A stretch of 64,000 nucleotides of DNA from positions 1 through 64,000 of the IMG/VR virus record IMGVR_UViG_3300009174_000002; one strand, given 5' to 3'. Within the stretch, counting starts at the first letter, position 1, and each line of letters starts with the position of its first letter. The position numbers were made by a program, and so were the translations under genes. Under the pieces are notes generated by a model, which was not told the DNA's origin, ran no database searches, and worked only from the letters and a program-made list of their open reading frames with translations. Shown here in pieces: positions 1 through 64,000 of the stretch. The stretch is from a virus.

Positions 1-32
1 ATCTTTTATATCCTAGATAACTAAAGGTTCGT

Positions 33-365
33 TTATTCAGTTCCTGTGTCGTTATTATTCTTCTCATGTTTATATTCAATTTTTATTACATAACCAAAAA
101 TTTGTTTTGTCCATCCATTTTCATAGCCATGATTATTGGCTATCATATAGCCTTTGTTTTGATCAGTTTTGGTTATTAAGTGTGCATCTATTTTTCTTCC
201 TTTAACAGAACAAAATACAATATCTCCAACTTCATATTTTTCTTTAACTCCATAGGTAAGAAGTGCTCCTGATTTAATTTTAGGTAACATAGAATTCCCA
301 AAAACCTTCATTTTTCCTTCTCCTTTTTCTAATAAATCCTGTTTTAACCTTTCATATTTACTCAT
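33..365 (-). CDS. S24/S26-like peptidase-fold protein
   Basis: A 110-residue protein. Residues 19-30 read KVFGNSMLPKIK, the 'G-x-SM-xP-I' serine signature of LexA/S24 and signal-peptidase folds. It is followed by YEVGDIVFC and by GRKIDAHLI, where the catalytic Lys and following segment are expected. There is no helix-turn-helix and no membrane anchor, so it is only the peptidase-like domain. It could be a repressor-processing or UmuD-like protein, or a phage S24 protein of unknown substrate. It is divergent from the plus-strand cluster beginning at 457, and the 91-base gap between them should carry both promoters. Fold moderately sure; role unknown. Confidence 0.6.
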   Translation of the reverse strand: MSKYERLKQDLLEKGEGKMKVFGNSMLPKIKSGALLTYGVKEKYEVGDIVFCSVKGRKIDAHLITKTDQNKGYMIANNHGYENGWTKQIFGYVIKIEYKHEKNNNDTGTE

Positions 366-456
366 ATAACTATTTTGACAAAAAAACTAAAGTTTACATA
401 AAATCTTATAAATTTATTAGTTGATAAGTTAACAACCAAACTAGAAAAACAAATAA

Positions 457-1650
457 ATGGAACAATTTAGAAAAATATTAGAAAAAGATTTTGTTAAAAA
501 TATACAAAATTCTGGTGGTCAAATTTATTTTGTTGGTGGCGCGGTTAGGGATTATTTGCTTGGATTAGAACCAAAAGATATTGATTTGGTGGTAACAAAA
601 CTTTCATTTGCTAGTTTGAGTGAATTATTAACAAAGTTTGGTAAAATTGATCTAGTAGGTCAATCTTTTGGCATTATTATATTCACAGAAAAATCTACTG
701 GAGAAAAATATGAAATTGCTCTTCCAAGAAAAGATTATAAAGGTGAAGGAAGAGGACATAAAGATATTGAAGTTTATTCCGATCCTTTTTTACCTATAGA
801 AACTGACTTGTTCCGACGGGATTTCTCAATCAACTCAATAGCCCTGGATAGTAAATTAAAATTTATTGATCCTTACAAAGGGCGCGATCATATAAAAAGA
901 CAATTAATTCAGGCTACTTCTCCGGAATCTTTTACAGATGACCCGTTAAGAATGTTGAGAGGATTAATGTTCGCTTCTAGATTAAAATTTGCATTATCTC
1001 ATAAAACATTCAAGTTAATCAAAAATGATAGTAAATTAATCAAGGAAATATCAAAGGAAAGAATATTACAAGAATTTAAAAAAGTATTTGATAAAAATGG
1101 TGATATCATATTGTTTATTCACCAATTAATACAAACTGATCTTTTTTCAAATATTTTTGGTTTTGAACTAAGTGGCTATGAATTTAGATTTGAAAAATGT
1201 AAAACCTTAGGTCAATTCTTAAGTTTAATTATAAGTAAAAAAGATGAAAAGTTTCTACTTAAATTTAAAGAAGAGTTTAAAATTGATAATGATCTTTATA
1301 AAGAAATAAGGGCTCATTATAAATTATTTAAACTCAAACATGATTTTAGTTTTGATTCTTTATACTACAAAAAATACTTATTTGAAATACTACAAATTTT
1401 TCCTGATATTATTAAATCTAAATTTTTCTTAAGTAAAATGCTTAGTGATAAATTTGTAATGGGGGTATATCCAAAAAGTTTAAAAGAATTGCCTATTTCC
1501 GGGGATGATTTGATTTCGCTTGGTTATGAACAAGGAGAAAAAATAGGATTAACTTTAAAAGAAATATTGGATGAAGTTTTAGCAGATAAACTTTTAATCT
1601 CGGATAAAGAAGGAGCATTAAAACTTTTAAAACCACCCATATGCAAATAA
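457..1650 (+). CDS. cca: CCA-adding enzyme / tRNA nucleotidyltransferase
   Basis: A class II CCA-adding/poly(A) polymerase family nucleotidyltransferase that would add or repair the 3' CCA of tRNAs. Residues 26-36 carry the GGAVRDYLLG nucleotide-binding motif, followed by the DIDLVV metal-binding carboxylates near residue 41, RRDFSINSIA near 119, DDPLRMLRG near 161 and SKERILQEF near 197. All are hallmarks of the family. The length of 397 residues is normal. The C-terminal half is divergent and AT-rich. The 3' end overlaps the next gene by 10 bases, so they are translationally linked. I saw no tRNA gene in the window; tRNAs may lie elsewhere in the genome, or the enzyme may maintain host tRNAs during infection. 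Confidence 0.93.
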   Translation: MEQFRKILEKDFVKNIQNSGGQIYFVGGAVRDYLLGLEPKDIDLVVTKLSFASLSELLTKFGKIDLVGQSFGIIIFTEKSTGEKYEIALPRKDYKGEGRGHKDIEVYSDPFLPIETDLFRRDFSINSIALDSKLKFIDPYKGRDHIKRQLIQATSPESFTDDPLRMLRGLMFASRLKFALSHKTFKLIKNDSKLIKEISKERILQEFKKVFDKNGDIILFIHQLIQTDLFSNIFGFELSGYEFRFEKCKTLGQFLSLIISKKDEKFLLKFKEEFKIDNDLYKEIRAHYKLFKLKHDFSFDSLYYKKYLFEILQIFPDIIKSKFFLSKMLSDKFVMGVYPKSLKELPISGDDLISLGYEQGEKIGLTLKEILDEVLADKLLISDKEGALKLLKPPICK

Positions 1651-2063
1651 CAAAAGAAAAATTAGAAGAAAATAATCTAAAAATAATGAAGTTTTTAGGT
1701 TATGATTATTATAAAACATTTTTTATTCCAAAAAAAGAGCTTGGTCCCAGTAGTATGCGAAAGCATGAGGATTTACATTTCCATGATGAATATCGCGAAA
1801 TCATGTTAGTCCTAGAGGAAATAGAAAAGTTAGGATTTGAAACTATTATTAGCTTTATTCCTGCATTTAGAAAACAAAAAGATGGTAGTTATTTTATTAC
1901 AGATAAACATAGTTTAGTAATACCTATGGTAAATGCAGATGGAATGATAGCCTTTTCCTATGCGGATAATAAATTTGAAGCAATCTATACAAGTATAATT
2001 CAATTTATTGATTGGTTTAATGCACAGTATAAAAATACCACATGGAAAAAAGACATTATTTAG
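1641..2063 (+). CDS. Hypothetical protein
   Basis: A 140-residue soluble protein of mixed alpha/beta character that I do not recognise. A His-rich stretch (RKHEDLHFHDEYRE, residues 41-54) resembles a possible metal site, but no family pattern is complete. It overlaps the CCA-adding enzyme gene by 10 bases and the next gene by 22 bases, which indicates one operon with coupled translation. Confidence 0.75.
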   Translation: MQITKEKLEENNLKIMKFLGYDYYKTFFIPKKELGPSSMRKHEDLHFHDEYREIMLVLEEIEKLGFETIISFIPAFRKQKDGSYFITDKHSLVIPMVNADGMIAFSYADNKFEAIYTSIIQFIDWFNAQYKNTTWKKDII

Positions 2064-2251
2064 TAATACATGAATTAGAAAAACCTGGGTTCTTCTCTGA
2101 TATGATAAGATTTGATAGGAAAAAAGATGCTATTACCATTGAAGTACAAGATGATAGTGCTAATACAATCTGGAATCTTATCAGAAATGAGATTAATGTA
2201 AAACACGGTTATAAAGCTACTAGAGTTTATGTAGGTATTTATAAATTGTAA
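2042..2251 (+). CDS. Hypothetical small protein
   Basis: A 69-residue protein with no recognised motif. It starts inside the 3' end of the preceding gene (22-base overlap in another frame) and ends 13 bases before the next gene. The reading frame is uninterrupted and has codon use like its neighbours, so I take it as real. The C-terminus (KATRVYVGIYKL) is beta-rich. Confidence 0.65.
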   Translation: MEKRHYLVIHELEKPGFFSDMIRFDRKKDAITIEVQDDSANTIWNLIRNEINVKHGYKATRVYVGIYKL

Positions 2252-2264
2252 AAAGATTTTAGTA

Positions 2265-2675
2265 ATGAAAAAAAGTAATTCATTATCAAATTCTAAAAAT
2301 CTATTTAAGCCAAGAAATTTAGAATCTAGAACTAAAATATATAATGAAATTTTAAAAAACTATTTAATTACCTACCCTTTTTTAAAGGATTTATATTATT
2401 TGATAGTAGATGATGAAGAAGGCATATTAAACGAAGATGAATTATATGTTGTTGCAAATTCTGAAAATGAGGCTATCGATTGCGTAAAGAAATATTTAAA
2501 TGAAAAATATTCCTATTTTGATTTAGTTATAGAAAGTATAACAATATATCCATTATCAAATGATGTACAAAAAATAGAAGAACTTCTGGCAAAATTTTGG
2601 TCTGAAGCAAAACTTAATAAATTTAAAACGTGGTTAAAAATATACAAAATATATCATTATCATTGGGAACCTTAA
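2265..2675 (+). CDS. Untagged member of the NLFKPR-motif protein family
   Basis: A 136-residue protein. Residues 12-22 read KNLFKPRNLES, close to the ENLFKPRRIED motif found in the many tagged late proteins on the opposite strand. What precedes it is a Ser/Asn/Lys stretch with no [L/I]-x-E processing site. The rest (DLYYLIVDDEE..., then a YVVANSENEAIDCVKKYL segment) matches the paralogous domain seen at 21353-22195 and 43099-43497. It therefore looks like a version of the same small fold that is not targeted to the capsid, encoded in the accessory plus-strand operon. Function unknown. Confidence 0.75.
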   Translation: MKKSNSLSNSKNLFKPRNLESRTKIYNEILKNYLITYPFLKDLYYLIVDDEEGILNEDELYVVANSENEAIDCVKKYLNEKYSYFDLVIESITIYPLSNDVQKIEELLAKFWSEAKLNKFKTWLKIYKIYHYHWEP

Positions 2676-2685
2676 AAAAAATAAT

Positions 2686-3246
2686 ATGGGATGTCATACT
2701 TGGTTTTATAGAAAATTTGATGTTAGCATTGAACAAGTAAAAGAAGATGCAATTTATATTTGTCAACAACAAATTTTGCGTCAGCAAAAGTATATTGATG
2801 ATCCATATTTGGATATTGAATGGAGACATGAATATGTAGAAGATTATAAAAAAAGATATAATTGTGATCCTTTCGAACATGATAAAAAATTCTTTGAAAA
2901 ATGTCTTAGATTTATTGAAAAAGGATATTTCAAAAAACTAGATACATTATCAAGATTTTATGATTTTATTACTTTGGAAGATGAAAAAAATGGAAAATTT
3001 ATAAAAGGTATTTATAATTATTGTGCTAGAAATAATTCTGTGTATATAAAGGATAAAGGTTCAGATTTGCCCAATACTATATTTAGAGTAGGAAATTACC
3101 CTGAAGATCAATTATTATCCTATGAAGAGACAATAAATTTTATAAATTCTCATGTTGTAAGTTTTAGTTATGAAAAAGAGATGGCTTTAGATAAATTAAA
3201 ACAGTTTTGGGAAAAATATCCTGATGGAATGATTTGTTTTGGATAA
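2686..3246 (+). CDS. Hypothetical phage protein (MGCHTWF type)
   Basis: A 186-residue protein whose N-terminus MGCHTWFYRK is a pattern I associate with widespread but uncharacterised phage proteins. The body is charged and predicted helical. Cys3, His4 and Cys26 might bind metal, but no second pair is evident. It lies 10 bases after the preceding gene in the same operon. No function can be assigned. Confidence 0.7.
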   Translation: MGCHTWFYRKFDVSIEQVKEDAIYICQQQILRQQKYIDDPYLDIEWRHEYVEDYKKRYNCDPFEHDKKFFEKCLRFIEKGYFKKLDTLSRFYDFITLEDEKNGKFIKGIYNYCARNNSVYIKDKGSDLPNTIFRVGNYPEDQLLSYEETINFINSHVVSFSYEKEMALDKLKQFWEKYPDGMICFG

Positions 3247-3262
3247 AAATAGTTTTTAACTT

Positions 3263-3763
3263 ATGAAATTAGGAATTACCGGCCATAGGCCACAAAAATT
3301 AGGATATGAGTTTAATATGAAAGGCCCTTTTTCTGATTTTGCTAGAAAGAAAATAAATGAGCAATTTAATATTTTAAAACCAAAGGAATTTATCTGTGGT
3401 TTGGCTTTAGGAATAGATATGATAGGTGCAATTGAGGCTTTAAGGGCAGGTATAAACTTAATTGCAGCAGTACCTTGTTTAAATCAAGAAAAACAATGGA
3501 AAAGTGAAGAGTTAAAAGATATATATCACGAGATACTCAAAAAAGCATGGTTAGTAAAAATTGTATCACAACAAGAATATTTTGTTGGGTGTATGCAAAT
3601 AAGAAATGAATGGATGATAGATTATCTAAATGAACCTGAAGATAAATTATTAGGATTTCATAATGGTACTACAGGAGGTACTTTTAACTGCATAAAATAT
3701 GCTAGGGAAAAATTACCTGAAGAAAATATTATTATTATTAATCCTTTTGATTATAATAAATAG
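3263..3763 (+). CDS. SLOG/DprA-like nucleotide-binding protein (YoqJ type)
   Basis: A 166-residue protein with the features of the DUF1273/SLOG Rossmann-like family. It starts with MKLGITGHRPQKLGY (beta strand, then GHRP loop). It continues with FICGLALGIDMIGAIEAL (a 'GGAxGxD'-like loop), AAVPCLNQEKQW, and a late FHNGTTGGTFNCIKYA element. SLOG proteins bind nucleotides or nucleotide-derived ligands and occur in DprA, in YoqJ-type phage proteins and in nucleotide-signalling systems. No effector domain is fused. It sits in the plus-strand accessory operon; the physiological ligand cannot be inferred from sequence. Confidence 0.8.
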   Translation: MKLGITGHRPQKLGYEFNMKGPFSDFARKKINEQFNILKPKEFICGLALGIDMIGAIEALRAGINLIAAVPCLNQEKQWKSEELKDIYHEILKKAWLVKIVSQQEYFVGCMQIRNEWMIDYLNEPEDKLLGFHNGTTGGTFNCIKYAREKLPEENIIIINPFDYNK

Positions 3764-3769
3764 TTTCAC

Positions 3770-5377
3770 ATGAAAAATGAAAAAATTAAAATATCTGAAA
3801 TATACAATTACAACGAAGAAATAAATAGTATCATTTCTAATATATTTAATAAACAGAAAGATTTAATTGAAGATGTAGTTCAAGATATTTATGTAGAAAT
3901 TTTTTCTAATTTTGATGATAATAAAACATTTTCATTAACAGAGTTAAAGGATTTTTGTAAGAAATTTGCATTTAAAAAATATCATCTAGAAACTAAAAAT
4001 CCTTTTGAAAATAGTTCTATTATTATAACAAAATCTGGAGAACAATTTAATTTTTTAGAGAATATAGGCGAAACTAATGATATAATAGAAATTGATAAAG
4101 ATAATATTCAAAATTTATCCAAAAAATACAACAAACAAACCTATAAAGGAAATTGGCTAGATTTTGAAACCGCTAGAGATTTTGCTAGAAGTTTAAATTT
4201 CTCAACACATAAAGAATGGTCAGAATATTGTAAAACCCAAGATAAACCAGAAAATATTCCTGCTCAACCTTTTGGTTGTATAGCCTATAAAGATAAATGG
4301 ATAGGTTGGGATGACTGGTTGGGTGTAAAAAAACTATCTTTTGAAGAAGCTAGAAATATTGTAATAAGTACTTTGGTTCCTAAGGGTATTGATACTATTA
4401 CAAAATGGAGGAAATTAACTAAATTACCTCCAGGAGTGCCAAAAACTCCGTATACTGTTTATAAAGAATTTATATCTTGGCAACATTGGTTTGGAAAGGA
4501 TGTAGCAGATTATAAAATTGATAAAACATTTTTAAACTACAAAGAAGCAAAAAAATATGTTCAGGAAAATTTAGTACCATTAGGTATTGATACTATAACA
4601 AAATATAGAAAATATAAGAAAATACCTAATTTTTTACCAAAGGTTCCTTATGATACATATAAAAATAAAGGTTGGATTGATTCAAGTGATTTTTTTGGTA
4701 CCAATAAACAAAAGTTTTTTATAAAAAAATCTTTTTGGAATTATTCACAGGCCACAGAATGGGTTAGATTAAATCTTCGCCCTTTAGGAATAAACAAAAG
4801 AAAAATTTTTTATCAATGGTTATTTGGCAAGTTAGACCAAATAATCTATCCTCAAAGACCATTGGAAATGCCTTCGGATCCAGATACACATTATAAATCA
4901 ACAAAGGAATGGATTAGTTGGGGACATTTTTTAGGTACATTGGCAATATATAAAAAATCAGAAGTTTTTTGGCCTTATGAAACTGCAAGGCAATGGATGA
5001 TAAAAAACTTTGGCCATATTGAAATGACTTTTGATAGATGGGAAAAATATAAAAGAGGTGAATTGCCTATTTATGATTTACCAGAAAGTCTACATTATAA
5101 AGTTCCAAAATGTCCTGATCAAGTTTACTATAATAATGGTTGGGTTAGTTGGGAACATTGGTTTGGAAAAGAAAAATGGAATGGAGCAGTAGTTTTAAAA
5201 CAAATTAAATTAAGAAAAAAAATCAAGAAAAAACAAATAAAACTTCAAATGAAACAAAACGAGAATTTAAAAAAGAAAGGTATAATTAAAAATGATAAAT
5301 TAATTATTTTAGCGACAAGCAGAGCTTTAACAGGTAAACAATTAATTAAATTATTAAAAAAGAAAAAAAATGCCTAA
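3770..5377 (+). CDS. Sigma-region-2-like N-terminus fused to integrase-type repeats
   Basis: A 535-residue protein. About residues 130-470 contain five tandem repeats of about 60 residues. Each starts with a [F/Y]-E-x-A-R type helix, runs through a GI-D-T-x-K-W helix and a PxxPxxxYK strand, and closes with GWISWxHWFG or a variant. This is the pattern of the 'integrase repeat unit', probably a DNA-binding array. Residues 30-75 (IEDVVQDIYVEIF, then an F-rich helix) resemble sigma-70 region 2 and echo the VQDIFVKLW of the sigma factor gene at 5634. The C-terminus is strongly basic. A transcription- or DNA-associated role is inferred; no integrase catalytic residues are present. Confidence 0.65.
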   Translation: MKNEKIKISEIYNYNEEINSIISNIFNKQKDLIEDVVQDIYVEIFSNFDDNKTFSLTELKDFCKKFAFKKYHLETKNPFENSSIIITKSGEQFNFLENIGETNDIIEIDKDNIQNLSKKYNKQTYKGNWLDFETARDFARSLNFSTHKEWSEYCKTQDKPENIPAQPFGCIAYKDKWIGWDDWLGVKKLSFEEARNIVISTLVPKGIDTITKWRKLTKLPPGVPKTPYTVYKEFISWQHWFGKDVADYKIDKTFLNYKEAKKYVQENLVPLGIDTITKYRKYKKIPNFLPKVPYDTYKNKGWIDSSDFFGTNKQKFFIKKSFWNYSQATEWVRLNLRPLGINKRKIFYQWLFGKLDQIIYPQRPLEMPSDPDTHYKSTKEWISWGHFLGTLAIYKKSEVFWPYETARQWMIKNFGHIEMTFDRWEKYKRGELPIYDLPESLHYKVPKCPDQVYYNNGWVSWEHWFGKEKWNGAVVLKQIKLRKKIKKKQIKLQMKQNENLKKKGIIKNDKLIILATSRALTGKQLIKLLKKKKNA

Positions 5378-5612
5378 AGCGCCTAAAGAATTAATGGAAT
5401 ATAAGCATAAAGCATTAATTAATGAATTAAATGAATTTATGATAAAAGTAAAAATTTATACTATTATCGTTAATGATTCTGATTATACTCAAGAACAAAA
5501 GGATAAGTTAGTTAAAAACACACCTCCTCCAACTTTATCTGAAATAGATAATATCCATATGAAAATTAATGAAATACTTGAAAAAGATGCAGAGCCTATG
5601 AGAAAATACTAA
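5370..5612 (+). CDS. Hypothetical small protein
   Basis: An 80-residue helical, charged protein with no recognised domain. Its start overlaps the end of the repeat protein gene by 8 bases, so expression is probably coupled to it. It ends 21 bases before the sigma factor gene. It could be a small regulator working with either neighbour, but nothing in the sequence shows this. Confidence 0.65.
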   Translation: MPKAPKELMEYKHKALINELNEFMIKVKIYTIIVNDSDYTQEQKDKLVKNTPPPTLSEIDNIHMKINEILEKDAEPMRKY

Positions 5613-5633
5613 TAAATAAAAAAAAGTATCTAT

Positions 5634-6194
5634 ATGGCTAAAATCAAATATTTAAAAGCATATGATTTCTTAACTGAAAAATCTTTTGTTAATATTTTTA
5701 ACGAATATTTTCGAACGCTTTGTTTTTTTGTAAATAAATATGTTAACGATATAGAAGTTAGTAAAGATTTAGTACAAGATATTTTTGTAAAATTATGGAA
5801 TAAAAGATTTGATTTTGAAACTGATTTAAAAGTTAAAGCGTTTTTATACATCTCAGCCAAAAATGCTAGTTTAAACTATGTTAGATCTTTAAAAGTTAGA
5901 ATAAATTCTGCCCCTGATATTATTCAAAAAGAAAATAGGAATTCAGATTATAAAACTTTAGAAGGAAAGGTTTTAAAGGATATGATACATAGTGAATTTA
6001 TAAAAGGTATTTATAAAGAAATAGAACTACTTCCTCCTAAAAGAAAAGAAGTTTTTAAATTAGCATACATAGAAGGATTAAAAAATCATGAATTGGCTTT
6101 GTTATTAGGTATATCTGTACTAACTATAAAAGAACATAAATCAAAAGCATTATCAACATTAAGAATAAAATTTAAAAATTTTCCGAAATTTTAA
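5634..6194 (+). CDS. ECF RNA polymerase sigma factor (Bacteroidetes type)
   Basis: A 186-residue sigma-70 family protein that should direct host RNA polymerase to phage promoters. Residues 17-75 form region 2: FVNIFNEYFRTLCFF, then DLVQDIFVKLWNKR, then the SAKNASLNYVR helix. Residues 125-180 form region 4: LLPPKRKEVFKLAYIEGL, then HELALLLGISVLTIKEHKSKAL, a helix-turn-helix. The arrangement matches the Bacteroidetes family of ECF sigma factors. The leader is A-rich and lacks a Shine-Dalgarno sequence. It is a good candidate for reading the recurrent TATTTAAAG element upstream of the late genes, though nothing here proves that pairing. No anti-sigma gene is adjacent. Confidence 0.9.
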   Translation: MAKIKYLKAYDFLTEKSFVNIFNEYFRTLCFFVNKYVNDIEVSKDLVQDIFVKLWNKRFDFETDLKVKAFLYISAKNASLNYVRSLKVRINSAPDIIQKENRNSDYKTLEGKVLKDMIHSEFIKGIYKEIELLPPKRKEVFKLAYIEGLKNHELALLLGISVLTIKEHKSKALSTLRIKFKNFPKF

Positions 6195-6283
6195 ACAATT
6201 AAGGCAGATAATATTGTTAAATAAATTTTGATTAAAACTAAAATAGTTTACTAGATGTCTTTTATTTTTATATTGAAAAGATT

Positions 6284-6946
6284 ATGGAAAAAATACTTTG
6301 TCGTCCAGTAATGTTGCCACAAACAGGCGAAATACAATTTCCTTGTTTATGTATGGGAACCTTAGAACTAGGATTACGCTATACAGATAAAAAGTTTGGT
6401 TCAAATTTTACAAAATATTATCATTTATATTTAGTATCAGATTTAGGAGTAGAAAAAGATGAATGGGTAATATTTCCTAATACTTTAAATGGAGAAATAT
6501 CAAATTTTGATGATTGCATACCACAAAAAAGCGAATATCCTTATGCTGCAAATGGTATATATAATTTAAAAATAGAAGCCACTACTGATAAAAGTTTAGG
6601 CTTACCTGTAATCTCAGACGAATGGATGAGAAAAGTATATCATCCTAATCATAGTAAAATAGAAAAAGTATATATAGAGGGTGTTATAAGGAATGCAATA
6701 TACTATTATAATGTTCCTCATAATACTGGACAACCTGATTATGATTGGACTAATATTCCAAAAGAAATGGCAGGATATAGAGATCAAATAATTATTTCTC
6801 CTATAACAGATTTATATCCAAAAGATAGAGAAGAATTAGAATCTATACTAATGGAATTTTCATATGATTTGCAACAAAATAAATATGGTGCTTGTTCCAC
6901 ACACAAACATATTGTATCTGAATTTATGAAAGCTCATAATCTTTAA
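6284..6946 (+). CDS. Hypothetical phage protein
   Basis: A 220-residue soluble protein with many aromatic residues and a beta-rich N-terminal half (YHLYLVSDLG, then EWVIFPNTLNGEI). No recognised catalytic motif. It is preceded by an 89-base gap, so it may have its own promoter, and followed by a 31-base A/T-rich leader for the next gene. No functional call. Confidence 0.7.
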   Translation: MEKILCRPVMLPQTGEIQFPCLCMGTLELGLRYTDKKFGSNFTKYYHLYLVSDLGVEKDEWVIFPNTLNGEISNFDDCIPQKSEYPYAANGIYNLKIEATTDKSLGLPVISDEWMRKVYHPNHSKIEKVYIEGVIRNAIYYYNVPHNTGQPDYDWTNIPKEMAGYRDQIIISPITDLYPKDREELESILMEFSYDLQQNKYGACSTHKHIVSEFMKAHNL

Positions 6947-6977
6947 ATTTTTTTTAATTAACAAAAAACAAATAAAC

Positions 6978-7370
6978 ATGGCATCTAAAAAAGCAGTAGT
7001 TTCTAAAGTTAATAGATGGAGTAAAGAGGAAATAGACTTCATAAAGAAAGAAGTTTCCAAAGATGTAGCCCAACATGTTACCGAGGATGGTAAGCTTATA
7101 ACCGAGACTACCAAACAATTAAATAATCAGTTTGGGAATAACAGGACAGAAAAAGCCGTATATATCAAGTTGAAATTGGCATATGGTTTTTGGGGTGGAC
7201 AATCCACACAAAATAAAAATGAATCTAATTCTCCTTCGATTTCTTCTCCAATAAATGAAGAGAGATTAAATGTTAATCAAATAACTATCCTTTTTCAAAA
7301 ATCTACTGGAAAATATCTTTATCTCAATAAGGAAAATAAAGTTATTGAGCTTAAAGTAGTAGAGATTTAG
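6978..7370 (+). CDS. Myb/SANT-like DNA-binding protein
   Basis: A 130-residue basic protein. Residues 12-62 (NRWSKEEIDFIKKEV, then TKQLNNQFGNNRTEKAVYIKLKL) have the W-containing three-helix pattern of Myb/SANT and phage SANT-like domains. The C-terminal 40 residues form a separate beta-rich tail (KYLYLNKENKVIELKVVEI). It is the last gene of the plus-strand cluster and is followed by a bidirectional terminator. A transcriptional or DNA-binding role is inferred. Confidence 0.6.
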   Translation: MASKKAVVSKVNRWSKEEIDFIKKEVSKDVAQHVTEDGKLITETTKQLNNQFGNNRTEKAVYIKLKLAYGFWGGQSTQNKNESNSPSISSPINEERLNVNQITILFQKSTGKYLYLNKENKVIELKVVEI

Positions 7371-7392
7371 AAAAACTTTTTTACAATTGATT

Positions 7393-7421
7393 AAAAAAGG
7401 AAGCAAAAATCTTCCTTTTTT
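7393..7421. terminator. Bidirectional intrinsic terminator
   Basis: The inverted repeat AAAAAAGGAAG / CTTCCTTTTTT has a 7-base loop and T-runs on both strands. It lies between the convergent genes ending at 7370 (+) and 7441 (-), as expected for a shared terminator. Confidence 0.8.
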
Positions 7422-7440
7422 ATTTTTAAATTATATTATA

Positions 7441-9828
7441 TCAGAAATCTAACTTCAATTGAAAAATAATATCTAAGATATTAGTTTTTCTAACCGCAGG
7501 TGCAATTTTTGCATAAATCATTGGTACATCAATGTTAGTAGATGTATCGGTCAAAACTATTCCTATTTCAGATATATAGCGATCCGTGATAAAACTATTT
7601 GCTGAATCATAACTTGGATTTGTGGTATCGTTAAATTTATCTGCGGGTATTACTAATTGAAGGTTAGAACGATAAATATCCATAGAAGTTCTATAAGTTA
7701 AATTTCCAAGTGTCCATTTACTATTTCCTGTCAATATTGTAGGACTAACTGGATCCCCATTGGCATAAATATAATGCTTGAAATTATTTATGATATCATA
7801 ATTTGTGTTTCCTAAACCTGTAGTTGAATTAAAAGGTGCAATTGAACTATTTATTAAAGCAACAAAATTATCATAATCTTGTTTGGTAATTTTAATCGCA
7901 GTATTAATAGTAGAAAAATCTGTCTGATTTCCACTCATATCAAATAATGTTCTAGGATATGTCAAATTAATAGAAGAAATTGGAATAGAAACTATATTTG
8001 AAATACCTGTGATTAATTGAGGATTAGTAGGATCGGCATTTAAATATTCACCAATAATAATTTCTAAATCTAAAGCCTCAAAACCTATTGTATTTGTGGC
8101 ATCTTGAAGCCATTGTATTTTTGGAAGTGTTAATTGTAATAAAGCTGCACTATTATTACTTACTTTTCCATTTAAGGCAAAGTTAAAATCTGTAATTTGT
8201 GAAAATGGTAAAGTAGAAGTATAATGCTTACTTTTTACTCTATAGGTATAAAAATATGAAAATGAAGTTTCGGTACCTTTTACTTCTCCACTGGATCCAT
8301 TTGGATTTTTAAAGAATTCACCATTGCCTGCTACTGGTACAGTTAAAGTGGCATCATATAAAGCAAAAGAAAAAGGATCATTAGGTATTAAAGATTTCAC
8401 ATAATTATACCCATTAGCACTTCCAGGAATTATATTTCCTACAGAATCTCTAACATAGACATTACTAATGAATACAGGTGTGCCTTGGGCTAAATTATGC
8501 GGAATAGAGGTGGTTATTATAACTGGTGTGGTATTGGAAACATTTGTTATACTCAAATCTAAACCGCCTGCTGTATTAATTTGATCATTTCCAAATCCTG
8601 GAAGAGTAGAGGCCCTAGGTAAAGTATAATTTCTATTAGCATTATAACTTAATGCAGTAGATAATTCTGGTTCATCAATCACTACTATTCTTAAATCATA
8701 AAATATCCATCCTTTTCTATTTGAAAATGTAGTATCCCAACTAAAAAATAATGCCGAATATCTTCCAATTCCAGTTATTTCATTTTGTATTGCACCTGAA
8801 TTTACTAATACATTAGATTTATTTAAATCTAATCCTGTTCTATTATCTTCTTGAACCATAACAAAAGGCAATACAAAAGAAAAAGTATTACTTTGAGGAA
8901 GAAATCTATCTTTAATATCATTACTAATATCATATACAATAAAAGGTGATGAATTATTAATAATATTTTTTAATAAAACGGATAATCCTAAATATTGAGA
9001 ACTAGTATAATTCAAATAATTTTTTCTTCCCAATGGTACTGTTGTATCACTTATATTATCATAAGGATCACCTAATAATTGTGTTTTTACTACTTCTATT
9101 TGTTCAAAAGTATCATAAAATAATTCTTTTTGTATTCCAGTATCTTTTCTATTTAATAATACTAATAAATAGTTTTTATTTACCTGTATTTGTATGGATT
9201 TGTCTAATACTAATTTATAAGTATTAAACGAAGAAGAAGTATTTTGTATATTTACTTGTGTAATATAAAAAGTATAAACTTCTGAATTAGGAATAACAGG
9301 TAAACTATTAATTCCATCAGTATAGCTTGTATTATTAATTGTAGTACTAGTAGGAATAATTTGTAAAAATAAAAAATCTCCTATTTTTGGTAAAATATTT
9401 ACATCATTTATAGTAATAAATAATTCATTTGTATTATTGTTATTAATATAAAACTGATAATCCGATAAAGAAGTACCCGTATTTTGTGCTAAATAAGAAC
9501 CAAGAGGAGTAGTATAAACTTCATCCCACAAATAATTTCCAGTATTTCCTATGGCTTGAAATAGACCTTTTGTAATTATTGGACTATTGATTGTTTGTGT
9601 TTCTGTAGTAATAGTCATATCACTACAGTCTTTTGTAGAATAAGTAGTATCGATTAAAGTATTTCCACTATGCCATTGTTTTCCTCCGTCTACTAAATCA
9701 TTTACTAAATTTGGAAATAAACTTCCTCCTCCTAAAGTATAAACTAGATCATTTGCAGTCATAGTAGGTAACCCTACTACTAAAATTTCTACTTGTTGAT
9801 TAGTTTGAAAAGTTATTGTTTCAGCCAT
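7441..9828 (-). CDS. Large tail/baseplate structural protein
   Basis: A 795-residue protein rich in Asn, Thr, Ser and beta-strand patterns, low in Lys, typical of phage tail or fibre-anchoring proteins. Residues 450-540 hold an insertion (SITNVSNTTPVIITTSIPHNL, AQGTPVFISNV, then NGYNYVKS) that resembles the small beta domain seen again in the proteins at 12544-16810 (SIPHTYQNGDKIEIYEV). It is the last gene of a minus-strand tail operon; its start is 1 base from the next upstream gene's stop. A baseplate or proximal-fibre role is inferred from composition and position only. Confidence 0.7.
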   Translation of the reverse strand: MAETITFQTNQQVEILVVGLPTMTANDLVYTLGGGSLFPNLVNDLVDGGKQWHSGNTLIDTTYSTKDCSDMTITTETQTINSPIITKGLFQAIGNTGNYLWDEVYTTPLGSYLAQNTGTSLSDYQFYINNNNTNELFITINDVNILPKIGDFLFLQIIPTSTTINNTSYTDGINSLPVIPNSEVYTFYITQVNIQNTSSSFNTYKLVLDKSIQIQVNKNYLLVLLNRKDTGIQKELFYDTFEQIEVVKTQLLGDPYDNISDTTVPLGRKNYLNYTSSQYLGLSVLLKNIINNSSPFIVYDISNDIKDRFLPQSNTFSFVLPFVMVQEDNRTGLDLNKSNVLVNSGAIQNEITGIGRYSALFFSWDTTFSNRKGWIFYDLRIVVIDEPELSTALSYNANRNYTLPRASTLPGFGNDQINTAGGLDLSITNVSNTTPVIITTSIPHNLAQGTPVFISNVYVRDSVGNIIPGSANGYNYVKSLIPNDPFSFALYDATLTVPVAGNGEFFKNPNGSSGEVKGTETSFSYFYTYRVKSKHYTSTLPFSQITDFNFALNGKVSNNSAALLQLTLPKIQWLQDATNTIGFEALDLEIIIGEYLNADPTNPQLITGISNIVSIPISSINLTYPRTLFDMSGNQTDFSTINTAIKITKQDYDNFVALINSSIAPFNSTTGLGNTNYDIINNFKHYIYANGDPVSPTILTGNSKWTLGNLTYRTSMDIYRSNLQLVIPADKFNDTTNPSYDSANSFITDRYISEIGIVLTDTSTNIDVPMIYAKIAPAVRKTNILDIIFQLKLDF

Positions 9829-10899
9829 TTATAAAGGTACATAGTTAAATTGTGCTAAATAATCTCCTTGTGGTAAAATTACAGTAAAAGGACCAAGTCC
9901 TTGATAATCTGTTAGAACGGTAGAATTGTTCGCTTTATTAATAATACTTAATATTATTTTATATCTTGCATTTATTTCTGCTATCCATTGGTCTAAAGTT
10001 AATGTCTTTGAAGTGGAAACATGTGTTTGTGTGTTAGTTTCTACCCAAGAAGAATTTGTTAGATCTAAACTACCATTTATTGTAATATTACTATTTTGAT
10101 AAGTAGTAAGAGGTGAAAGTTTAACAGTATATTGAGGAGTTAAAACACACAATATCTTAGGAAATGTAATTGTATAATCTATAGGAGAAACTGATGAATA
10201 AGTGCTTACTATAAAACTAATCGAATCTTTATTTTCATTTATTAAACTTCTTCCTGTTCCTAATCCTACTTCAATATTGTATGGATTATTATTACTAGTA
10301 TATCCATTAACATTCAATGTTAAACGATAATTAACATTTGCTTTTAAAAACTTTAAACTAAAATTATTTGTGACATTAGGCAATAATCCTCCAGTTATAA
10401 CTTGATAATCAGTATTAATTGTAGCTGGTATATAATTATTATTAGTGTCAGTAACCTCTACTATTAAGGTTTTAGAAATATCTGCTCCAACTGTAAGAGA
10501 AGTATCAAAGGATCTTGTTTCATTTTGTGAAGCATTTATTTGTGATCCTGATATTATAAAAGCATTACTATTACCTCCATCTTGAATAACTGCTTTTGCT
10601 TTTTGAAATATCAAATATTGATACCTACCTGAATCATTTCCAAGAGGAGCTGAAATTAAGTCATATACTAAACCAGTACCACTAATTTTTCTAATTAAAC
10701 TTTTAGAAATTAAAAACTTAGGACTTGAATATTTATTTCCAGCATTATCTATCCAAAAAGGTTGAGTAGAACCTGCTTCTTGAAAACATTCATAAGTATA
10801 AGATCCTATTGCTGCTATATCTACAGTTAATGAAAATCCTAAAGTTGTATTTGAAGTAAAATCAAAAACTTTATCTGATAATTCTACTGGCCTATTCAT
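9829..10899 (-). CDS. Tail/baseplate structural protein
   Basis: A 356-residue Ser/Thr/Asn-rich protein with long beta-strand patterns and no transmembrane or catalytic motif. It abuts both neighbours with no gap (stop and start codons adjacent), so it is co-translated with the structural proteins on either side. The specific T4 equivalent cannot be named from sequence alone. Confidence 0.65.
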   Translation of the reverse strand: MNRPVELSDKVFDFTSNTTLGFSLTVDIAAIGSYTYECFQEAGSTQPFWIDNAGNKYSSPKFLISKSLIRKISGTGLVYDLISAPLGNDSGRYQYLIFQKAKAVIQDGGNSNAFIISGSQINASQNETRSFDTSLTVGADISKTLIVEVTDTNNNYIPATINTDYQVITGGLLPNVTNNFSLKFLKANVNYRLTLNVNGYTSNNNPYNIEVGLGTGRSLINENKDSISFIVSTYSSVSPIDYTITFPKILCVLTPQYTVKLSPLTTYQNSNITINGSLDLTNSSWVETNTQTHVSTSKTLTLDQWIAEINARYKIILSIINKANNSTVLTDYQGLGPFTVILPQGDYLAQFNYVPL

Positions 10900-11565
10900 T
10901 TAAATATTAAATTGTATCGTTCTCACCTGTTTGGTTAATTTTCCTGTAATTTGAACTAAACCCTGATAATTTCCAGGTGTTACAGAAATTGTACTATCCT
11001 TGCCCAATAATAAAGAACCGTTGTTAAGATCCTTTATTATTTGCCATCCATTTGGAATTATTTCATTTCCACTAAAAAATACTTTCATATCATATAATTC
11101 TGGCAATCGTTCTTGTTTTCCTTTATTATCCATATAATAATCAAGAAGGGTTTGGAAGTACATAATTACTCCAATTTTTACATTGGTAAAATTTACTTGA
11201 GTCCAATCATATCCTTCATCAAGGGTGGGAGGAATAATACCATTGGTAAAAGTTAATGATGGAGGATAATTATATAAACTAGAAATGTTTCCATTTGCAT
11301 CTACATATCTTAAAAAACAACTAATAGTTCCTTTTAATCCTTTTCCTGCTCCGTTTACTATAAGTGGATATTTTATAGCGGGTACATTATATGGAGCATT
11401 TAAAATTCTAGCATTATTTTTATTAGGGCTTATTTCATAATCAATATCACTATCGCCCAGTTGAAAGCAAGACACTTTTAAAGACCCATTTAAACGAGAA
11501 AGTAGTTGTCTTGCTTTATCTTGCAATTTAATATCTACGGATACAATATTCTGGTTTAGTTGCAT
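10900..11565 (-). CDS. Tail/baseplate structural protein
   Basis: A 221-residue protein with a charged helical N-terminus (SVDIKLQDKARQLLSRLNG) followed by a beta-rich body. It is directly joined to the gene at 9829 and starts 26 bases after the stop of the collar-domain gene. Context suggests a baseplate component or fibre connector; no family recognised. Confidence 0.65.
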   Translation of the reverse strand: MQLNQNIVSVDIKLQDKARQLLSRLNGSLKVSCFQLGDSDIDYEISPNKNNARILNAPYNVPAIKYPLIVNGAGKGLKGTISCFLRYVDANGNISSLYNYPPSLTFTNGIIPPTLDEGYDWTQVNFTNVKIGVIMYFQTLLDYYMDNKGKQERLPELYDMKVFFSGNEIIPNGWQIIKDLNNGSLLLGKDSTISVTPGNYQGLVQITGKLTKQVRTIQFNI

Positions 11566-11591
11566 TCTTTAAAATAAATTTATGATATTTT

Positions 11592-12500
11592 TTATAATTT
11601 CATAATTTTGATTGAGCACCAATAGGGGGGCCTATTCTCCATCGCTGTTCCACTCCCTCCAGAATTCACAGTAATGCCTGTAGTGGCTGGATTAGTATTT
11701 CCTCCCGCTTCTGATCCTGTAAAATTTACTCCAGGAACTGCTCCAAATCCGCCAAAATTAGTTATATTTGATCCTGTAATACTATGAGTATGTCCAGGGT
11801 CTATAACAATTAAATTATAATTTGGTAAATTTTGCTTTGAAATAACATTAGATTTATTTCCTCCGGCATCAGTTTGATTATAAGTTCCTACATTAGGATT
11901 TAATGCTGGAGCTCCTACACTAGGAACATTAGTTGCTCCAACTAAAAATAAACCTCTTAAATCTGGAGTACCGCCTACTCCATTACAAATATGATAACCA
12001 GCCATACTATTTATTCCTGCTCCTGTGTTATCAAAATTAGCATTTACATTTCCAAACCAATCAAGAATTGAGCCAGAAGGAATTGCACTAACACTTATTC
12101 TTTTGAAATTTACATAATATTCACCTAAATCTCCAGGGTTATAATATTCAAAAATTAATATTCTATCTAAATGAACATTTTGTATAGATCCATCTTTATA
12201 TTCAGTTGGAGAAGGAGAAATAGTATTTTGTACAAATTTTAAAAAATATTGTCCACCACTTACTATTGGAAAAGAATTAGCCGCTACTTTATAGACTTCA
12301 CCTTGCCAAGAAACAAAACCAGCAGTAGTTGTTACCGTAGTACCATTACTAGTTGGTACTACTCCACTTAAAATTATATTTTGTGAAACATCAAATAATG
12401 AGGCTATAGCTTGAAAACCTAAGAAATAGGCATCTTGCATCAACATAGCATCATCATTCTTTATAGGGTGCCCACCAAAACCTGGAAGGAATTTTTTCAT
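11592..12500 (-). CDS. Phage tail collar-domain protein (short tail fibre type)
   Basis: A 302-residue protein. Residues 165-190 (GYHICNGVGGTPDLRGLFLVGA) and the C-terminus (GHTHSI near 235, then NRPPYWCSIKIMKL) are the classic tail-collar domain found at the receptor-binding end of T4 gp12 and related short fibres. The N-terminal half is a beta-rich shaft. Gly/Asn/Thr richness in residues 185-290 fits the metal-binding, knot-like collar region with His residues. It starts 17 bases downstream of a TATTTAAAG promoter-like element. It probably forms the short tail fibre or a baseplate-attached adhesin. Confidence 0.85.
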   Translation of the reverse strand: MKKFLPGFGGHPIKNDDAMLMQDAYFLGFQAIASLFDVSQNIILSGVVPTSNGTTVTTTAGFVSWQGEVYKVAANSFPIVSGGQYFLKFVQNTISPSPTEYKDGSIQNVHLDRILIFEYYNPGDLGEYYVNFKRISVSAIPSGSILDWFGNVNANFDNTGAGINSMAGYHICNGVGGTPDLRGLFLVGATNVPSVGAPALNPNVGTYNQTDAGGNKSNVISKQNLPNYNLIVIDPGHTHSITGSNITNFGGFGAVPGVNFTGSEAGGNTNPATTGITVNSGGSGTAMENRPPYWCSIKIMKL

Positions 12501-12516
12501 TTAACATAGTATTATT

Positions 12517-12529
12517 CTTTAAATAATAC
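12517..12529 (-). promoter_or_regulatory. Late-promoter-like element
   Basis: The coding (minus) strand reads GTATTATTTAAAG, followed by an A/T-rich spacer to the start at 12500. It matches the recurrent TATTTAAAG element seen upstream of many minus-strand units in this window. Confidence 0.5.
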
Positions 12530-12543
12530 TAGAGTTAAATGTT

Positions 12544-15363
12544 TTAAATATAGGTAGGATCTTGTCCTTCTAGATTATAATATATATAAGGATTATCTTG
12601 ATTTTCTGAATCATAATATACATATACTTGATCCAAATTAGTTAATTGAGGAGGTATTCGCTTAATTGTAAAACAATCACTACTTGATTCAGCGATACCA
12701 TTTGCAAAAGGAATAGTAAATGTATTAATATTATCTGTAAATTGAAATTGTAAGAGATTTGGATTTTCTGAAAATGTAGATAAATACCAATGATATACTA
12801 TTTCAATCCTTATAGTTCTATTTAAAATAGTTGCAAAAATATTAGGAGAATAACTATTTATACCTTGATTATTAAATGCTTCAACAATATTTGTTTGTGT
12901 TGTATCTAAATCAGTATCCCAATTTACAGTAATAGGACCAAGTAAAACTCCATGTGCTGGACTTATTATCTGCATAATTACATTATTGCCAGGAGTTATA
13001 TTATCCCCTTGTCCATTAAATGGTAAATAAAATTTTGTCTGTACAAAAGCAGGAGATTCTTTTGTTCCCCCTATACAAGTTTTAAATGTTCCAGTGTATC
13101 TAACTTTACTTAAACTATAATTACTATTTTCAATTAATCTTCCAAATTCTGAAATATTAATTACAATAGGAATAAATTGCTTAATGGTTTGTTGAAATTT
13201 ATTTTCTATTAAATCTAAAAATGAAGCTAAATCTTGATAAGTTAATACTTGTGGAGAATTTAAATTATATAGATTAATTACTTTACCGCTAAAATTATCA
13301 TATTCATAATCCGAATGAAGTGTTGATTTCCAGGCAAAATTAGTAAAAGTACCTTCAGGATATGAGAAAAAATCCTGTATTTTATTTGGAAAATTTTTTT
13401 GATAACTAATCCCTGTTAAAGTTTTAGAAGTTAAAGTTAAATTTGAAACAACAGTATTATTGTTAAATGTAGTATTAGGTAATAAATAACTATAATCAGT
13501 TTGTGATAATATAGAAGGATTAGATTTTTCAAATTCACAATATGTAGTAAATTCGGTATTGTTAGATTGTGTATTTGTAAAATCAAATATATAAGAATCT
13601 ACATTATAATTCAAACTATTTAAAATCTTATCTCCTATGTTAAAACTATCAATTCCAATATTTTGAAATATTTCTACTTTTTTAAAATACAAATCAATAT
13701 TTTGAGGATAACCAATAAATAAATCCCACCACTTAATATTATCAGGAGATAATTTATTAGGAAATGCTACCAAATCATTTATATTAATTTCTAAAAAAGA
13801 ACAACTTAAAATATTCTTTTTAGGTATTTCAATAGCTAGAAAAGGTATTCCTAGAGAATTAGTAGATGGGTCTCTCCATTGGGCTAATCCTATATATTGA
13901 TAATCTAGATAAATTTCAATTCCTTCAGCCCGTGTAATAAATCTTAAATTATGATTTAAACCATCATTATCAAATATGTTTTGAAGTATTGCTACTCTTT
14001 CTACTATACTTCCATTTATTTCAGATACAAGTTTTAATCTTATCACAATATCTTTACCTTCTAGTCTTGCTATAATATACTGCATACTAGAAATATCTAA
14101 AAATGTAGAACTAGGATATACTCGGTTTAATATATTAAAATCAGTAATAGGATTAGTACTTCCTGATAAATATGTATCATCATTATAATTTGAATATACT
14201 TCTGGAAGAAAATAACTTCTATTAAACCCTGAATTTACTGTAAAAGGAACTGTAGATTTTATAACACCCCCATTAATATAGGTTCCTGTAAATGTTCCTG
14301 TTATAGTAAAAGTAGTAGGACTTGGAACTGAACTAATTAAAAAACTAATTCCATTAACATTATTAATTCCATTAACATTAAAAAACTCAATTTTTTCACC
14401 TTGTATAAAATTATGTATAGAACCTGTGGTTACAAATAATGTATTACCACTATTTTGTATTTCTAAATTAGATACATTTGCAGTAGGTTTAAATATTGGT
14501 GAATCTACTAAAAATAAAGAACATATATGGCAACTAACTTCTTCTAAATTATTAGCTATTCCTTTTATAAAACCATCTCGTGGAATCAAATATTCAACAG
14601 AAAATCCAGCAAATTTATCAGGCAAAGACAAAGGTAAATAATAATACTTATTACTTAAGTTTTGTAAATTAGCAAATTCTCCATTATTGAATTTAACATA
14701 ATTATATTTAATATTTCCAAATACTTGTTCAATATGTGTATCAATGGCTTTATTTGGATCTGTCATAATGCCTATTTCTCTTAAATTTACAGTAGATTCA
14801 TTGTGCAATCTCATTCTATAAACATAAGGTTTATTAATAGTATTATCAATGTTTGTTTTGTCAATTAAGTAATAAGGATCTATTTCAAAATGAAAATCTG
14901 GTACATGTACTTTTGTATTGTCTACTATTCTTTTGATTTGAGAATAATCATTATTTATTACATAATCTAAATTGTTAGTATTAGTATATTTAAAAGCATA
15001 TTCCTGTAATTGTAATAAACCATCAGGAGCGCCAAGTAATGAAACTAATTTAGAAATGCAATCTTGAGTTCCTTTTACTTTATATAAATATAATAAAGAT
15101 AATAACAGTCTTTTTTCTCTTTCATTTTGAAAGGATTGTAGAGTGGATTGATAATATTTATTGTTTATGTCTACATTTTGTTGTAAATAAGTTAGACCAG
15201 GTTCAGTTTGAACTACAAGTTTTGAAAAATCTATACTATCATCGGTAAATAAATCAAACCCATAATAAGAAGCATAGTATTTATAATACTCGGGAGATAA
15301 TTGATTAAACTTACCATAATTTATACTATGAACATATTTTAAAAATTTGATATAAACATATAC
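12544..15363 (-). CDS. Large baseplate/tail protein, C-terminal part after an in-frame stop
   Basis: An open frame of 939 codons continues in exactly the same frame as the gene at 15364-16810, separated only by a TAA at 15366-15364. The first ATG is at 14814, but the 183 codons before it are open and clearly protein-like (VYVYIKFLKYVHSIN, NQLSPEYYKYYASYYGFD, then REKRLLLSLLYLY). No ATG, GTG or TTG lies near the beginning of this frame. The simplest view is one protein of about 1,420 residues interrupted by a nonsense codon, for example CAA to TAA after GWFFD. Composition is that of a tail or baseplate protein. If translation really starts at 14814, a 756-residue protein results. Confidence 0.65.
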   Translation of the reverse strand, partial: VYVYIKFLKYVHSINYGKFNQLSPEYYKYYASYYGFDLFTDDSIDFSKLVVQTEPGLTYLQQNVDINNKYYQSTLQSFQNEREKRLLLSLLYLYKVKGTQDCISKLVSLLGAPDGLLQLQEYAFKYTNTNNLDYVINNDYSQIKRIVDNTKVHVPDFHFEIDPYYLIDKTNIDNTINKPYVYRMRLHNESTVNLREIGIMTDPNKAIDTHIEQVFGNIKYNYVKFNNGEFANLQNLSNKYYYLPLSLPDKFAGFSVEYLIPRDGFIKGIANNLEEVSCHICSLFLVDSPIFKPTANVSNLEIQNSGNTLFVTTGSIHNFIQGEKIEFFNVNGINNVNGISFLISSVPSPTTFTITGTFTGTYINGGVIKSTVPFTVNSGFNRSYFLPEVYSNYNDDTYLSGSTNPITDFNILNRVYPSSTFLDISSMQYIIARLEGKDIVIRLKLVSEINGSIVERVAILQNIFDNDGLNHNLRFITRAEGIEIYLDYQYIGLAQWRDPSTNSLGIPFLAIEIPKKNILSCSFLEININDLVAFPNKLSPDNIKWWDLFIGYPQNIDLYFKKVEIFQNIGIDSFNIGDKILNSLNYNVDSYIFDFTNTQSNNTEFTTYCEFEKSNPSILSQTDYSYLLPNTTFNNNTVVSNLTLTSKTLTGISYQKNFPNKIQDFFSYPEGTFTNFAWKSTLHSDYEYDNFSGKVINLYNLNSPQVLTYQDLASFLDLIENKFQQTIKQFIPIVINISEFGRLIENSNYSLSKVRYTGTFKTCIGGTKESPAFVQTKFYLPFNGQGDNITPGNNVIMQIISPAHGVLLGPITVNWDTDLDTTQTNIVEAFNNQGINSYSPNIFATILNRTIRIEIVYHWYLSTFSENPNLLQFQFTDNINTFTIPFANGIAESSSDCFTIKRIPPQLTNLDQVYVYYDSENQDNPYIYYNLEGQDPTYI

Positions 15364-16810
15364 TTAATCAAAAAACCATCCAGCTATTAAAATAAATCTT
15401 TGAAAATATGCTTGATATGGATCGTTTAATTCACTTATTATATCAGGTGGAATTGCTCTTCTAATTAATTGATTAGAATAAGTTTCATCTAAAGCCTGGG
15501 CCCTCAGAATATTAAACTCTGTAAATAATGGTGATGGGCCAAATGCATAATCTGTATCATTTTGGCTACCATCATTATTATATAATAAATCAGGGTCTTT
15601 AAGCCAATTTAAGAAATCTTGATCAGTATTACTAGGATTATTTAAATCTATTCTATTTTGTAAATTTCCTGTAACTAATCTAGTAGGCCAAGGAGTTTGA
15701 TTAATAGGGCTTGGAGATAATAAAAACTTTTGAATAGGAGTTAGATTTAATTGAAAATCATTTAGAATATTTTGTTTAGGCGAAATCAAAATACCTAAAT
15801 TACCATTATTATTTGCATCAGTATATGTTATAAATTCATTAAAAGTCAATATACCATTTATTGTAATTTTATATTTTAAATTACCTGTATTATTTGTCAA
15901 TGGATATTTTCTTACTTTACCTCCGCTAGTATAAGTAAAATTCATGATTGTTCCATCTCCAGTTAAATAATCAAGTAATTCAAAAGTATTAGATGTAACA
16001 TTTGTGATTTGAAATCTTACTACATTCAATTCATTATAATTTACATTAATACTTGTTTCTCCGCTAAGAAGAGATCCAATTACTTCATATATTTCTATTT
16101 TATCACCATTTTGATAAGTATGTGGAATAGAAGTAGTAATCCTAATGCCATCAATTCCATTTTGTATATTAGAAATATTATAAATATTATTAGCAGAATA
16201 AGGAGCAATAAAATTTGAGATAGAATATCTTTTATCATTTTTATCTAATATATCATAATTTAAAATTGAAAAGTTAGGATTATCATCAAAAAATAAAAAG
16301 TTTCCTTGATCTTTAACTGTTGAAGAAGTAAAAATAATATCAGTAGTATTATTTATAAAATCATTTGTTAAAGTAATATTAGTAAATGAAGATACTAAAT
16401 CTGCTAATAGAGTTTGATAGGGATAAGTATTTATTAAAGTTCTTATATTATAAGCTAATTCAGTATAAGCAGAACCAAAGAACACATAATTTCTTAAATC
16501 ACTATAATCTATCAGTAAAGTTATTATATCAACTAAATAACCTTCTACTAACTTATCATCATTATTTAAATGTTCTTGTGTATAACCATATTCATTTACT
16601 AAGCTAGCTTTTAAAGAATCTTTTACTTTTTGTAAGGTGAGAATTAAAGCGTTAGGATTATTTAAATCAGTTTTAGTAGGAATATAATAATTTGGAATAT
16701 TTGAAAATGATCCTGAAGGAACTAGATTACTGGAAAAAAAAAACACCACCCTTTAAAGCATCAGTTCCTGGAGGAGTTAAATCAACTGCAGGTATTTTTG
16801 TATTACCCAT
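15364..16810 (-). CDS. Large baseplate/tail protein, N-terminal part with homopolymer frameshift
   Basis: The ATG at 16810 begins MGNTKIPAVDLTPPGTDAL. The frame then enters a run of ten T (coding strand, 16743-16734), after which it would stop at TAA. With nine T it would run on into the long frame (SSNLVPSGSFSNIPNYY...) ending GWFFD at 15367. In the sequence as given, the long frame is open only from a GTG at 16749 (461 residues). The N-terminal 300 residues are alpha/beta with an ITTSIPHTYQNGDKIEIYEV domain. The C-terminal segment (QLIRRAIPPDIISEL, then YFQRFILIAG) should continue into 12544-15363. An essential baseplate role is inferred from position in the tail operon. Confidence 0.65.
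16757..16810 (-). repeat. Start-region duplication, copy 1 (baseplate gene)
   Basis: The first 18 codons (MGNTKIPAVDLTPPGTDA) are near-identical to the first 18 codons of the GIY-YIG nuclease gene at 17671-17724 (MGDTKIPAVDLTPPGQDA). Most base differences are at third codon positions, so the duplication is old and both copies are maintained as protein. Confidence 0.85.
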
Positions 16811-16818
16811 TTTATTTT

Positions 16819-17724
16819 TTATTTTATGTATTCAAATTTAAAAGACTTTTTATAAATCTTTCCATTTCTGCAATAGGATGCCATTCTATCACCAGGTTTG
16901 CCATAATAATATCTATTTAAATCATTAGCACTATTAAATATTTTTTCTTCACCGGTAATAATATTGATTTGTTTTACTTTTTTACTCCAAGTGGTTTTTC
17001 CCTTTCTATGCTTTGAAATAGCTTCCTTTCTTTCCTTACTAAGTTTTTTACCTAACATAGAATGTGTTATTTCTCCTGAAGCATATCTTTTTTTTAGAAT
17101 CTCACTTTTCTTTTTTAATCTAATATCTGTTTCTTTTGTTAATCCTTTATTCCATGATTTTTGTTTTTTCATTCTTTCACTAGTAGCTTTTCGCATACTA
17201 TCTGGCATTTTTTTACCTTTTCCATTTTCACTCATTTTTTTCCTCCATTCTTCGGTAATAACTCTTCCTTTTAATGCTTCGCTAATTTTTTTTCTTACTT
17301 CTGGTCTTTTTGAAGGATTTTCCATAGTAGATAATTTTGCTTTTATTTTAGCAATAATTTCTTCTCTATGATGAATACCAATACCCCCATCTCCTCCATC
17401 AGTAGTATTTTTTAAATTAAATCCCCAAGACCTAAATAAATTTACATACCAAACTTCCCAAAATGACCATTCTTTTTCTGGCACTATATCTATCAACTCT
17501 ATAATTGGTTCTATTCCTTTCTGTTTTAAATCTTTAAACCATCTACTTTTTAAAGTATCATATTTTTTTACTTCATTTAAATGTCTTTTAAATCTATCCT
17601 TTAAAGCTTTTATTGTTTTGCCAATATACATTGTAAAAGGATCCGTTGGATCCATTAAACTATAAATTTTCGCATCTTGTCCTGGTGGTGTTAAATCTAC
17701 TGCTGGTATTTTTGTATCTCCCAT
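16819..17724 (-). CDS. GIY-YIG homing-type endonuclease with NUMOD modules
   Basis: A 301-residue nuclease of the kind found free-standing in T4-like phages. Residues 19-37 hold AKIYSLM...FTMYIGKT, the GIY-YIG signature, followed by the KDRFKRHL helix with the catalytic Arg. The metal-binding Glu lies in FWEVWYVNLFRS near residue 90, before the TDGGDGG turn. Residues 115-190 are NUMOD3-type repeats (SKRPEVRKKISEALKG and similar) and the C-terminus is NUMOD1-like (KQINIITGEEKIFNSANDL). The first 18 residues are not nuclease sequence: they copy the start of the downstream baseplate gene, 8 bases away. Confidence 0.92.
   Translation of the reverse strand: MGDTKIPAVDLTPPGQDAKIYSLMDPTDPFTMYIGKTIKALKDRFKRHLNEVKKYDTLKSRWFKDLKQKGIEPIIELIDIVPEKEWSFWEVWYVNLFRSWGFNLKNTTDGGDGGIGIHHREEIIAKIKAKLSTMENPSKRPEVRKKISEALKGRVITEEWRKKMSENGKGKKMPDSMRKATSERMKKQKSWNKGLTKETDIRLKKKSEILKKRYASGEITHSMLGKKLSKERKEAISKHRKGKTTWSKKVKQINIITGEEKIFNSANDLNRYYYGKPGDRMASYCRNGKIYKKSFKFEYIK
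17671..17724 (-). repeat. Start-region duplication, copy 2 (nuclease gene)
   Basis: This 54-base segment encodes MGDTKIPAVDLTPPGQDA and matches 16757-16810. It gives the nuclease the translation start of a structural gene and marks the insertion point of the nuclease between codon 18 and the rest of the baseplate gene. Confidence 0.85.
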
Positions 17725-17771
17725 TCATAAATAAATATAATTTTTATTTATTCTAAAGTAAAAGTATTTTA

Positions 17772-18347
17772 TTAATTAAATTCATTATCAAAACCAAATT
17801 TATTAATTATTTCAAAATTAATATTATTCTGTTTTAAAAGGGGTATTAATTTTTTTTGATAGAAATTAATTGTTCCTCTAGTAGGTTCTGTAATTAAAAA
17901 TAAAGTTATTTTAATAATATAATTTTTTAAATTAATTAATCCTTTTTCACCGGTATAAATAACTTCTTCATATTCAGAATTTGTTAATCTATCCTTGTAA
18001 GCATTGTAAGGAAATATTTTATATTTATTAGAAATCTTATTGGCATTTAATTCTATTCTTGCAATTTGATTTGATTTCTGAATTTTATACGATACATGAA
18101 AACCATCAATTTCTTTAGTATTTAACTTATGAAAATTTTTATTTCTAGTTGTACTAACACCATATATCATTTCTTTTTTATTAAACATCTCTAACTGAGT
18201 ATTAACTAAATTTATTTTTGAGGGATTTAATTTATTAGATTCTAGAATAGAAACTAAATTATTTGTTGAAGTGAAATGATATAAAACTCCTATATTCTTA
18301 TTTTCTATAAGAAAAGATTCTTTTAGTATTTTATCAATTAAACTCAT
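17772..18347 (-). CDS. Capsid-targeted ART-like protein
   Basis: A 191-residue protein starting MSLIDKILKE, a 10-residue peptide ending in L-K-E like T4 capsid-targeting sequences; a second L-I-E ends at residue 15. The body has VLYHFTST (residues 21-28), a helix NLVSILESNKL, the GVSTTRNKNF segment (63-72), a RIELNANKIS strand and an EYEEVIYTG strand. The H-x-T / STTR / ExE order is what PARP/DarT-like and R-S-E-type ADP-ribosyltransferase folds show. Its neighbour at 18344 is a paralogue; they overlap by 4 bases. NAD-dependent modification of a host target after injection is inferred; it may instead be a non-catalytic member of the fold. Confidence 0.7.
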   Translation of the reverse strand: MSLIDKILKESFLIENKNIGVLYHFTSTNNLVSILESNKLNPSKINLVNTQLEMFNKKEMIYGVSTTRNKNFHKLNTKEIDGFHVSYKIQKSNQIARIELNANKISNKYKIFPYNAYKDRLTNSEYEEVIYTGEKGLINLKNYIIKITLFLITEPTRGTINFYQKKLIPLLKQNNINFEIINKFGFDNEFN

Positions 18348-18940
18348 TTAAATTTTTGTAAATAATTTAATTCATCTTTTGTAAAAATTGTCAAATCATA
18401 AGCATCGGCTTCCTCATTATAACGTTCATCATTTTGAAAACCATTAAAGTCTAGTTTAAATTTAATTTTTTTGTCTTGTAATAGTTCAATTATTTTAAAT
18501 AAAATATTTTTATTTTTATATTCTATATATTTTAAAGGAAGTATAACTTGTATAATGTATTTGTTTAAATTAGTTAAACCTTGTTTGGTAACAATCAATT
18601 CTTCAGATTCGGTATTTTTTGTTCTAGTTTTATGAGAAAAATCATTATAGGGGATTATTTTATAATTATTAGATATTAAATTTCCATCTAAATCTATTCT
18701 AACATGAAATTTAAATAATAATTCATTACTATGATTTAAATTTAATTTTATATTCTTATTTCTAGTTGTAGAAATACCATAATAAATTTTATTATTAATT
18801 CTATATCCATTTACAGATTTTAATAAATTACTCTGTAAAATATATAATAATCTATCAAAAGTAGTAAAATGATAAAGTATTCCTATATTTTTACCTTCTA
18901 TAAGAAAAGTTTCTTTTAATATTTTATTAATTAAACTCAT
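18344..18940 (-). CDS. Capsid-targeted ART-like protein (paralogue)
   Basis: A 198-residue paralogue of the gene at 17772. It starts MSLINKILKE followed by TFLIE, so two [L/I]-x-E sites are possible, after residues 10 and 15. The ILYHFTTFDRLLYILQSNLL helix, the GISTTRNKNI segment, VRIDLDGNLIS and ESEELIVTKQGLTNL all align with the paralogue. Divergence is high, so the pair is an old tandem duplication. The C-terminus carries an extra acidic/aromatic tail. The start overlaps the upstream structural gene's stop. Same functional inference and caveats as the paralogue. Confidence 0.7.
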   Translation of the reverse strand: MSLINKILKETFLIEGKNIGILYHFTTFDRLLYILQSNLLKSVNGYRINNKIYYGISTTRNKNIKLNLNHSNELLFKFHVRIDLDGNLISNNYKIIPYNDFSHKTRTKNTESEELIVTKQGLTNLNKYIIQVILPLKYIEYKNKNILFKIIELLQDKKIKFKLDFNGFQNDERYNEEADAYDLTIFTKDELNYLQKFK

Positions 18941-20199
18941 TATTTTAATTTCTTTCTTGCTTCAAAAGTTCCAAATTGAGTTATTTGATATCTTTGTATT
19001 ACATTTCCATCTATATTTCCTGAACTATCTATATTCCAACCATTCTCATCATAAATATCAAATATACCTGAAGTCATATCTCTTACTACATCATTTAACA
19101 TAAATGAAACCATATTATTAATTAAAGTAGAAGGATTAGTATATTCAACTTGTATAAGGATATTATTAAATGAACTTTCTTTTGGATAAATCCTTAATAT
19201 ATCTCCTACTGATATAGTTTCACTAGATGCATCATAACCTATAATATCTGGTTGTAAAACCAATTGAGTATTACTGCCGGTATTATTGAAATTAAAGATA
19301 TTTTCTGTGATTACTTTTGTTTGTTTTAAGGTAGTTTGAGTAGAATCCCATATCTCTACTACTGAACTATATAATCTTCCAGCCTGAAGTGGATTGGTTT
19401 CAAAATTCCATATAGTGCCTAAAAATTTAGTTTTATCAACATCAATTATTGTTCTTCTAACCCTTAAAGGATCATATTGTATTATTGTCCCATCTGCTGA
19501 ATCATTATTAATTGCATTGGTAGGCATATCTTCCCATTCTAAATGATAAGCTCTTGTAATATCTAATACCGAGGTGGTAATATATTTAGGACTTAATAAT
19601 AAATAGTAAGTGCCATAATTTTTTTGTATATTACTTCCATTATTATTAGTAATATCAGTAGGATCAGTTAATATAGTATTAAAACAATTAGTAGGAATTC
19701 TCAAACGTTGTAGTCCAGAAGTAATGCTACTTAAGGCAGAAGAAATAGAACTATCGGAAAAAAAATCTTGTAAACCTAGAGTAGAAGTAATTTGTTTAAA
19801 ATTACAAAAATTACTATTGATAATAGTTGGTATATCTATACTTACTGATCCTATATAATCAGTTTCAGTATGAGAAGAATTTACATTAAAAGTTCTATAT
19901 CTAAAATCTAGACTATGATTATGCCCATTATCAGGCACATCTCCTATTAAACTATAATTTAAAGAACCGTCAACTGCACCATTAGATTCATCTTTTATTC
20001 TATTTATAAAGGCACGAGTAGAAGTATTCTCGGTTCTAGTTTCAGGGTTAGTATCTGAAGTATAATCTGATGTTCTTCCAGGAATAACTTGACTTTCTTC
20101 TTTTGGGAAAAAAGCTACTTGTTGCTTGGAAGGAGTAATCATAACAAAATTATCAATAGTGTTATCGGTTATTTGTATTTTAATTCTTTGATTTTGCAT
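18940..20199 (-). CDS. Tail/baseplate structural protein
   Basis: A 419-residue Ser/Thr/Asn-rich, beta-strand-dominated protein beginning MQNQRIKIQITDNT. It lacks any capsid-targeting peptide or recognised enzyme motif. Flanked on both sides by tagged genes yet of clear structural composition. It probably belongs with the baseplate/fibre genes at 22192 and 12544. Not assigned to a T4 gene. Confidence 0.65.
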   Translation of the reverse strand: MQNQRIKIQITDNTIDNFVMITPSKQQVAFFPKEESQVIPGRTSDYTSDTNPETRTENTSTRAFINRIKDESNGAVDGSLNYSLIGDVPDNGHNHSLDFRYRTFNVNSSHTETDYIGSVSIDIPTIINSNFCNFKQITSTLGLQDFFSDSSISSALSSITSGLQRLRIPTNCFNTILTDPTDITNNNGSNIQKNYGTYYLLLSPKYITTSVLDITRAYHLEWEDMPTNAINNDSADGTIIQYDPLRVRRTIIDVDKTKFLGTIWNFETNPLQAGRLYSSVVEIWDSTQTTLKQTKVITENIFNFNNTGSNTQLVLQPDIIGYDASSETISVGDILRIYPKESSFNNILIQVEYTNPSTLINNMVSFMLNDVVRDMTSGIFDIYDENGWNIDSSGNIDGNVIQRYQITQFGTFEARKKLK

Positions 20200-20241
20200 T
20201 TTTTATTCTGTAGAAATTTTTAATATATATCTTACCCAATT

Positions 20242-21327
20242 TTAATAAAACCAGATTATTTCCTCTTTACCTTTTAAAAAATTATCTATTTCAGGAAAAC
20301 CTGAACTAAATGTTATTTGTCCACGATTTTCAATTATCTCAATAAAATTATATAAAACATCAAAATTATCTAATAATTCCCCAAGAAAATGTGCTTCATC
20401 GCGTTTGGTAATTAACTTTCTTTTACTTAATAAAATTAGTGTCTCTTCTTTATTTTTTCTTATTAAATAATAACAAATATCTTCCCTTGAATTTGGAACA
20501 TTTTCGTAAACTTTAACTACAGAAATATTATCAAAAGTGCCAGAAGGATATTTTTTTATTTCCGATTCAATTCTTTTTTTCCCCTCAACTTTCCTATCTT
20601 CAATTCTTCTGGGTTTAAATAAATTATTTTCATCTTCTGATTCCTGTAATAACATAACATTAATTTTTCTATTTGTAAACCAAAATTTATTTTTTAAAGA
20701 ATACCAAATAGGAGTTAAATAAGTTTTTCCATCAATAAATAAACTTGCTCTAGTACCCCACCGTCCTCCTACTTTATTTGGTTGAGCATTAATTTTTCCA
20801 TCTACAAAATTTCCTTCTACTTTAACTTTAATCTTAGTACCTGGAGAAAAATTTTTTAACATAAATTTTTCATCTTCATTAAATTTTGCTATTCTATCTT
20901 CTATTCTTCGAGGTTTAAACAAATCATCATTTTCTTTTAATTGTGGCAATCTTTCATATCTATCTTGTATTTTACTTCTGTTAAATCCTAATCTTTTATA
21001 CCAATTTATTAATTGAGATCTATTTAAAGTTTTCTTTCCAAATGGTTCTGGACTTAATCTGACAATTACTCCATGTTTATCCGCAGCATTTAAAATAACT
21101 TGCATTCCTAATCTCCCCCCTCCTTTTTCATAGGAAGTAATACTACTTACCCATAAAGCACCATCAAAAAAACTAATATCAATTCCCACTTTGTTTTGAA
21201 TAACTATTTCTCGTGTATCAAAAGGATTAGGATAACCTTGACTTCTTATATCACTTATAGCTTCTAGAACCTCTTCTTTACTATTATTTCCATATCCTTC
21301 AAATAATATTTTAGTTATTAAATACAT
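20242..21327 (-). CDS. Tagged polyprotein: GNAT-like domain plus two NLFKPRR modules
   Basis: A 361-residue protein with three predicted prohead-protease sites. The N-terminal peptide MYLITKILFE ends in L-F-E. Residues 45-115 resemble a GNAT acetyltransferase (DGALWVSSI strand, KGGGRLGMQVILNAAD acceptor loop and helix, then INWYKRLGF). At 130-145 comes L-K-E followed by NDDLFKPRRIED. Residues 146-222 form a small beta domain shared with 37900 and 42654. At 227-245 comes L-Q-E followed by a second NLFKPRRIED, then a domain shared with 43099. Cleavage would release three mature proteins. Acetyl-CoA binding is inferred, not shown. Confidence 0.75.
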   Translation of the reverse strand: MYLITKILFEGYGNNSKEEVLEAISDIRSQGYPNPFDTREIVIQNKVGIDISFFDGALWVSSITSYEKGGGRLGMQVILNAADKHGVIVRLSPEPFGKKTLNRSQLINWYKRLGFNRSKIQDRYERLPQLKENDDLFKPRRIEDRIAKFNEDEKFMLKNFSPGTKIKVKVEGNFVDGKINAQPNKVGGRWGTRASLFIDGKTYLTPIWYSLKNKFWFTNRKINVMLLQESEDENNLFKPRRIEDRKVEGKKRIESEIKKYPSGTFDNISVVKVYENVPNSREDICYYLIRKNKEETLILLSKRKLITKRDEAHFLGELLDNFDVLYNFIEIIENRGQITFSSGFPEIDNFLKGKEEIIWFY

Positions 21328-21352
21328 TTTCTAAAATTTGTTTCCTCAGATT

Positions 21353-21766
21353 TTATATTGCTATGTTAATATATTTTATTTTATTATTTAAAAGATCAAG
21401 AAATTTCTTTTTAGGGTCATGTTTATTTTCAAATTTTATTATTCTTTCAAATGACTCTAATTGTGTAAGATTATTAATAAGTTTATATTTTCTTTCTATT
21501 ACTATTTCATCATTATTGGCAAATCCTATAATTTGTAAAGCCTGTTCTATGCTCTCGGCTTTTACATAATATAAATAATCTATAATTGTAGCTTCAAGAT
21601 GAATATATAAAATCCAAATATCTTTTACTTTATCTATACCTCCTAATCTATTTATTATTTCCTCTTTTTGTTTATTTACTTGTTCTTGTCTATTGTTAAG
21701 CCTTCGAGGTTTAAAAAGATTTTCTTCTCCTTCTGATTCTAATAATATTTTAGTTATAAGATTCAT
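21353..21766 (-). CDS. Capsid-targeted NLFKPRR-family protein
   Basis: A 137-residue protein starting MNLITKILLE (site L-L-E at residue 10), then SEGEENLFKPRRLNNR. The mature part has a basic helix, a KDIWILYIHLEATI strand, a YYVKAESIEQALQII strand-helix unit and a C-terminal helix. It is paralogous to the genes at 21770 and 43099 and to the untagged protein at 2265. It is 25 bases downstream of the polyprotein gene at 20242 in position but transcribed before it. Predicted internal head protein; function after release unknown. Confidence 0.75.
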   Translation of the reverse strand: MNLITKILLESEGEENLFKPRRLNNRQEQVNKQKEEIINRLGGIDKVKDIWILYIHLEATIIDYLYYVKAESIEQALQIIGFANNDEIVIERKYKLINNLTQLESFERIIKFENKHDPKKKFLDLLNNKIKYINIAI

Positions 21767-21769
21767 TTT

Positions 21770-22195
21770 TTATAAACTAACTTTTACATATTTCTTTTTA
21801 TTATTTAATACATCGGAATAATTTGTCTTGTTATTTTTAACGGTAATTTTAAAATCTTTATAAAAACTTTCTAGTTCATTTAAATAATCTATTACTTTAA
21901 AACAATCAGATATTTTTTCCCATGATTTTAATAATGGTTTTATGATTTTAAAACATTCATTTTTAGATTTAGCATTTACATAATAATAACCAGTTATTTG
22001 TTTATCGCCATATAAGTTTCTTTCTTTATAAGAAACATCAACACACCAAATATTTTCTATTTTTCCTTTTCCTAATATATTTATTAAAGATTCTTTTCTT
22101 TTAACTAATTCCTCTTCTCTTTTATCAACCCTTCGAGGCTTAAATAAATTTTCATCTTCTTTTAATATTTCAAGTATTTTATTTTTCAAATTCAT
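21770..22195 (-). CDS. Capsid-targeted NLFKPRR-family protein
   Basis: A 141-residue protein with the 13-residue tag MNLKNKILEILKE (L-K-E), then DENLFKPRRVDKR. The mature domain (IENIWCVDVSYKE, GYYYVNAKSKNECFKII) matches the neighbouring gene at 21353, so these two are a tandem pair. The start overlaps the upstream structural gene at 22192 by 4 bases, which suggests coordinated late expression with tail genes although the product is predicted to go to the head. Confidence 0.75.
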   Translation of the reverse strand: MNLKNKILEILKEDENLFKPRRVDKREEELVKRKESLINILGKGKIENIWCVDVSYKERNLYGDKQITGYYYVNAKSKNECFKIIKPLLKSWEKISDCFKVIDYLNELESFYKDFKITVKNNKTNYSDVLNNKKKYVKVSL

Positions 22196-23559
22196 TTACT
22201 AAAAAAATAATCTCGCGAATAATATGGACTAGCACTCAATTCTCTTAAATGAGACTGAGCTTGTTGGGTTAATTTAAATTTATAAGTTATTGGTGAAGTA
22301 AAGGTAAAATTATTATCTACATTTCTTACAAATACTTCATATTCTAATTCGGGAAAGAAATAACTAGTATCTAGCATAAAAAACATATTTGTTCTATATA
22401 CTGATACTTGGGTCCAGGGAACCATTTGAAATCCATCCATACTATAAACAGAATATTCATAAGTTTTTCTAATAATATCTCCTTGCCCTCTAATTTGAGA
22501 TACTATAGAAAAAGGTAATATATCGCCTTGTCTTGCTATAGTATGAGATAAATTAGTGGTAGGATAAAAATATAGATTTTTACTATCATAGGGTTCATAA
22601 AATTGATCTGGATCACATACTTTAACTACCTGTTTATACTTACTTATCCCCCCTATATTCCATATTATTGTTATATATTCAGAGGCTAATGTAGTAGGCA
22701 TTGGAGGGGTTAAAGTAAAGTAATATACGCCAGGTGAGGGATTAACAATAGATGATACTGCTAGATCATTTCCATCATTTCCAGTTACCGTTACAGATGG
22801 CGAAGAAGAGAAATTAATACCTCTTTGATTTAATAAATAAATTTTATTTAAAGTATTAGCCACCATCTCTTCCGAATCATCAATAATTGTATCGTCAATA
22901 AAAAATTCTAAATAAGGTTTAAATACTGTCTTTGTATAATTGCTAGTGAAATATTTTACATTAATAGAAGTAAGATCAGTAGATTGATTTGGTATCCATA
23001 AAGCAAAAGAAGGATTTAAACTATTTGTAATAGAAGAAGAAATAATATTTGGATCAATAATAAATTTTAAATCTTCGTTATAACTATTAAAATTATAAGT
23101 TGTGACTGGCGCAAACGTAGTACTTTCCCAAGTAATTGTATCCACTCTAAATAAAAAATTAGATACTTGTTTGAAAGCGTTATTTTGTAAAAAGGAATAT
23201 CCATCCCCTTCGGTAAAATCATCGGTAAAATAATCTAATTGTAATAACTTGGGTGGAAGTGGTGGATTATATAAAGTACCCGCATCAAATAATTGAAAAT
23301 TACAAGTAAAAGTATTATTGGTTAGTTTATTTTTTAGCCAATCTGACAATTGAAATTGAAATAATAATCTACTTTCACCTTTTCCATCCATTAATTCCAT
23401 AACAGGATTGGCTCCAGAATTTGAAATAAAACTCCAGGAAAGATTTTTATTAATTGAATTATAATTTCCTATAGATACAGGAAAAGAAAATCCGGCACTA
23501 AAGGCATCTTTATAACGGAATATGGTATTATTTTTTGCAGGATAAATTCTGATATACAT
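22192..23559 (-). CDS. Tail/fibre-associated structural protein
   Basis: A 455-residue beta-rich protein. Residues 10-90 (IFRYKDAFSAGFSF, then MELMDGKGESRLLFQFQLSDWL) resemble jelly-roll modules in which a strand R-x-L-[L/F]-x-F-x-L-S precedes a helix, as in fibre or tail adaptor proteins. The remainder is Ig-like in appearance (SVTVTGNDGNDLAV, YYFTLTPPMP). It lies immediately downstream of the two spike genes and upstream of tagged genes. A role in anchoring the spikes is inferred from order only. A TATTTAAAT promoter-like element lies just upstream near 23578-23587. Confidence 0.65.
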   Translation of the reverse strand: MYIRIYPAKNNTIFRYKDAFSAGFSFPVSIGNYNSINKNLSWSFISNSGANPVMELMDGKGESRLLFQFQLSDWLKNKLTNNTFTCNFQLFDAGTLYNPPLPPKLLQLDYFTDDFTEGDGYSFLQNNAFKQVSNFLFRVDTITWESTTFAPVTTYNFNSYNEDLKFIIDPNIISSSITNSLNPSFALWIPNQSTDLTSINVKYFTSNYTKTVFKPYLEFFIDDTIIDDSEEMVANTLNKIYLLNQRGINFSSSPSVTVTGNDGNDLAVSSIVNPSPGVYYFTLTPPMPTTLASEYITIIWNIGGISKYKQVVKVCDPDQFYEPYDSKNLYFYPTTNLSHTIARQGDILPFSIVSQIRGQGDIIRKTYEYSVYSMDGFQMVPWTQVSVYRTNMFFMLDTSYFFPELEYEVFVRNVDNNFTFTSPITYKFKLTQQAQSHLRELSASPYYSRDYFFSK

Positions 23560-23577
23560 CCAATTTAAATTTCTTTA

Positions 23578-23587
23578 TTTAAATACC
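23578..23587 (-). promoter_or_regulatory. Late-promoter-like element
   Basis: The coding strand reads GGTATTTAAA then TAAAG, about 20 bases upstream of the start at 23559. It is a weaker match to the TATTTAAAG element. Confidence 0.4.
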
Positions 23588-23619
23588 TAATATATATTTT
23601 AGATTTTATAATAAAGAAA

Positions 23620-25953
23620 TTAATACAATCCTATCCAAAAGTTTGTTGTATTAGGAGTTATTCCACTAAAAGATTGTGTACTTGGAAAACTAGTTTGTCC
23701 TGTCATAAATCCACTTAAACAAGTTGAATTTCCAAGGCCTGCTAATGAAACAGAAGTATTTGTAAACGAAGGTGTCGTTCCAATTGTAGGTGCTGTAGTT
23801 TCTGCAGATGAATTATATAATAAGGCTACAAAATACATTCCGGATGTGGCTGAATAAGGCGAAGTAAAAGCTACGCTTCCTAAATTTCCAGTTCCAAAAA
23901 AAGTAGACCAAAGCCCGCCTGTATTAGCAGATTGGGCAACTAAAGTAAGTGTTCCAGCTGACCAACTATAAAGAGCAACTCCATTTACATTGCTAGAAGT
24001 ATATGATCCTGTAGTACTTGGAACCCATTTAATTCCGGTTATTGTTTGAGCTTGTCTCAAATAAACGCCAATAAATCTCATAGTACCAGAAGATAAAGCG
24101 GCGGTGGAATTTACTTGACTAAGAGTCACGCCTAATGTTTGTCCTTTAATATTTCCACCCAGTTGAGTTTGAGATAAAACATAACTATCATCGGATACAC
24201 TGGCATTGGCTAATACAAAAGCACAAGAAGCTGCATCAGTAGTGTTTGTTCCAGGCGCTTTTGTTGGTACGGTAACCGTTCCAGTAAATTGTGGATTATT
24301 AATAGTTGGATATAAAGGATTTGTAGTGAAATTTGATAACACACCATCATGATAGTTGTCAACTACTTCATTACCAGATGCTCCATTCCATTGTCTGAAA
24401 TAAGTACTATCCAAAGCCTTAATAAAAGTACAATTACTTATCTTATTTCCAGAAGTCAAGGAACTATCCATGGATATTAAAAGTCTACTGGACTGGCCTA
24501 CAGTAGAAATAAAGGTACAAGATTTAAATACATTGCCAGTAGATGCGGTACCATAATATCTTGATCCTAGTGTAGGCTGACTAGAAACTCTAAGAGCTGT
24601 GGCAGTTGATTGATATATTTCTCCAGTAAATCTATTATTCGAACCTATGACATAGACAGCGCCATCTCCTGCTGCTGTACTCATATTAGCAAAGAAATTA
24701 TTACCTGAAAATTGACTATTGAATACATTAAAAAAAGTGCAATATGTATTTGCCCCTACAGTTTGGTTATTGAAAACTTTTACATTATATATAGGCACTA
24801 TCGGATCACATTCTATAGGTATAAAAGCTCTACTAGTGTACTCAAGAAAATTTCCTATGATTTGACTATTACCATAATTCATTTCAATGCCAGCCTTGAA
24901 AGCATTTTTTATATAGTTATTATTACAAGTTACAAATTTTCCAGTTCCATCAAAAGATACAAATAATCCCCAAGTTCCTTGTATTCCAAGACTATCTGCA
25001 AAATTATTATCAACATGAATATTTTTAGCCCTTTCATATCCAGCTGCATCATATTTTCTATTAAAAATATCAACCGCTATTCTTCCAATGTTAATAAAAC
25101 GATTATTAGTTACGTTTAAATTATACATAATATGTTGTGTAACTGTACTATCACCAATATTTGTTAAAAAACATAAAGCATCCGTATTAGCATTAGGCCC
25201 AGTAAACCAGTTATGATCAAACGTTACATTTATTATATCTGTATGAGAAGTATAAATTGTTCCTACTCCACCTTCTGCTGCATTAGTATAACCATTTTTA
25301 AAAAATAAATTACTTACTTTTGCATTTCTCATAGTTAAAAAATTTACAATTGCATAACCAAAATTTCCTACTATCATTGAAGTTGAATCTTCTCCAAGCC
25401 AATTAGTATTGATTAAAGGTGTCACTATTGTACTATAACAAAGATATTTTCCGCTTGGAAAATATACAGTTTTCCCTGAAGCAGCGGAAGTGGCTGCTAC
25501 AATGGCTGCGGTACAATCTGTACTACTATCTCCTTTTGCTCCAAACCAAGTGATATTAATTTTATCGTTCACTATTCTTTTATATCTATGTCCACCCGCA
25601 TCAACTAGTACTGTCCCGGTATTATCGGAACTAGCATTATCAGAAGGATCATACCACCAAAATCCTTCTTTTAAACTGTCTGAAGTGTAATAAATACTAT
25701 TTCCATTTGGAATTGCATTGGCAGATCTTATTGCTGATATAGTAGTAGTTTGTGCCACTGCACTTTTCATTAAAGTGACAATACCATTATTAATATTTCT
25801 CAATTTAGCGGGCGTAATTGAGTGACTTGTATTATCAGCTAAATTAACATTAATAGCTGTCCTCAAACTGTTTGTATCAGTTATAGTTTGAGTTTTTGCA
25901 GTAATAAAACTTATTGTAGACAATAAAATAAAAAAAACTTTTTTCTTAAACAT
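23620..25953 (-). CDS. Beta-helix tail spike with signal-like N-terminus
   Basis: A 777-residue protein. Residues 1-20 ([20 protein letters not shown]) look like a signal peptide. Residues 22-66 form an adaptor ([20 protein letters not shown]...) shared with the spike gene at 26347. Residues 130-165 ([19 protein letters not shown], then [13 protein letters not shown]) are the start of a pectate-lyase-like right-handed beta-helix, which continues with Asn-rich rungs to about residue 530. The C-terminal 150 residues resemble a Ser/Thr-rich receptor-binding or trimerisation domain. Likely binds or degrades a surface polysaccharide. No catalytic residues can be assigned. Confidence 0.8.
25768..25890 (-). 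repeat. Spike adaptor repeat, copy 1
   Basis: A 123-base segment closely matches 30001-30123 and encodes the shared N-terminal adaptor of the two spikes ([18 protein letters not shown] and what follows). It offers homology for exchange of distal spike domains. Confidence 0.8.
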
Positions 25954-25966
25954 TATTAAACATTAT

Positions 25967-26347
25967 TTAAATCTGAATATTATTTAAAGTAATAAAACTT
26001 GAAAGTACATTAAAAATACCTAAAACTCCTTGTTCGTTAGGATGTTTAACTGTCGCTCCAGGATCTCCATAATTTGATGAATCACTAAAAGTATAAGAAG
26101 TAGATAAATCACAAAAATAAACTTTAGGATTATTTGCAGCTGTTACTCCTGATTGGGCTAAACTTCTGCATAAAGTAGCATCAGTTTGTCGAAATTGTCC
26201 AGGTGGCCAGGGTGTGGAAGTGCTGAGCCCATTTCCAGAGCCGGTCCCGGAAGTAGAAATATAGTACTTGGTTCCCGTATAGAAATGTCGCGGGGTTACC
26301 AAAGATAGGCAGGGAAGGAATAGAAATATTGTTAATAATCTTTTCAT
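25967..26347 (-). CDS. Truncated beta-helix-type secreted protein
   Basis: The ATG at 26347 overlaps the stop of the large spike gene (TAATG), giving 126 residues. Residues 1-20 (MKRLLTIFLFLPCLSLVTPR) resemble a signal peptide. Residues 27-50 (KYYISTSGTGSGNGLSTSTP) are the usual opening of secreted right-handed beta-helix proteins. The protein ends after what would be the first rung (SSFITLNNIQI). It is much shorter than complete members of that type, so it looks like a remnant of a longer protein. The 5' part is GC-rich and the 3' part AT-rich, which suggests that a recombination junction lies inside the gene. Confidence 0.55.
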   Translation of the reverse strand: MKRLLTIFLFLPCLSLVTPRHFYTGTKYYISTSGTGSGNGLSTSTPWPPGQFRQTDATLCRSLAQSGVTAANNPKVYFCDLSTSYTFSDSSNYGDPGATVKHPNEQGVLGIFNVLSSFITLNNIQI

Positions 26348-29300
26348 TATCTTGGAACTTGTTGTATTACTGGTTCCCAATCATAATTCATACTGCCTCC
26401 GGATGTTCCGTTAGTTTGAACGGTCACGGTTGTACCAGATTTCGCCCTAAAAGTCACCATTGGGAATAAATAGTATCCTGTCGTCGATATATCGGTAGTT
26501 GGCGTACCGACAGGATTTATTTGTATAGTTCTCGCCGTCCCTCCTGGATCGGTAAACACAACTTCCAGCCAAATATGATTAGTTGTTATGGAATTCACAA
26601 GAATGTAGCCACCGGCCTCACAATATGTATCCGCAGCAAGTATCCGTCCTTGACCTTTGAATGTTGTTTGCCCTGTTTCTAACTGCCCCCTTATTGCAGT
26701 AATTGGAGGAAATCCATTGAATAAAACTGTATCAGCATTTACAAGAAAATTACTCATTTTGCTGCCAACAGTTCCAAATGACCCATTCTTCCCTGCTCCT
26801 TGTATTGAGAATCCAGAATCCAATGCCCCGCCCAAAACTATTGCTGTATCCGGATTTGTGCGAAGACTTAATCCATTTTTTGCTGTAAATTGAAAAATTG
26901 ATTGATTTGGATTTATGTTATCAGCATAAGGCACGGCATAGTACGATTGAAGATTGTTAGTGACGCCAGACCCAAATATCTTTGGATTCGTAAATGTGGT
27001 TAATGCTCGTATGCTTACTTGCGGGATCAACGGATAAGTGGTAACCGCATGTGTTGATGTAAAAAATATATTCCAAGACCCTCCCGAATATTTTTCATAT
27101 GTAACAGTAGTACCGGTAACTTTCACGCGAAAACTGTCATTTGTGGACCAGTTTGTACCTCCAAGACCTGACGATATTAAAGTTCCTGATTCTGCGATAT
27201 TTATATTGTTGGCGCCACCGGAAGAGCCAAAAAAGTAGATGCCATAGTTGATTGAGTGATAGTCATTTTGAACCGGATTGGTTGAAAGTCCAAATATGAC
27301 ATTTCCATATGTAGAGATAGCCTGGCAGCTGTAATACCCATCCCCGGAAGAAAGTACTTTGTCGGGCACCGCCTGAACAGTAAACGAAAGAGCATCAGGA
27401 CCACTCTTTGTGATATTAGAACCACTGATTGATCCTGTACCGGTTAATCTCCCCCATCCTAAATTTGTCGTGGGTCGAGAAACTAATATACCGGGTTGGC
27501 TGACTGTGACTATAAATCTAGGGTCTGCTCCGTCGTCAATACATTCAATATTGTATACATTAAGAGCGGAAGAAGAATTGAATGTGCCAGACACTTTTGT
27601 ATTGTCGAGCAATGTAAAATTATGGCCATTTGCTACAATCTCGAGTCTATATATACGTCCAACAGTTGGGCGAATAATCTTTTTTATAGTGTCGTCCGAC
27701 GACAACGACTTGTATTGCCAACGGGCAACACCTAAGTCAAGTGTATCGCCCGTTAACGCCGATCTATAACCATATCCTCCCATAGAGTCGACTAAAGGGG
27801 TTGCCGATCCATTGGGAGTGGTTATTGAACTGGCTACATCGCCGAAATTCTGGTTGAACACCGGCTTATTAATATTACCTGAGAAATTTCTTGTAGTGCC
27901 ATATGTTGAAAAAATGCTCGCCCCTGAGAAGTCCATGTTGGCGCAATTGGTTATTGTTAAAGTAGATGGGCTGATAATACATCCGCCCGTAAATCGCCAA
28001 TTACTACTATTTGTGAACGTCATTGCACCTTCGTAAAAATGTCCGCCTACGACTGTCTCTCCAAAACTGGCCCCAGATACATCAAAAGATGTTCCATTGT
28101 GATTGCCATTTGGGTTAGCGATTATACCATGACTATTATTTGATCCACCTGTAAATTTGAAAGCTGTTGTATTGCTATTCACATTGACGCCAATGTAATT
28201 ATTATTGCCGCCGTCATCAAGAATGGCCGTTGTATTGCTTTTGAAGAGTCCGCCAAATATGGAAACGTATTCACCTAGCGTATCACTTTGCAATCCTATT
28301 ATATTGCTATAGAAATTACAATCGTAGATATTCCCGGCGTTGAATGTGGAAGAAGTGTTAGCAAAACGCATGCCCTTGTTTAAATTCGAAAAATCGCAGC
28401 CCGTGATTGAGAAATATTTAAAACCATTGACATTGATCGCCACTTGATTCGATGTATTCCCGAAAAACTTCAAACCCTTTATTCGTACGGAGTCTGATTT
28501 GATATCAAAAAAATTAAAGGTGCTGGAATTGGATGCCTTTAAATTGGCATTATACCCTTCGAATGAAAGAGCCTTAGTGATATTGATCAACGGACTATCT
28601 ATAGCATATACACCACTTGGAAATACTACCGCTGCCGGATATGGGCTACGCTGTGCCGCTGCAATACAACTATCGATCCCCCTTCTATTTGCCGTAGCAT
28701 TTGCCGTGTTCCCTGTTGTGTCTACTCCGGGATAATCGACAACATTGTATCTGAAAAGAATAGAAGGATAAGGTATATTTCCCCATGTTCCATTATCAAA
28801 TGGTACCTTACCCGTTGCCGTCCCGGGTGCAGATAATACACCTGGCGTTGTTGTCGTGTATGCGGGAAGATCGGCAGCAAGTTGCGCAGATGTCACGTCC
28901 GTTGGCGTAGCGGTAGACCCCGTGTTGTTACCCTTGTAGGAATGGGCCGGCATTGTCGCCATTTGTGCGTTACCTACAGAACCATTCGTTGGCGTCCTTG
29001 TATTCGTGAGTCGGCTATCATTCCCCAGGACCACCTGCGTGCCGGATGCGTCTCCGGAGGCGGGAACATCCTTTACCGCCGCTGTTCCCAAACCAAGGTT
29101 TGTGCGGGCGGTCCCCGGATTTGTGACATCAGAAAGATTGTTTGCTCTATATAACCACAATCCCGTAGTGTCCAATGGGCTTCCTCCGCCTACACTGTCT
29201 TTCCAGGCAAACGTACACGTAGATCCTTTGCAGAGAAAGATACTATCATGACTGCGATATCCCCATCCTACCCATTTACTCGTAGTATCGCCAGGGATAA

Positions 29301-29790
29301 CAACTGGCCAAAAAGTATTATCCCATCTTAAAAATATTTGACTGTTTCCCGTCCCTGGAGCATTGACGATACCGGGGGTTGTGGAGGTAAATGGGGTTGT
29401 CGCAGTAGCCACGTCGCTCATCATCGCAAAAGTGCCAGGCTTATCGGGGATAGTATCGCGCTTATGCGTTCCACTAGCAGATGGGAATATGATATTGGCA
29501 ATATTGCTCGTTCCTGGCCGCCACATCCATAGGCCACTATCAGCGGCGACGAAGGCATTTCGGGTTCCATCGTTGACGCCTATCTGGGTCTTATTGAATG
29601 CATTGGCCAGATCGCCGACTTGAAAATAACGGGATGCCATGTTTGTAATTAATATCGGATTTCCAAAGGCATCATCCAGCTCCATATCTTTACCGGTTCC
29701 TATATTACCAGCACCAAGCACCTGATCGAGGGTGGGAATAGCCCCAGAACTATCCGTCATAATGAAAATGCACGTATTCCCCTTGCACAG
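26190..29790. other. GC-rich island within the spike locus
   Basis: Composition changes sharply here. By hand count, bases 28861-28920 contain 37 G/C of 60, while 8941-9000 contain 11 of 60. The island covers the distal part of the large spike and the start of the small gene behind it; boundaries are approximate. Codon use follows the same shift. This is best explained by recent acquisition of the receptor-binding region from a higher-GC source. Confidence 0.8.
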
Positions 29791-30183
29791 ATATAAACTA
29801 TCATTACTTTTATATCCCCATGAGAACCAATTATTAGCGGTATCAGTTATATTTAATTTTAAATCTATTCTATTACTTAAACTAGTAGTATCTAATGTTG
29901 AAGATAATGTAGATAATTTTATTTTAAATGTAGAAAATCCAATCCGTCTAAAAACTAAAGTATCATTACTTAAGTAAACGCTATCCATAGCATAAGCCTT
30001 CATTAAATTAGCTATTCCATTAATTACATTTCTTAATTTTAAAGGGGAAATTTGATGAGTCGTATTATCAGCTAAATTAATATTAATAGCTGTTCTTAAA
30101 CTACCTGTATCTGTTATGATTTGTGAAAATCCAACAATACTTGAAATTAAAAATATAAAAACAACTAAACTTTTTTTGAACAT
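26347..30183 (-). CDS. Large mosaic beta-helix tail spike/fibre
   Basis: A 1,278-residue protein. Residues 1-20 are signal-like (MFKKSLVVFIFLISSIVGFS), and residues 22-65 are the adaptor shared with 23620. A module WGYKSNDSLYLCKGNTC near residue 120 is repeated as WGYRSHDSIFLCKGSTC near 310. Between and after these are short fibre-like repeats (NLGLGTAAVKDVPASGDASG, typical of phage tail fibres). Residues 480-800 form a pectate-lyase-like beta-helix (YNVVDYPGVDTTGNTANATA, AAVVFPSGVYAI). The C-terminal 400 residues are beta-rich lectin-like segments. The first 130 residues are AT-rich and the rest GC-rich, so the gene is a hybrid. Probably the host-range determinant. Confidence 0.82.
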   Translation of the reverse strand: MFKKSLVVFIFLISSIVGFSQIITDTGSLRTAININLADNTTHQISPLKLRNVINGIANLMKAYAMDSVYLSNDTLVFRRIGFSTFKIKLSTLSSTLDTTSLSNRIDLKLNITDTANNWFSWGYKSNDSLYLCKGNTCIFIMTDSSGAIPTLDQVLGAGNIGTGKDMELDDAFGNPILITNMASRYFQVGDLANAFNKTQIGVNDGTRNAFVAADSGLWMWRPGTSNIANIIFPSASGTHKRDTIPDKPGTFAMMSDVATATTPFTSTTPGIVNAPGTGNSQIFLRWDNTFWPVVIPGDTTSKWVGWGYRSHDSIFLCKGSTCTFAWKDSVGGGSPLDTTGLWLYRANNLSDVTNPGTARTNLGLGTAAVKDVPASGDASGTQVVLGNDSRLTNTRTPTNGSVGNAQMATMPAHSYKGNNTGSTATPTDVTSAQLAADLPAYTTTTPGVLSAPGTATGKVPFDNGTWGNIPYPSILFRYNVVDYPGVDTTGNTANATANRRGIDSCIAAAQRSPYPAAVVFPSGVYAIDSPLINITKALSFEGYNANLKASNSSTFNFFDIKSDSVRIKGLKFFGNTSNQVAINVNGFKYFSITGCDFSNLNKGMRFANTSSTFNAGNIYDCNFYSNIIGLQSDTLGEYVSIFGGLFKSNTTAILDDGGNNNYIGVNVNSNTTAFKFTGGSNNSHGIIANPNGNHNGTSFDVSGASFGETVVGGHFYEGAMTFTNSSNWRFTGGCIISPSTLTITNCANMDFSGASIFSTYGTTRNFSGNINKPVFNQNFGDVASSITTPNGSATPLVDSMGGYGYRSALTGDTLDLGVARWQYKSLSSDDTIKKIIRPTVGRIYRLEIVANGHNFTLLDNTKVSGTFNSSSALNVYNIECIDDGADPRFIVTVSQPGILVSRPTTNLGWGRLTGTGSISGSNITKSGPDALSFTVQAVPDKVLSSGDGYYSCQAISTYGNVIFGLSTNPVQNDYHSINYGIYFFGSSGGANNINIAESGTLISSGLGGTNWSTNDSFRVKVTGTTVTYEKYSGGSWNIFFTSTHAVTTYPLIPQVSIRALTTFTNPKIFGSGVTNNLQSYYAVPYADNINPNQSIFQFTAKNGLSLRTNPDTAIVLGGALDSGFSIQGAGKNGSFGTVGSKMSNFLVNADTVLFNGFPPITAIRGQLETGQTTFKGQGRILAADTYCEAGGYILVNSITTNHIWLEVVFTDPGGTARTIQINPVGTPTTDISTTGYYLFPMVTFRAKSGTTVTVQTNGTSGGSMNYDWEPVIQQVPR
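30001..30123 (-). repeat. Spike adaptor repeat, copy 2
   Basis: A 123-base counterpart of 25768-25890, encoding TDTGSLRTAININLADNT and the following helix in the N-terminus of the large spike. Confidence 0.8.
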
Positions 30184-30195
30184 TAAAACACTTTA

Positions 30196-30210
30196 CTTTT
30201 AAATATTATA
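30196..30210 (-). promoter_or_regulatory. Late-promoter-like element
   Basis: The coding strand reads TATAATATTTAAAAG, 13-27 bases upstream of the spike start at 30183, matching the recurrent element. Confidence 0.45.
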
Positions 30211-30224
30211 GTAAAGCGTTTTTA

Positions 30225-30590
30225 TTATGTAACATTTCCGCCATTTAAAATAATAGTGAGCCTATCATCACCATTTGTGGCTTCAGTATTATTAATAAAT
30301 ATCAAAGTAATAGGTTCTAAATCTGAACTATAAAGTATTATAGTATTGCCTACTAAAGTATTTGAGGTTATTTCTGATATTTCAAAATTAGATACTTCTA
30401 AACCATCTTTTAAAATTTTAAAAGATTCTCCCACGACATCAGATTTAATATTGGCAGCATATAATAAAGTAATTTGAGTGCGGTTGTCTAAAGAATGCTG
30501 GGTAGGCTCCTCTACAAAAGGAGCAGGAGGAACTTGTTTTTTTAACCATTTAAAACTCCCATCAATATTAAAACTAGAATTATCGGGCAT
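30225..30590 (-). CDS. Small structural protein
   Basis: A 121-residue beta-rich protein with no basic tag. Its N-terminus holds the Pro-rich segment WLKKQVPPAPFVEEP, followed by strands such as TQITLLYAANI and NTIILYSSDLEPITLIF. It lies between the spikes and the tagged pair at 30599/31006, so a tail-tip or fibre-connector role is possible. Not recognised. Confidence 0.6.
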   Translation of the reverse strand: MPDNSSFNIDGSFKWLKKQVPPAPFVEEPTQHSLDNRTQITLLYAANIKSDVVGESFKILKDGLEVSNFEISEITSNTLVGNTIILYSSDLEPITLIFINNTEATNGDDRLTIILNGGNVT

Positions 30591-30598
30591 TAAAAATT

Positions 30599-30988
30599 TT
30601 ATATATTTCTTTTATGATATTTACTATAATATATATTACTAAATATAAATGATATTTTTTGTAATACATTAGCTGCAATTTCTCTATTTTTCCATATATA
30701 ATCTAAAGCTTTTTTATATTTAGCATTATCTTTTATCTCAGGAATAAGTAATAAAGAATTATACATATATTCATCAAGTATATAAGGATCAGTTTCATCA
30801 CCTAATAACATTTCTATAAATAAATCACCTTCATCTCTATCATATATTTCTCCTAATTTTTTAAATAATTCAATAGCTTTTTCTGGTGATGGAGTTAATC
30901 TATTTTCTAATCTTCTAGGCTTAAAAAGATTTTCATCTTCAGTATTAGAATCTGCAAATTCTTTTAATATTTGTTTTACTAGATCCAT
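30599..30988 (-). CDS. Capsid-targeted NLFKPRR-family protein
   Basis: A 129-residue protein starting MDLVKQILKE (L-K-E at residue 10), then FADSNTEDENLFKPRRLENR. The mature domain is helical (PEKAIELFKKLGEIYD, DEYMYNSLLLIPEIK, NREIAANVLQKISFIF) and is paralogous to its neighbour at 31006. A tandem duplicate of a predicted internal head protein; post-ejection function unknown. Confidence 0.75.
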   Translation of the reverse strand: MDLVKQILKEFADSNTEDENLFKPRRLENRLTPSPEKAIELFKKLGEIYDRDEGDLFIEMLLGDETDPYILDEYMYNSLLLIPEIKDNAKYKKALDYIWKNREIAANVLQKISFIFSNIYYSKYHKRNI

Positions 30989-31005
30989 TTTAAAATACTT
31001 AACAT

Positions 31006-31383
31006 TTACAAATTATATTTTTGTTTAAATTTTGTATCTTCATTATAAAGAAGTAGATTTTGCAAAATTAAAGATACCTTATTTGCTATATGTGCATTCT
31101 CTTTTACAAAATTTAAATTATTTTTTATTCCTTTTTTAATTTCTGGGATTTCTAGTAAACAATTGATTAAATAATCATCAAGTGCATAAGGATTGTTTTC
31201 ATCTTGTTTTTGTATCATGGCACTGGTAATAAAACACCAACCATATTTCTTTTTGGCTTTTATTAATTCTTTATAATATTCTAACCCCTTTTGTAAAGAA
31301 GGAGTAGTTCTTTTTTCTATTCTTCTAGGTTTAAAAAAATTATTTTCTTCGGATTCTGTCAATATTTTATTTATCAAATCCAT
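31006..31383 (-). CDS. Capsid-targeted NLFKPRR-family protein
   Basis: A 125-residue paralogue of the gene at 30599. The tag is MDLINKILTE (L-T-E), followed by SEENNFFKPRRIEKR. The mature part is helical (LQKGLEYYKELIKAKKKYG, LDDYLINCLLEIPEIKKG, NAHIANKVSLILQNLL). It is separated from the structural gene upstream by no gap. Confidence 0.75.
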   Translation of the reverse strand: MDLINKILTESEENNFFKPRRIEKRTTPSLQKGLEYYKELIKAKKKYGWCFITSAMIQKQDENNPYALDDYLINCLLEIPEIKKGIKNNLNFVKENAHIANKVSLILQNLLLYNEDTKFKQKYNL

Positions 31384-31911
31384 TTATATAACTATTATTT
31401 CATATCTAGAATCATATCCAGGTAATTTAAAAGAAGTTGTAATTGAACTCCCATTTTCAAAACCATCATCAACACTATCGTCTTCAAAAGGTCCTCCTAC
31501 TAATTTTGTATGAGTAAATTCAAATTCAAAATTATAAATTCCTTTTTCTTGAATATCTAAAGGTTGCCAATCATAGGTTACTTCTCCGGTTAAAGGATCA
31601 GTTAAAGTAGCCGGCCCTTTTGCTTCTAATTTATTGTGTTTATTATATAAATAAAAAACAATTCCAAAATCAGTTAAATCAACAGGAATAGGATCGCCAT
31701 ACAATTCTCCTAATTGTTTTATATATACTACCAAACTAGGTTCCAAACAATGTAATTTAATATAAAACTTTTGATTGGGTAGAACCAAATAAGGAGAATT
31801 ATCGTATACTCTTCTTACATGAGACGGAGAGTTATCTATAAGATTTTGAGACTTATAATTTTTTTGAAAATCATCATATTCGCTAGGATGTGGTAATACT
31901 GGATCTGCCAT
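31384..31911 (-). CDS. BppU-like baseplate/tail protein
   Basis: A 175-residue protein. Residues 75-135 (VDLTDFGIVFYLYNKHNKLEAKG, TLTDPLTGEVTYDWQPLDIQEKGIYNFEFEFT) show the pattern of the N-terminal domain of baseplate upper proteins: polarisation-type strands, then a D-x-x-T-G-x-V-x-Y-x-W element, then GxYxxEFE. There is no targeting tag. Inferred to be a tail or baseplate attachment protein; the family name is tentative. Confidence 0.55.
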   Translation of the reverse strand: MADPVLPHPSEYDDFQKNYKSQNLIDNSPSHVRRVYDNSPYLVLPNQKFYIKLHCLEPSLVVYIKQLGELYGDPIPVDLTDFGIVFYLYNKHNKLEAKGPATLTDPLTGEVTYDWQPLDIQEKGIYNFEFEFTHTKLVGGPFEDDSVDDGFENGSSITTSFKLPGYDSRYEIIVI

Positions 31912-32316
31912 TTAACTAAGTTCTAAGTATGGTAATATTAGTTTTATTATTTTATTAACTTCATTATCTTCAAAAGATTTTATAGTTTTATTATATACAA
32001 TACGACTATGTGAATTTTCTGAAATTTCAAAAAAGTTTTTTCTTAATGTCAGTTTAAGAAATTTATGATATGATTCGTTTGTTTTATGAAAAATAATTAA
32101 TAAATCAGCTTGATTAGAAAAAGTTTCACCAAACATAGGAGTTTCAAAAATTACATTCTTTTCTTTTGAAATTTTATCTAAATAGGGATTTAATTTATCT
32201 AACGTTTTTTGTAAAAATTTTTCTTGTTCATTTCTTATATCTGGTCTATCTAATCTTCTAGGCTTAAAAAGGTTTTCTTCTTCAGATTCTTTTAATATCT
32301 TATTGATTAGATTCAT
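31912..32316 (-). CDS. Capsid-targeted NLFKPRR-family protein
   Basis: A 134-residue protein with the canonical tag MNLINKILKE and then SEEENLFKPRRLDR. The mature part is alpha/beta (LQKTLDKLNPYLDKI, ADLLIIFHKTNESYHKFLKL, VNKIIKLILPYLELS) and aligns by eye with the neighbouring 32317 gene, giving a second kind of tandem pair. The DNA encoding the tag is also near-identical between the two genes. Confidence 0.78.
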   Translation of the reverse strand: MNLINKILKESEEENLFKPRRLDRPDIRNEQEKFLQKTLDKLNPYLDKISKEKNVIFETPMFGETFSNQADLLIIFHKTNESYHKFLKLTLRKNFFEISENSHSRIVYNKTIKSFEDNEVNKIIKLILPYLELS

Positions 32317-32721
32317 TTAATCTAACTTTATATATTGTAAAACTATTTTTAGCATTTCATTTATTTCATCTCCTTTTGTTAAGTTTTTTTCTATTTCAGG
32401 TTTTTCCGGATTATTAGTAAATAATAAAAATTTATTTTCATTATTTAAAATTATACTAATACTTTTTATTCTTTCTGCTTTAATACTATTTTTTATTCCT
32501 TTAAAATAAGTAATTCCTAATTTTGCATCGTATATAAGATTTCTTGCTTTTATTGAAGTTATAACAAAAATATTCGTAGTTTTATAATTAGGAAAATATT
32601 TTTTTAATCTTTTAAGAAGTTCTTTTAATAGTTTTTCTGGGTCTGATCTATCCTCTAATCTTCTGGGTTTGAAAAGATTTTCTTCTTCAGATTCTAATAA
32701 TATTTTAGAAATAAGATTCAT
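32317..32721 (-). CDS. Capsid-targeted NLFKPRR-family protein
   Basis: A 134-residue paralogue of 31912 with the tag MNLISKILLE and then SEEENLFKPRRLEDR. The mature domain (EKLLKELLKRLKKYFPNY, NIFVITSIKARNLIYDAKL, EINEMLKIVLQYIKLD) keeps the same order of helices and strands. The same fold probably recurs at 50024. The start shares bases with the stop of the gene at 32721. Confidence 0.78.
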   Translation of the reverse strand: MNLISKILLESEEENLFKPRRLEDRSDPEKLLKELLKRLKKYFPNYKTTNIFVITSIKARNLIYDAKLGITYFKGIKNSIKAERIKSISIILNNENKFLLFTNNPEKPEIEKNLTKGDEINEMLKIVLQYIKLD

Positions 32722-33362
32722 TATAAATACTTAACTGTATCTTTAAAAATTTCCCTTAATTTTCCTACTGATAAATGTATTATTGCTTGTTCCACAGGTT
32801 CCATTTCCTGAATTTCACTAACAGTAGATGAACAAGCTGCATAAAACATAGATTTGTTTGTTTGAGCTATAAAATAAATTTGAGAATGTTTTATTTTCCT
32901 CATAATTAATATTTCTCTGGCACTAGTATTTTCCTCAAAATCTTTTGGACTTACAATATTTTGTCCATTAACTGTTGCATCAAGAAATATTTTAGTCAAA
33001 CTTTTATCTAATACTATTTCTTGATATTTATCATATTCAGATTTCAAAGGTCTAGAATAATCCTCATATAACATACTAAGATAAAATTTTACTCCAGGAA
33101 CTAATAGTGATCCTCCATTAGACACCTTATATACAGAGAATCTATCAATCTTTGTTTCATCCAATACAGGTTTCATACAATCAACGTAAATCTCATTAAT
33201 TTTGTTAATATTAAGTGACGGTTTAGTAATACTTTTCTTGTGAATAAAATATCTAGTTATTCTTCCTGCTTCCGTCAATATAGCACCACCTAAAGTACCA
33301 GATAAAAGAGTAATTATATCCATATACGTATATTTGTTGATATTAAATGTCTTAGATCCCAT
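32721..33362 (-). CDS. Hypothetical protein with hydrophobic N-terminal segment
   Basis: A 213-residue protein. Residues 15-40 (DIITLLSGTLGGAILTEAGR) form a short Gly-rich hydrophobic helix. The remainder (DRFSVYKVSNGGSLLVPGVKFYLSMLYED, LIMRKIKHSQIYFIAQTNKSMFYAACS) has a GAF-like alternation of strands and helices. It lacks the NLFKPRR tag and lies directly downstream of the portal gene. It may be a membrane-interacting or sensor-like protein; no firm function. A late-promoter-like element lies near 33405-33419. Confidence 0.6.
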   Translation of the reverse strand: MGSKTFNINKYTYMDIITLLSGTLGGAILTEAGRITRYFIHKKSITKPSLNINKINEIYVDCMKPVLDETKIDRFSVYKVSNGGSLLVPGVKFYLSMLYEDYSRPLKSEYDKYQEIVLDKSLTKIFLDATVNGQNIVSPKDFEENTSAREILIMRKIKHSQIYFIAQTNKSMFYAACSSTVSEIQEMEPVEQAIIHLSVGKLREIFKDTVKYL

Positions 33363-33404
33363 AAAAGTTTTAATTTTTTATATAAAAATCAACATTTAGG
33401 TTTA

Positions 33405-33419
33405 CTTTTAAATAGTGAT
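33405..33419 (-). promoter_or_regulatory. Late-promoter-like element
   Basis: The coding strand reads ATCACTATTTAAAAG about 43 bases upstream of the start at 33362 and just after the portal stop. Confidence 0.4.
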
Positions 33420-33444
33420 TTTATCACATTTACCCTAAAAAGAA

Positions 33445-36111
33445 TTAAACATTACCATTCATGCCTAAATCAATGAAAGTTTTTTTAATATTTCTTTTAA
33501 CTTTAGATTCATATAAATCCATTACTTTTTCTACTTGTGCTTTAGATGGTTTTAAACTAACTGGTTTAGATAAATGTTCTATTTGCTTGTCTACTTGTTC
33601 TTTTAGTATTCTTTCTACTCCTGGTAATTGTTCTGTCGATTCAAATTTTAAGTTTTTAAAGATATCATCGGTATTAATACCTAAAGCAGCCATTTTTGCT
33701 TTTTTCTTATCAGGATCTGGCTCTTCATAAAAGCCATTTTCTTCCAACTGTTTTAAACGCCAAATTAATTTCTTTTCTATTAATTGATTTTTAAAAGTTT
33801 GAGCTATTTGTTCGTCAGAGAATTTTAAAATATCTTTTAATACTTGAGTATAACTCATTACAGATATTCCGGTACTATTATCCAAAGCTGCCTTGGCTAA
33901 ATCAATTCGCTGTTGAAGTAATTCATTTTTAACTTTTTCTGCTAAAGTAGATGAATTGTTCATAGTCAATTCAAAAGATTCAAGTTCATCTTTACTATGT
34001 CCATTCATATAAAGATGAACTAATCCTATGTGCAATAATCCTTCAACAAAATAACTTTGATATTGTTTTACAGCATTATTAAACCTAAGATCTTCTTGAG
34101 AATTGTGTACAAATATACCTCCAACATCTAAAGAAAAATTATGATGTTTTTCCACCTCTAAATCATACATTTGTTTTGGCTCATTCAAATGTATGATTTC
34201 TACTCTTTCTACATAAACTACTTTTTCAAAAATATTTTTAAGTTGATTTCCTATTTTCAATTCATCTGCTCTTACATAAACTAAATCTTCTAATAAAAAT
34301 TCATGATTATCAGTAGCATCTACATATCCTTTATCATTGTTCAAATGTACTCGATAGATGGTGTCAGTTAATCTTGTGGGTTTGCACCATTTTACTTTGC
34401 CATAGGTAATAAATCCCTCACTATCTGAACTCAATACATAAACCTTATAATTTGATTTCTTTTCAAAATTTTCAGTTAAATCTTTAATAGAGATTTTTCC
34501 TTCTGAAGTATTTACAATAGTTTCTCCTGCTAAACAAAGAGCAGCTTTATTACTGAGATCCTCTTCAAAAGTTAAGTAAGATTTAGGTATAAGAAGACCG
34601 GCAAATAAATCATCTTTAATAATTTTATAATCTTCTACTGCATCAAGATTATTTGCGCCTTCCAATAGTTCTACTCCGCCAACATCACCCTCTTGAGTAG
34701 GCAAATAAAAATTTTCTTCAATACTTATACTACTGAATTTAAAATCAATCTCTCCTGTCTTTGGATCAACTAAAGGTTTTTTATACAATTGTTTTTTCAT
34801 ATTTTCTGCATATCTTAATGCAGAATCAGGATCTAGTCCTGTAGTATCTATTTTAAATAAATACCTTTGAGGTGCTCTAGTAATTCTATAAATTACCAAG
34901 GCTTCCCTCATTAATACTATCCTTCTCCAGGTATCAACAATTGATCTTAATATGGATTGTCCATAAGGTTCAGTTTCAATATCTTGTATTATTTTCCAAT
35001 GAACAATTTCCCAAGGTTCAAATTCTAATCCTCCGCCATATCCATACCATCTATATTTAAAAGCATCCAATCTATCGGCATTTTCAATTAAATGTATTCT
35101 CAAAGTCTCTGGCGGTAAATGAAATAAATCTAATACTCCTACGCCACGTCTAGTATTTAAAAAACTATATCCATTGCCAAATTTTAACATATTTCTTACA
35201 ATAAGATATGCTCTACTATCTAGTTTTAAATTTCTATAAAAACATTCATCTAAAGCTGTAACCACATTTCTATCGGGAGAAGCTATTTTTACTATAGTTC
35301 CTTCTGCATCTTTATTACAGTTATGAACTACTATATGAAAACTCTTTGTTAATTTTAAAGTAAAATGATGATCAGGAGAAACATTTATTAAATCAAAAAC
35401 TTCTTCTTCTCCTATAGGAGTTATATTTAAAATTGTAGTTTGTAAAAATCTTTGCTCTTTACATCCACAACTGGGGTCCTTCCAATCATAATAACAAAAT
35501 ATTAAATCTCCTAGCTTAAGATCTTTTAATTCTTTATATTTATTATTTCCTACAAAGATTTTATGATTATCAGTGCATTTAAATTTAGCAGTTGGAATAT
35601 CATCCCATTCAGAAGTTTCTTCATCTATAACCCTGGCTACCGTTACTTCAAATACTTGTTTTAATCCATTACTTTTTACTCCCAAACATTCATTCCAACA
35701 TTTTCTTTTCCATTTAGGATCATAGGAATTAACCAAGAAAAATTTACTATTCTTTTTATATTGATCTAGTATTGTTATATCTCCTTCGGGAGTAGTAATT
35801 ACACAATCTCCAGATAAACATACTTCTTGACTATACAAAGTAAGTGCCGCGTTAATAATTGGAAATGTGGCATCCATCCTTCTAAACTCATCAAATAATT
35901 CTATATGTTTTAAGTTCCAATTCTTTTGTTGTAGATATTGTCTAAAAACTTGATATTCTTGTTTGAGTTTTAATTCTTCTTTGGATTGAGGAGAATTAAG
36001 AATATTAATACCTCCTTTTCCGCCTATTCTTGTTATATCTTGATTTTGTACTCTTTTGAAGAAATCCGATACGTGTTTAAAAAAGCCATCGTTTTTTCTG
36101 TTATCAGCCAT
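33445..36111 (-). CDS. Portal protein (gp20-like) with two mini-inteins
   Basis: An 888-residue precursor; removing two inteins gives a 576-residue portal, close to T4 gp20 (524). Extein features: DEFRRMDATFPIINAALTLY near 74-93, the NGYSFLNTRRGVGVLDLFHLP region, WEIVHWKI near 376, PYGQSILRSIVDTWRRIVLMREA, APQRYLFKID, LLIPKSYL and then SQEDLRFNNAV. The portal forms the dodecameric DNA-entry vertex and nucleates head assembly. Intein 1 splits V97 from C265, and intein 2 splits L525 from S671. Both positions fall in the most conserved part of portal proteins. Promoter-like element at 36130-36140. Confidence 0.93.
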   Translation of the reverse strand: MADNRKNDGFFKHVSDFFKRVQNQDITRIGGKGGINILNSPQSKEELKLKQEYQVFRQYLQQKNWNLKHIELFDEFRRMDATFPIINAALTLYSQEVCLSGDCVITTPEGDITILDQYKKNSKFFLVNSYDPKWKRKCWNECLGVKSNGLKQVFEVTVARVIDEETSEWDDIPTAKFKCTDNHKIFVGNNKYKELKDLKLGDLIFCYYDWKDPSCGCKEQRFLQTTILNITPIGEEEVFDLINVSPDHHFTLKLTKSFHIVVHNCNKDAEGTIVKIASPDRNVVTALDECFYRNLKLDSRAYLIVRNMLKFGNGYSFLNTRRGVGVLDLFHLPPETLRIHLIENADRLDAFKYRWYGYGGGLEFEPWEIVHWKIIQDIETEPYGQSILRSIVDTWRRIVLMREALVIYRITRAPQRYLFKIDTTGLDPDSALRYAENMKKQLYKKPLVDPKTGEIDFKFSSISIEENFYLPTQEGDVGGVELLEGANNLDAVEDYKIIKDDLFAGLLIPKSYLTFEEDLSNKAALCLAGETIVNTSEGKISIKDLTENFEKKSNYKVYVLSSDSEGFITYGKVKWCKPTRLTDTIYRVHLNNDKGYVDATDNHEFLLEDLVYVRADELKIGNQLKNIFEKVVYVERVEIIHLNEPKQMYDLEVEKHHNFSLDVGGIFVHNSQEDLRFNNAVKQYQSYFVEGLLHIGLVHLYMNGHSKDELESFELTMNNSSTLAEKVKNELLQQRIDLAKAALDNSTGISVMSYTQVLKDILKFSDEQIAQTFKNQLIEKKLIWRLKQLEENGFYEEPDPDKKKAKMAALGINTDDIFKNLKFESTEQLPGVERILKEQVDKQIEHLSKPVSLKPSKAQVEKVMDLYESKVKRNIKKTFIDLGMNGNV
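34102..34536 (-). other. Mini-intein 2 in portal gene
   Basis: Residues 526-670 (145 aa). Block A is CLAGETIVNTSEGK, block B is DATDNHEFLL with its His, and block F/G is MYDLEVEKHHNFSLD followed by GIFVHN. The +1 extein residue is Ser. No LAGLIDADG or HNH endonuclease lies between blocks B and F, so only the self-splicing Hint domain remains. Splicing would join KAAL to SQEDLRF, which restores a conserved portal motif. Confidence 0.9.
35320..35820 (-). other. Mini-intein 1 in portal gene
   Basis: Residues 98-264 (167 aa). Block A is CLSGDCVITTPEG, block B is FKCTDNHKIFV, block F is VFDLINVSPDHHFTL and block G is FHIVVHN with Cys as +1 residue. It is endonuclease-free, like intein 2, but differs from it in sequence and insertion site. 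Splicing would join YSQEV to CNKDAEG. Confidence 0.9.
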
Positions 36112-36129
36112 TCATGATAGGAGATTTTA

Positions 36130-36140
36130 CTTTAAATATG
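36130..36140 (-). promoter_or_regulatory. Late-promoter-like element of the portal gene
   Basis: The coding strand reads CATATTTAAAG followed by TAAAATC, 19-29 bases upstream of the portal start. It lies between the upstream terminator and the gene. Confidence 0.5.
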
Positions 36141-36188
36141 TTTTATTTTTTGAACTTACAAGTAAATTTAACCAAAAAAATTTAAACA

Positions 36189-36221
36189 TAAAAAAAGGAT
36201 AGTTTTTTTAGGACTATCCTT
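36189..36221 (-). terminator. Intrinsic terminator
   Basis: The hairpin AAGGATAGT / ACTATCCTT is followed on the minus strand by TTTTTTTATGTTT. It lies just after the stop of the small membrane protein gene at 36246. It shares the T-run plus ATGTTT tail with the terminators at 45100, 50815, 52465 and 60175. Confidence 0.8.
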
Positions 36222-36245
36222 AAATTCTATTTAAAGTTTTTTTAT

Positions 36246-36428
36246 TTACTTTTTTGCAACTGTATTGGAATCAGCCGCTAAACGACCAAAAACTGCAATT
36301 AAAACAGCACTTACAATTTGTAACCAATTGGTTTGTCCAGCTTGTAAAAGAGTTTGAGCAGCAGTTAAGCCAGCTAATATTATACCAATAATTGTTGTCA
36401 AAGGAGAAGAGCCAAGTAATTTTCCCAT
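36246..36428 (-). CDS. Small membrane protein, holin-like
   Basis: A 60-residue protein with two hydrophobic segments: residues 8-30 (SPLTTIIGIILAGLTAAQTL) and 36-51 (LQIVSAVLIAVFGRLA), then a short charged tail ADSNTVAKK. This is the size and topology of small holin-like phage proteins, but many other membrane peptides look the same. It has its own late-promoter-like element and its own strong terminator, so it is probably an abundant monocistronic product. A lysis role is not proven. Confidence 0.6.
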   Translation of the reverse strand: MGKLLGSSPLTTIIGIILAGLTAAQTLLQAGQTNWLQIVSAVLIAVFGRLAADSNTVAKK

Positions 36429-36444
36429 TAATTAATAATTTTTA

Positions 36445-36456
36445 CTTTAAATAATG
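36445..36456 (-). promoter_or_regulatory. Late-promoter-like element
   Basis: The coding strand reads CATTATTTAAAG, followed by TAAAAAT, 17-28 bases upstream of the start at 36428. Confidence 0.5.
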
Positions 36457-36472
36457 TAGGGCTAATATTTTT

Positions 36473-36712
36473 TTAGAATGCTGTGGAAACTGTTCCTTGT
36501 TTAGGCAAATCATTATCAGTCCTTCCACCATCATAATTTGAAATCCAAATTTGTGTGGTAGAACCAGGAGTTATTGGTTGGCTAGGAGCAGTGGATTGAG
36601 GATAATTTCCATACAGAGAATTTTGTGAATCTGCTAATGATTTTTCATGTGCGGACATAGTTTGTGCATCACTAGGTGAAATACTACCATTTGGTGTTAT
36701 ATACGAAGGCAT
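36473..36712 (-). CDS. Small hypothetical protein
   Basis: A 79-residue protein rich in Ser, Gln, Thr and Pro (MPSYITPNGSISPSDAQTM, TAPSQPITPGSTTQ), probably unstructured. It is 12 bases after the gene at 36725 and lacks a targeting tag. It could be a small virion or decoration protein; no recognised family. Confidence 0.6.
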   Translation of the reverse strand: MPSYITPNGSISPSDAQTMSAHEKSLADSQNSLYGNYPQSTAPSQPITPGSTTQIWISNYDGGRTDNDLPKQGTVSTAF

Positions 36713-36724
36713 TGATTTATTTTT

Positions 36725-37276
36725 TTATTTTTTGATTAAATCTGAGGTTTCCTGCACAACAAGCACTGTAAGTATTTCATTACAGTTTGAAAATGCGTCA
36801 TCTAATAATCCTTCAAATTGTTTTTGATTTATGTTTTGTTTTTCAACTATATCATAAATAGTTAATAAAGCATCACAAGCAATTCTGGTTTGTTTTAACA
36901 AATCTTTTTTACAATTTGAAGTAATATTTAGATTTACTTTTTCTTGTAATAGTTCTACTTGCTTTTTAAAATTTTTACTTTCTCTAAAACTTACATCTCC
37001 TTCATCATGTCTATCTTCTACATTTTGTAATTGCCCTCTTTCTCTTTTAGATAGGTAGGAAATAAATTGTCTAGCATAATCATTATCATCTATAGGATTA
37101 TTAAAATAATCGCTATTTTCAAAATTTTCTGCGGCTTCTAAATCTTTTGGTCTATTTATTTTTTGAAAAATATAATCATAGTTTCTTTCCCTCAGAATCT
37201 TTTTTATATTCTTTGATTCTGTCATAGGTTTTTTAGTTTTACAACCGCAACTACAATTTTTTTTATTTTCACACAT
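36725..37276 (-). CDS. Capsid-targeted protein with Cys-rich start
   Basis: A 183-residue protein. The first 17 residues are MCENKKNCSCGCKTKKP, Cys/Lys-rich. A tag-like TESKNIKKILRE (L-R-E at residue 30) follows, then RNYDYIFQKINRP. An internal start at M18 would give a conventional 13-residue tag. The mature part is helical (FKKQVELLQEKVNL, DALLTIYDIVEKQNI). It is the first gene of a long tagged operon and has a promoter-like element at 37296. Predicted head-internal protein of unknown function. Confidence 0.65.
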   Translation of the reverse strand: MCENKKNCSCGCKTKKPMTESKNIKKILRERNYDYIFQKINRPKDLEAAENFENSDYFNNPIDDNDYARQFISYLSKRERGQLQNVEDRHDEGDVSFRESKNFKKQVELLQEKVNLNITSNCKKDLLKQTRIACDALLTIYDIVEKQNINQKQFEGLLDDAFSNCNEILTVLVVQETSDLIKK

Positions 37277-37295
37277 TATGTTATATATACTTTTT

Positions 37296-37308
37296 CTTTA
37301 AATAATGG
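37296..37308 (-). promoter_or_regulatory. Late-promoter-like element
   Basis: The coding strand reads CCATTATTTAAAG, then AAAAAG, 20-32 bases upstream of the start at 37276. The 13-base string is identical to that upstream of 50744, and 40675 matches it over 12 bases. Confidence 0.55.
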
Positions 37309-37310
37309 TT

Positions 37311-37907
37311 TTAATAGTTTTCATCATAAAATTCTAAATCTATTTTTTCACTAGCTAAATCAATAGTTACAGATTCAATATATAAAGAATCATTTATATT
37401 AATACTAGGTTTTAATAATTCAAAACTAGTTGTATTAACTGTAAAGGGAAAATCAGTATCTCTATCATATATTTTTCTACCATTTAATTTTTTGGCTCTA
37501 TCCTCAATTCTTCTAGGTTTAAAAAGATTTTCTTCTTCAGTTTCAATGCCTCCCATTTCATCACCATAAATTTCAAGAGTAAATTTTAATTGGCTTTCTA
37601 ACATAGATATAAAAGTTCCTTCTATTCCACTTTTATTAAGCCAAAAATTTAATTTCCATTTTATATAAAACTCTAATTCAAATTCATTATATTCTTTATC
37701 TATTACATTTTGAATAGCTTCAAATTCTGGATGATTTTTTTGTAAGTATTGAGGAATATTATTAATTGAAACTTGATAATTTTTTCTATTATTTAACGTT
37801 GTTTCAAATATAAAATCATTAGATTCAGAAGTATATTCTTTTAGTAAAACTTTTTTATTAGAATATTTTTCTAGAAGTTGTATTATAGTATTTTGTCGTT
37901 TATTCAT
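37311..37907 (-). CDS. LLEKYS-tagged protein with internal NLFKPRR module
   Basis: A 198-residue protein. It starts with the second tag class: TIIQLLEKYSNKKVLLKE, ending in L-K-E at residue 24. Residues 25-120 form one domain. Residues 125-137 are EENLFKPRRIEDR, followed by a second small domain (NTTSFELLKPSININD, IESVTIDLASEKIDLEF). The residues before the internal motif (GGIETE) do not make a perfect [L/I]-x-E, so internal cleavage is less certain here. It overlaps the upstream gene by 8 bases. Confidence 0.68.
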   Translation of the reverse strand: MNKRQNTIIQLLEKYSNKKVLLKEYTSESNDFIFETTLNNRKNYQVSINNIPQYLQKNHPEFEAIQNVIDKEYNEFELEFYIKWKLNFWLNKSGIEGTFISMLESQLKFTLEIYGDEMGGIETEEENLFKPRRIEDRAKKLNGRKIYDRDTDFPFTVNTTSFELLKPSININDSLYIESVTIDLASEKIDLEFYDENY

Positions 37908-38703
37908 TTATTTGTTGTGCATTAAAAAAATAAAATAAAGTTTCATCTAAAAAAATGGAAGTAGCCTTTTCAAAATGATTTAAAATTTCTTCCAAAAAAT
38001 CAGAAAATATTTCTGTTTCATCAGTAAGTGAAAAAACACTAAACTTCTTATAATTATTTAAGAAAACGGTATTCATTCTTAAAAAAAATCTAGTAGTTAA
38101 AATATCAAATTCATAATAATCTTTACTAGGCAATTGTTTTATAGCTTTTACAATTACAATTTCATTAAATCTGTTTTTATCTACATCTGGATATAATTCA
38201 AATACTTTTTTTATATTATTTTCAATTTCCTCTAGTTTTTTATATTCTCTATCTTCAATTCTTCTGGGTTTAAAGAGATCATCGGATTCATTTAATTCTT
38301 TGGTTCCATATACTGTTTCCCAAAACATATCTGAAAATTTATTACTATTTTTCTCCCAATGATTTAATTCAAAATTCCAATTACAAGCTGCTTTATAAGT
38401 TCCAAACTTTTGTCCAGGTTTAACATATTCTTTCTTAATATATAATAAACACATACAAGACCATTCTTCCTTTCCTTCAAATTCATTAAACTCTGGAGGA
38501 TCTATTATTTTTCCGTCTACATATCTATTCATCTCTTCTATAAATACTTTTACTTTAGTACCTTTAGTATATTTTGTTAACATAGTTTTTTCTAATTCTG
38601 ATAAACTATTTAATCTTCTATTAATTCCTTTTGGACTAAACAAATCTAAAGCGGAATCTCCTTCTTTTAATAAATTTAATATCTTAGATTTGAAATTATT
38701 CAT
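37900..38703 (-). CDS. Tagged two-module polyprotein
   Basis: A 267-residue protein. The N-terminal tag MNNFKSKILNLLKE (L-K-E, residue 14) is followed by a diverged motif LFSPKGINRR. Residues 36-130 form the small beta domain shared with 20242 and 42654 (MLTKYTKGTKVKVFIEE, YVDGKI, KFGTYKAACNWNFELNHWEK). At residues 137-152 comes L-N-E and then SDDLFKPRRIEDRE, opening a second domain like that of 43099 (FNEIVIVKAIKQLP, LTTRFFLRMN). Two mature products are predicted. Confidence 0.75.
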   Translation of the reverse strand: MNNFKSKILNLLKEGDSALDLFSPKGINRRLNSLSELEKTMLTKYTKGTKVKVFIEEMNRYVDGKIIDPPEFNEFEGKEEWSCMCLLYIKKEYVKPGQKFGTYKAACNWNFELNHWEKNSNKFSDMFWETVYGTKELNESDDLFKPRRIEDREYKKLEEIENNIKKVFELYPDVDKNRFNEIVIVKAIKQLPSKDYYEFDILTTRFFLRMNTVFLNNYKKFSVFSLTDETEIFSDFLEEILNHFEKATSIFLDETLFYFFNAQQINE

Positions 38704-39101
38704 TAGTTAAATAATAAAATATCCATTTCATGATTTACAAATTCTTGAGTAGTTTTAGAATACTCAAATTTACTATGCATTAATTGTATATTCTTTTCAT
38801 TTAAAATTATAGGCCGAATACTTACAATTTTTCTAGGTTCATTTAAATATTTATTTATATTTTCATTTAAATACTTTTCCATTTTTTGCCTAACTTCTTC
38901 TTTAGAATCTCCTCTTGCTAAATATCTAGTAACGATATGTTTAAAATTTTTTGACCTAGTTTTTACAAACCATATATTATTTAATTTAAATTTAAAATCT
39001 AGATATTCTTGATTTAAAACTTCTTTTCTATCTTCTATTCTTCTTGGCTTGAAAAGATTTTCATCTTCAGATTCTAATAGTATTTTATTTATTAGATTCA
39101 T
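38703..39101 (-). CDS. Capsid-targeted NLFKPRR-family protein
   Basis: A 132-residue protein with the canonical tag MNLINKILLE and then SEDENLFKPRRIEDR. The mature domain (LNNIWFVKTRSKNFKHIVTRY, GDSKEEVRQKMEKYL) belongs to the 'NIW-V' family seen at 21353, 21770 and 43099. Its stop codon shares a base with the next start, so the operon is tightly packed. Confidence 0.78.
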   Translation of the reverse strand: MNLINKILLESEDENLFKPRRIEDRKEVLNQEYLDFKFKLNNIWFVKTRSKNFKHIVTRYLARGDSKEEVRQKMEKYLNENINKYLNEPRKIVSIRPIILNEKNIQLMHSKFEYSKTTQEFVNHEMDILLFN

Positions 39102-39785
39102 TTAAATTAAATTAGGAACCATTATATTCAAAACTTTTACTTTTACTTTTCCAGTAATTTTACAAACCACTTCACTTTGTTTTGCCATATCATTACTATT
39201 ATAATCTGTAGCTAATTGTTTTACAACTTCTGGATAAGCAAAATTTATTAATCCGGCATCTAATGCTTTATAACAATCGGAAAAGAATTGATTTAATTTT
39301 AAAGCTGTAATTACCGAAGATAAAGTAGATTGTGAAGTTGATTCTACTAATACCCATGCCTTGCCTTTTTCTTGATCTCCATGTTGATTTTGATCTACTG
39401 CAAAATGTTTAAAAAACCACATTGCTCCTTCTTTGTTAAAAGACCAACTTTGATAAGATGCAGGTCCTGTGACAATTGAATTCATTCTCATAATATCTTC
39501 ATTAGTTGCATTTTTATCAACTCTTAAATGAATAGCCCTATATATTTTTCCTATTTCTGGTGATCCATAAACTTTTTGTAAAATATTAAAAGTTTGTTCT
39601 AAATCACCCATTCTATCTTTATTTCTTCCGCCCATAAAACTACCTGCAAACCAGTTTTTTACATATAAAGCACATTTTGATGGTGCATCTTTTCCTCCTA
39701 TTGTAATTATTTGTTTGATTTTATCAATAGCATCTACATTAGGTTTAAGCATACTTTCGAGTAATATCTTATCTATCAATTTCAT
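39102..39785 (-). CDS. Capsid-targeted candidate ADP-ribosyltransferase
   Basis: A 227-residue protein starting MKLIDKILLE (L-L-E at residue 10) and then SMLKPN, without the NLFKPRR motif. Features of an R-S-E ADP-ribosyltransferase are present in order: IYRAIHLRV with Arg83; YQSWSFNKEGAMWFF with SWS at 113-115, as in the S-x-S NAD-binding strand; and KQSEVVCKITG with Q-S-E at 203-205. This would modify a host protein using NAD. The T4 parallel is Alt, an ADP-ribosyltransferase packaged in the head and processed at its N-terminus. Active-site assignment is by eye; the target is unknown. Confidence 0.72.
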   Translation of the reverse strand: MKLIDKILLESMLKPNVDAIDKIKQIITIGGKDAPSKCALYVKNWFAGSFMGGRNKDRMGDLEQTFNILQKVYGSPEIGKIYRAIHLRVDKNATNEDIMRMNSIVTGPASYQSWSFNKEGAMWFFKHFAVDQNQHGDQEKGKAWVLVESTSQSTLSSVITALKLNQFFSDCYKALDAGLINFAYPEVVKQLATDYNSNDMAKQSEVVCKITGKVKVKVLNIMVPNLI

Positions 39786-40661
39786 TTAAAAAATGTCTTG
39801 ATTATCATAATCTTCGTCTTCTTCATAAAATTTATTTAAATCATCTTTTTTATGATCTTTCTTTTTATCATGTTTATGTTTCTTTTTATTCTTTTTCTTA
39901 TCCTTATGTTTATCTTTCTTTTCTGTTTTTTCATATAACCCTTGAAGAATATTTTTTATTTCATTTCTATTAATATTTCTATTTTTTATATATTTTTCAT
40001 ATAATCTATCCTCATCATGAGCAATTCCTTCATCTTCATTTACATCAGTACCATTTCCATCAAACATGGTTATATTACTTTCACATATATCATTTATTGA
40101 TTCAGAAAATGCGGAAAGATTACCTCCGTTTGCAGAAGTAGGAACAAATGAATTATCTAAATCATCACTTTCTTCCAATGGTTTAGCTTTAGAATGAGAA
40201 TGTCTATTATCTATCATATCAATTTCTTCATCAGCAGTTTCTCCAGCTCCATATAAATCATTGTATTTATATTGTTCTGTATCCTCGTTTAACATATCCT
40301 CATCATCGCATTCTGTTAAACTACCTCCAGGCAACCCTGTATGATATTTAGTATCATCTTCGGTATTAAAATCAGTATATCCTGGTTGCATTAAATCTGC
40401 TTCTTCTAACCCCCAAGTTAGATTTTCAAACATAATTAAATCACTATCGGTATTTTCATCTTCGGTTAAATATTTTCTAAATATTTGAACTTCATTATCT
40501 ACTTCTTCATCTAGCCTATTATATGTAAATCCAATTGGCTTTTCATCTTCATCTTTTATCATCTTAATTCTTCCTTCATATCTAAAATTAGAAAAAGAAG
40601 ATTCATTTAAAAAACATAAAGTTTGTTCATGATTTCTAAACAAGTGTGATTGTTGTTTCAT
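39786..40661 (-). CDS. Acidic head-core-like protein with Lys/His-rich tail region
   Basis: A 291-residue, very acidic protein, except for residues 250-278, which are a dense Lys/His/Asp block (KHKDKKKNKKKHKHDKKK). The N-terminus contains CFLNE (L-N-E at residue 20), and YLTE occurs near residue 66, both possible prohead-protease sites. Composition is similar to T4 core proteins (gp67/gp68 type), which are chopped to small peptides in the head. A role as core or internal protein is inferred; it could also bind DNA through the basic block. Confidence 0.6.
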   Translation of the reverse strand: MKQQSHLFRNHEQTLCFLNESSFSNFRYEGRIKMIKDEDEKPIGFTYNRLDEEVDNEVQIFRKYLTEDENTDSDLIMFENLTWGLEEADLMQPGYTDFNTEDDTKYHTGLPGGSLTECDDEDMLNEDTEQYKYNDLYGAGETADEEIDMIDNRHSHSKAKPLEESDDLDNSFVPTSANGGNLSAFSESINDICESNITMFDGNGTDVNEDEGIAHDEDRLYEKYIKNRNINRNEIKNILQGLYEKTEKKDKHKDKKKNKKKHKHDKKKDHKKDDLNKFYEEDEDYDNQDIF

Positions 40662-40674
40662 TTTATTTTTTATT

Positions 40675-40686
40675 TTTAAATAATGG
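40675..40686 (-). promoter_or_regulatory. Late-promoter-like element
   Basis: The coding strand reads CCATTATTTAAA, then AATAAAAAAT, 14-25 bases upstream of the start at 40661. Confidence 0.55.
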
Positions 40687-40711
40687 TTTAACCATATTTG
40701 CCCTTAAAGAG

Positions 40712-41650
40712 CTAAATACTATTTAAATATTTTTTGGCATCTAAAATAGCTTTTGTTGCTTCCTTATTAGTTAATTTTTCAGAACCATATGTATAATTTA
40801 AAGAACCATAATCCGATATTTTCTTTAAAGTTTCAAAACTCTTTTTTAAATTATCAAAATATAATTCTATTTGTCGAGAAGTTTTATAATCTAATTTTCC
40901 TTTTTGTAAGTCAGATTTTACTAATTCTCTTAATTCCAAAGGTAAAATATTTACAAACTTTTCTAATTTTTCTTTAGCTAATCGTTTATTTTTTTCAATT
41001 AATGGTTTTAATTCTGTACCGCCATAGTTATTAAATTGTTCTCTATCAGCATAAAATTTACTTGAACCATTTCTATTTCTATCTTTAACTTTATCTATTC
41101 TTTTTTCGTCTTTTTGTATGGCATAAACCTCTATTTTAGTTGCTTCTTTTATATGAGGAATAGAAAAAATTTCTTTTACATTTTTGCTTCGTTTTGGTAT
41201 TCTATAATCTTCGCCTTTTCTTCTATAACTTCTATCTTTTAATTCTTCTTTAGGAATATTAACTGATATTCCATTAAACATTTGACTATCAGATTCGGAT
41301 ACTAAGACTATATAAATTATTTCATCGCCATATTCTCTAATTGCCAAAGCTGGTTGTTCTTTGCTTACAGAATTGGCATATATTATCAATGCATCGTATT
41401 TACTTTTTCTTATTAAATTAATAAGAGGTTCTACTTCAAATTTATTTAAAGTTAATACTTTTTCAACTTTGGATTGAGGGCTTATAAAGCTATTATTATA
41501 TCTATTACTACTACCAAAAAGATATCTATCCCATCCATTCTTTGTTATTCCAGGCAATTGAGATAAATTTCCTAATGCTTCTTTTAAAGTAAGTTTATTA
41601 CTATTTGATTCATTTAAAAGTTTTGAAATTATCTCTAATTCATTTTTCAT
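40712..41650 (-). CDS. Capsid-targeted protein of unknown function
   Basis: A 312-residue protein with a 14-residue tag MKNELEIISKLLNE (L-N-E), then SNSNKLTLKE with a second possible L-K-E. The mature part has alpha/beta segments (VEPLINLIRKSKYDALIIYANS, DEIIYIVLVSESD) and a basic, Arg/Lys-rich middle (DRSYRRKGEDYRIPKRSKN). The C-terminal half is helical. Not a recognised enzyme. It ends where the kinase-like gene's operon continues; the start shares bases (TAATG) with the kinase-like gene's stop. Confidence 0.65.
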   Translation of the reverse strand: MKNELEIISKLLNESNSNKLTLKEALGNLSQLPGITKNGWDRYLFGSSNRYNNSFISPQSKVEKVLTLNKFEVEPLINLIRKSKYDALIIYANSVSKEQPALAIREYGDEIIYIVLVSESDSQMFNGISVNIPKEELKDRSYRRKGEDYRIPKRSKNVKEIFSIPHIKEATKIEVYAIQKDEKRIDKVKDRNRNGSSKFYADREQFNNYGGTELKPLIEKNKRLAKEKLEKFVNILPLELRELVKSDLQKGKLDYKTSRQIELYFDNLKKSFETLKKISDYGSLNYTYGSEKLTNKEATKAILDAKKYLNSI

Positions 41651-42210
41651 TATATATCCAGTAGTTTAATATTATTGTTTTTATCAAAACCTATATTCCC
41701 TAAATGTAAATCGTAAAAGTTATATCCATTTTGACTATTCTTGATTTCTGAAATATCTATATTACTTAATTTATGTAGAAACTCAACAAGATTAGTCAAA
41801 AATTCATTGTTCTCAAATATCTCATAAATTTTTTTTGAATTATTTTCAAATGTAAACTGTTCTATTCCCGAAAACTTATTTGCTGGGGAATCAAAATAGG
41901 AATAAAATCTTTGATCTACAACTTTTAAATTATCTACTTCATTATAAAATTTAACTCTATCCAATTTTTCCTGTACCATATAACCTTTATCAATATTTAT
42001 TTTTACTATTTTTGCAAATAAATCAGGATAGGATTTATAAAAATTAAACTCATATTCTAACATATTTTTATAACTAGAATCAGATATTTGTTTTACTATG
42101 TAATTTGGATTAGTTTTTAAAGGATAGGCTTTTTTATAAACACCCGAACCAATAGATAACTTTTGATCTAATTCTTGTAATAACTTTTTTATTCTAGTAT
42201 TTAAAGACAT
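41650..42210 (-). CDS. Capsid-targeted minimal kinase-like protein
   Basis: A 186-residue protein. The tag is MSLNTRIKKLLQE (L-Q-E at residue 13). The body contains kinase-fold landmarks in order: SIGSGVYKKAYPL (Gly-rich loop), YIVKQI (ATP-binding Lys), YEFNFYK (helix-C Glu), GYMVQEKLD (hinge), YDLHLGNIGF (catalytic loop D-x-H-x-G-N) and finally LLDI (metal-binding Asp, DFG equivalent), where the protein ends. There is no C-terminal lobe beyond this. It could be an active minimal phosphotransferase or a pseudokinase. Packaging would deliver it with the DNA; T7 encodes an early kinase but does not package it. Confidence 0.7.
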   Translation of the reverse strand: MSLNTRIKKLLQELDQKLSIGSGVYKKAYPLKTNPNYIVKQISDSSYKNMLEYEFNFYKSYPDLFAKIVKINIDKGYMVQEKLDRVKFYNEVDNLKVVDQRFYSYFDSPANKFSGIEQFTFENNSKKIYEIFENNEFLTNLVEFLHKLSNIDISEIKNSQNGYNFYDLHLGNIGFDKNNNIKLLDI

Positions 42211-42219
42211 TTATACTTT

Positions 42220-42654
42220 TTAAATATTTTTATTATTTACAAAATCCAATATTTTGTTTTTTACTAAATACTTATTAGTTCTAAAATCTTTCTCCCAAAT
42301 TCTTAATAATCTATATCCACAACTTCTAGCTAATTCATCTTTATATTTATCATTAATAATAGCATCTCGTTGTACTTGATTAATTGCACCTTCTTTGAAT
42401 GCCGTTGGATTACAGTGCCAAAGATCCCCATCGAATTCTATGAGTATCATAGTATCTTTAATTTTAAAATCATAAAATTTATAGGCAATTTGATACTGTT
42501 TTTCAATTTTTAAACCACATTCCAATCTTAAGAATTTTCCAAACACTCCTTCTATCTTACTGGTACCTGGTTTATATACCCTTTTACTGCCCTTTCTTTT
42601 TATCCTAGCCTTATACGGTTTTCTTATCTTGGCCTTCCTTACGCGCTTTGCCAT
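42220..42654 (-). CDS. Vsr-like free-standing endonuclease
   Basis: A 144-residue basic protein. Residues 60-90 read YKFYDFKIKDTMILIEFDGDLWHCNP, followed by QRDAIINDKYKDELARSCGYRLLRIWEKDF. This is the arrangement of the very-short-patch-repair/EDxHD endonuclease fold used by phage homing endonucleases. The N-terminus is an Arg/Lys-rich DNA-binding arm. It has no capsid tag. Its start overlaps the upstream tagged gene's stop (TAATG) and it splits the tagged run, as a mobile gene would. Related to the C-terminal domain of the gene at 43892. Confidence 0.8.
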   Translation of the reverse strand: MAKRVRKAKIRKPYKARIKRKGSKRVYKPGTSKIEGVFGKFLRLECGLKIEKQYQIAYKFYDFKIKDTMILIEFDGDLWHCNPTAFKEGAINQVQRDAIINDKYKDELARSCGYRLLRIWEKDFRTNKYLVKNKILDFVNNKNI

Positions 42655-43094
42655 TACTCATGTCTTATTTTAAATTCATTCCAGTAATCATCATTAAAAT
42701 TTCCATATTTGATCCAAGTATTATATTCTTTAGAAAATATAATCAATCCAGTATAAGTTCCATATTTGTCTCCTATTTTAACATCGGATTTTTTAATAAC
42801 TAATTCAGCCCATGCTTTATATTTAGCAGTAGAAAAACTAATTTTTGCTTCTGAGTCAGAAAATCCTATAAATACATCGCTATTTATTTTACCGACTAAC
42901 ACTTTATCTAAAAATGGGCAGTAAACTTTTACTTTATTGGTTTCAAGTAAATCTAACAAGATTTCTTTTAATATTGGATCTTTTTCTTTCTCAATTTCTT
43001 TTCTTCTTTCTTTTAATCTATTATCTATATTTCGAGGTCTAAAAAGATTATCTTCTTCTTTTAAAACTAACAATATTTTATTTATTAGATTCAT
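42654..43094 (-). CDS. Capsid-targeted NLFKPRR-family protein
   Basis: A 146-residue protein with the 13-residue tag MNLINKILLVLKE (L-K-E), then EDNLFRPRNIDNR, a slightly diverged motif. The mature domain is the small beta unit (NKVKVYCPFLDKVLVGKI, AELVIKKSDVKIGDKYGTYTGL, YNTWIKYGNF) also found in the polyproteins at 37900 and 20242. Function unknown. Confidence 0.76.
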   Translation of the reverse strand: MNLINKILLVLKEEDNLFRPRNIDNRLKERRKEIEKEKDPILKEILLDLLETNKVKVYCPFLDKVLVGKINSDVFIGFSDSEAKISFSTAKYKAWAELVIKKSDVKIGDKYGTYTGLIIFSKEYNTWIKYGNFNDDYWNEFKIRHE

Positions 43095-43098
43095 TGAT

Positions 43099-43497
43099 TT
43101 AAAATTCTATTCCTACTAATTTAAGATATGAAGTTTTCTTATTAAAAAAAGGATTAGAAATAAATGTATTCATATGTTCAATTACAAAATGAAAAAGATT
43201 AAAATAACTTAATAAGGGTATTACAGCACTTCTTCTTCCTTTATATTTAGGAAATTTTGTTTTAAAATATTCTTCGGCTTTTTCTTTATCATTTCTTCTA
43301 ATTAAATATATTGCTTCATCTCCTATTACTTGAATAACCCAAATATTTTCAAACATTTCACTTCCATATTTTTCTAATCCATCTTTTATTATTTTCCTTT
43401 TTCTTTCTTTTTCCTTTTGTTTTCTATCTTCAATCTTTCTAGGCTTGAATAGATTTTCTTCTTCAGATTCAAACAATATTTTATCAACTAATTTCAT
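43099..43497 (-). CDS. Capsid-targeted NLFKPRR-family protein
   Basis: A 132-residue protein with the tag MKLVDKILFE (L-F-E) and then SEEENLFKPRKIEDR. The mature part (EMFENIWVIQVIGDEAIYLIRRNDKEKAEEYF) is the best preserved example of the 'NIW-V' domain found in four other tagged genes and in the untagged protein at 2265. It starts a tagged run and faces the divergent gene at 43530. Confidence 0.77.
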   Translation of the reverse strand: MKLVDKILFESEEENLFKPRKIEDRKQKEKERKRKIIKDGLEKYGSEMFENIWVIQVIGDEAIYLIRRNDKEKAEEYFKTKFPKYKGRRSAVIPLLSYFNLFHFVIEHMNTFISNPFFNKKTSYLKLVGIEF

Positions 43498-43529
43498 TTA
43501 GTTTCTTTATTTTTATTTAAATATGGACA

Positions 43530-43889
43530 ATGGAAAAAGAAGTTTGCGGAAAATGCAAGATTAATATAGCTACTTGGTGTCTTATGTGTGCTCCCAGAGT
43601 TTTAGATCCTTTTTATTGCAACAATTGTGTGCCCAGAGGATGTGATTGTAATAATAAATATACAAAAGATTATATAGGTGATTTTGAACCTGATAATCCT
43701 CCTACAGAGTTAAAATATTTTAACAGATGGAAATGGATTATCCCTGGAGAAATATGGAGATGGTTGGATGAGGATGGAAGAGAAAATCCCTGTTGTGAAT
43801 TTGAATATGAAAAAGAAGGATGGAATATTGAAAAATATGAAGAAAGAGATACTTATACACCTCATAATTGGAGAGATCCAGTAGAATAA
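43530..43889 (+). CDS. Cys-rich putative zinc-binding protein
   Basis: A 119-residue protein on the opposite strand from all near neighbours. Residues 6-42 contain CGKCKINIATWCLMC, then YCNNCVPRGCDC, enough Cys for two zinc sites. Residues 60-119 are aromatic (WKWIIPGEIWRWLDEDG) with a further CC pair. It resembles small uncharacterised phage proteins with a similar Cys-rich start. It shares a short divergent promoter region with the gene at 43099. Confidence 0.65.
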   Translation: MEKEVCGKCKINIATWCLMCAPRVLDPFYCNNCVPRGCDCNNKYTKDYIGDFEPDNPPTELKYFNRWKWIIPGEIWRWLDEDGRENPCCEFEYEKEGWNIEKYEERDTYTPHNWRDPVE

Positions 43890-43891
43890 TA

Positions 43892-45016
43892 TTATCTTAT
43901 TTCTTTTAATAATCTTTCTTTTATTACTTCAATATTATTTTCTATATCGCTTTGCCAAAAGTACAGAACTTTATAATCATTACTCTCAGCTAGATATAAT
44001 TTTCTTTTATCATTTTTTATATTATGTTTTTGCACCTCATGTGTAGGACCGTTAATATACTTTTTAGGATTACAATGCCACCAATCTCCATGTATCTCTA
44101 TTAAGATGTTTTCATTTTTAATTTTAAAATCATAAAGTTTATTACATAAATTATATTGCTTTTCATATTCAATTTTCTCCTTAATAAGTAATTCTTCGAA
44201 TATATCTTCAGTTTCGGAAGTTTTAATCTTATGTTCATTTTCTTTAAGCCATTTTATTCTTTTTATTCTTTGTAATTCTTTATTTTCTTCATCTTTCCAA
44301 TATTCTTTGAAATGTTTATTATACTCGGTATCATAAGTACCTTCATCTTTCATTTTCTGTAATCTTAAATTAATTGCCTCACTTACTTGTTTCTTAATTC
44401 TATTTCCTTTTTCCTCTCCATATCTTTCTTCATATTTCTTCCCTTTTAATCTTTTGCTAGTTTCTATTTTCTCCTCCTCTGAAATAACTCTACCAAGTCT
44501 TTCTCTTTTGCCCTCTGCAAACTCTTTCTTTGTAGTATCCCATTTCTTTCTAATAACTTTGGCAGCAGTTTCAGGGTTATCTCTGGTAGGATTATTTCCT
44601 TCTAATCTTACATAATGTCCATGTATAAAATCATCAAATCTAGGTTGGCCGTTTCTCGGTTTAGTAAAAGTACCACATCCACATTTACAACGAGGTCTTT
44701 CTTGACCTTTATAACTAATTAACATTATAGCCTCTTCTAATTGTATTTTATGTATTTTTCTATACCAAGTATACAAACCATATAAAGTTTTATGTCTAGT
44801 ATTATCAATATCACATATAAAAGGAAATTCTTTTTCTGATCTGTCTAATTCTCTACTTCTTTCTGGTAAACCCATATGATTGGCACAAAGTGACAAAGAT
44901 TTCATAGTAAATCCAGGAAATATTCTTAATAATTCTTCTTTAGATAGAATATTATAAGTTTTCTTAAGTAATTCTTTTTGCTCAAGGGTAAATTTAGACT
45001 TTCTTTCTTTTCTCAT
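43892..45016 (-). CDS. Vsr-like homing-type endonuclease with DNA-binding repeats
   Basis: A 374-residue nuclease. Residues 8-50 look like a helical specificity domain, and residues 100-135 contain a zinc-finger-like PRCKCGCGTFTKPRNGQ. Residues 160-270 are Lys/Glu-rich NUMOD3-like helices (SEEEKIETSKRLKGKKYEERYG). Residues 290-374 form the catalytic domain (LYDFKIKNENILIEIHGDWWHCNP, KRKLYLAESNDYKVLYFWQSDI), related to the gene at 42220. Untagged. Located between the tagged run and the tail tube gene, a typical position for a free-standing intruder in T4-like late regions. Confidence 0.82.
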   Translation of the reverse strand: MRKERKSKFTLEQKELLKKTYNILSKEELLRIFPGFTMKSLSLCANHMGLPERSRELDRSEKEFPFICDIDNTRHKTLYGLYTWYRKIHKIQLEEAIMLISYKGQERPRCKCGCGTFTKPRNGQPRFDDFIHGHYVRLEGNNPTRDNPETAAKVIRKKWDTTKKEFAEGKRERLGRVISEEEKIETSKRLKGKKYEERYGEEKGNRIKKQVSEAINLRLQKMKDEGTYDTEYNKHFKEYWKDEENKELQRIKRIKWLKENEHKIKTSETEDIFEELLIKEKIEYEKQYNLCNKLYDFKIKNENILIEIHGDWWHCNPKKYINGPTHEVQKHNIKNDKRKLYLAESNDYKVLYFWQSDIENNIEVIKERLLKEIR

Positions 45017-45099
45017 TTTTTGTTTTAAAAATAATAAAAGAAAAATCTAAAGACAAATTGTAGTATAAAATAATCAAACATAATTTTTCTAAATATAAA

Positions 45100-45131
45100 A
45101 CATAAAAAAAGGATTAATAAAATTAATCCTT
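45100..45131 (-). terminator. Intrinsic terminator after the tail tube gene
   Basis: The hairpin AAGGATTAAT / ATTAATCCTT is followed on the minus strand by TTTTTTTATGTTTT. It lies 42 bases after the tail tube stop. Confidence 0.8.
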
Positions 45132-45172
45132 AGGTAATAAATTTATATAACTTATTAATAATCAAGCAGTTA

Positions 45173-45667
45173 TCAGAACTCTTGAATGCAGTAATCATAC
45201 GCAATCGTAAGTGTTACTAAGGCTGGATCTGCATCTGATTCTTGATCCAAATCTCCTCCATCAATATCAGCAATAAAACATCCATAGAAATTCCATTGTT
45301 GAACAGGATTGCCACATTCATCTTCCATAACCAGGGTAATATTCTTTTTATAAATAGAAGGATAACTTCCACAACCTGTAATAGGATCAAAATGTTCTCT
45401 TTGCCATGCCTGGAATTTCTGCATCACTGAAGGCCCTACTACATCTCTAAATTCTACTGTAATATTTTCATATTTAGTAGCTCCTTTATATTTTGTAAAG
45501 AAGTTTTTATACTTTAATTCTTTAACAGTATTTGTTATTTTAGGTCTAGCAGCTTTTACTTCGAAACGTTCCGAAATACCCATTTCAGGTGGAAATATAA
45601 TTGACCAAAGATCTTTCCTGATTAGAGGAAATTCATTGGGGATGCCCGAGAAAAGTGAATTGCTCAT
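45173..45667 (-). CDS. Tail tube protein (gp19-like)
   Basis: A 164-residue protein, the same size as T4 gp19 (163). Features are those of the T4-like tail tube family: N-terminal FPLIRKDLWSIIFPPE, then KAARPKITNTVKELKYKNF, KYENITVEFRDVVGPSVMQKFQAWQ, the IYKKNITLVMEDECGNPVQQW strand pair, FYGCFIADIDGGDLD and LVTLTIAYDYCIQ. It polymerises into the inner tube through which DNA and any packaged proteins pass. Followed by a strong terminator, consistent with high expression. Confidence 0.93.
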   Translation of the reverse strand: MSNSLFSGIPNEFPLIRKDLWSIIFPPEMGISERFEVKAARPKITNTVKELKYKNFFTKYKGATKYENITVEFRDVVGPSVMQKFQAWQREHFDPITGCGSYPSIYKKNITLVMEDECGNPVQQWNFYGCFIADIDGGDLDQESDADPALVTLTIAYDYCIQEF

Positions 45668-45683
45668 TTTTTATAATATTTAA

Positions 45684-46526
45684 CTAGTTAGTTATTAATT
45701 TTTTAATTAAGATTTTACCATCTTTAGCTCTATTAACTATTATTTCAACAGGCTTAATTTTACTGGCTACTTCTTTGATTTTTAAATATTGTGGATTATT
45801 ATCTTTTTTTAATAATTCATAAGTATAAGTAGATTTTATTTCTATATATCTATCCTCGAATTCAAAATCTGGATAATAAAATCCTAAAGTTGTTAAAATA
45901 GGTTTAGTTTTAGTTGGTAAATTTTTTCCTTGTTTTACTAATTGTTCAATATATTGTCTTTCGCAATTTCCCTGACATCTTAATCCATATATTTCATAAA
46001 ATTTACCTTTAGGATTTTTTCTCCTATCAATTAATTCCTGTAATTCTTCTGGATGGTCCTCCCAATATTTTTGTTGAGTTTTTACTCTTCTTTTTAAAGT
46101 TTTATTCATTCTTTCTTCTCCATCTTCATATCTATCTTTTAAAGCTCCTATAAATCCCTTTCCTTCATACATTTTAGAAAGTTGTTTATTTCTACAACTT
46201 TTACAAACAGTGTTATCTCTAATGGAAGATTTTAAATAATATTTAGATTTATAATACAATATACTATCGCAACCTTCATTTGGACATTTTTTAAAAAATT
46301 CTGTCTTTTTGTTTTTATCAAACTTAAATTTTTGAGTACAAGTAGGACATAATAGATTTTTCTTTTCTGCACTTGCCATATGATCATATGTAGTATATTC
46401 TATTTTATTTTCTTTACATTCGTTACAAAGTCTAAAAAATGGTCCAATATCTCTTCCTTTATAATTATGTCCTTTTAGTTTCTTTAACTCAGGAGTAATT
46501 TCAATAGTTTGTTTCCATAGTATCAT
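45684..46526 (-). CDS. Zinc-finger PD-(D/E)XK homing-type endonuclease
   Basis: An intact nuclease of about 280 residues. I prefer the ATG at 46526 (MILWKQTIEITPELKK), because the 21 codons upstream encode a hydrophobic, unrelated stretch; an ATG at 46589 also exists. It has Cys pairs LCNECKENK, LCPTCTQK, KKCPNEGCD and CKSCRNK, implying zinc ribbons. A helical linker follows, then GLRCQGNCERQYIEQLVKQG. The catalytic strand pair is FYYPDFEFEDRYIEIKSTYT, D-x(n)-E-x-K. The C-terminal half is homologous to the broken nuclease at 51360-52410. Confidence 0.78.
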   Translation of the reverse strand: MILWKQTIEITPELKKLKGHNYKGRDIGPFFRLCNECKENKIEYTTYDHMASAEKKNLLCPTCTQKFKFDKNKKTEFFKKCPNEGCDSILYYKSKYYLKSSIRDNTVCKSCRNKQLSKMYEGKGFIGALKDRYEDGEERMNKTLKRRVKTQQKYWEDHPEELQELIDRRKNPKGKFYEIYGLRCQGNCERQYIEQLVKQGKNLPTKTKPILTTLGFYYPDFEFEDRYIEIKSTYTYELLKKDNNPQYLKIKEVASKIKPVEIIVNRAKDGKILIKKLITN

Positions 46527-46608
46527 TAACAAAAAAATTGGTTTATACTTGTAAATATAAACCAAAGTTCTTTTAAAAATAAATTCCAACTAATATATCA
46601 TATTCTTT

Positions 46609-46623
46609 ACTTTTAAATGTAAC
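46609..46623 (-). promoter_or_regulatory. Possible late-promoter-like element
   Basis: The coding strand contains TTACATTTAAAAGTA, a weaker match to the TATTTAAAG element, in the gap between 46526 and 46633. Confidence 0.3.
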
Positions 46624-46632
46624 ATTTGTTCA

Positions 46633-46992
46633 TTATATTTCTTCTATTATATATCCTTTAGGTACTCCTTGTTCTGTGTAAGGAATATTTCTATTCATAT
46701 CTCTATCTTCTTCTTGTGCTTTTTGTCTTTCTACATTTAAATAAGAACGCTTAGCATATCTTTTCAGATAATTTAAATCATCAAATCCTCCCAACCAATC
46801 TTTACTATTTCTATCGGTAATTCTATATAATTGGAATGGTTTACTAGATTCTTTTGCATCTTCAACTTCTTCTGAAGTGTCAGAGTAAAATTCATCTCCA
46901 TCAAATTCTTTTATAATAACTGTCTTACCAGAATACTTTTCTAAAAGATTTTTTATAACAAATATTTTTCTTTTATTTAATATTTTTTTCAT
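46633..46992 (-). CDS. LLEKYS-tagged predicted head protein
   Basis: A 119-residue protein starting MKKILNKRKIFVIKN, followed by LLEKYSGKTVIIKE ending in I-K-E at residue 29. The mature part starts FDGDEFYSDTSEEVEDAKES (acidic) and continues with LYRITDRNSKDWLGGFDDLNYLKRY. It is 8 bases downstream of the polyprotein gene at 47001. It lacks the NLFKPRR motif. Function unknown. Confidence 0.68.
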   Translation of the reverse strand: MKKILNKRKIFVIKNLLEKYSGKTVIIKEFDGDEFYSDTSEEVEDAKESSKPFQLYRITDRNSKDWLGGFDDLNYLKRYAKRSYLNVERQKAQEEDRDMNRNIPYTEQGVPKGYIIEEI

Positions 46993-47000
46993 TGATTAAA

Positions 47001-48290
47001 TTAAATATGAAAAAATTCAAGTATTTCAGCCATAGCAGCAAAAACATGTAATAATTCTCCGGCTACCTTCATTCCAGGTCTGGCTTTAACTTTTATTTTT
47101 TCTATAGCTGCTTTTTTATTTGAATTACTCATTTTTGAAGTATCTAAATTCATAATAACCTCTAAAGTTTCCTCAATATTTAAATTTTCTAAAGTATTGG
47201 TTATTTTTTTTATATCATAAATTTCTACTTGTGTAATTCCTTCGTTTGGATCTTTTGATTTATGATAATATTTTATTGGAAGTTTGGGTACTGGTTTATC
47301 TTCAAATATTACTTTCTTACTAGAATACTTTTCAAGAAGTTTGGTAAGATTTTGTATTTCTTTTTGTTTAACACCTTCTTTTTTGTGTTTATTTAAAATA
47401 CCATCTTGTTTAGTTTTTTGAATATTTTCATTTTTCTTATTACGAAAATACTCTACTTGCTTTAACCTTTTATTTGCTTCGTCTTCATTATCATAAGGTC
47501 CTCCTAAATTCTTTCCAGAATGACTTTTAACATAATATTTTCCATTTTCCTTTTTAACAAACTCTTTTAAAAAACCTTTATTAACTGAGTTAGTTAATAC
47601 TTTATTTTTTTTAGTATTTTGTTTTTCTTCCTTTAATATTTCTTTTTTCATTTCAGAAATTATAGGTATTATTAAATTTAATTCTTTCATGATTTTAGAT
47701 TCATCATATTGAGAGAAATATTTTATAAAATCGCTTAAATAAATATATTCTATATCTAATGTCTTATTATTAAATATTGTACTTAAAAAATTACTTCTTG
47801 AAGCCAATTTACATATTAAAGGAAGTTTTTGAGGATTCTTTTTTAATTTTTTAAAAATTAACATAATATTTAACTGCATATCTTTTAAATCATCTAAAAA
47901 ATCTTCTTGTACTTTCTGTACACCTAATTCTTTTAATAATTTTTTATTTTCATGTAAAGTATATGTTTCATCATCATCTGGAGTATCTGTGAATTCTACA
48001 CTATATAGAAATTTCCATTTTTCTTGTTCCCAACTCCATATAGCTCTGTTGGTATTTATAAAACCATTATTCTCATATTCTATTTCTGCAATAATAAAAT
48101 CATTGTGCAAAACAATTTTAATAATTTTACATTTTACTTTATTGTCACCAGTATAAACATCTATAATACTTCCTTTAGGAAATTTTCTAACAATATCCAA
48201 TTGTTTTTCTTTTAACTCATCTTCTCTATCCTCTATTCTTCGAGGCTTAAAGATATTTTCTTCGGATTCAAATATTAAATTATCAAACAT
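47001..48290 (-). CDS. Tagged polyprotein with both tag classes
   Basis: A 429-residue protein. It starts MFDNLIFE (I-F-E at residue 8), then SEENIFKPRRIEDRE. Residues 30-105 form a beta domain (KGSIIDVYTGDNKVKCKIIKI). Residues 240-285 contain GFLKE, then NGKYYVKSHSGKNLGGPYDN and EANKRLKQVEYF, a motif I associate with phage proteins. Residues 317-330 are the second tag class, KLLEKYSSKKVIFE (I-F-E at 330). The last 100 residues are helical. At least two and possibly three mature fragments are predicted. Confidence 0.72.
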   Translation of the reverse strand: MFDNLIFESEENIFKPRRIEDREDELKEKQLDIVRKFPKGSIIDVYTGDNKVKCKIIKIVLHNDFIIAEIEYENNGFINTNRAIWSWEQEKWKFLYSVEFTDTPDDDETYTLHENKKLLKELGVQKVQEDFLDDLKDMQLNIMLIFKKLKKNPQKLPLICKLASRSNFLSTIFNNKTLDIEYIYLSDFIKYFSQYDESKIMKELNLIIPIISEMKKEILKEEKQNTKKNKVLTNSVNKGFLKEFVKKENGKYYVKSHSGKNLGGPYDNEDEANKRLKQVEYFRNKKNENIQKTKQDGILNKHKKEGVKQKEIQNLTKLLEKYSSKKVIFEDKPVPKLPIKYYHKSKDPNEGITQVEIYDIKKITNTLENLNIEETLEVIMNLDTSKMSNSNKKAAIEKIKVKARPGMKVAGELLHVFAAMAEILEFFHI

Positions 48291-48304
48291 TTTAAAAAAT
48301 TATT

Positions 48305-49990
48305 TTAAATTGATACTCTTTTCTTTCTTTCATCTATAGCATTTAAAATGTATTCATCTATTTCTTCTGATCCTTTGTCTACATAATCATCCAATAAACC
48401 TTTTGTTGTTGTTATTGAATATACTTGTTTATTTTGCGCTCTAGCCCTCATTCCCATTCCATGAAGCATAGAAGAAGTACTTCTGGTTTGATCAAAATCA
48501 TCAAAGTTTATTTCTTCATCTGAATCTTGATCAGTTGCTAATAACTGTAAATTTTCTATATCTAAAGTTTTTCTATAGGAGCCATCATTATTTTTTTTAA
48601 ATTCCTCTCCACCTACAAATACATATACTGATTGATTTCTGCCTATATTTTGGTATTTATTAATTAGATATTGTATTGTAAAATTACCTTTTGCAGTTTT
48701 AGCTAATTTATCAGTTAATTCTTTTATTTCTTTTTCAGAAAATTTTGTTTTAAGCAGATTTAAATCTTCTGTACTTTGTAGTAAATCTGGTATAATTAAT
48801 AAAATTTGAGAAAACTTTTCTTTATCTAAATTTTTTATAAAATTTAAAACTGTTTTTCTGCTATCTGGTAAATTAGTAATGGAATCTTTATTTATTTTAA
48901 AAAATTGTAACATTTGTTCAAAAGGAAGTTTAAATACTAAATTTAAAATAGCATGATAATTAGTATTGTATTCAAATTTATCAGGCTTTTTCATCATAGC
49001 ATCTACCAATGGTTTAGCAATAACTGCACCTCTATCTTCCATTCTTCTAGGTTTAAAAAGATTATTTTCTTCATCTTCAAATATCACTTTTTTATTGGAA
49101 TATTTTTCAAGTAATCGAACTAATTCATTTAATTTTTTTGCTTCTTTAATATTAATTTCTCCATTGCTCAATAAATCTAATATACCAGGTAAGTTTATAT
49201 CTGTTTGAGGCATAACATTTCTACTTGGCGCACCTAAAACTGGTTTATTTTTTATTTGCATGTTTTTAACATTATTCCAAATATAATCAGCGGTATGATC
49301 AGGAGATTGATGACCTAATTCGGATTGAAAAACCTCAAAAACTTCATCATTCATTGTATTTAATACATAATCTTTTATTTGTTTTTCATTCGCTTTAAAA
49401 AGATTAGTACCTTGAACATTTTCAGTAGGTACGGTTCCTGTAGAAACATAAATTGCTTCTTCGGTAGCCTTTAAAGCAGATAAAGGCTTTATACCTTCTT
49501 TTTCTAAATTTACAGCATCTAAATGACAATCTGGATTAATTACATAAACTTGTGACCAACGATGATGACCATCAATTATATTTTTTTCATTAAAAGTTAG
49601 AATTTCATTATTTCCTAATTTTATAGGTCCACCTGATAAAATTAATTTTATTTCATCCGGTTTTTTTAAGGGATAACTTAAAGATTTAGTTATATCTACT
49701 TCGTTTTGTGTAGGATGTAAATTCTTAGCGGGTATAGTAGTTTTACTTATATTGAATTTATCGTTTTCATTATTTTTATTCTTCTTTAAAAAAGTTTGTA
49801 ATTTTTCATTACCAGGAAGTTGAGATAAACCTTTTACAAACTGTATATAAGGTTTATTTGTTAATTTATCTAATCTATTTTCTAGTTTATGTTCTTGGGT
49901 AATTTCGGTAATAGGTATTCTTTCAGATTCTTTTCTTAATTTTGAATATTCAGATAATAATTTTTTAATATGTTGTTTTTTCTTACTCAT
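48305..49990 (-). CDS. Tagged polyprotein with ParB-like domain
   Basis: A 561-residue protein. The N-terminal peptide HIKKLLSE (L-S-E at residue 14) starts it. Residues 80-170 contain a ParB/Srx-like unit: IPAKNLHPTQNEVDI and then NIIDGHHRWSQVYVINP with DGHHRW at 140-145. Residues 290-320 are LVRLLEKYSNKKVIFE followed by DEENNLFKPRRMEDR; both tag classes are joined at one site (I-F-E at 305). The second half (residues 321-561) is helical, then Asp/Glu-rich with a final MLHGMGMRARAQNKQVYSIT strand. Cleavage would separate a ParB-like protein from a helical protein. Confidence 0.72.
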   Translation of the reverse strand: MSKKKQHIKKLLSEYSKLRKESERIPITEITQEHKLENRLDKLTNKPYIQFVKGLSQLPGNEKLQTFLKKNKNNENDKFNISKTTIPAKNLHPTQNEVDITKSLSYPLKKPDEIKLILSGGPIKLGNNEILTFNEKNIIDGHHRWSQVYVINPDCHLDAVNLEKEGIKPLSALKATEEAIYVSTGTVPTENVQGTNLFKANEKQIKDYVLNTMNDEVFEVFQSELGHQSPDHTADYIWNNVKNMQIKNKPVLGAPSRNVMPQTDINLPGILDLLSNGEINIKEAKKLNELVRLLEKYSNKKVIFEDEENNLFKPRRMEDRGAVIAKPLVDAMMKKPDKFEYNTNYHAILNLVFKLPFEQMLQFFKINKDSITNLPDSRKTVLNFIKNLDKEKFSQILLIIPDLLQSTEDLNLLKTKFSEKEIKELTDKLAKTAKGNFTIQYLINKYQNIGRNQSVYVFVGGEEFKKNNDGSYRKTLDIENLQLLATDQDSDEEINFDDFDQTRSTSSMLHGMGMRARAQNKQVYSITTTKGLLDDYVDKGSEEIDEYILNAIDERKKRVSI

Positions 49991-50023
49991 TTACTATTTT
50001 TCAAATCTTTTAATTATAAGTTT

Positions 50024-50461
50024 TTATTTTAAATTATTATCTCTATCAAACTTTAATTCTTCAATAATTATATTTAATAATTGTTTTTCGTTTTTAATAC
50101 CCTTATATCTATTTTTTATCTCATCTTTTTTACCCTTAAACCAATGATATTTTGTAACAAATACTTTTTCTTCTTTTTTATTCCATATAAAAAGATAATT
50201 AAAAAGTAGAGTAGTATTAACTATTCTAGTTTTTAAATGAATTCTAATTTCATTTTTCTTTTTTATTTGTGTTAAATCATAAGTGTTAAGATCAACGATG
50301 ATTATATTTTCATCATTTCTCAATAAATTAGTTAATTTTGTTCTAAATTCATCCCTCATTTTTTCTTCAGGTGTTCTCAAATCAGGCCGTGTAGTTAAAC
50401 GTCTAGGCTTGAACAAATTTTCTTCTTCAGATTCTTTTAAGATTTTATTTACTAAATCCAT
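50024..50461 (-). CDS. Capsid-targeted NLFKPRR-family protein
   Basis: A 145-residue protein with tag MDLVNKILKE, then SEEENLFKPRRLTTR. The mature part (TKLTNLLRNDENIIIVDLNTY, EIRIHLKTRIVNTTLLFNYLF, EKQLLNIIIEELKFD) resembles the pair at 31912/32317 in its final amphipathic helix and order of elements. Function unknown. Confidence 0.76.
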   Translation of the reverse strand: MDLVNKILKESEEENLFKPRRLTTRPDLRTPEEKMRDEFRTKLTNLLRNDENIIIVDLNTYDLTQIKKKNEIRIHLKTRIVNTTLLFNYLFIWNKKEEKVFVTKYHWFKGKKDEIKNRYKGIKNEKQLLNIIIEELKFDRDNNLK

Positions 50462-50471
50462 CTAAAGTAAT

Positions 50472-50744
50472 TTATTCTGAAAAATAATATGGCCAAAGCA
50501 AAATTATTCCTTCAAAAACTTTTTCACTTTCAGTACCATTTCCAAAAATAATATGTTGAAGAAAGTTAGCAAATTTTTTATCAGGAATTTGTCCTAATTT
50601 GGCAAGAAATTCAGATTTTATTCGTTTTTCATCTTCTAAATTTCTATTTTCTTTTTTTTGTATTCTCCTAGAATTAAAAGGATTTACTTCAGATTCATTT
50701 AAGATTCTAGTTATTAAATCCTTAGATTTTAATATTGATTTCAT
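50472..50744 (-). CDS. Capsid-targeted small protein, diverged motif
   Basis: I place the start at the ATG at 50744 (MKSILKSKDLITRILNE) because the promoter-like element CCATTATTTAAAG overlaps the alternative upstream ATG at 50771. The tag ends in L-N-E at residue 17. The following SEVNPFNSRRIQKKE is a diverged NLFKPRR motif. The mature part is about 70 residues and helical (FLAKLGQIPDKKFANFLQHI). Perhaps a shortened member of the 30599 family. Confidence 0.65.
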   Translation of the reverse strand: MKSILKSKDLITRILNESEVNPFNSRRIQKKENRNLEDEKRIKSEFLAKLGQIPDKKFANFLQHIIFGNGTESEKVFEGIILLWPYYFSE

Positions 50745-50749
50745 TTTAA

Positions 50750-50762
50750 CTTTAAATAATGG
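50750..50762 (-). promoter_or_regulatory. Late-promoter-like element
   Basis: The coding strand reads CCATTATTTAAAG, identical to 37296-37308. It lies 6-18 bases upstream of the preferred start at 50744, closer than at other genes, so the start may be leaderless or further inside. Confidence 0.5.
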
Positions 50763-50814
50763 TTTTACCATATTTATTCTAAAGGTTTAAAAATAACTTT
50801 TATCAGATATAACA

Positions 50815-50846
50815 TAAAAAAGCCTATCTATAAAAGATAGGCTTTT
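50815..50846 (-). terminator. Intrinsic terminator
   Basis: The hairpin AGCCTATCT / AGATAGGCT has flanking A and T runs; the minus strand ends TTTTTTATGTTA. It lies 26 bases after the stop of the gene at 50872. Confidence 0.8.
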
Positions 50847-50871
50847 AGAAAAAAAAATTAAAATTTATAAA

Positions 50872-51198
50872 CTACGCTGTATGACTTGCCGTTTTATTCT
50901 TTTTAATTTCTTCCATTTGTGTTTCTCCTGGCTCTATTGAACCCAGTAGTTCTTCATCGGTTAAGTGATTATTTAACCAATGATAGGCTTCATATGCCTT
51001 ACATAAGGTAAAAGCATCGGTTTCATGATGAAATCGTTTTTTAATTTCTTCTGAAGATAAATTTTCATTTAAAACCAGAACCTGGGCATTTATCGCTTTG
51101 TGAATGTTTTTTCCATAATTTGAATTGTCAGAAATTTCATCTCTTAAATTGCTTAATTTAGAAATCATTTCATTGATTTGTGTCTTAGTCTTGTTCAT
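50872..51198 (-). CDS. Hypothetical protein
   Basis: A 108-residue helical, acidic protein (MISKLSNLRDEISDNSNYGK, EIKKRFHHETDAFTLCKAYEAYHWL). No tag, no recognised domain. It stands between a terminator and a gap of about 160 bases, so it is probably monocistronic. A strong terminator of its own is otherwise seen here only at abundant structural genes and at 36246. Confidence 0.65.
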   Translation of the reverse strand: MNKTKTQINEMISKLSNLRDEISDNSNYGKNIHKAINAQVLVLNENLSSEEIKKRFHHETDAFTLCKAYEAYHWLNNHLTDEELLGSIEPGETQMEEIKKNKTASHTA

Positions 51199-51359
51199 AA
51201 ATTAAATTTTTTAAAAATGGAAAAATTAAAAATTCTATGCGATAAAAGTATATTAGTTATTGGTTTTTTCCAAAAAATAATTTTGATTTTTAGAAGTCTA
51301 CTATAAATAAGTAATTTTTAATTTGCTGTTAAAGACATCAAGAAAAAACAAAATGAAAA

Positions 51360-52410
51360 TTAGAGAATGATTATTTCCTTAATTTCAGTATTTGAATCCA
51401 TTATAATTATTTCTATTGGTTTTATATTTTGATTAATCCATTGAATTTTTTTAAATTGTTTTTTAGTATACTCGCCATTAATATTTTCTTTTTCACCTAA
51501 AAAGATTTCTTTAGTATAAGTGGATTTAATTTCTATATATCTATCTTTGAATTCAAAATCAGGATGATAAATACCAAAAGGTGTTTTTACAAATATTTTA
51601 TCTAAAAAAGGCAATTGTAAGTTATTATTAATTAAATATTCAATATAAAATTTTTCACTTCTTCCTTGACATTTATATCCATTTACTTCATAGAATTTAC
51701 ATTTAGGAAATGTAGTTATACCTTTTTCTAATTTTTCTTGTAAAGTATTAGCTTTTTTAATAAGCGTTTCTATAGTAGGTTTTTTTTCCTAACATTCTTT
51801 CACTTGCCAATTTCCTCATCTCTTCTCTTTTCATATGATTATTTTCACCAGAGATTTTTTTAGAAATTTTTTCTCCTCTTTTTTTTAATATCTCTTGTTT
51901 AGAAGGATCGTTTTTTATTTCTTGCCATTTTTTCTTTAAAGCCTTACTTTGTTTTTGTTTAATCACTTCTTTTTCCTGTTGAGACTTATTTTGTTTCGTT
52001 TCTGAAGATTTTTTATATCTTTCTAAATATTTTTCTGGATTAGTATTATAAATTTGTTTTTGAGCATTTGACATTCTTTCTCTACTTTCTTTACTTCTTT
52101 TCATACCTCGTTGTTTATTGGCAGTTTTTTCTTGTTTTTCTGACATCTGCTCAGGAGTATATTTAGAATATGTTTCCTTAATACTTTTGGCTCTTCTATT
52201 AATTATTTCTTGATATTTTATAGGATTATCATTTTTTAATTTTTCTATTGCATTTTTTTTATTTTGTTTTATTTTAAGAAAATATTCTGAATCGTTTAAA
52301 ATTTGTTTATATCTTCTAAATTTTTTCTTTTCTGATCTTGTTAATACTCCTTTATTTTGTAATTCTAAAAATGCCTTTTGCACTGATTCATGATTTTGTT
52401 TTATTCTCAT
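51360..52410 (-). pseudogene. PD-(D/E)XK homing-type endonuclease, frameshifted
   Basis: Two open frames belong to one gene. The first (52410-51757) encodes NUMOD3-like Lys/Glu-rich repeats (RSKESRERMSNAQKQIY, ISGENNHMKREEMRKLASERMLGKK) and then runs out of frame at a run of eight A (coding strand, near 51780). With seven A it continues PTIETLIKKANTLQEKLE, then YEVNGYKCQGRSEKFYIEYL, and the catalytic strands FGIYHPDFEFKDRYIEIKST. The C-terminal part is close to the intact nuclease at 45684. It may be a decayed gene, a slippery-sequence gene or a sequencing error in a homopolymer. Confidence 0.75.
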
Positions 52411-52464
52411 TTTTTATTTTTAAATATCATTAATGAGAATAAAATCAATTATAATTTAAACAAA

Positions 52465-52501
52465 ACATAAAAAAAAGAGTAGTTTATAATAACTACTCTT
52501 T
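52465..52501 (-). terminator. Intrinsic terminator after the sheath gene
   Basis: The hairpin AAAGAGTAGTT / AACTACTCTTT is followed on the minus strand by TTTTTATGTTTTG. It begins 22 bases after the sheath stop. Confidence 0.82.
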
Positions 52502-52522
52502 AAACACTTTTTAGATTAAATT

Positions 52523-55306
52523 TTATTGCGTAAAGTTTGTACTACCGTTTTGAAGTACAAAGTCCACGATTATGCGTTCAATTGGGTATAAAGGCACTAT
52601 TATAATTCTTCCATACAATGTAGTTGGATCATTCAATTCTGGTCTATCTACAATTTCAACTTTATAGGTATCAATTCCATTTAATTTTTTGATTCTATCA
52701 AAAATAGGAGTGACAGTCTGTATAAATGCAGTTTGTGATAACTGACCATTTAATTGGAATAATAGAGGACGTAAAGTCTGATTCAAAACTTTTTTAGCAT
52801 AACATAATAATAATCTATTATGAACAAAAGAAAGAGCACTTAAATAAGGTTGTGTAGTTCTTTCCTCGGTTATTTCATATCCACTTCCAGGAAATGTAGT
52901 AATAGGATTAATATTGGCTAATTTCAAAGCATCTCTATCACCTATTACTAAACGTCTTCTACTTCTAATTAAATTATTAGTCACAGTTCTAACTGGACCA
53001 GCAGGCGGTTGCCAAACATTTTCAACATTGGCAGTATAAGCAATAGTACCTAAAGCCAATATTGAAGGTGGAAGCCATACATATTGATTATTTATTGTAT
53101 CATTGATTTGTAACCATGGAAAATAAACTGCTGTATCGCTGTTTAATAAATCTCCACTTGAAGTTTGAATATAATTAACAGCAGTAGTTGTGTCAGCCAA
53201 AGGATCATAAGAAAAATCTGGAATATATAGTGCATCTCCCCTTCCTCTAACCATATCCGCAACAACTCCACAAGCTGCGGGATGTGTATCTAAAAAGAAA
53301 TCTGGAGTAACCATTACTGTAAAATCAGCGTCTAAAGATTCTTTATCTGCTAAAATAGCAACTGCTGTTTGTAAAGCTAAATAATCTTTAGAACTTGTGT
53401 TATTCCAATCTCTTGTCTTATATACATTCCAACCATCAAATCCGCCTGAAAAGTCAACTACAAATTTTTGTCTTTGAATTTTTAAAGTGGCTGTTAGAGG
53501 ATTTCCGTTTGCATCGGTATAAATACTTTGATTTGCAAAAGTAAATACTGCGGATTGGTCAGTAGTAAAAGTAGTATTGTTATTAGGATTTAAATGAAAT
53601 CCTAATCCAAATTGAGCAACAGATCTTTTATAAGCTAATTGATCAATTGCTACGGATTTTACCATATTAATAGAATTATTAGCTAATCCTAAATTTTGTT
53701 TTGCTATGGATTTAGTTTTATCATATTCTGTTGCCCAGGTTACATCAGGAAATAAATTCAAAGTAGTATTAGGATAACCTAAACATCCAAAAGGAACAAG
53801 TCCTACTAAATCTTCCGCATCATTTGTTTCAACAAAAACAAATCTACTATTTAAAGGAAAATTATCTCCATCTCCAATTCTTTTCTTAATATAATTATTT
53901 GAAGTTTTATCAAATGTTAAATTAATATACGCTTCAAGAATTATTGGATTTTGATCATCTTGGTCATCCCATCTTCTAACATATAAATCAAATGTTCCTG
54001 CTCCATTATTTGCTCCAGGATTAATATTTCTTATCTCAATTTTAATTTCAGTATTAGCCGATTTTCCATCTGAAATAGACCATAACCTAAATAATTTAGT
54101 ATAATCACCATTTGCGTCTCCATCGCTTACAAACCAAGGAGTGTAAGGGGTTTGAAATCCTAAATTAGAGAAATTTAAAATTTCAGATTCCCAAGTAGGT
54201 AAACTATAATGAGATACCAAAGGACTATTAACCCCACTAAAAGTAGTAGTTCCTGAAATTACTAATGGAGCTCCAGGTGAGCCTCCAGATTGATTTAAAA
54301 TCCTGAAGGTAGTAGAACCTGAACCAAATGAAATATTATCTGCCATCCAAGTTCCATTGACTTGGGCAATATTTCCTGTTCCACTTACATCTGTAATTTT
54401 TATTACAGTATTAGTATTTAACCATCCTGTAATATCTCCAGATGCAGTTATAGTCACATCAGTAAGCGTTGTTACTACGTTTGTAATAGCTGCATTTTGA
54501 AGAGTAATTCCAGTTCCAAATAACATATTTCCTGTTAAAATAGGCAAAGTACTTTGTGGGGTATTACTTCCAGGTGCATAATATGCTAAAGTACTAGTTA
54601 AAGTAGGTTTAAATTGAACAGAGGGAATTACAAAATCAACCCATAGAGTACCAAACTGTCCTTTAATTGTAGTTGGATTTAAAGGATCAGTTCCAAAAGT
54701 GTTTTTAATATATTGACCACTATCTGGACGTAAAGAACAAATTACAAGTTCATTTGTTGAATCTGCATAAAAAATTCTTACACCAAATAGATAATCTGTA
54801 GCTGCGGTAGTAGTTAAATTTGTTGAGGGATCAGTATAGGTTACAGTTTCAACAGAAACCGATGTTACCGCTGGTCTTCCAGTTGTTGTAGTTGGTCTAG
54901 CTTTTAATACTACTGCCAAACATCCATTTCCTACTACCAATGTTGATGTACCAGGAACAGCTGCGGCAGATCCATTCGCATTATATACAATAGCATATCC
55001 TACAGTATCAGTATATCCTTCTAAACCTAAAATTCTAACTTCTTTCCAATTTGTTGCTTGTTCCAAGTATTGTCTTGCATAATAACTAGAAGGAAAATTA
55101 GGATTTAAATCGCCTAGTCTAAAAGCTCTATCTTCAAATGTAGAAGTGCTAGATATTTGAAAGGCAGGACCTTTTTCAGTTAAACCTATCATAGCTCCAC
55201 TAAATCCTCCAACTGCTCTTGTAATTACAGTTAAATCAACTTCTCTAAAATATATTCCAGAACTCGGATTTGGAACCTGACTAACATCCGTTATACGTAC
55301 AGCCAT
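52523..55306 (-). CDS. Tail sheath protein (gp18-like)
   Basis: A 927-residue contractile sheath subunit, longer than T4 gp18 (659). The N-terminus has the family pattern GIYFREVDLTVITRA, FSGAMIGLTEKGPAFQ, FRLGDLNPNFPSSYYARQYLEQ and WKEVRILGLEGY. The C-terminal half holds KTRDWNNTSSKDYLALQTAV, MVTPDFFLDTHPAACGVVADM, VWLPPSILALGTIAY, NLIRSRRRLVIGDRDAL, and ITEERTTQPYLSALSFVHNRLLLCY, the conserved core. The middle (about 150-400) is extra Thr/Ser-rich beta insertions likely exposed on the sheath surface. Strong terminator after it. Confidence 0.95.
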   Translation of the reverse strand: MAVRITDVSQVPNPSSGIYFREVDLTVITRAVGGFSGAMIGLTEKGPAFQISSTSTFEDRAFRLGDLNPNFPSSYYARQYLEQATNWKEVRILGLEGYTDTVGYAIVYNANGSAAAVPGTSTLVVGNGCLAVVLKARPTTTTGRPAVTSVSVETVTYTDPSTNLTTTAATDYLFGVRIFYADSTNELVICSLRPDSGQYIKNTFGTDPLNPTTIKGQFGTLWVDFVIPSVQFKPTLTSTLAYYAPGSNTPQSTLPILTGNMLFGTGITLQNAAITNVVTTLTDVTITASGDITGWLNTNTVIKITDVSGTGNIAQVNGTWMADNISFGSGSTTFRILNQSGGSPGAPLVISGTTTFSGVNSPLVSHYSLPTWESEILNFSNLGFQTPYTPWFVSDGDANGDYTKLFRLWSISDGKSANTEIKIEIRNINPGANNGAGTFDLYVRRWDDQDDQNPIILEAYINLTFDKTSNNYIKKRIGDGDNFPLNSRFVFVETNDAEDLVGLVPFGCLGYPNTTLNLFPDVTWATEYDKTKSIAKQNLGLANNSINMVKSVAIDQLAYKRSVAQFGLGFHLNPNNNTTFTTDQSAVFTFANQSIYTDANGNPLTATLKIQRQKFVVDFSGGFDGWNVYKTRDWNNTSSKDYLALQTAVAILADKESLDADFTVMVTPDFFLDTHPAACGVVADMVRGRGDALYIPDFSYDPLADTTTAVNYIQTSSGDLLNSDTAVYFPWLQINDTINNQYVWLPPSILALGTIAYTANVENVWQPPAGPVRTVTNNLIRSRRRLVIGDRDALKLANINPITTFPGSGYEITEERTTQPYLSALSFVHNRLLLCYAKKVLNQTLRPLLFQLNGQLSQTAFIQTVTPIFDRIKKLNGIDTYKVEIVDRPELNDPTTLYGRIIIVPLYPIERIIVDFVLQNGSTNFTQ

Positions 55307-55352
55307 TATTTATCTAATATTTAAAGTTTTATAAAATCTCAAATGATTTTTT

Positions 55353-55366
55353 CTTTAAATATTGAA
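55353..55366 (-). promoter_or_regulatory. Late-promoter-like element of the sheath gene
   Basis: The coding strand reads TTCAATATTTAAAG, then AAAAAATC, 47-60 bases upstream of the sheath start, in the gap behind the 55402 gene. Confidence 0.5.
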
Positions 55367-55401
55367 GAGAAATAAAATAACTTAACTGTAGTTATAAAAT
55401 A

Positions 55402-55656
55402 CTAAGCTATTTTCTGTACTTCATAGAAGGGTTTGATAGAACTATGTAAAAAACTACCTACTGATGGAGCTTCTAAAAATTCTTGATATACATTTAGAGG
55501 TACACCACTATATTCATACATACCACCATTCTTAAAAGTAATAGTAAGAACTTCGGTTTCATCGTCATATTCTGCATTAATTATATTAGAAGAAACTACT
55601 GGATTATTATGTATTTCTTCATTTAATATTTTTTTTATAGTTTCGTTTAGATTCAT
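55402..55656 (-). CDS. Capsid-targeted KTSC-domain protein
   Basis: An 84-residue protein with the 13-residue tag MNLNETIKKILNE (L-N-E), then a KTSC-like domain: NIINAEYDDETEVLTITFKN, GGMYEYSGVPLNVYQEFLEA, SVGSFLHSSIKPFY. KTSC domains are small units of unknown function, also found fused to lysyl-tRNA synthetases and common in phages. The fold would fit entirely in the mature product. It has no NLFKPRR motif. It lies between the sheath gene and the degenerate-tag gene at 55662. Confidence 0.75.
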   Translation of the reverse strand: MNLNETIKKILNEEIHNNPVVSSNIINAEYDDETEVLTITFKNGGMYEYSGVPLNVYQEFLEAPSVGSFLHSSIKPFYEVQKIA

Positions 55657-55661
55657 TTATT

Positions 55662-56180
55662 TTATTTTAATTCCAAATATTGTATAAGGTTTGATTCAGG
55701 ATCTTGTACCCATTCGGCAATTCCTTCAATTATTTCTTCTATGGTCCCCCACTCTTCCATATCAACATATGGAGTATAATTAATGAAAGATTCAGGATCA
55801 TCTTCTCTATCAGCTCTATCATCTTCAGTTATAGGAGTTTCCCAAAAATAATTGCCCTTTATTGTAAATGAACATACAAATGCACTATTTCCATTATTTG
55901 GTTTTTTACCTAATAAATCTCTATTTCCAAATTCAAAAGTAGCTTTTAAATCATGTTTTAGAGGAATTATTATTTTTTTTATCATATATGGTTTATCCCC
56001 CATTTCGATATCAGTATCAATCATAAACTTATATATTTTTTGTAATACAGGATTTTGTAAAATCTTTTTAAGTTGAATATTTTTATCCTCAATCCTTTTT
56101 TTTATTTTTCGAGGTTTGAACAAATTTTCATCTTTGTTAGATTTTTTTAACATAAATAATATTTTTTTACTTAAATTCAT
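55662..56180 (-). CDS. NLFKPRR-family protein with degenerate tag
   Basis: A 172-residue protein starting MNLSKKILFMLKKSNKD and then ENLFKPRKIKKR. The position where other members have [L/I]-x-E reads L-K-K-S, so the processing site is lost although the tag and motif are otherwise kept. The mature-like part (NPVLQKIYKFMIDTDIEMGDK, KIIIPLKHDLKATFEFG, TIEEIIEGIAEWVQDPESN) shows a final helical arrangement like the 31912 family. It may be targeted but uncleaved, or a decaying copy. Confidence 0.7.
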   Translation of the reverse strand: MNLSKKILFMLKKSNKDENLFKPRKIKKRIEDKNIQLKKILQNPVLQKIYKFMIDTDIEMGDKPYMIKKIIIPLKHDLKATFEFGNRDLLGKKPNNGNSAFVCSFTIKGNYFWETPITEDDRADREDDPESFINYTPYVDMEEWGTIEEIIEGIAEWVQDPESNLIQYLELK

Positions 56181-56285
56181 CTATTTGTTTTTATCTTATT
56201 ACCTAATTTAAATATTATTTTTTATTTGAAAAAGAAATATTATTTTTATAATATATAAACGAAATCTAAGAATAAATCAATTTAC

Positions 56286-56314
56286 AAAAGGAATGTTTCT
56301 ACATTCCTTTTTTT
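56286..56314 (+). terminator. Hairpin with T-run
   Basis: The inverted repeat AAAGGAATG / CATTCCTTT has a 6-base loop followed by TTTT on the plus strand. It sits between the divergent units at 56180 (-) and 56372 (+), just before a TAnnTTTG box. No plus-strand gene precedes it, so it could insulate the plus-strand promoter from read-through. Confidence 0.55.
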
Positions 56315-56321
56315 ATCTTTG
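56314..56321 (+). promoter_or_regulatory. Candidate Bacteroidota-type -7 box
   Basis: TATCTTTG matches the TAnnTTTG -7 element of Bacteroidota housekeeping promoters, 51-58 bases upstream of the plus-strand gene at 56372. A convincing -33 element is not evident. Confidence 0.4.
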
Positions 56322-56371
56322 TACTTAAAGTTTACTTAAGGATAATTAATTTCATTCATAAATTAAAATTT

Positions 56372-56725
56372 ATGAAATATAAGTCTTTTGATTGCCATTT
56401 TGCTGCTTTTTCCACTGAAGAAAATACTCCAATACATAAAATTTCAGTTCCAGAAAATAAATTAACAGGCGAAATAGATAAGGATTTAGAGGTAATTTTT
56501 ACCTATGGGCAAAATGATTTTAAACCCATTTCGGAAAGAAAAAAGGTGAGAAGTTTATCTAGTGGAGATATAATTGATTATCAAGGAGTTCTATACTTTA
56601 TAGATGATTTTGGCTTTGTAAAAGAAGGCGAACAAGTGGAAAAAGGAATGTCTGTTTTATTCCTAAAGGACTCAAAATCAAAGGTTTTACATGAAAAATT
56701 TCCATCTATTTTTAATACAAAATAG
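56372..56725 (+). CDS. Hypothetical protein
   Basis: A 117-residue beta-rich protein with SLSSGDIIDYQGVLYFIDDFGF in the middle, a pattern I associate with small uncharacterised phage proteins that share an 'S-x-x-S-x-GD-I' segment. First gene of the plus-strand island. The A/T-rich leader lacks a Shine-Dalgarno sequence. No function can be given. Confidence 0.65.
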   Translation: MKYKSFDCHFAAFSTEENTPIHKISVPENKLTGEIDKDLEVIFTYGQNDFKPISERKKVRSLSSGDIIDYQGVLYFIDDFGFVKEGEQVEKGMSVLFLKDSKSKVLHEKFPSIFNTK

Positions 56726-56755
56726 CCTTAAAAGTAAATAAGTTTACTTAAGGCT
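56724..56755 (+). other. Stem-loop after first plus-strand gene
   Basis: An imperfect inverted repeat, AGCCTTAAAAGTAAA / TTTACTTAAGGCT, overlaps the stop codon region of the gene ending at 56725. It lacks a following T-run, so it could be an RNA processing or stability element and not a terminator. Confidence 0.45.
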
Positions 56756-56786
56756 ATATATCTTTATGGTATAAAAATAAACAAAA

Positions 56787-57038
56787 ATGGCAACTTTAAA
56801 TCTTAAATTGGTAGATATAAAAAATAAAACTTCAGAAAAATCTTGGAAAAAAGCCATTGATCTTAAAAAACAATATGTAGTTATATCTACTGGACTCGAT
56901 GATGAAGAAGAACCATTTACTCAATTACTTACAGGTAAGGAGGTTTTATTAGAATACTGGCCACCAAATGCCGATCCTATAGAGGATGAAGAAGAGTTGG
57001 GTTGGTTTGAAATTTATGAAGTAGTTATTGAAAATTAA
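56787..57038 (+). CDS. Hypothetical small acidic protein
   Basis: An 83-residue acidic protein (GLDDEEEPFTQLLTGKEVLLE, ADPIEDEEELGWFEIYEVVIE). No recognised family. It is followed after 5 bases by the next gene, so co-transcribed. Confidence 0.65.
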   Translation: MATLNLKLVDIKNKTSEKSWKKAIDLKKQYVVISTGLDDEEEPFTQLLTGKEVLLEYWPPNADPIEDEEELGWFEIYEVVIEN

Positions 57039-57043
57039 AAAAT

Positions 57044-57562
57044 ATGCAACTCGAATTAAAAAAAATAAAAATTTCAAAAGGTTTAAGCCATGAAACAATT
57101 GCATTCACAGGTGAATTGTGGGTAAATGGTGAAAAGGCAGCACTAGTAGAGAATAGTGGTACAGGCGGTCCCAATAGGGTATATCCTTTTCCTTCCAGTG
57201 ATGAAAATAAATTTAAACTGGTAAAAGAGGCAGATGAATATTGCAAAACACTTCCTCCTGTACCTTCAGGTGAAGATGATGATAATTTGCCTATGGATTT
57301 GGAATTTTGGATAAGTCTGGAAGTGGGGAAAATTGAACAACTAAAGGCAGTTGAAAAACATAGTAAAAAAGGCATTGTAATAGGCAACCCTAACAATCTT
57401 ATTCAATATAGGATTCTTAAATTACCTGGTAAAATAGAAGAAATTCTTCGACAACCAAATGGAATGGGATATCTTGAAAAGGCTATTGTTATGGCTAGAG
57501 AAAAATTAAAACCTGGAGAAGAAATTCTCAATAAAAATATTCCTGAAGGTTTATTAAAATAA
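57044..57562 (+). CDS. Hypothetical phage protein
   Basis: A 172-residue protein. The segment AFTGELWVNGEKAALVENSG, followed by GTGGPNRVYPF, forms beta strands around a Gly-rich turn. The C-terminal half is helical (EIVILRQ-type helices, YLEKAIVMAREKL). I do not recognise a characterised family. In the plus-strand operon with 5- and 8-base gaps. Confidence 0.65.
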   Translation: MQLELKKIKISKGLSHETIAFTGELWVNGEKAALVENSGTGGPNRVYPFPSSDENKFKLVKEADEYCKTLPPVPSGEDDDNLPMDLEFWISLEVGKIEQLKAVEKHSKKGIVIGNPNNLIQYRILKLPGKIEEILRQPNGMGYLEKAIVMAREKLKPGEEILNKNIPEGLLK

Positions 57563-57570
57563 AAAAAAGT

Positions 57571-57825
57571 ATGTCAAACCCTAATACATTTGGCGTAGAA
57601 TGGAAAGAAATACATGAACGCCAATCAAAAGTAAATATAGATGGAGAATTACTCTTAGTAAAGCATAATGTCTTAACTAATACATATTCTGCAATTTATA
57701 TTTGTGGTGAAGATGAGGAAGTAGTAAATTATGAATTTGAAGATTTGAGCGAAATTGATTTACAAGAAATTATAAAAAAAGGATTGGGTTACTTTAAACT
57801 ACACGCCAATAGGTGGGTTTGTTAA
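57571..57825 (+). CDS. Hypothetical small protein
   Basis: An 84-residue acidic protein (NTYSAIYICGEDEEVVNYEF, DLSEIDLQEIIKKGLGYF). Leader AATAAAAAAAAGT lacks a Shine-Dalgarno sequence, as elsewhere in the window. No function can be assigned. Confidence 0.62.
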   Translation: MSNPNTFGVEWKEIHERQSKVNIDGELLLVKHNVLTNTYSAIYICGEDEEVVNYEFEDLSEIDLQEIIKKGLGYFKLHANRWVC

Positions 57826-57850
57826 AAATTTATCTAAAAAGAAATTTAAA

Positions 57851-58456
57851 ATGAAAAATTCAGAGAATCCACAAATATTATCCAATCTAAATAAAGGTTT
57901 GTGGGATATTATGATTGCCGATGAAAGAATACTCAATCATTTATCTTATGAACAAATGAAAGAACTGGTAGATTTATATCAAAATTCTATTCCAGAAAAA
58001 GTAAAAACTGAAATAGATAAAATGGAATTGGAATTATTATTGCCAGCGGAAGTGACAGTGAAGGTAACTACTAAAAAGAAAGGTAAAGTATTAATTACAG
58101 ATTTTTATCACAAAGATTTAAAAGATAAAATATTGCCTATTCATAGCGAATTACATGAGTATATTCATTATAAGCAATTAATATCTTTTAGGCTTTATCA
58201 AAATGAAAATATTCTCAGATATTGGGATAATGGAGTTCCTAAGAAAATTTGTTGTGAAGCGATGAGAGGACAATTTACTTTTTGTTCTGAACATGGTTTA
58301 AATTGCCCAGATTATTTTATAAGATGCAGACCTACTGGAGAATTTCAAATAAATGCCGATAATCGTACCTATGCTATATCTAATTGTCCATTCTGTGGAA
58401 AATCTGTTAATCAAGAAAAAGAACAAAGACAAGGTTTTGTAATTAATTTAATTTAA
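57851..58456 (+). CDS. Zinc-ribbon-containing hypothetical protein
   Basis: A 201-residue protein. The N-terminal 60 residues are helical (NLNKGLWDIMIADERIL). The C-terminal 65 residues contain KICCEAMRGQFTFCSEHGLNC, CRPTGEFQI, and a final SNCPFCGKSVNQEKEQ, so a Cys4-type metal site built from CC and CPFC is likely. The pattern resembles a small CPxCG zinc-ribbon domain found in many phage proteins. Function unknown. Confidence 0.68.
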   Translation: MKNSENPQILSNLNKGLWDIMIADERILNHLSYEQMKELVDLYQNSIPEKVKTEIDKMELELLLPAEVTVKVTTKKKGKVLITDFYHKDLKDKILPIHSELHEYIHYKQLISFRLYQNENILRYWDNGVPKKICCEAMRGQFTFCSEHGLNCPDYFIRCRPTGEFQINADNRTYAISNCPFCGKSVNQEKEQRQGFVINLI

Positions 58457-58468
58457 ATAAATAAGTTT

Positions 58469-58903
58469 ATGCGCACTATAAAATGTATACCTATTTCACT
58501 TCCTTCTATTGATAATTCAAACGAATTTGACATACATTTGATAGCAATTGATGATATTTGGAAAGGAAAATGGGCCTATGATACACAAGAAAAAATATTA
58601 TTTCAAGCAATTGGGAATTTTAAAGCTAATCCTACTGGTACTTATAGAAAAGTAATTGCTAGTACAAACCCTAAGTTAGAAAAAGTATTTACTATTTCTG
58701 TAGAAAATATAGAAAAACTTCAAAAAGAATTAGGAAAAGAAATTGAAGTTGAGATTAAAGTTAGTAGTCCTTGTACTTGTGATACCGCTGAAAAATTATT
58801 TAAATGTCCATTTGCCTGCTCTGGAAATGATGGAGATATAGAATGTAATAGAAGATGGCCAGGAGGAGATTTTTGGAAAAAAGAAATTTTGATTAAAGCT
58901 TAA
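58469..58903 (+). CDS. Hypothetical phage protein with Cys cluster
   Basis: A 144-residue protein. The N-terminal part is beta-rich (YRKVIASTNPKLEKVFTISVE). The C-terminus has SSPCTCDTAEKLFKCPFACSG, then IECNRRWPGG, a possible metal site. Seen by me only as an uncharacterised phage protein type. It is 12 bases after the preceding gene and 10 before the next. Confidence 0.62.
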   Translation: MRTIKCIPISLPSIDNSNEFDIHLIAIDDIWKGKWAYDTQEKILFQAIGNFKANPTGTYRKVIASTNPKLEKVFTISVENIEKLQKELGKEIEVEIKVSSPCTCDTAEKLFKCPFACSGNDGDIECNRRWPGGDFWKKEILIKA

Positions 58904-58913
58904 ATTTAAAAAT

Positions 58914-59108
58914 ATGAAACTTCTAACCAAATTTAAAGAACAAGAAGTAGAACTAAATACACATATTGTAAATTGGAATAAGGAAAGTATAAATATACCT
59001 TTCAAATTCAAACGTTATCTTAGTTTGAATGTAAATATTGAAGAGGCAAAGGAATTGCGAGATCTTTTAACAAAATATTTAGCAAACTATGAAGAAAAAA
59101 ACTATTGA
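58914..59108 (+). CDS. Hypothetical small protein
   Basis: A 64-residue protein with strands (EVELNTHIVNWNKESI) and a C-terminal helix (IEEAKELRDLLTKYLANYEE). It is short but has an uninterrupted frame, a suitable A-rich leader and regular operon spacing. No function assigned. Confidence 0.58.
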   Translation: MKLLTKFKEQEVELNTHIVNWNKESINIPFKFKRYLSLNVNIEEAKELRDLLTKYLANYEEKNY

Positions 59109-59126
59109 TCCTTAAAATAAAAAAAC

Positions 59127-59699
59127 ATGCAAGGTACTATAATTTTAACTTCTATTGATCCAACTACAGTAAAAAAAGGGCAAGTTGTTATTTATCGTGT
59201 TGGTGGTATAAGAACTAAAGGAATAATTGAACAAGTAATTGATGAGAACCATGTTCACCTTTATGGTTTTAAATCTGGAAATAACCATGAAATACAAAGA
59301 GAATTGCAAACTCTAGCAATTCAATATAAAAAATATACAGTTCCTAATTCTACTGAAAGTTTAAGATTAGAGGAAGGTGAAAGTTATTTAGAAACCGTAC
59401 CCTTGATGTATGTCCAATGGGAAGAAATTCTTAAACGTGATTTAATTAATCGCAATATAGAATTTAAATTCAAATATCGAGTAAATAACGAATGGAAAGA
59501 AGTTTTACTTCCTAGCGAATGGTCAGAAGAAAATAAAAAAGTAGGTATTGTTATTTTTGAAAAAGGAACTAAAATAATATATACTGAGAATGAGGCACAA
59601 AAATTAGTTTTATCCGCCTGGCATGACGGATGGAATTCTTGCAATGAAAAAAGAGGAGATATGCCTGATAAGTTTTGGCTAGAAAATAAAAAAGTTTAA
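59127..59699 (+). CDS. Hypothetical protein with SH3-like start
   Basis: A 190-residue protein. Residues 17-45 (KKGQVVIYRVGGIRTKGIIEQVI) look like an SH3-type beta barrel. The C-terminal half includes an acidic, Trp-rich region (LPSEWSEENKKVGIVIFEKG, SAWHDGWNSCNEKRGDMPDKFW). No recognised enzyme motif. It is preceded by an A-rich leader and is part of the same plus-strand operon. Confidence 0.6.
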   Translation: MQGTIILTSIDPTTVKKGQVVIYRVGGIRTKGIIEQVIDENHVHLYGFKSGNNHEIQRELQTLAIQYKKYTVPNSTESLRLEEGESYLETVPLMYVQWEEILKRDLINRNIEFKFKYRVNNEWKEVLLPSEWSEENKKVGIVIFEKGTKIIYTENEAQKLVLSAWHDGWNSCNEKRGDMPDKFWLENKKV

Positions 59700-59720
59700 T
59701 TAATAAAAACTATTAAATAT

Positions 59721-59969
59721 ATGAATGGTATTACCTTTAGAGACAAAAGTTTAGTGTTAAAAAAAATTGCTGAATTTAAGAAAAATACTTTTTTTGATTT
59801 ATATAATCAATTAACCTCTGAACAACAAAGATTTTTTAGAATGATGTATTCTCACAAAAATCCTGAACTTTCTATTGAAGAAATTTACGATAAAATACCT
59901 CTGGAAAAAATAGACTGGGCTATTTATCAATGCGAAAATACAATAATTAAAAACAATAAACAACAATAA
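59721..59969 (+). CDS. Hypothetical small helical protein
   Basis: An 82-residue helical protein (YNQLTSEQQRFFRMMYSHKN, IEEIYDKIPLEKIDWAI). It reads like a small accessory phage protein of unknown role. It ends 2 bases before the lipoprotein gene at 59972, so the two are co-transcribed. Confidence 0.62.
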   Translation: MNGITFRDKSLVLKKIAEFKKNTFFDLYNQLTSEQQRFFRMMYSHKNPELSIEEIYDKIPLEKIDWAIYQCENTIIKNNKQQ

Positions 59970-59971
59970 AA

Positions 59972-60142
59972 ATGAAAATTAAAACAATTCTAGGCATTCT
60001 ATTATTAATTGCCTTTCTTTTTAGCTGTAGGAAAGAATTATCAGTAACCAAACCTACTCCAAGGCCCAAGGCTCCACCTTCTGATCAATTACCGTGGCAA
60101 GTATTAACAGGACATGCCACTACAATTATAGGCAATCCTTAA
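59972..60142 (+). CDS. Small Pro-rich lipoprotein, o-spanin (Rz1-like) candidate
   Basis: A 56-residue protein. Residues 1-18 are a lipoprotein signal (KTILGILLLIAFLFS) with lipobox L-F-S-C at residues 16-19. The mature peptide is short and Pro-rich (TKPTPRPKAPPSD), as in the outer-membrane spanin Rz1 of lambda-like phages. An o-spanin would pair with an inner-membrane i-spanin to fuse inner and outer membranes in lysis; no partner with an N-terminal anchor is visible next to it. It could also be a small surface-exclusion lipoprotein. It is too short for most ORF cut-offs. Confidence 0.6.
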   Translation: MKIKTILGILLLIAFLFSCRKELSVTKPTPRPKAPPSDQLPWQVLTGHATTIIGNP

Positions 60143-60174
60143 TTCCTTTTAAAAAAATTAATCCCTATTGAAAA

Positions 60175-60218
60175 CATAAAAAAAGGCTTAGTAATTAAAC
60201 TAAGCCTTTTGTTTTTTT
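60175..60218. terminator. Bidirectional terminator between lipoprotein and capsid genes
   Basis: The hairpin AAAAGGCTTAGT / ACTAAGCCTTTT is followed by GTTTTTTT on the plus strand and by TTTTATGTTTTC on the minus strand. It separates the convergent genes ending at 60142 (+) and 60236 (-). Confidence 0.85.
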
Positions 60219-60235
60219 ATTTAAACTCATATTGG

Positions 60236-61969
60236 TTATGAGTTATTTACAAGAGCGGGTTGGTAAACTTGGAAAGTTTCAATTCCCTTCATAATAACTA
60301 GGCAATAGAACCTGTTATTCAACATCTTAGTTCCAAAACGGCTAGAAATCATCTTTCTAGGATTGAAGTCTTGGTCTTCAATAACTGTTGGTGATAAGAT
60401 ATATTCAATGTAAGGACAATAAACATATCCAGTATCAAAGAAAGAACTTCCCTTTCTACCTACAAGGCAAATTTCAGAAGGGATAAAAGGATCCACATAA
60501 ACCTGATACTTACTTTGAAGTGTACCAATTTTTTCAACACCTAAAGTAAACTTGGTTCCCATTTCGTCACCATCATAAGCCTTAAATGTATCAAGGTTAA
60601 CTAACTTAGCTGCACCTTCTGCAGAAATCAATACCCAGTTAGCACCACCTTGACGTGTTGATTTTTGAATTTTAGCATTAGCTCTATTGATAGCCAAAAC
60701 TAAACCTTGGTTATAGTCGGCTTCAATACCTCTAAATACTGTGTTTGCTGGATTAGGATCTACTGAATTATAAAAATCAGCGTTCCAAAGTTCAATATGA
60801 CCAGCGAAAGTGATTAACTCTCTAATGATCAATCTATCTTTTTCACCAGCTATTTGTTCAGCTAACAACTGTGATAATTCAGCTTCAGCATCAATAGCAT
60901 AATATGCCATCAAGTCCTGAGCTAATTCAACAGTCCAAGCTGTTTTCATTTTGTGAATCTGAGTTGTAATAGGAATTGATTTAACTTCCATTTTCAATTC
61001 AGAACTAAATGCGGGATTCAACTCTAGGTTTAAATATTGACGGAAACCTAAACGTAAGCTAATAGTTGCGATACCAGATTTCAAAGGAGAAATTCTGAAT
61101 CTCAATTTGTTATTAACTGCTCCAGGACCACCTGCACGACCAACAGTTGAAGTTGTATTGTTAGGGGCTAAAGCGTTAGCATTTCTATCAGATGACATAA
61201 CATCATCACCATAGTTCATTTGTACTCTTTGGAAGAAGAAATCTACTCCATATACTTTAGCACCAGTAGATTCATAAAGCATAACCGAAGCTGCTTCATC
61301 CATTGTAATTCCACCAATTGAAGAAAGGTCAAATTCAACTACTGCAAATTGAGGATTACCACTACCATCAGTTAATGTAGCTGTTGCTGTTAAAGCTGCT
61401 GCATTGGCTGTATCGTTTTGTCCACCAATTGAAGTATTGTTAAAAGAACCTGCGGTAGCATTCCAACCTCTGGCAATAACCTTACCCTTTGAAATGTCAT
61501 AATTGGCATTATCATAGAATTGGTCATAACCTGTTAAACTTTGGAAAGTATTTCCTGACATATCATCAGCCTGACCACCTGAAAGGTTGTTGGCTAAATA
61601 ATCACTACCAATAGGTTTCTTAGTAGTTGAGACATGGTAATCAAGATAGAAAGCTAAACCGAAAGGATATGACAAAGGTTGTACTGATACTAAATTAGGA
61701 GTAACCATCATCGCATTTTGTCTACGAATCATAGGTATCGCAATTGTATCAAATACTGCCATATCAGCTGTAGAGTTATTTTCTTTCAAAATTTGTCTTT
61801 TTTGATTCTCCATCAAAACAGCCATATTTGCCATATCTCTACCTTTCAATTTATATAGATAGCCAGTGCCTTTCCATGCTTCTACAAGCACCTGGCGCTT
61901 CGCTCTCTCATCATGTTCCATCAATCTTCCTAGATTTTTTTCTTCTAGGTTTTCCTTAATGAATTTCAT
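60236..61969 (-). CDS. Major capsid protein (gp23-like)
   Basis: A 577-residue precursor with clear T4 gp23 features: KMKTAWTVELAQDLMAYYAI, DAEAELSQLLAEQIAGEKDR, RQGGANWVLISAEGAAKL, YQVYVDPFIPSEICLVGRKG, YCPYIEYILSPTVIEDQDF, and SSRFGTKMLNNRFYCLV near the C-terminus. The N-terminal 63 residues are helical and charged and end in RQILKE followed by NNSTADM; L-K-E at 61-63 fits T4-type processing (T4 gp23 is cut after residue 65). The mature shell subunit would be about 514 residues. Strong terminator downstream. Confidence 0.96.
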   Translation of the reverse strand: MKFIKENLEEKNLGRLMEHDERAKRQVLVEAWKGTGYLYKLKGRDMANMAVLMENQKRQILKENNSTADMAVFDTIAIPMIRRQNAMMVTPNLVSVQPLSYPFGLAFYLDYHVSTTKKPIGSDYLANNLSGGQADDMSGNTFQSLTGYDQFYDNANYDISKGKVIARGWNATAGSFNNTSIGGQNDTANAAALTATATLTDGSGNPQFAVVEFDLSSIGGITMDEAASVMLYESTGAKVYGVDFFFQRVQMNYGDDVMSSDRNANALAPNNTTSTVGRAGGPGAVNNKLRFRISPLKSGIATISLRLGFRQYLNLELNPAFSSELKMEVKSIPITTQIHKMKTAWTVELAQDLMAYYAIDAEAELSQLLAEQIAGEKDRLIIRELITFAGHIELWNADFYNSVDPNPANTVFRGIEADYNQGLVLAINRANAKIQKSTRQGGANWVLISAEGAAKLVNLDTFKAYDGDEMGTKFTLGVEKIGTLQSKYQVYVDPFIPSEICLVGRKGSSFFDTGYVYCPYIEYILSPTVIEDQDFNPRKMISSRFGTKMLNNRFYCLVIMKGIETFQVYQPALVNNS

Positions 61970-62109
61970 TTATTCTTTTTGTTTTTGTTAATCAATGTGT
62001 GTTAAATTTTAAATCTTTAATACTTTTTTTATATATTGTAGTTTTTTCAAAAGTTTAAAAAATTAAATTGATTTAGTAGTTTTTTGAATCATTGTTAGTA
62101 ATAACAGCA

Positions 62110-62146
62110 AAATAGGGAGTAGTTGATTAAACTATACTCCCTATTT
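62110..62146 (-). terminator. Hairpin terminator between scaffold and capsid genes
   Basis: The inverted repeat AAATAGGGAGTA / TACTCCCTATTT has a 13-base loop and lies 12 bases after the scaffold stop. The T-run is short, so termination may be partial, allowing some read-through into the capsid gene. Confidence 0.65.
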
Positions 62147-62157
62147 CTAATTAAATT

Positions 62158-63633
62158 TTATTGGAAATAACTATCGTTATATCCCTCAAGACCCATCAAG
62201 AAACGAATTCTAGAATCTTTTTCATTTATTTGTTCTGGTTTATTCGTTTCAAAATTTTCAGATTCTTTCAAACTATTAATAGTTTTTACAGAACTCTTAG
62301 TTCTTTGAACAGTTTCATTTAAAGATTCATGTGCCTGTTCTCTTATAACTTTAACTAATTTCTTATACAAATTATCAATTTTTTGAGGATTTGAACATTT
62401 GTCAAATGATTCAGAAATTTTAAGTCTAGTTTCTTTATCTAATTTATCACCAACGGCAGTTAAAATACCATTAGCTTTGGTAATTTTATAAGCCTCTAAT
62501 TTAAATTTATTCACTTGTTTTTGTAAAAGTGCAATTTGTTTGGAAGCTTCAACCAACATTTTTGATTTTTTAACTTCTTCAGAGATAGCAACTTTTTTCC
62601 CATCACCAGCTCCACCACCAGAAGTAGATGTAACCTTTTTAAATGTAGGTTTAGTTTCAACTTTTTTAGCAGTTTTATTATCGGTTACTCCAGCAAATTT
62701 TGGTTTTGTTTCAATTTTTCTAGATTTATTTTCACCAGAAACTTTTCCAAAACTTTTTTGTAAATCGCTATCTGTTTTCTTAAATTCATCAGGAACGTCT
62801 ACTCCATCATAAGGATCTTCTGTTTCTTTAAGTTTTTTCTTAGTAACAACTTTTTCTGGTTGTTTCTTAACTACTTTTTTAGTTTTAGATTGTTTATTTA
62901 AAGCTTCGTTAATTTCTTGTTCAACTTCAGCTTCTAACATTACTGATTCTTCAATATCATCAAACTCATCATCGCCTTCATCATCAAATTCTAAACCAGC
63001 TTCGTCTTCGCCAAAATCTTCTCCATCTTCAAAACCTTCTTCATACTCTTCTTCGTCACCAAAACTAAAATCTTCATCTCCACCTTCTTCGCCAGCGAGA
63101 TCCCCATCTTCTTCCTGGGCTACCGATGCTAGAGTAGATCCTAATTCATGGTAGGTATCAGGACTATCAATTATATCTTCTAATTCGCCAGCGGTAACTG
63201 GACCATCAAGAGCTTCTTCGCCTTCTTCTTCTTCATGTTGCAAAAGATCAAGTTCAGGCTCTAATAATTCGTCGGTATATTCTTCAAAGGTTTCATCCTC
63301 TGTAGGAGTTAAATCAGCTGTAGGATCCACATATTCATCTTCCCCCTCTAAACCTTCTTCACCTTCAAAATCTCCTTCTCCGCCTAGTTCTTCGCCACCA
63401 CCACCACCAAAATCTTCACCACCTTCGCCTCCGAAATCTTCTCCTCCACCCATTTCTCCACCTTCATCTTCGCCTCCTGCATCTAGGCCTAGATCATCAT
63501 CAAGTGGTTCATCATCAGCTTCGTTCATAAAATGTTCGTAATCTTCTTTCAACCTAGCACGAAGTTTTTTTGTTATTTCACTTTCTTCTTTTTTAGGTTT
63601 TAAAGTAGATCTTTTATTTTTTTCTGTAGCCAT
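62158..63633 (-). CDS. Prohead scaffold/core protein (gp22-like)
   Basis: A 491-residue protein adjacent to and transcribed before the capsid gene, as gp22 is in T4. Residues 40-245 are extremely acidic and Gly-rich (long Glu/Asp/Gly runs). The C-terminal third is helical (ASKQIALLQKQVNKFKLEAY, GILTAVGDKLDKETRLKISES, KIDNLYKKLVKVIREQA), the usual C-terminal signature of T4-like scaffolds. Several [L/I]-x-E sites occur (RLKE near 30, SLKE near 462), as expected for a protein fragmented during maturation. Longer than T4 gp22 (269 aa) because of the acidic expansion. Confidence 0.85.
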   Translation of the reverse strand: MATEKNKRSTLKPKKEESEITKKLRARLKEDYEHFMNEADDEPLDDDLGLDAGGEDEGGEMGGGEDFGGEGGEDFGGGGGEELGGEGDFEGEEGLEGEDEYVDPTADLTPTEDETFEEYTDELLEPELDLLQHEEEEGEEALDGPVTAGELEDIIDSPDTYHELGSTLASVAQEEDGDLAGEEGGDEDFSFGDEEEYEEGFEDGEDFGEDEAGLEFDDEGDDEFDDIEESVMLEAEVEQEINEALNKQSKTKKVVKKQPEKVVTKKKLKETEDPYDGVDVPDEFKKTDSDLQKSFGKVSGENKSRKIETKPKFAGVTDNKTAKKVETKPTFKKVTSTSGGGAGDGKKVAISEEVKKSKMLVEASKQIALLQKQVNKFKLEAYKITKANGILTAVGDKLDKETRLKISESFDKCSNPQKIDNLYKKLVKVIREQAHESLNETVQRTKSSVKTINSLKESENFETNKPEQINEKDSRIRFLMGLEGYNDSYFQ

Positions 63634-63685
63634 TTAATTTTACTTTTTTAATTGAAAGTTTTTTAAAAACACTTCCTATTTGTTT

Positions 63686-63698
63686 TTTAAATATTGTA
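63686..63698 (-). promoter_or_regulatory. Late-promoter-like element of the scaffold gene
   Basis: The coding strand reads TACAATATTTAAA, 53-65 bases upstream of the scaffold start at 63633. Confidence 0.45.
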
Positions 63699-63718
63699 GT
63701 ATTTTAAAATAATTAATT

Positions 63719-63982
63719 TTATACAGCAATATTATTTGATAAACTTAATAATTGTTTTTTAACTGAATTTAAAGTTGAAAATAAACCTTTAAAACCATAA
63801 TATAATCTTTTTATCCATTGTCCTAAATTTTCATTTAGTATAGTAACCTTTTTACCAGTTTCTTTTTCAAGTAAAGATTTTAATATTTCTATTTTCTTAC
63901 TTTCTTTTACTTTATCTTTTCCTTTAGATTTATCAATTGATAATTTGCTACTAACTGTTGTTTTAGTAGTAAATTCCTTCAT
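63719..63982 (-). CDS. LLEKYS-tagged small head protein
   Basis: An 87-residue protein. The N-terminal 30 residues are Lys/Ser-rich. Residues 31-51 contain EILKSLLEKETGKKVTILNE, matching the second tag class and ending in L-N-E at residue 51. The mature peptide would be only about 36 residues (NLGQWIKRLYYGFKGLFSTL...), amphipathic and basic. It sits directly before the scaffold gene, where T4 has its small core proteins. It may continue an operon beyond the window. Confidence 0.68.
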   Translation of the reverse strand: MKEFTTKTTVSSKLSIDKSKGKDKVKESKKIEILKSLLEKETGKKVTILNENLGQWIKRLYYGFKGLFSTLNSVKKQLLSLSNNIAV

Positions 63983-64000
63983 TGTCTCATTTACAAATTC

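Follow-up and report, generated by a model that had tools for sequence, protein, structure and literature searches.

A large, modular set of predicted capsid-targeted internal proteins in an uncultured T4-like myovirus

The window, the whole 64,000-nucleotide stretch analysed here, belongs to a T4-like myovirus contig of 115.5 kb from an uncultured virus. Between positions 17772 and 56180 it contains 24 genes, all on the minus strand, whose products begin with one of two kinds of short peptide tag: 22 are of type A, exemplified by MNLINKILKE, and two are of type B, a second and longer type of 23–31 residues (..LLEKYSGKKVILKE). A further common motif, [ND]LFKPRR[IL]xxR, which was missed in the initial annotation, stands directly after the tag. 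The tagged set runs past this interval as far as contig position 113054, and the whole contig holds 38 tagged genes (29 type A and nine type B). The tagged genes of the window and the head genes relevant to them are as follows.

17772..18347, minus: type-A tag MSLIDKILKE, 181-aa body (YHFT..GVSTTRN), weakly ART-like
18344..18940, minus: type-A tag MSLINKILKE; paralogue of 17772..18347 (40% identity)
20242..21327, minus: type-A tag MYLITKILFE; two internal [LI]xE-LFKPRR units (aa 136 and 236)
21353..21766, minus: type-A tag MNLITKILLE, LFKPRR; class-i domain
21770..22195, minus: 13-residue type-A tag MNLKNKILEILKE, LFKPRR; class-i domain
30599..30988, minus: type-A tag MDLVKQILKE, LFKPRR
31006..31383, minus: type-A tag MDLINKILTE, FFKPRR; paralogue of 30599
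31912..32316, minus: type-A tag MNLINKILKE, LFKPRR
32317..32721, minus: type-A tag MNLISKILLE, LFKPRR
37311..37907, minus: type-B tag ..LLEKYSNKKVLLKE; internal LFKPRR at aa 128
37900..38703, minus: 14-aa type-A tag ..KILNLLKE; internal ELNE-SDD-LFKPRR unit at aa 143
38703..39101, minus: type-A tag MNLINKILLE, LFKPRR; class-i domain
39102..39785, minus: type-A tag MKLIDKILLE; body motifs IYRAIHLR, SYQSWSF and EVVCKI
40712..41650, minus: 14-aa type-A tag ..IISKLLNE
41650..42210, minus: 13-residue type-A tag MSLNTRIKKLLQE; body reminiscent of a kinase (phrog_4301, function unknown)
42654..43094, minus: 13-residue type-A tag MNLINKILLVLKE, LFRPRN
43099..43497, minus: type-A tag MKLVDKILFE, LFKPRK; class-i domain
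46633..46992, minus: type-B tag ..LLEKYSGKTVIIKE
47001..48290, minus: short tag MFDNLIFE, IFKPRR; internal type-B copy LLEKYSSKKVIFE
48305..49990, minus: 14-residue tag ..IKKLLSE; internal type-B copy with LFKPRR (KKVIFEDEENNLFKPRR) at aa 311
50024..50461, minus: type-A tag MDLVNKILKE, LFKPRR
50472..50771, minus: type-A-like tag KDLITRILNE at aa 17–26, PFNSRR variant; start codon uncertain
55402..55656, minus: 13-residue tag MNLNETIKKILNE on a KTSC domain (aa 22–78, PF13619, E 2.5e-21)
55662..56180, minus: degenerate tag without E (MNLSKKILFMLKK), LFKPRK
60236..61969, minus: major capsid protein, gp23 type (phrog_138, E 1.6e-56, and alignment)
62158..63633, minus: probable prohead scaffold, from its position upstream of the capsid gene; several [LI]xE sites; no family match
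81337-82758, outside the window in the same record: capsid-site-like protein

The initial annotation had counted about 25 tagged genes and described the commonest tag as exactly 10 residues long and ending in [LI]xE. The tags are real, although the interval holds 24, and the 10-residue form is found in 12 of these genes and in 15 over the contig, with L3, [IV]4, I7, L8 and E10 in 15/15 and K6 in 14/15. [LI]xE lies within the first 34 residues in 37 of the 38 tagged genes, at residue 8–14 in nearly all of type A; one tagged gene (55662-56180, MNLSKKILFMLKKSNKDENLFKPRK) lacks the glutamate. When the first 16 residues were compared all-against-all, 92 pairs scored at least 36, against 0–3 for shuffled sequences and none for internal segments. 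An equivalent N-terminal test gave 156 pairs (null 5–6) versus 18 in T4 (null 5–7), where it recovered IPII/IPIII and Alt/Alt.-1. A search of IMG/VR with the tag profile yielded no confirmed relative, and three exact DNA matches do not lie in credible tagged genes.

A gp21-type (S77) protease is encoded at 66677-68563, just beyond the window on the same record; it scores above the Pfam cut-off, matches phrog_207 (head maturation protease) and keeps the conserved His and Ser motifs (GELDHP and GISSR), and its gene is split by an intein-like insert, whereas the S77 protease of relative L006 contains no intein. The lack of such a gene had been named in advance as grounds against internal proteins of T4 type, and the gene is present. 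The capsid protein site at residue 63, also proposed from the window, held up as well: the predicted cleavage site QILKE↓N has its glutamate at E63, a residue that does not vary among the five relatives in the alignment, and the site agrees with the tag end KILKE↓S, with ILKE at P4–P1 in both. Among distant capsid proteins 69/69 fit an [ILVMF]xE site whose P4 residue is L or I.

The LFKPRR motif is also found inside proteins, far from gene starts, within a cleavage-like unit of the form [LI]xE-acidic-[ND]LFKPRR-xxxR. There are 13 internal copies, and in 12 of them [LI]xE stands at most nine residues ahead (1.9 expected, maximum 7 in 5000), the sole exception being that in 37311..37907. One 1174-aa protein (82762-86286, outside the window) holds five such units and has no Pfam match at E <= 0.1. 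No NLFKPRR unit was found in six relative contigs. The internal units suggest polyproteins, and 20242..21327 is probably one with three modules. We propose tentatively, as a possibility still short of an even chance, that the prohead protease also processes polyproteins, so that modules headed by [LI]xE-acidic-[ND]LFKPRRxxxR would be packaged while still joined and then cut apart within the prohead; LFKPRR would serve as a second signal, to mark the site, bind DNA or dock to the core.

Other T4-like lineages have their own tags, which differ by lineage but keep the cleavage consensus. In LR756504 a body homologous to that of 17772 bears that phage's own tag, MKYIKIFENF, found on about 14 of its genes. 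A virion proteome has been published for cyanophage S-CREM2, also a T4-type phage with an S77 protease, and all four proteins found to have an N-terminal CTS form are in the virion, against 46 of 193 others (p = 0.004, an optimistic value, since the pattern was written after viewing the N-termini of the virion list); a kinase whose annotated start carries the tag is present too (PMC10665884). The tagged virion proteins, which start with MKxFxxFLxE-type tags, include three enzymes, a SAM hydrolase, an APH/ChoK-like kinase and a cytidylyltransferase, although co-purification is not excluded by the paper itself, whose accessible text describes no tag (PMC10665884). Unlike the window phage, S-CREM2 has only about five tagged proteins, and their tag is T4-like in sequence. 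The comparison suggests that a tag can explain virion-borne enzymes found by mass spectrometry, and candidates can thus be ranked before any experiment.

T4 IPI, IPII, IPIII and Alt similarly have a 10-residue N-terminal propeptide in which residues 4 and 7 are hydrophobic and the end is [LI]8-x-E10. In the T4 capsid-targeting sequence, residues 4 and 7 serve targeting and residues 8 and 10 processing (PMC9026906); the likeness to it drawn in the initial annotation extends to all four of these functional positions, kept here in 15/15 as listed above. The two phages also share a single tag common to divergent bodies, a gp21/S77 protease, a capsid protein site of the same kind and bodies that turn over strongly between related phages. 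They differ in tag sequence (MNLINKILKE here, MKTYQEFIAE in T4) and in the number of tagged genes (about 38 versus 4), and the window phage adds the longer tag type, LFKPRR behind most tags and cleavage-like units inside proteins. T4 internal proteins are basic, whereas those of the window phage are basic only through LFKPRR: the median pI of the mature tagged proteins is 8.75 versus 6.58, but the difference is gone once the motif is removed (p = 0.74). Because basicity stems from this motif, we have withdrawn it as support for the likeness to T4.

The tags are, on sequence grounds, very probably T4-type capsid-targeting propeptides, heading a large, modular variant of the T4 internal proteins with predicted packaging, cleavage and ejection. 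A tagged protein would be made late, its amphipathic N-terminal helix would bind the prohead core and it would be enclosed as the shell forms; the phage's S77 prohead protease would cut after [LI]-x-E, and the body, mostly beginning with an acidic stretch and NLFKPRRxxxR, would remain beside the DNA inside the head and probably be ejected into the host. The scheme would here be expanded to about 38 tagged genes, with several cleavable modules fused in longer proteins, to be separated by the same protease. What the analysis shows is the tag, the protease gene, the matching capsid site, the modular internal sites, the lineage-specific tags elsewhere and that S-CREM2 virions contain tagged proteins; targeting, cleavage, retention and ejection in the window phage we infer. 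The T4 internal proteins, about four in number, are the textbook example of protein delivery alongside phage DNA, and IPI blocks a host restriction enzyme; where T4 carries about four, this virus may carry a large protein kit into the host cell. If so, an unannotated part of many T4-like genomes would yield candidates for injected proteins, among them anti-defence factors and enzymes of host takeover, and if the polyprotein reading also holds, with lineage-specific tags, head-delivered arsenals would be readable from genome sequence alone.

Rather than effectors delivered to the host, the tagged proteins might be scaffold-type components of the prohead core which help to give the head its shape and, once cleaved, are broken down or lost. 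Several of them are small, the same N-terminal [LI]LxE form occurs on genes at the scaffold and protease positions of other T4-like phages (MAKSDLLKEAIADAK.., MSKSLLIEY..), and T4 IPIII also helps head assembly (PMC9026906). We nevertheless regard this as rather unlikely, as enzyme domains stand behind tags, tagged enzymes are present in mature S-CREM2 virions, and the tagged genes turn over from one close relative to the next, whereas the core head genes stay conserved. In the comparison with relative L006 the tagged genes occupy gaps between conserved core genes (the sheath-tube gap is 6855 vs 846 bp), a pattern as for variable internal proteins. It is very unlikely that a factor different from the prohead protease cuts or binds the tag, such as a host peptidase or an adaptor directing the proteins elsewhere in the infected cell. 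The LFKPRR motif has no known function, but T4 gp21 would be expected to cut at [LI]xE, this site is retained in the capsid protein, and the tagged S-CREM2 enzymes are in virions.

That the shared N-termini are a mere relic of recent gene duplication, with no targeting function, we consider extremely unlikely. BLAST among the bodies linked only about ten module pairs; profile iteration joined 10 modules in one diverged ~110-aa domain (class-i), besides several small paralogue groups. The original description of the bodies as unrelated is thus mostly true, the class-i modules being the exception, and pure paralogy is retained for about ten modules and rejected for most genes, whose bodies are unrelated though their tags are nearly identical. 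Synonymous differences between tag codons, the unit inside proteins and the homologous body with another tag in LR756504 also argue against duplication. The class-i domain model (pLDDT 80.5) had no significant fold match in the PDB and viral libraries. The tags do lie at gene starts in a very AT-rich genome, but a translation-initiation or mRNA element in place of a protein signal has a negligible chance, being rejected on the internal copies far from starts and on the synonymous variation at conserved tag residues, which shows selection on the peptide, with further evidence against it in the match to the capsid site and the lack of tag excess among plus-strand genes (2/47, about 2 expected).

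The ejection (inner head) proteins of phiKZ and SPN3US are likewise numerous, head-internal and in several cases processed by the prohead protease, with an [A/S/G]xE-like cleavage consensus. Their propeptides are mostly >100 residues, and in SPN3US the majority of head proteins escape cleavage (PMC5694885, PMC10052503), unlike the window phage, where the propeptide is short and ends in [LI]xE rather than being long and ending in [A/S/G]xE. Polyvalent and MuF-fused injected proteins resemble the window-phage proteins in having several domains per polypeptide and predicted travel in the head (PMC9503650); here, by contrast, predicted prohead-protease sites stand between the domains, and no MuF domain was found in 82762-86286.

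Most bodies have no recognisable function; defence-system models gave no match, and a search of genome contigs for the host gave no relative. The 17772..18347 body matches Tox-ART-HYD1 in Pfam under the cut-off (E 0.0098). By eye, the motifs of 39102..39785 resemble an R-S-E ADP-ribosyltransferase; with no database or PDB support and a single-sequence model of pLDDT 46, too poor to test it, we keep this as a motif reading. A kinase assignment for 41650 is not supported by the searches either: the comparison with the candidate from immuto, a tagged, cultured Flavobacterium phage related to the window phage, was weak and there was no meaningful PDB hit. The 48305..49990 protein matches phrog_2859 (E 1.7e-6) and has a DGHHRW motif noted by eye. 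Enzymes or known domains carrying tags are NUDIX in L093, KTSC in 55402 and GNAT in 110261; in the last of these the recognisable tag stands behind the GNAT part.

Twenty-four genes between 17772 and 56180, all on the minus strand, carry similar N-terminal peptides, matching the count of about 25 in the initial annotation. Across the 115,516-base viral contig from which the window comes there are 38, 29 with the short form ending in [LI]xE (type A) and 9 with a second form of 23–31 residues (type B). Fifteen tags have exactly the ten-residue length noted initially, with L3, [IV]4, I7, L8 and E10 invariant within the brackets, and [LI]xE is missing in only one of the 38 genes (55662). Comparison of the first 16 residues between genes gave 92 pairs scoring at least 36, as opposed to 0–3 in shuffles, while internal segments gave none. 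A comparable test on T4 as a control recovered IPII/IPIII and Alt/Alt.-1 (18 pairs vs 156 here). The tag motif is found in 32 of 93 minus-strand genes (5–7 expected), with no excess on the plus strand (2 of 47, about 2 expected). Since codons differ at the conserved residues (L3 is TTA, CTA, CTT or TTG), it is the peptide and not the DNA that is conserved.

Most type-A tags are directly followed by an acidic stretch and [ND]LFKPRR[IL]xxR. This LFKPRR unit has 34 copies in the contig, 13 of them deep within proteins, and in 12 of these 13 an [LI]xE lies at most 9 residues before LFKPRR, against 1.9 for random positions in the same proteins (maximum 7 in 5000). LFKPRR supplies the positive charge that gives the tagged proteins their basic look, and DNA binding or core binding are therefore candidate roles.

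We propose that the tag would bind the prohead core and be removed by the S77 protease, while the body would stay with the DNA, for delivery. Capsid targeting and cleavage are very probable in this phage; delivery into the host is somewhat favoured. A gp21-type prohead protease, which the initial annotation had left to be located, is indeed encoded in the record:

66677-68563, outside the window: S77 protease (PF03420, T4 gp21 type), two pieces in one reading frame

The pieces are split by an insert of ~370 residues directly after GELDHP, which starts with C, ends in TGN before S and contains HINT- and LAGLIDADG-like sequence; the protease is uninterrupted in relatives. By all sequence signs the insert is a predicted intein, and the protease would probably be inactive before splicing. 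The proposed capsid site is also present: residue 63 is the last of QILKE, N follows, and relatives keep E63 without exception and have L or V at P3. In 69 further, more distant T4-like loci, all 69 capsid proteins have a site of the form [ILVMF]xE after ENQ, and its P4 is L or I; P4 and the completeness are informative, as the search pattern preset part of the consensus.

The internal units and the capsid site meet at one locus:

81337-82758, outside the window: non-capsid protein repeating the extended capsid cleavage context (LKE..TTADMA.FDT); relative's gene at 24991-27129 of its own contig (L017)
82762-86286, outside the window: 1174-aa protein with five internal LFKPRR units

The 81337 protein and its relative share this context with the capsid protein (KLKEDMTTADMASFDT vs ILKENNSTADMAVFDT), and it was seen at no other place in the genomes checked. 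Because of this repetition the locus appears tied to the capsid protease. The counterpart of 82762-86286 in L006, an uncultured relative, is a single 712-aa protein. Its matches are confined to residues 2-73 and 661-791 and to gene 81337 next door, and the modules that lie between or behind the matching parts therefore look like insertions. That the locus encodes a polyprotein, with LFKPRR-headed modules in one chain split by the prohead protease, is possible, if somewhat doubtful.

Judged by its portal (phrog_213), major capsid protein (phrog_138), tail tube and sheath, the phage is a T4-like myovirus. Among the matches listed, its closest cultured relative by capsid protein is Flavobacterium phage vB_FspM_immuto (~35% identity); uncultured relatives are closer (L006 77%, L007-L011 64–68%). 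The relationship to immuto, the G+C content of 27.8% and the absence of clear Shine-Dalgarno sites suggest a host in Bacteroidota. Immuto has two tag sets of its own, MENFDLKKFLVENKLT.. and MKKSQLRQIIKEAL.., and in the huge phage LR756504 a homologue of the 17772 body begins with MKYIKIFENF, a tag on ~14 genes there. In 69 IMG/VR loci with T4-like capsid genes, independent of this phage, [hydrophobic]2-x-E at residues 8–15 occurs in 163 of 1053 capsid-strand genes vs 45–49 expected (maximum 66 in 200 trials), a count that takes in core proteins such as the head maturation protease (MSKSLLIEY..) and uses a pattern chosen once the tags of this phage and the clusters at other loci were known. Tag sets among these loci include MKKSELKQIIKEEL (L069, a seven-gene cluster) and MIKLKKLLxE (L109). 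At L093:10521-10922, a NUDIX hydrolase (PF00293, E 9.9e-11) beginning with MLKLKDLLFE adjoins two similarly tagged genes.

We matched the published virion proteome (PMC10665884) of the T4-like cyanophage S-CREM2, which encodes an S77 protease, to the phage's genome. Tags of T4 form are found on four proteins in the virion:

SAM hydrolase: MKDFDSFLEE
cytidylyltransferase: MKNFSSFLTE
ORF13: MKDLHSFLTE
ORF136: MQTFSMFFSE

All four such proteins are in the virion vs 46 of 193 others (p = 0.004, optimistic since the pattern was written with these N-termini already seen; p = 0.026 with a looser pattern allowing internal starts), and the authors of the proteome consider co-purification possible. The S-CREM2 kinase has VKRFDAFLTE at its annotated start. 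In the Cas9-like virion protein (7704-10313 of the S-CREM2 record), the tag-like LRFASFMAEAA lies no more than ~25 residues from the annotated start, suggesting that the start was mis-called or that the site is internal.

The bodies, initially described as unrelated, are mostly but not all so: BLAST linked few of the 59 modules, but profile iteration joined ten in a diverged domain of ~110 residues (class-i). A confident fold was predicted for this domain (pLDDT 80.5), in which the tag forms a helix of its own at low confidence and a linker lies at the predicted cleavage site; the fold had no significant match in the PDB and viral structure libraries. Recognisable domains, and one untagged gene, are:

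2265-2675, plus strand: class-i domain and LFKPRN motif, no targeting tag
55402: KTSC domain in a tagged protein
110261: GNAT acetyltransferase in a tagged protein

Motifs seen by eye hint at an ADP-ribosyltransferase in 39102 and a kinase in 41650, readings that gained no support from database searches.

T4 is already known to have targeting tags and internal proteins that vary. What is new here is how large the set is, together with the second type of tag, the LFKPRR unit and its sites inside proteins, and tags that differ by lineage among T4-like phages; we found no earlier description of these in the open-access literature searched. The shared core spans 36.7 kb in L006 vs 77.6 kb here. 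Gaps between conserved genes account for much of this difference, many of them occupied by tagged genes and some by untagged ones. The sheath-tube gap is 6855 bp here, with five tagged genes, vs 846 bp in L006, and the tube-to-36725 gap is 7896 bp here, with eight, vs 748 bp. T-even internal proteins likewise exchange quickly around a fixed core (PMC9026906, PMC3012670).

Three other features lie in the window. A homing-endonuclease-like gene (phrog_314, 16819-17724) sits immediately downstream of the two tagged genes 17772 and 18344. The untagged 42220-42654, amid tagged genes, resembles restriction-type nucleases (MTES_1575, E 8.9e-8, below the cut-off; DUF559 above it). Two long minus-strand proteins (23620-25953 and 26347-30183) have similar signal-peptide-like N-termini, the second beginning MFKKSLVVFIFLISSI..
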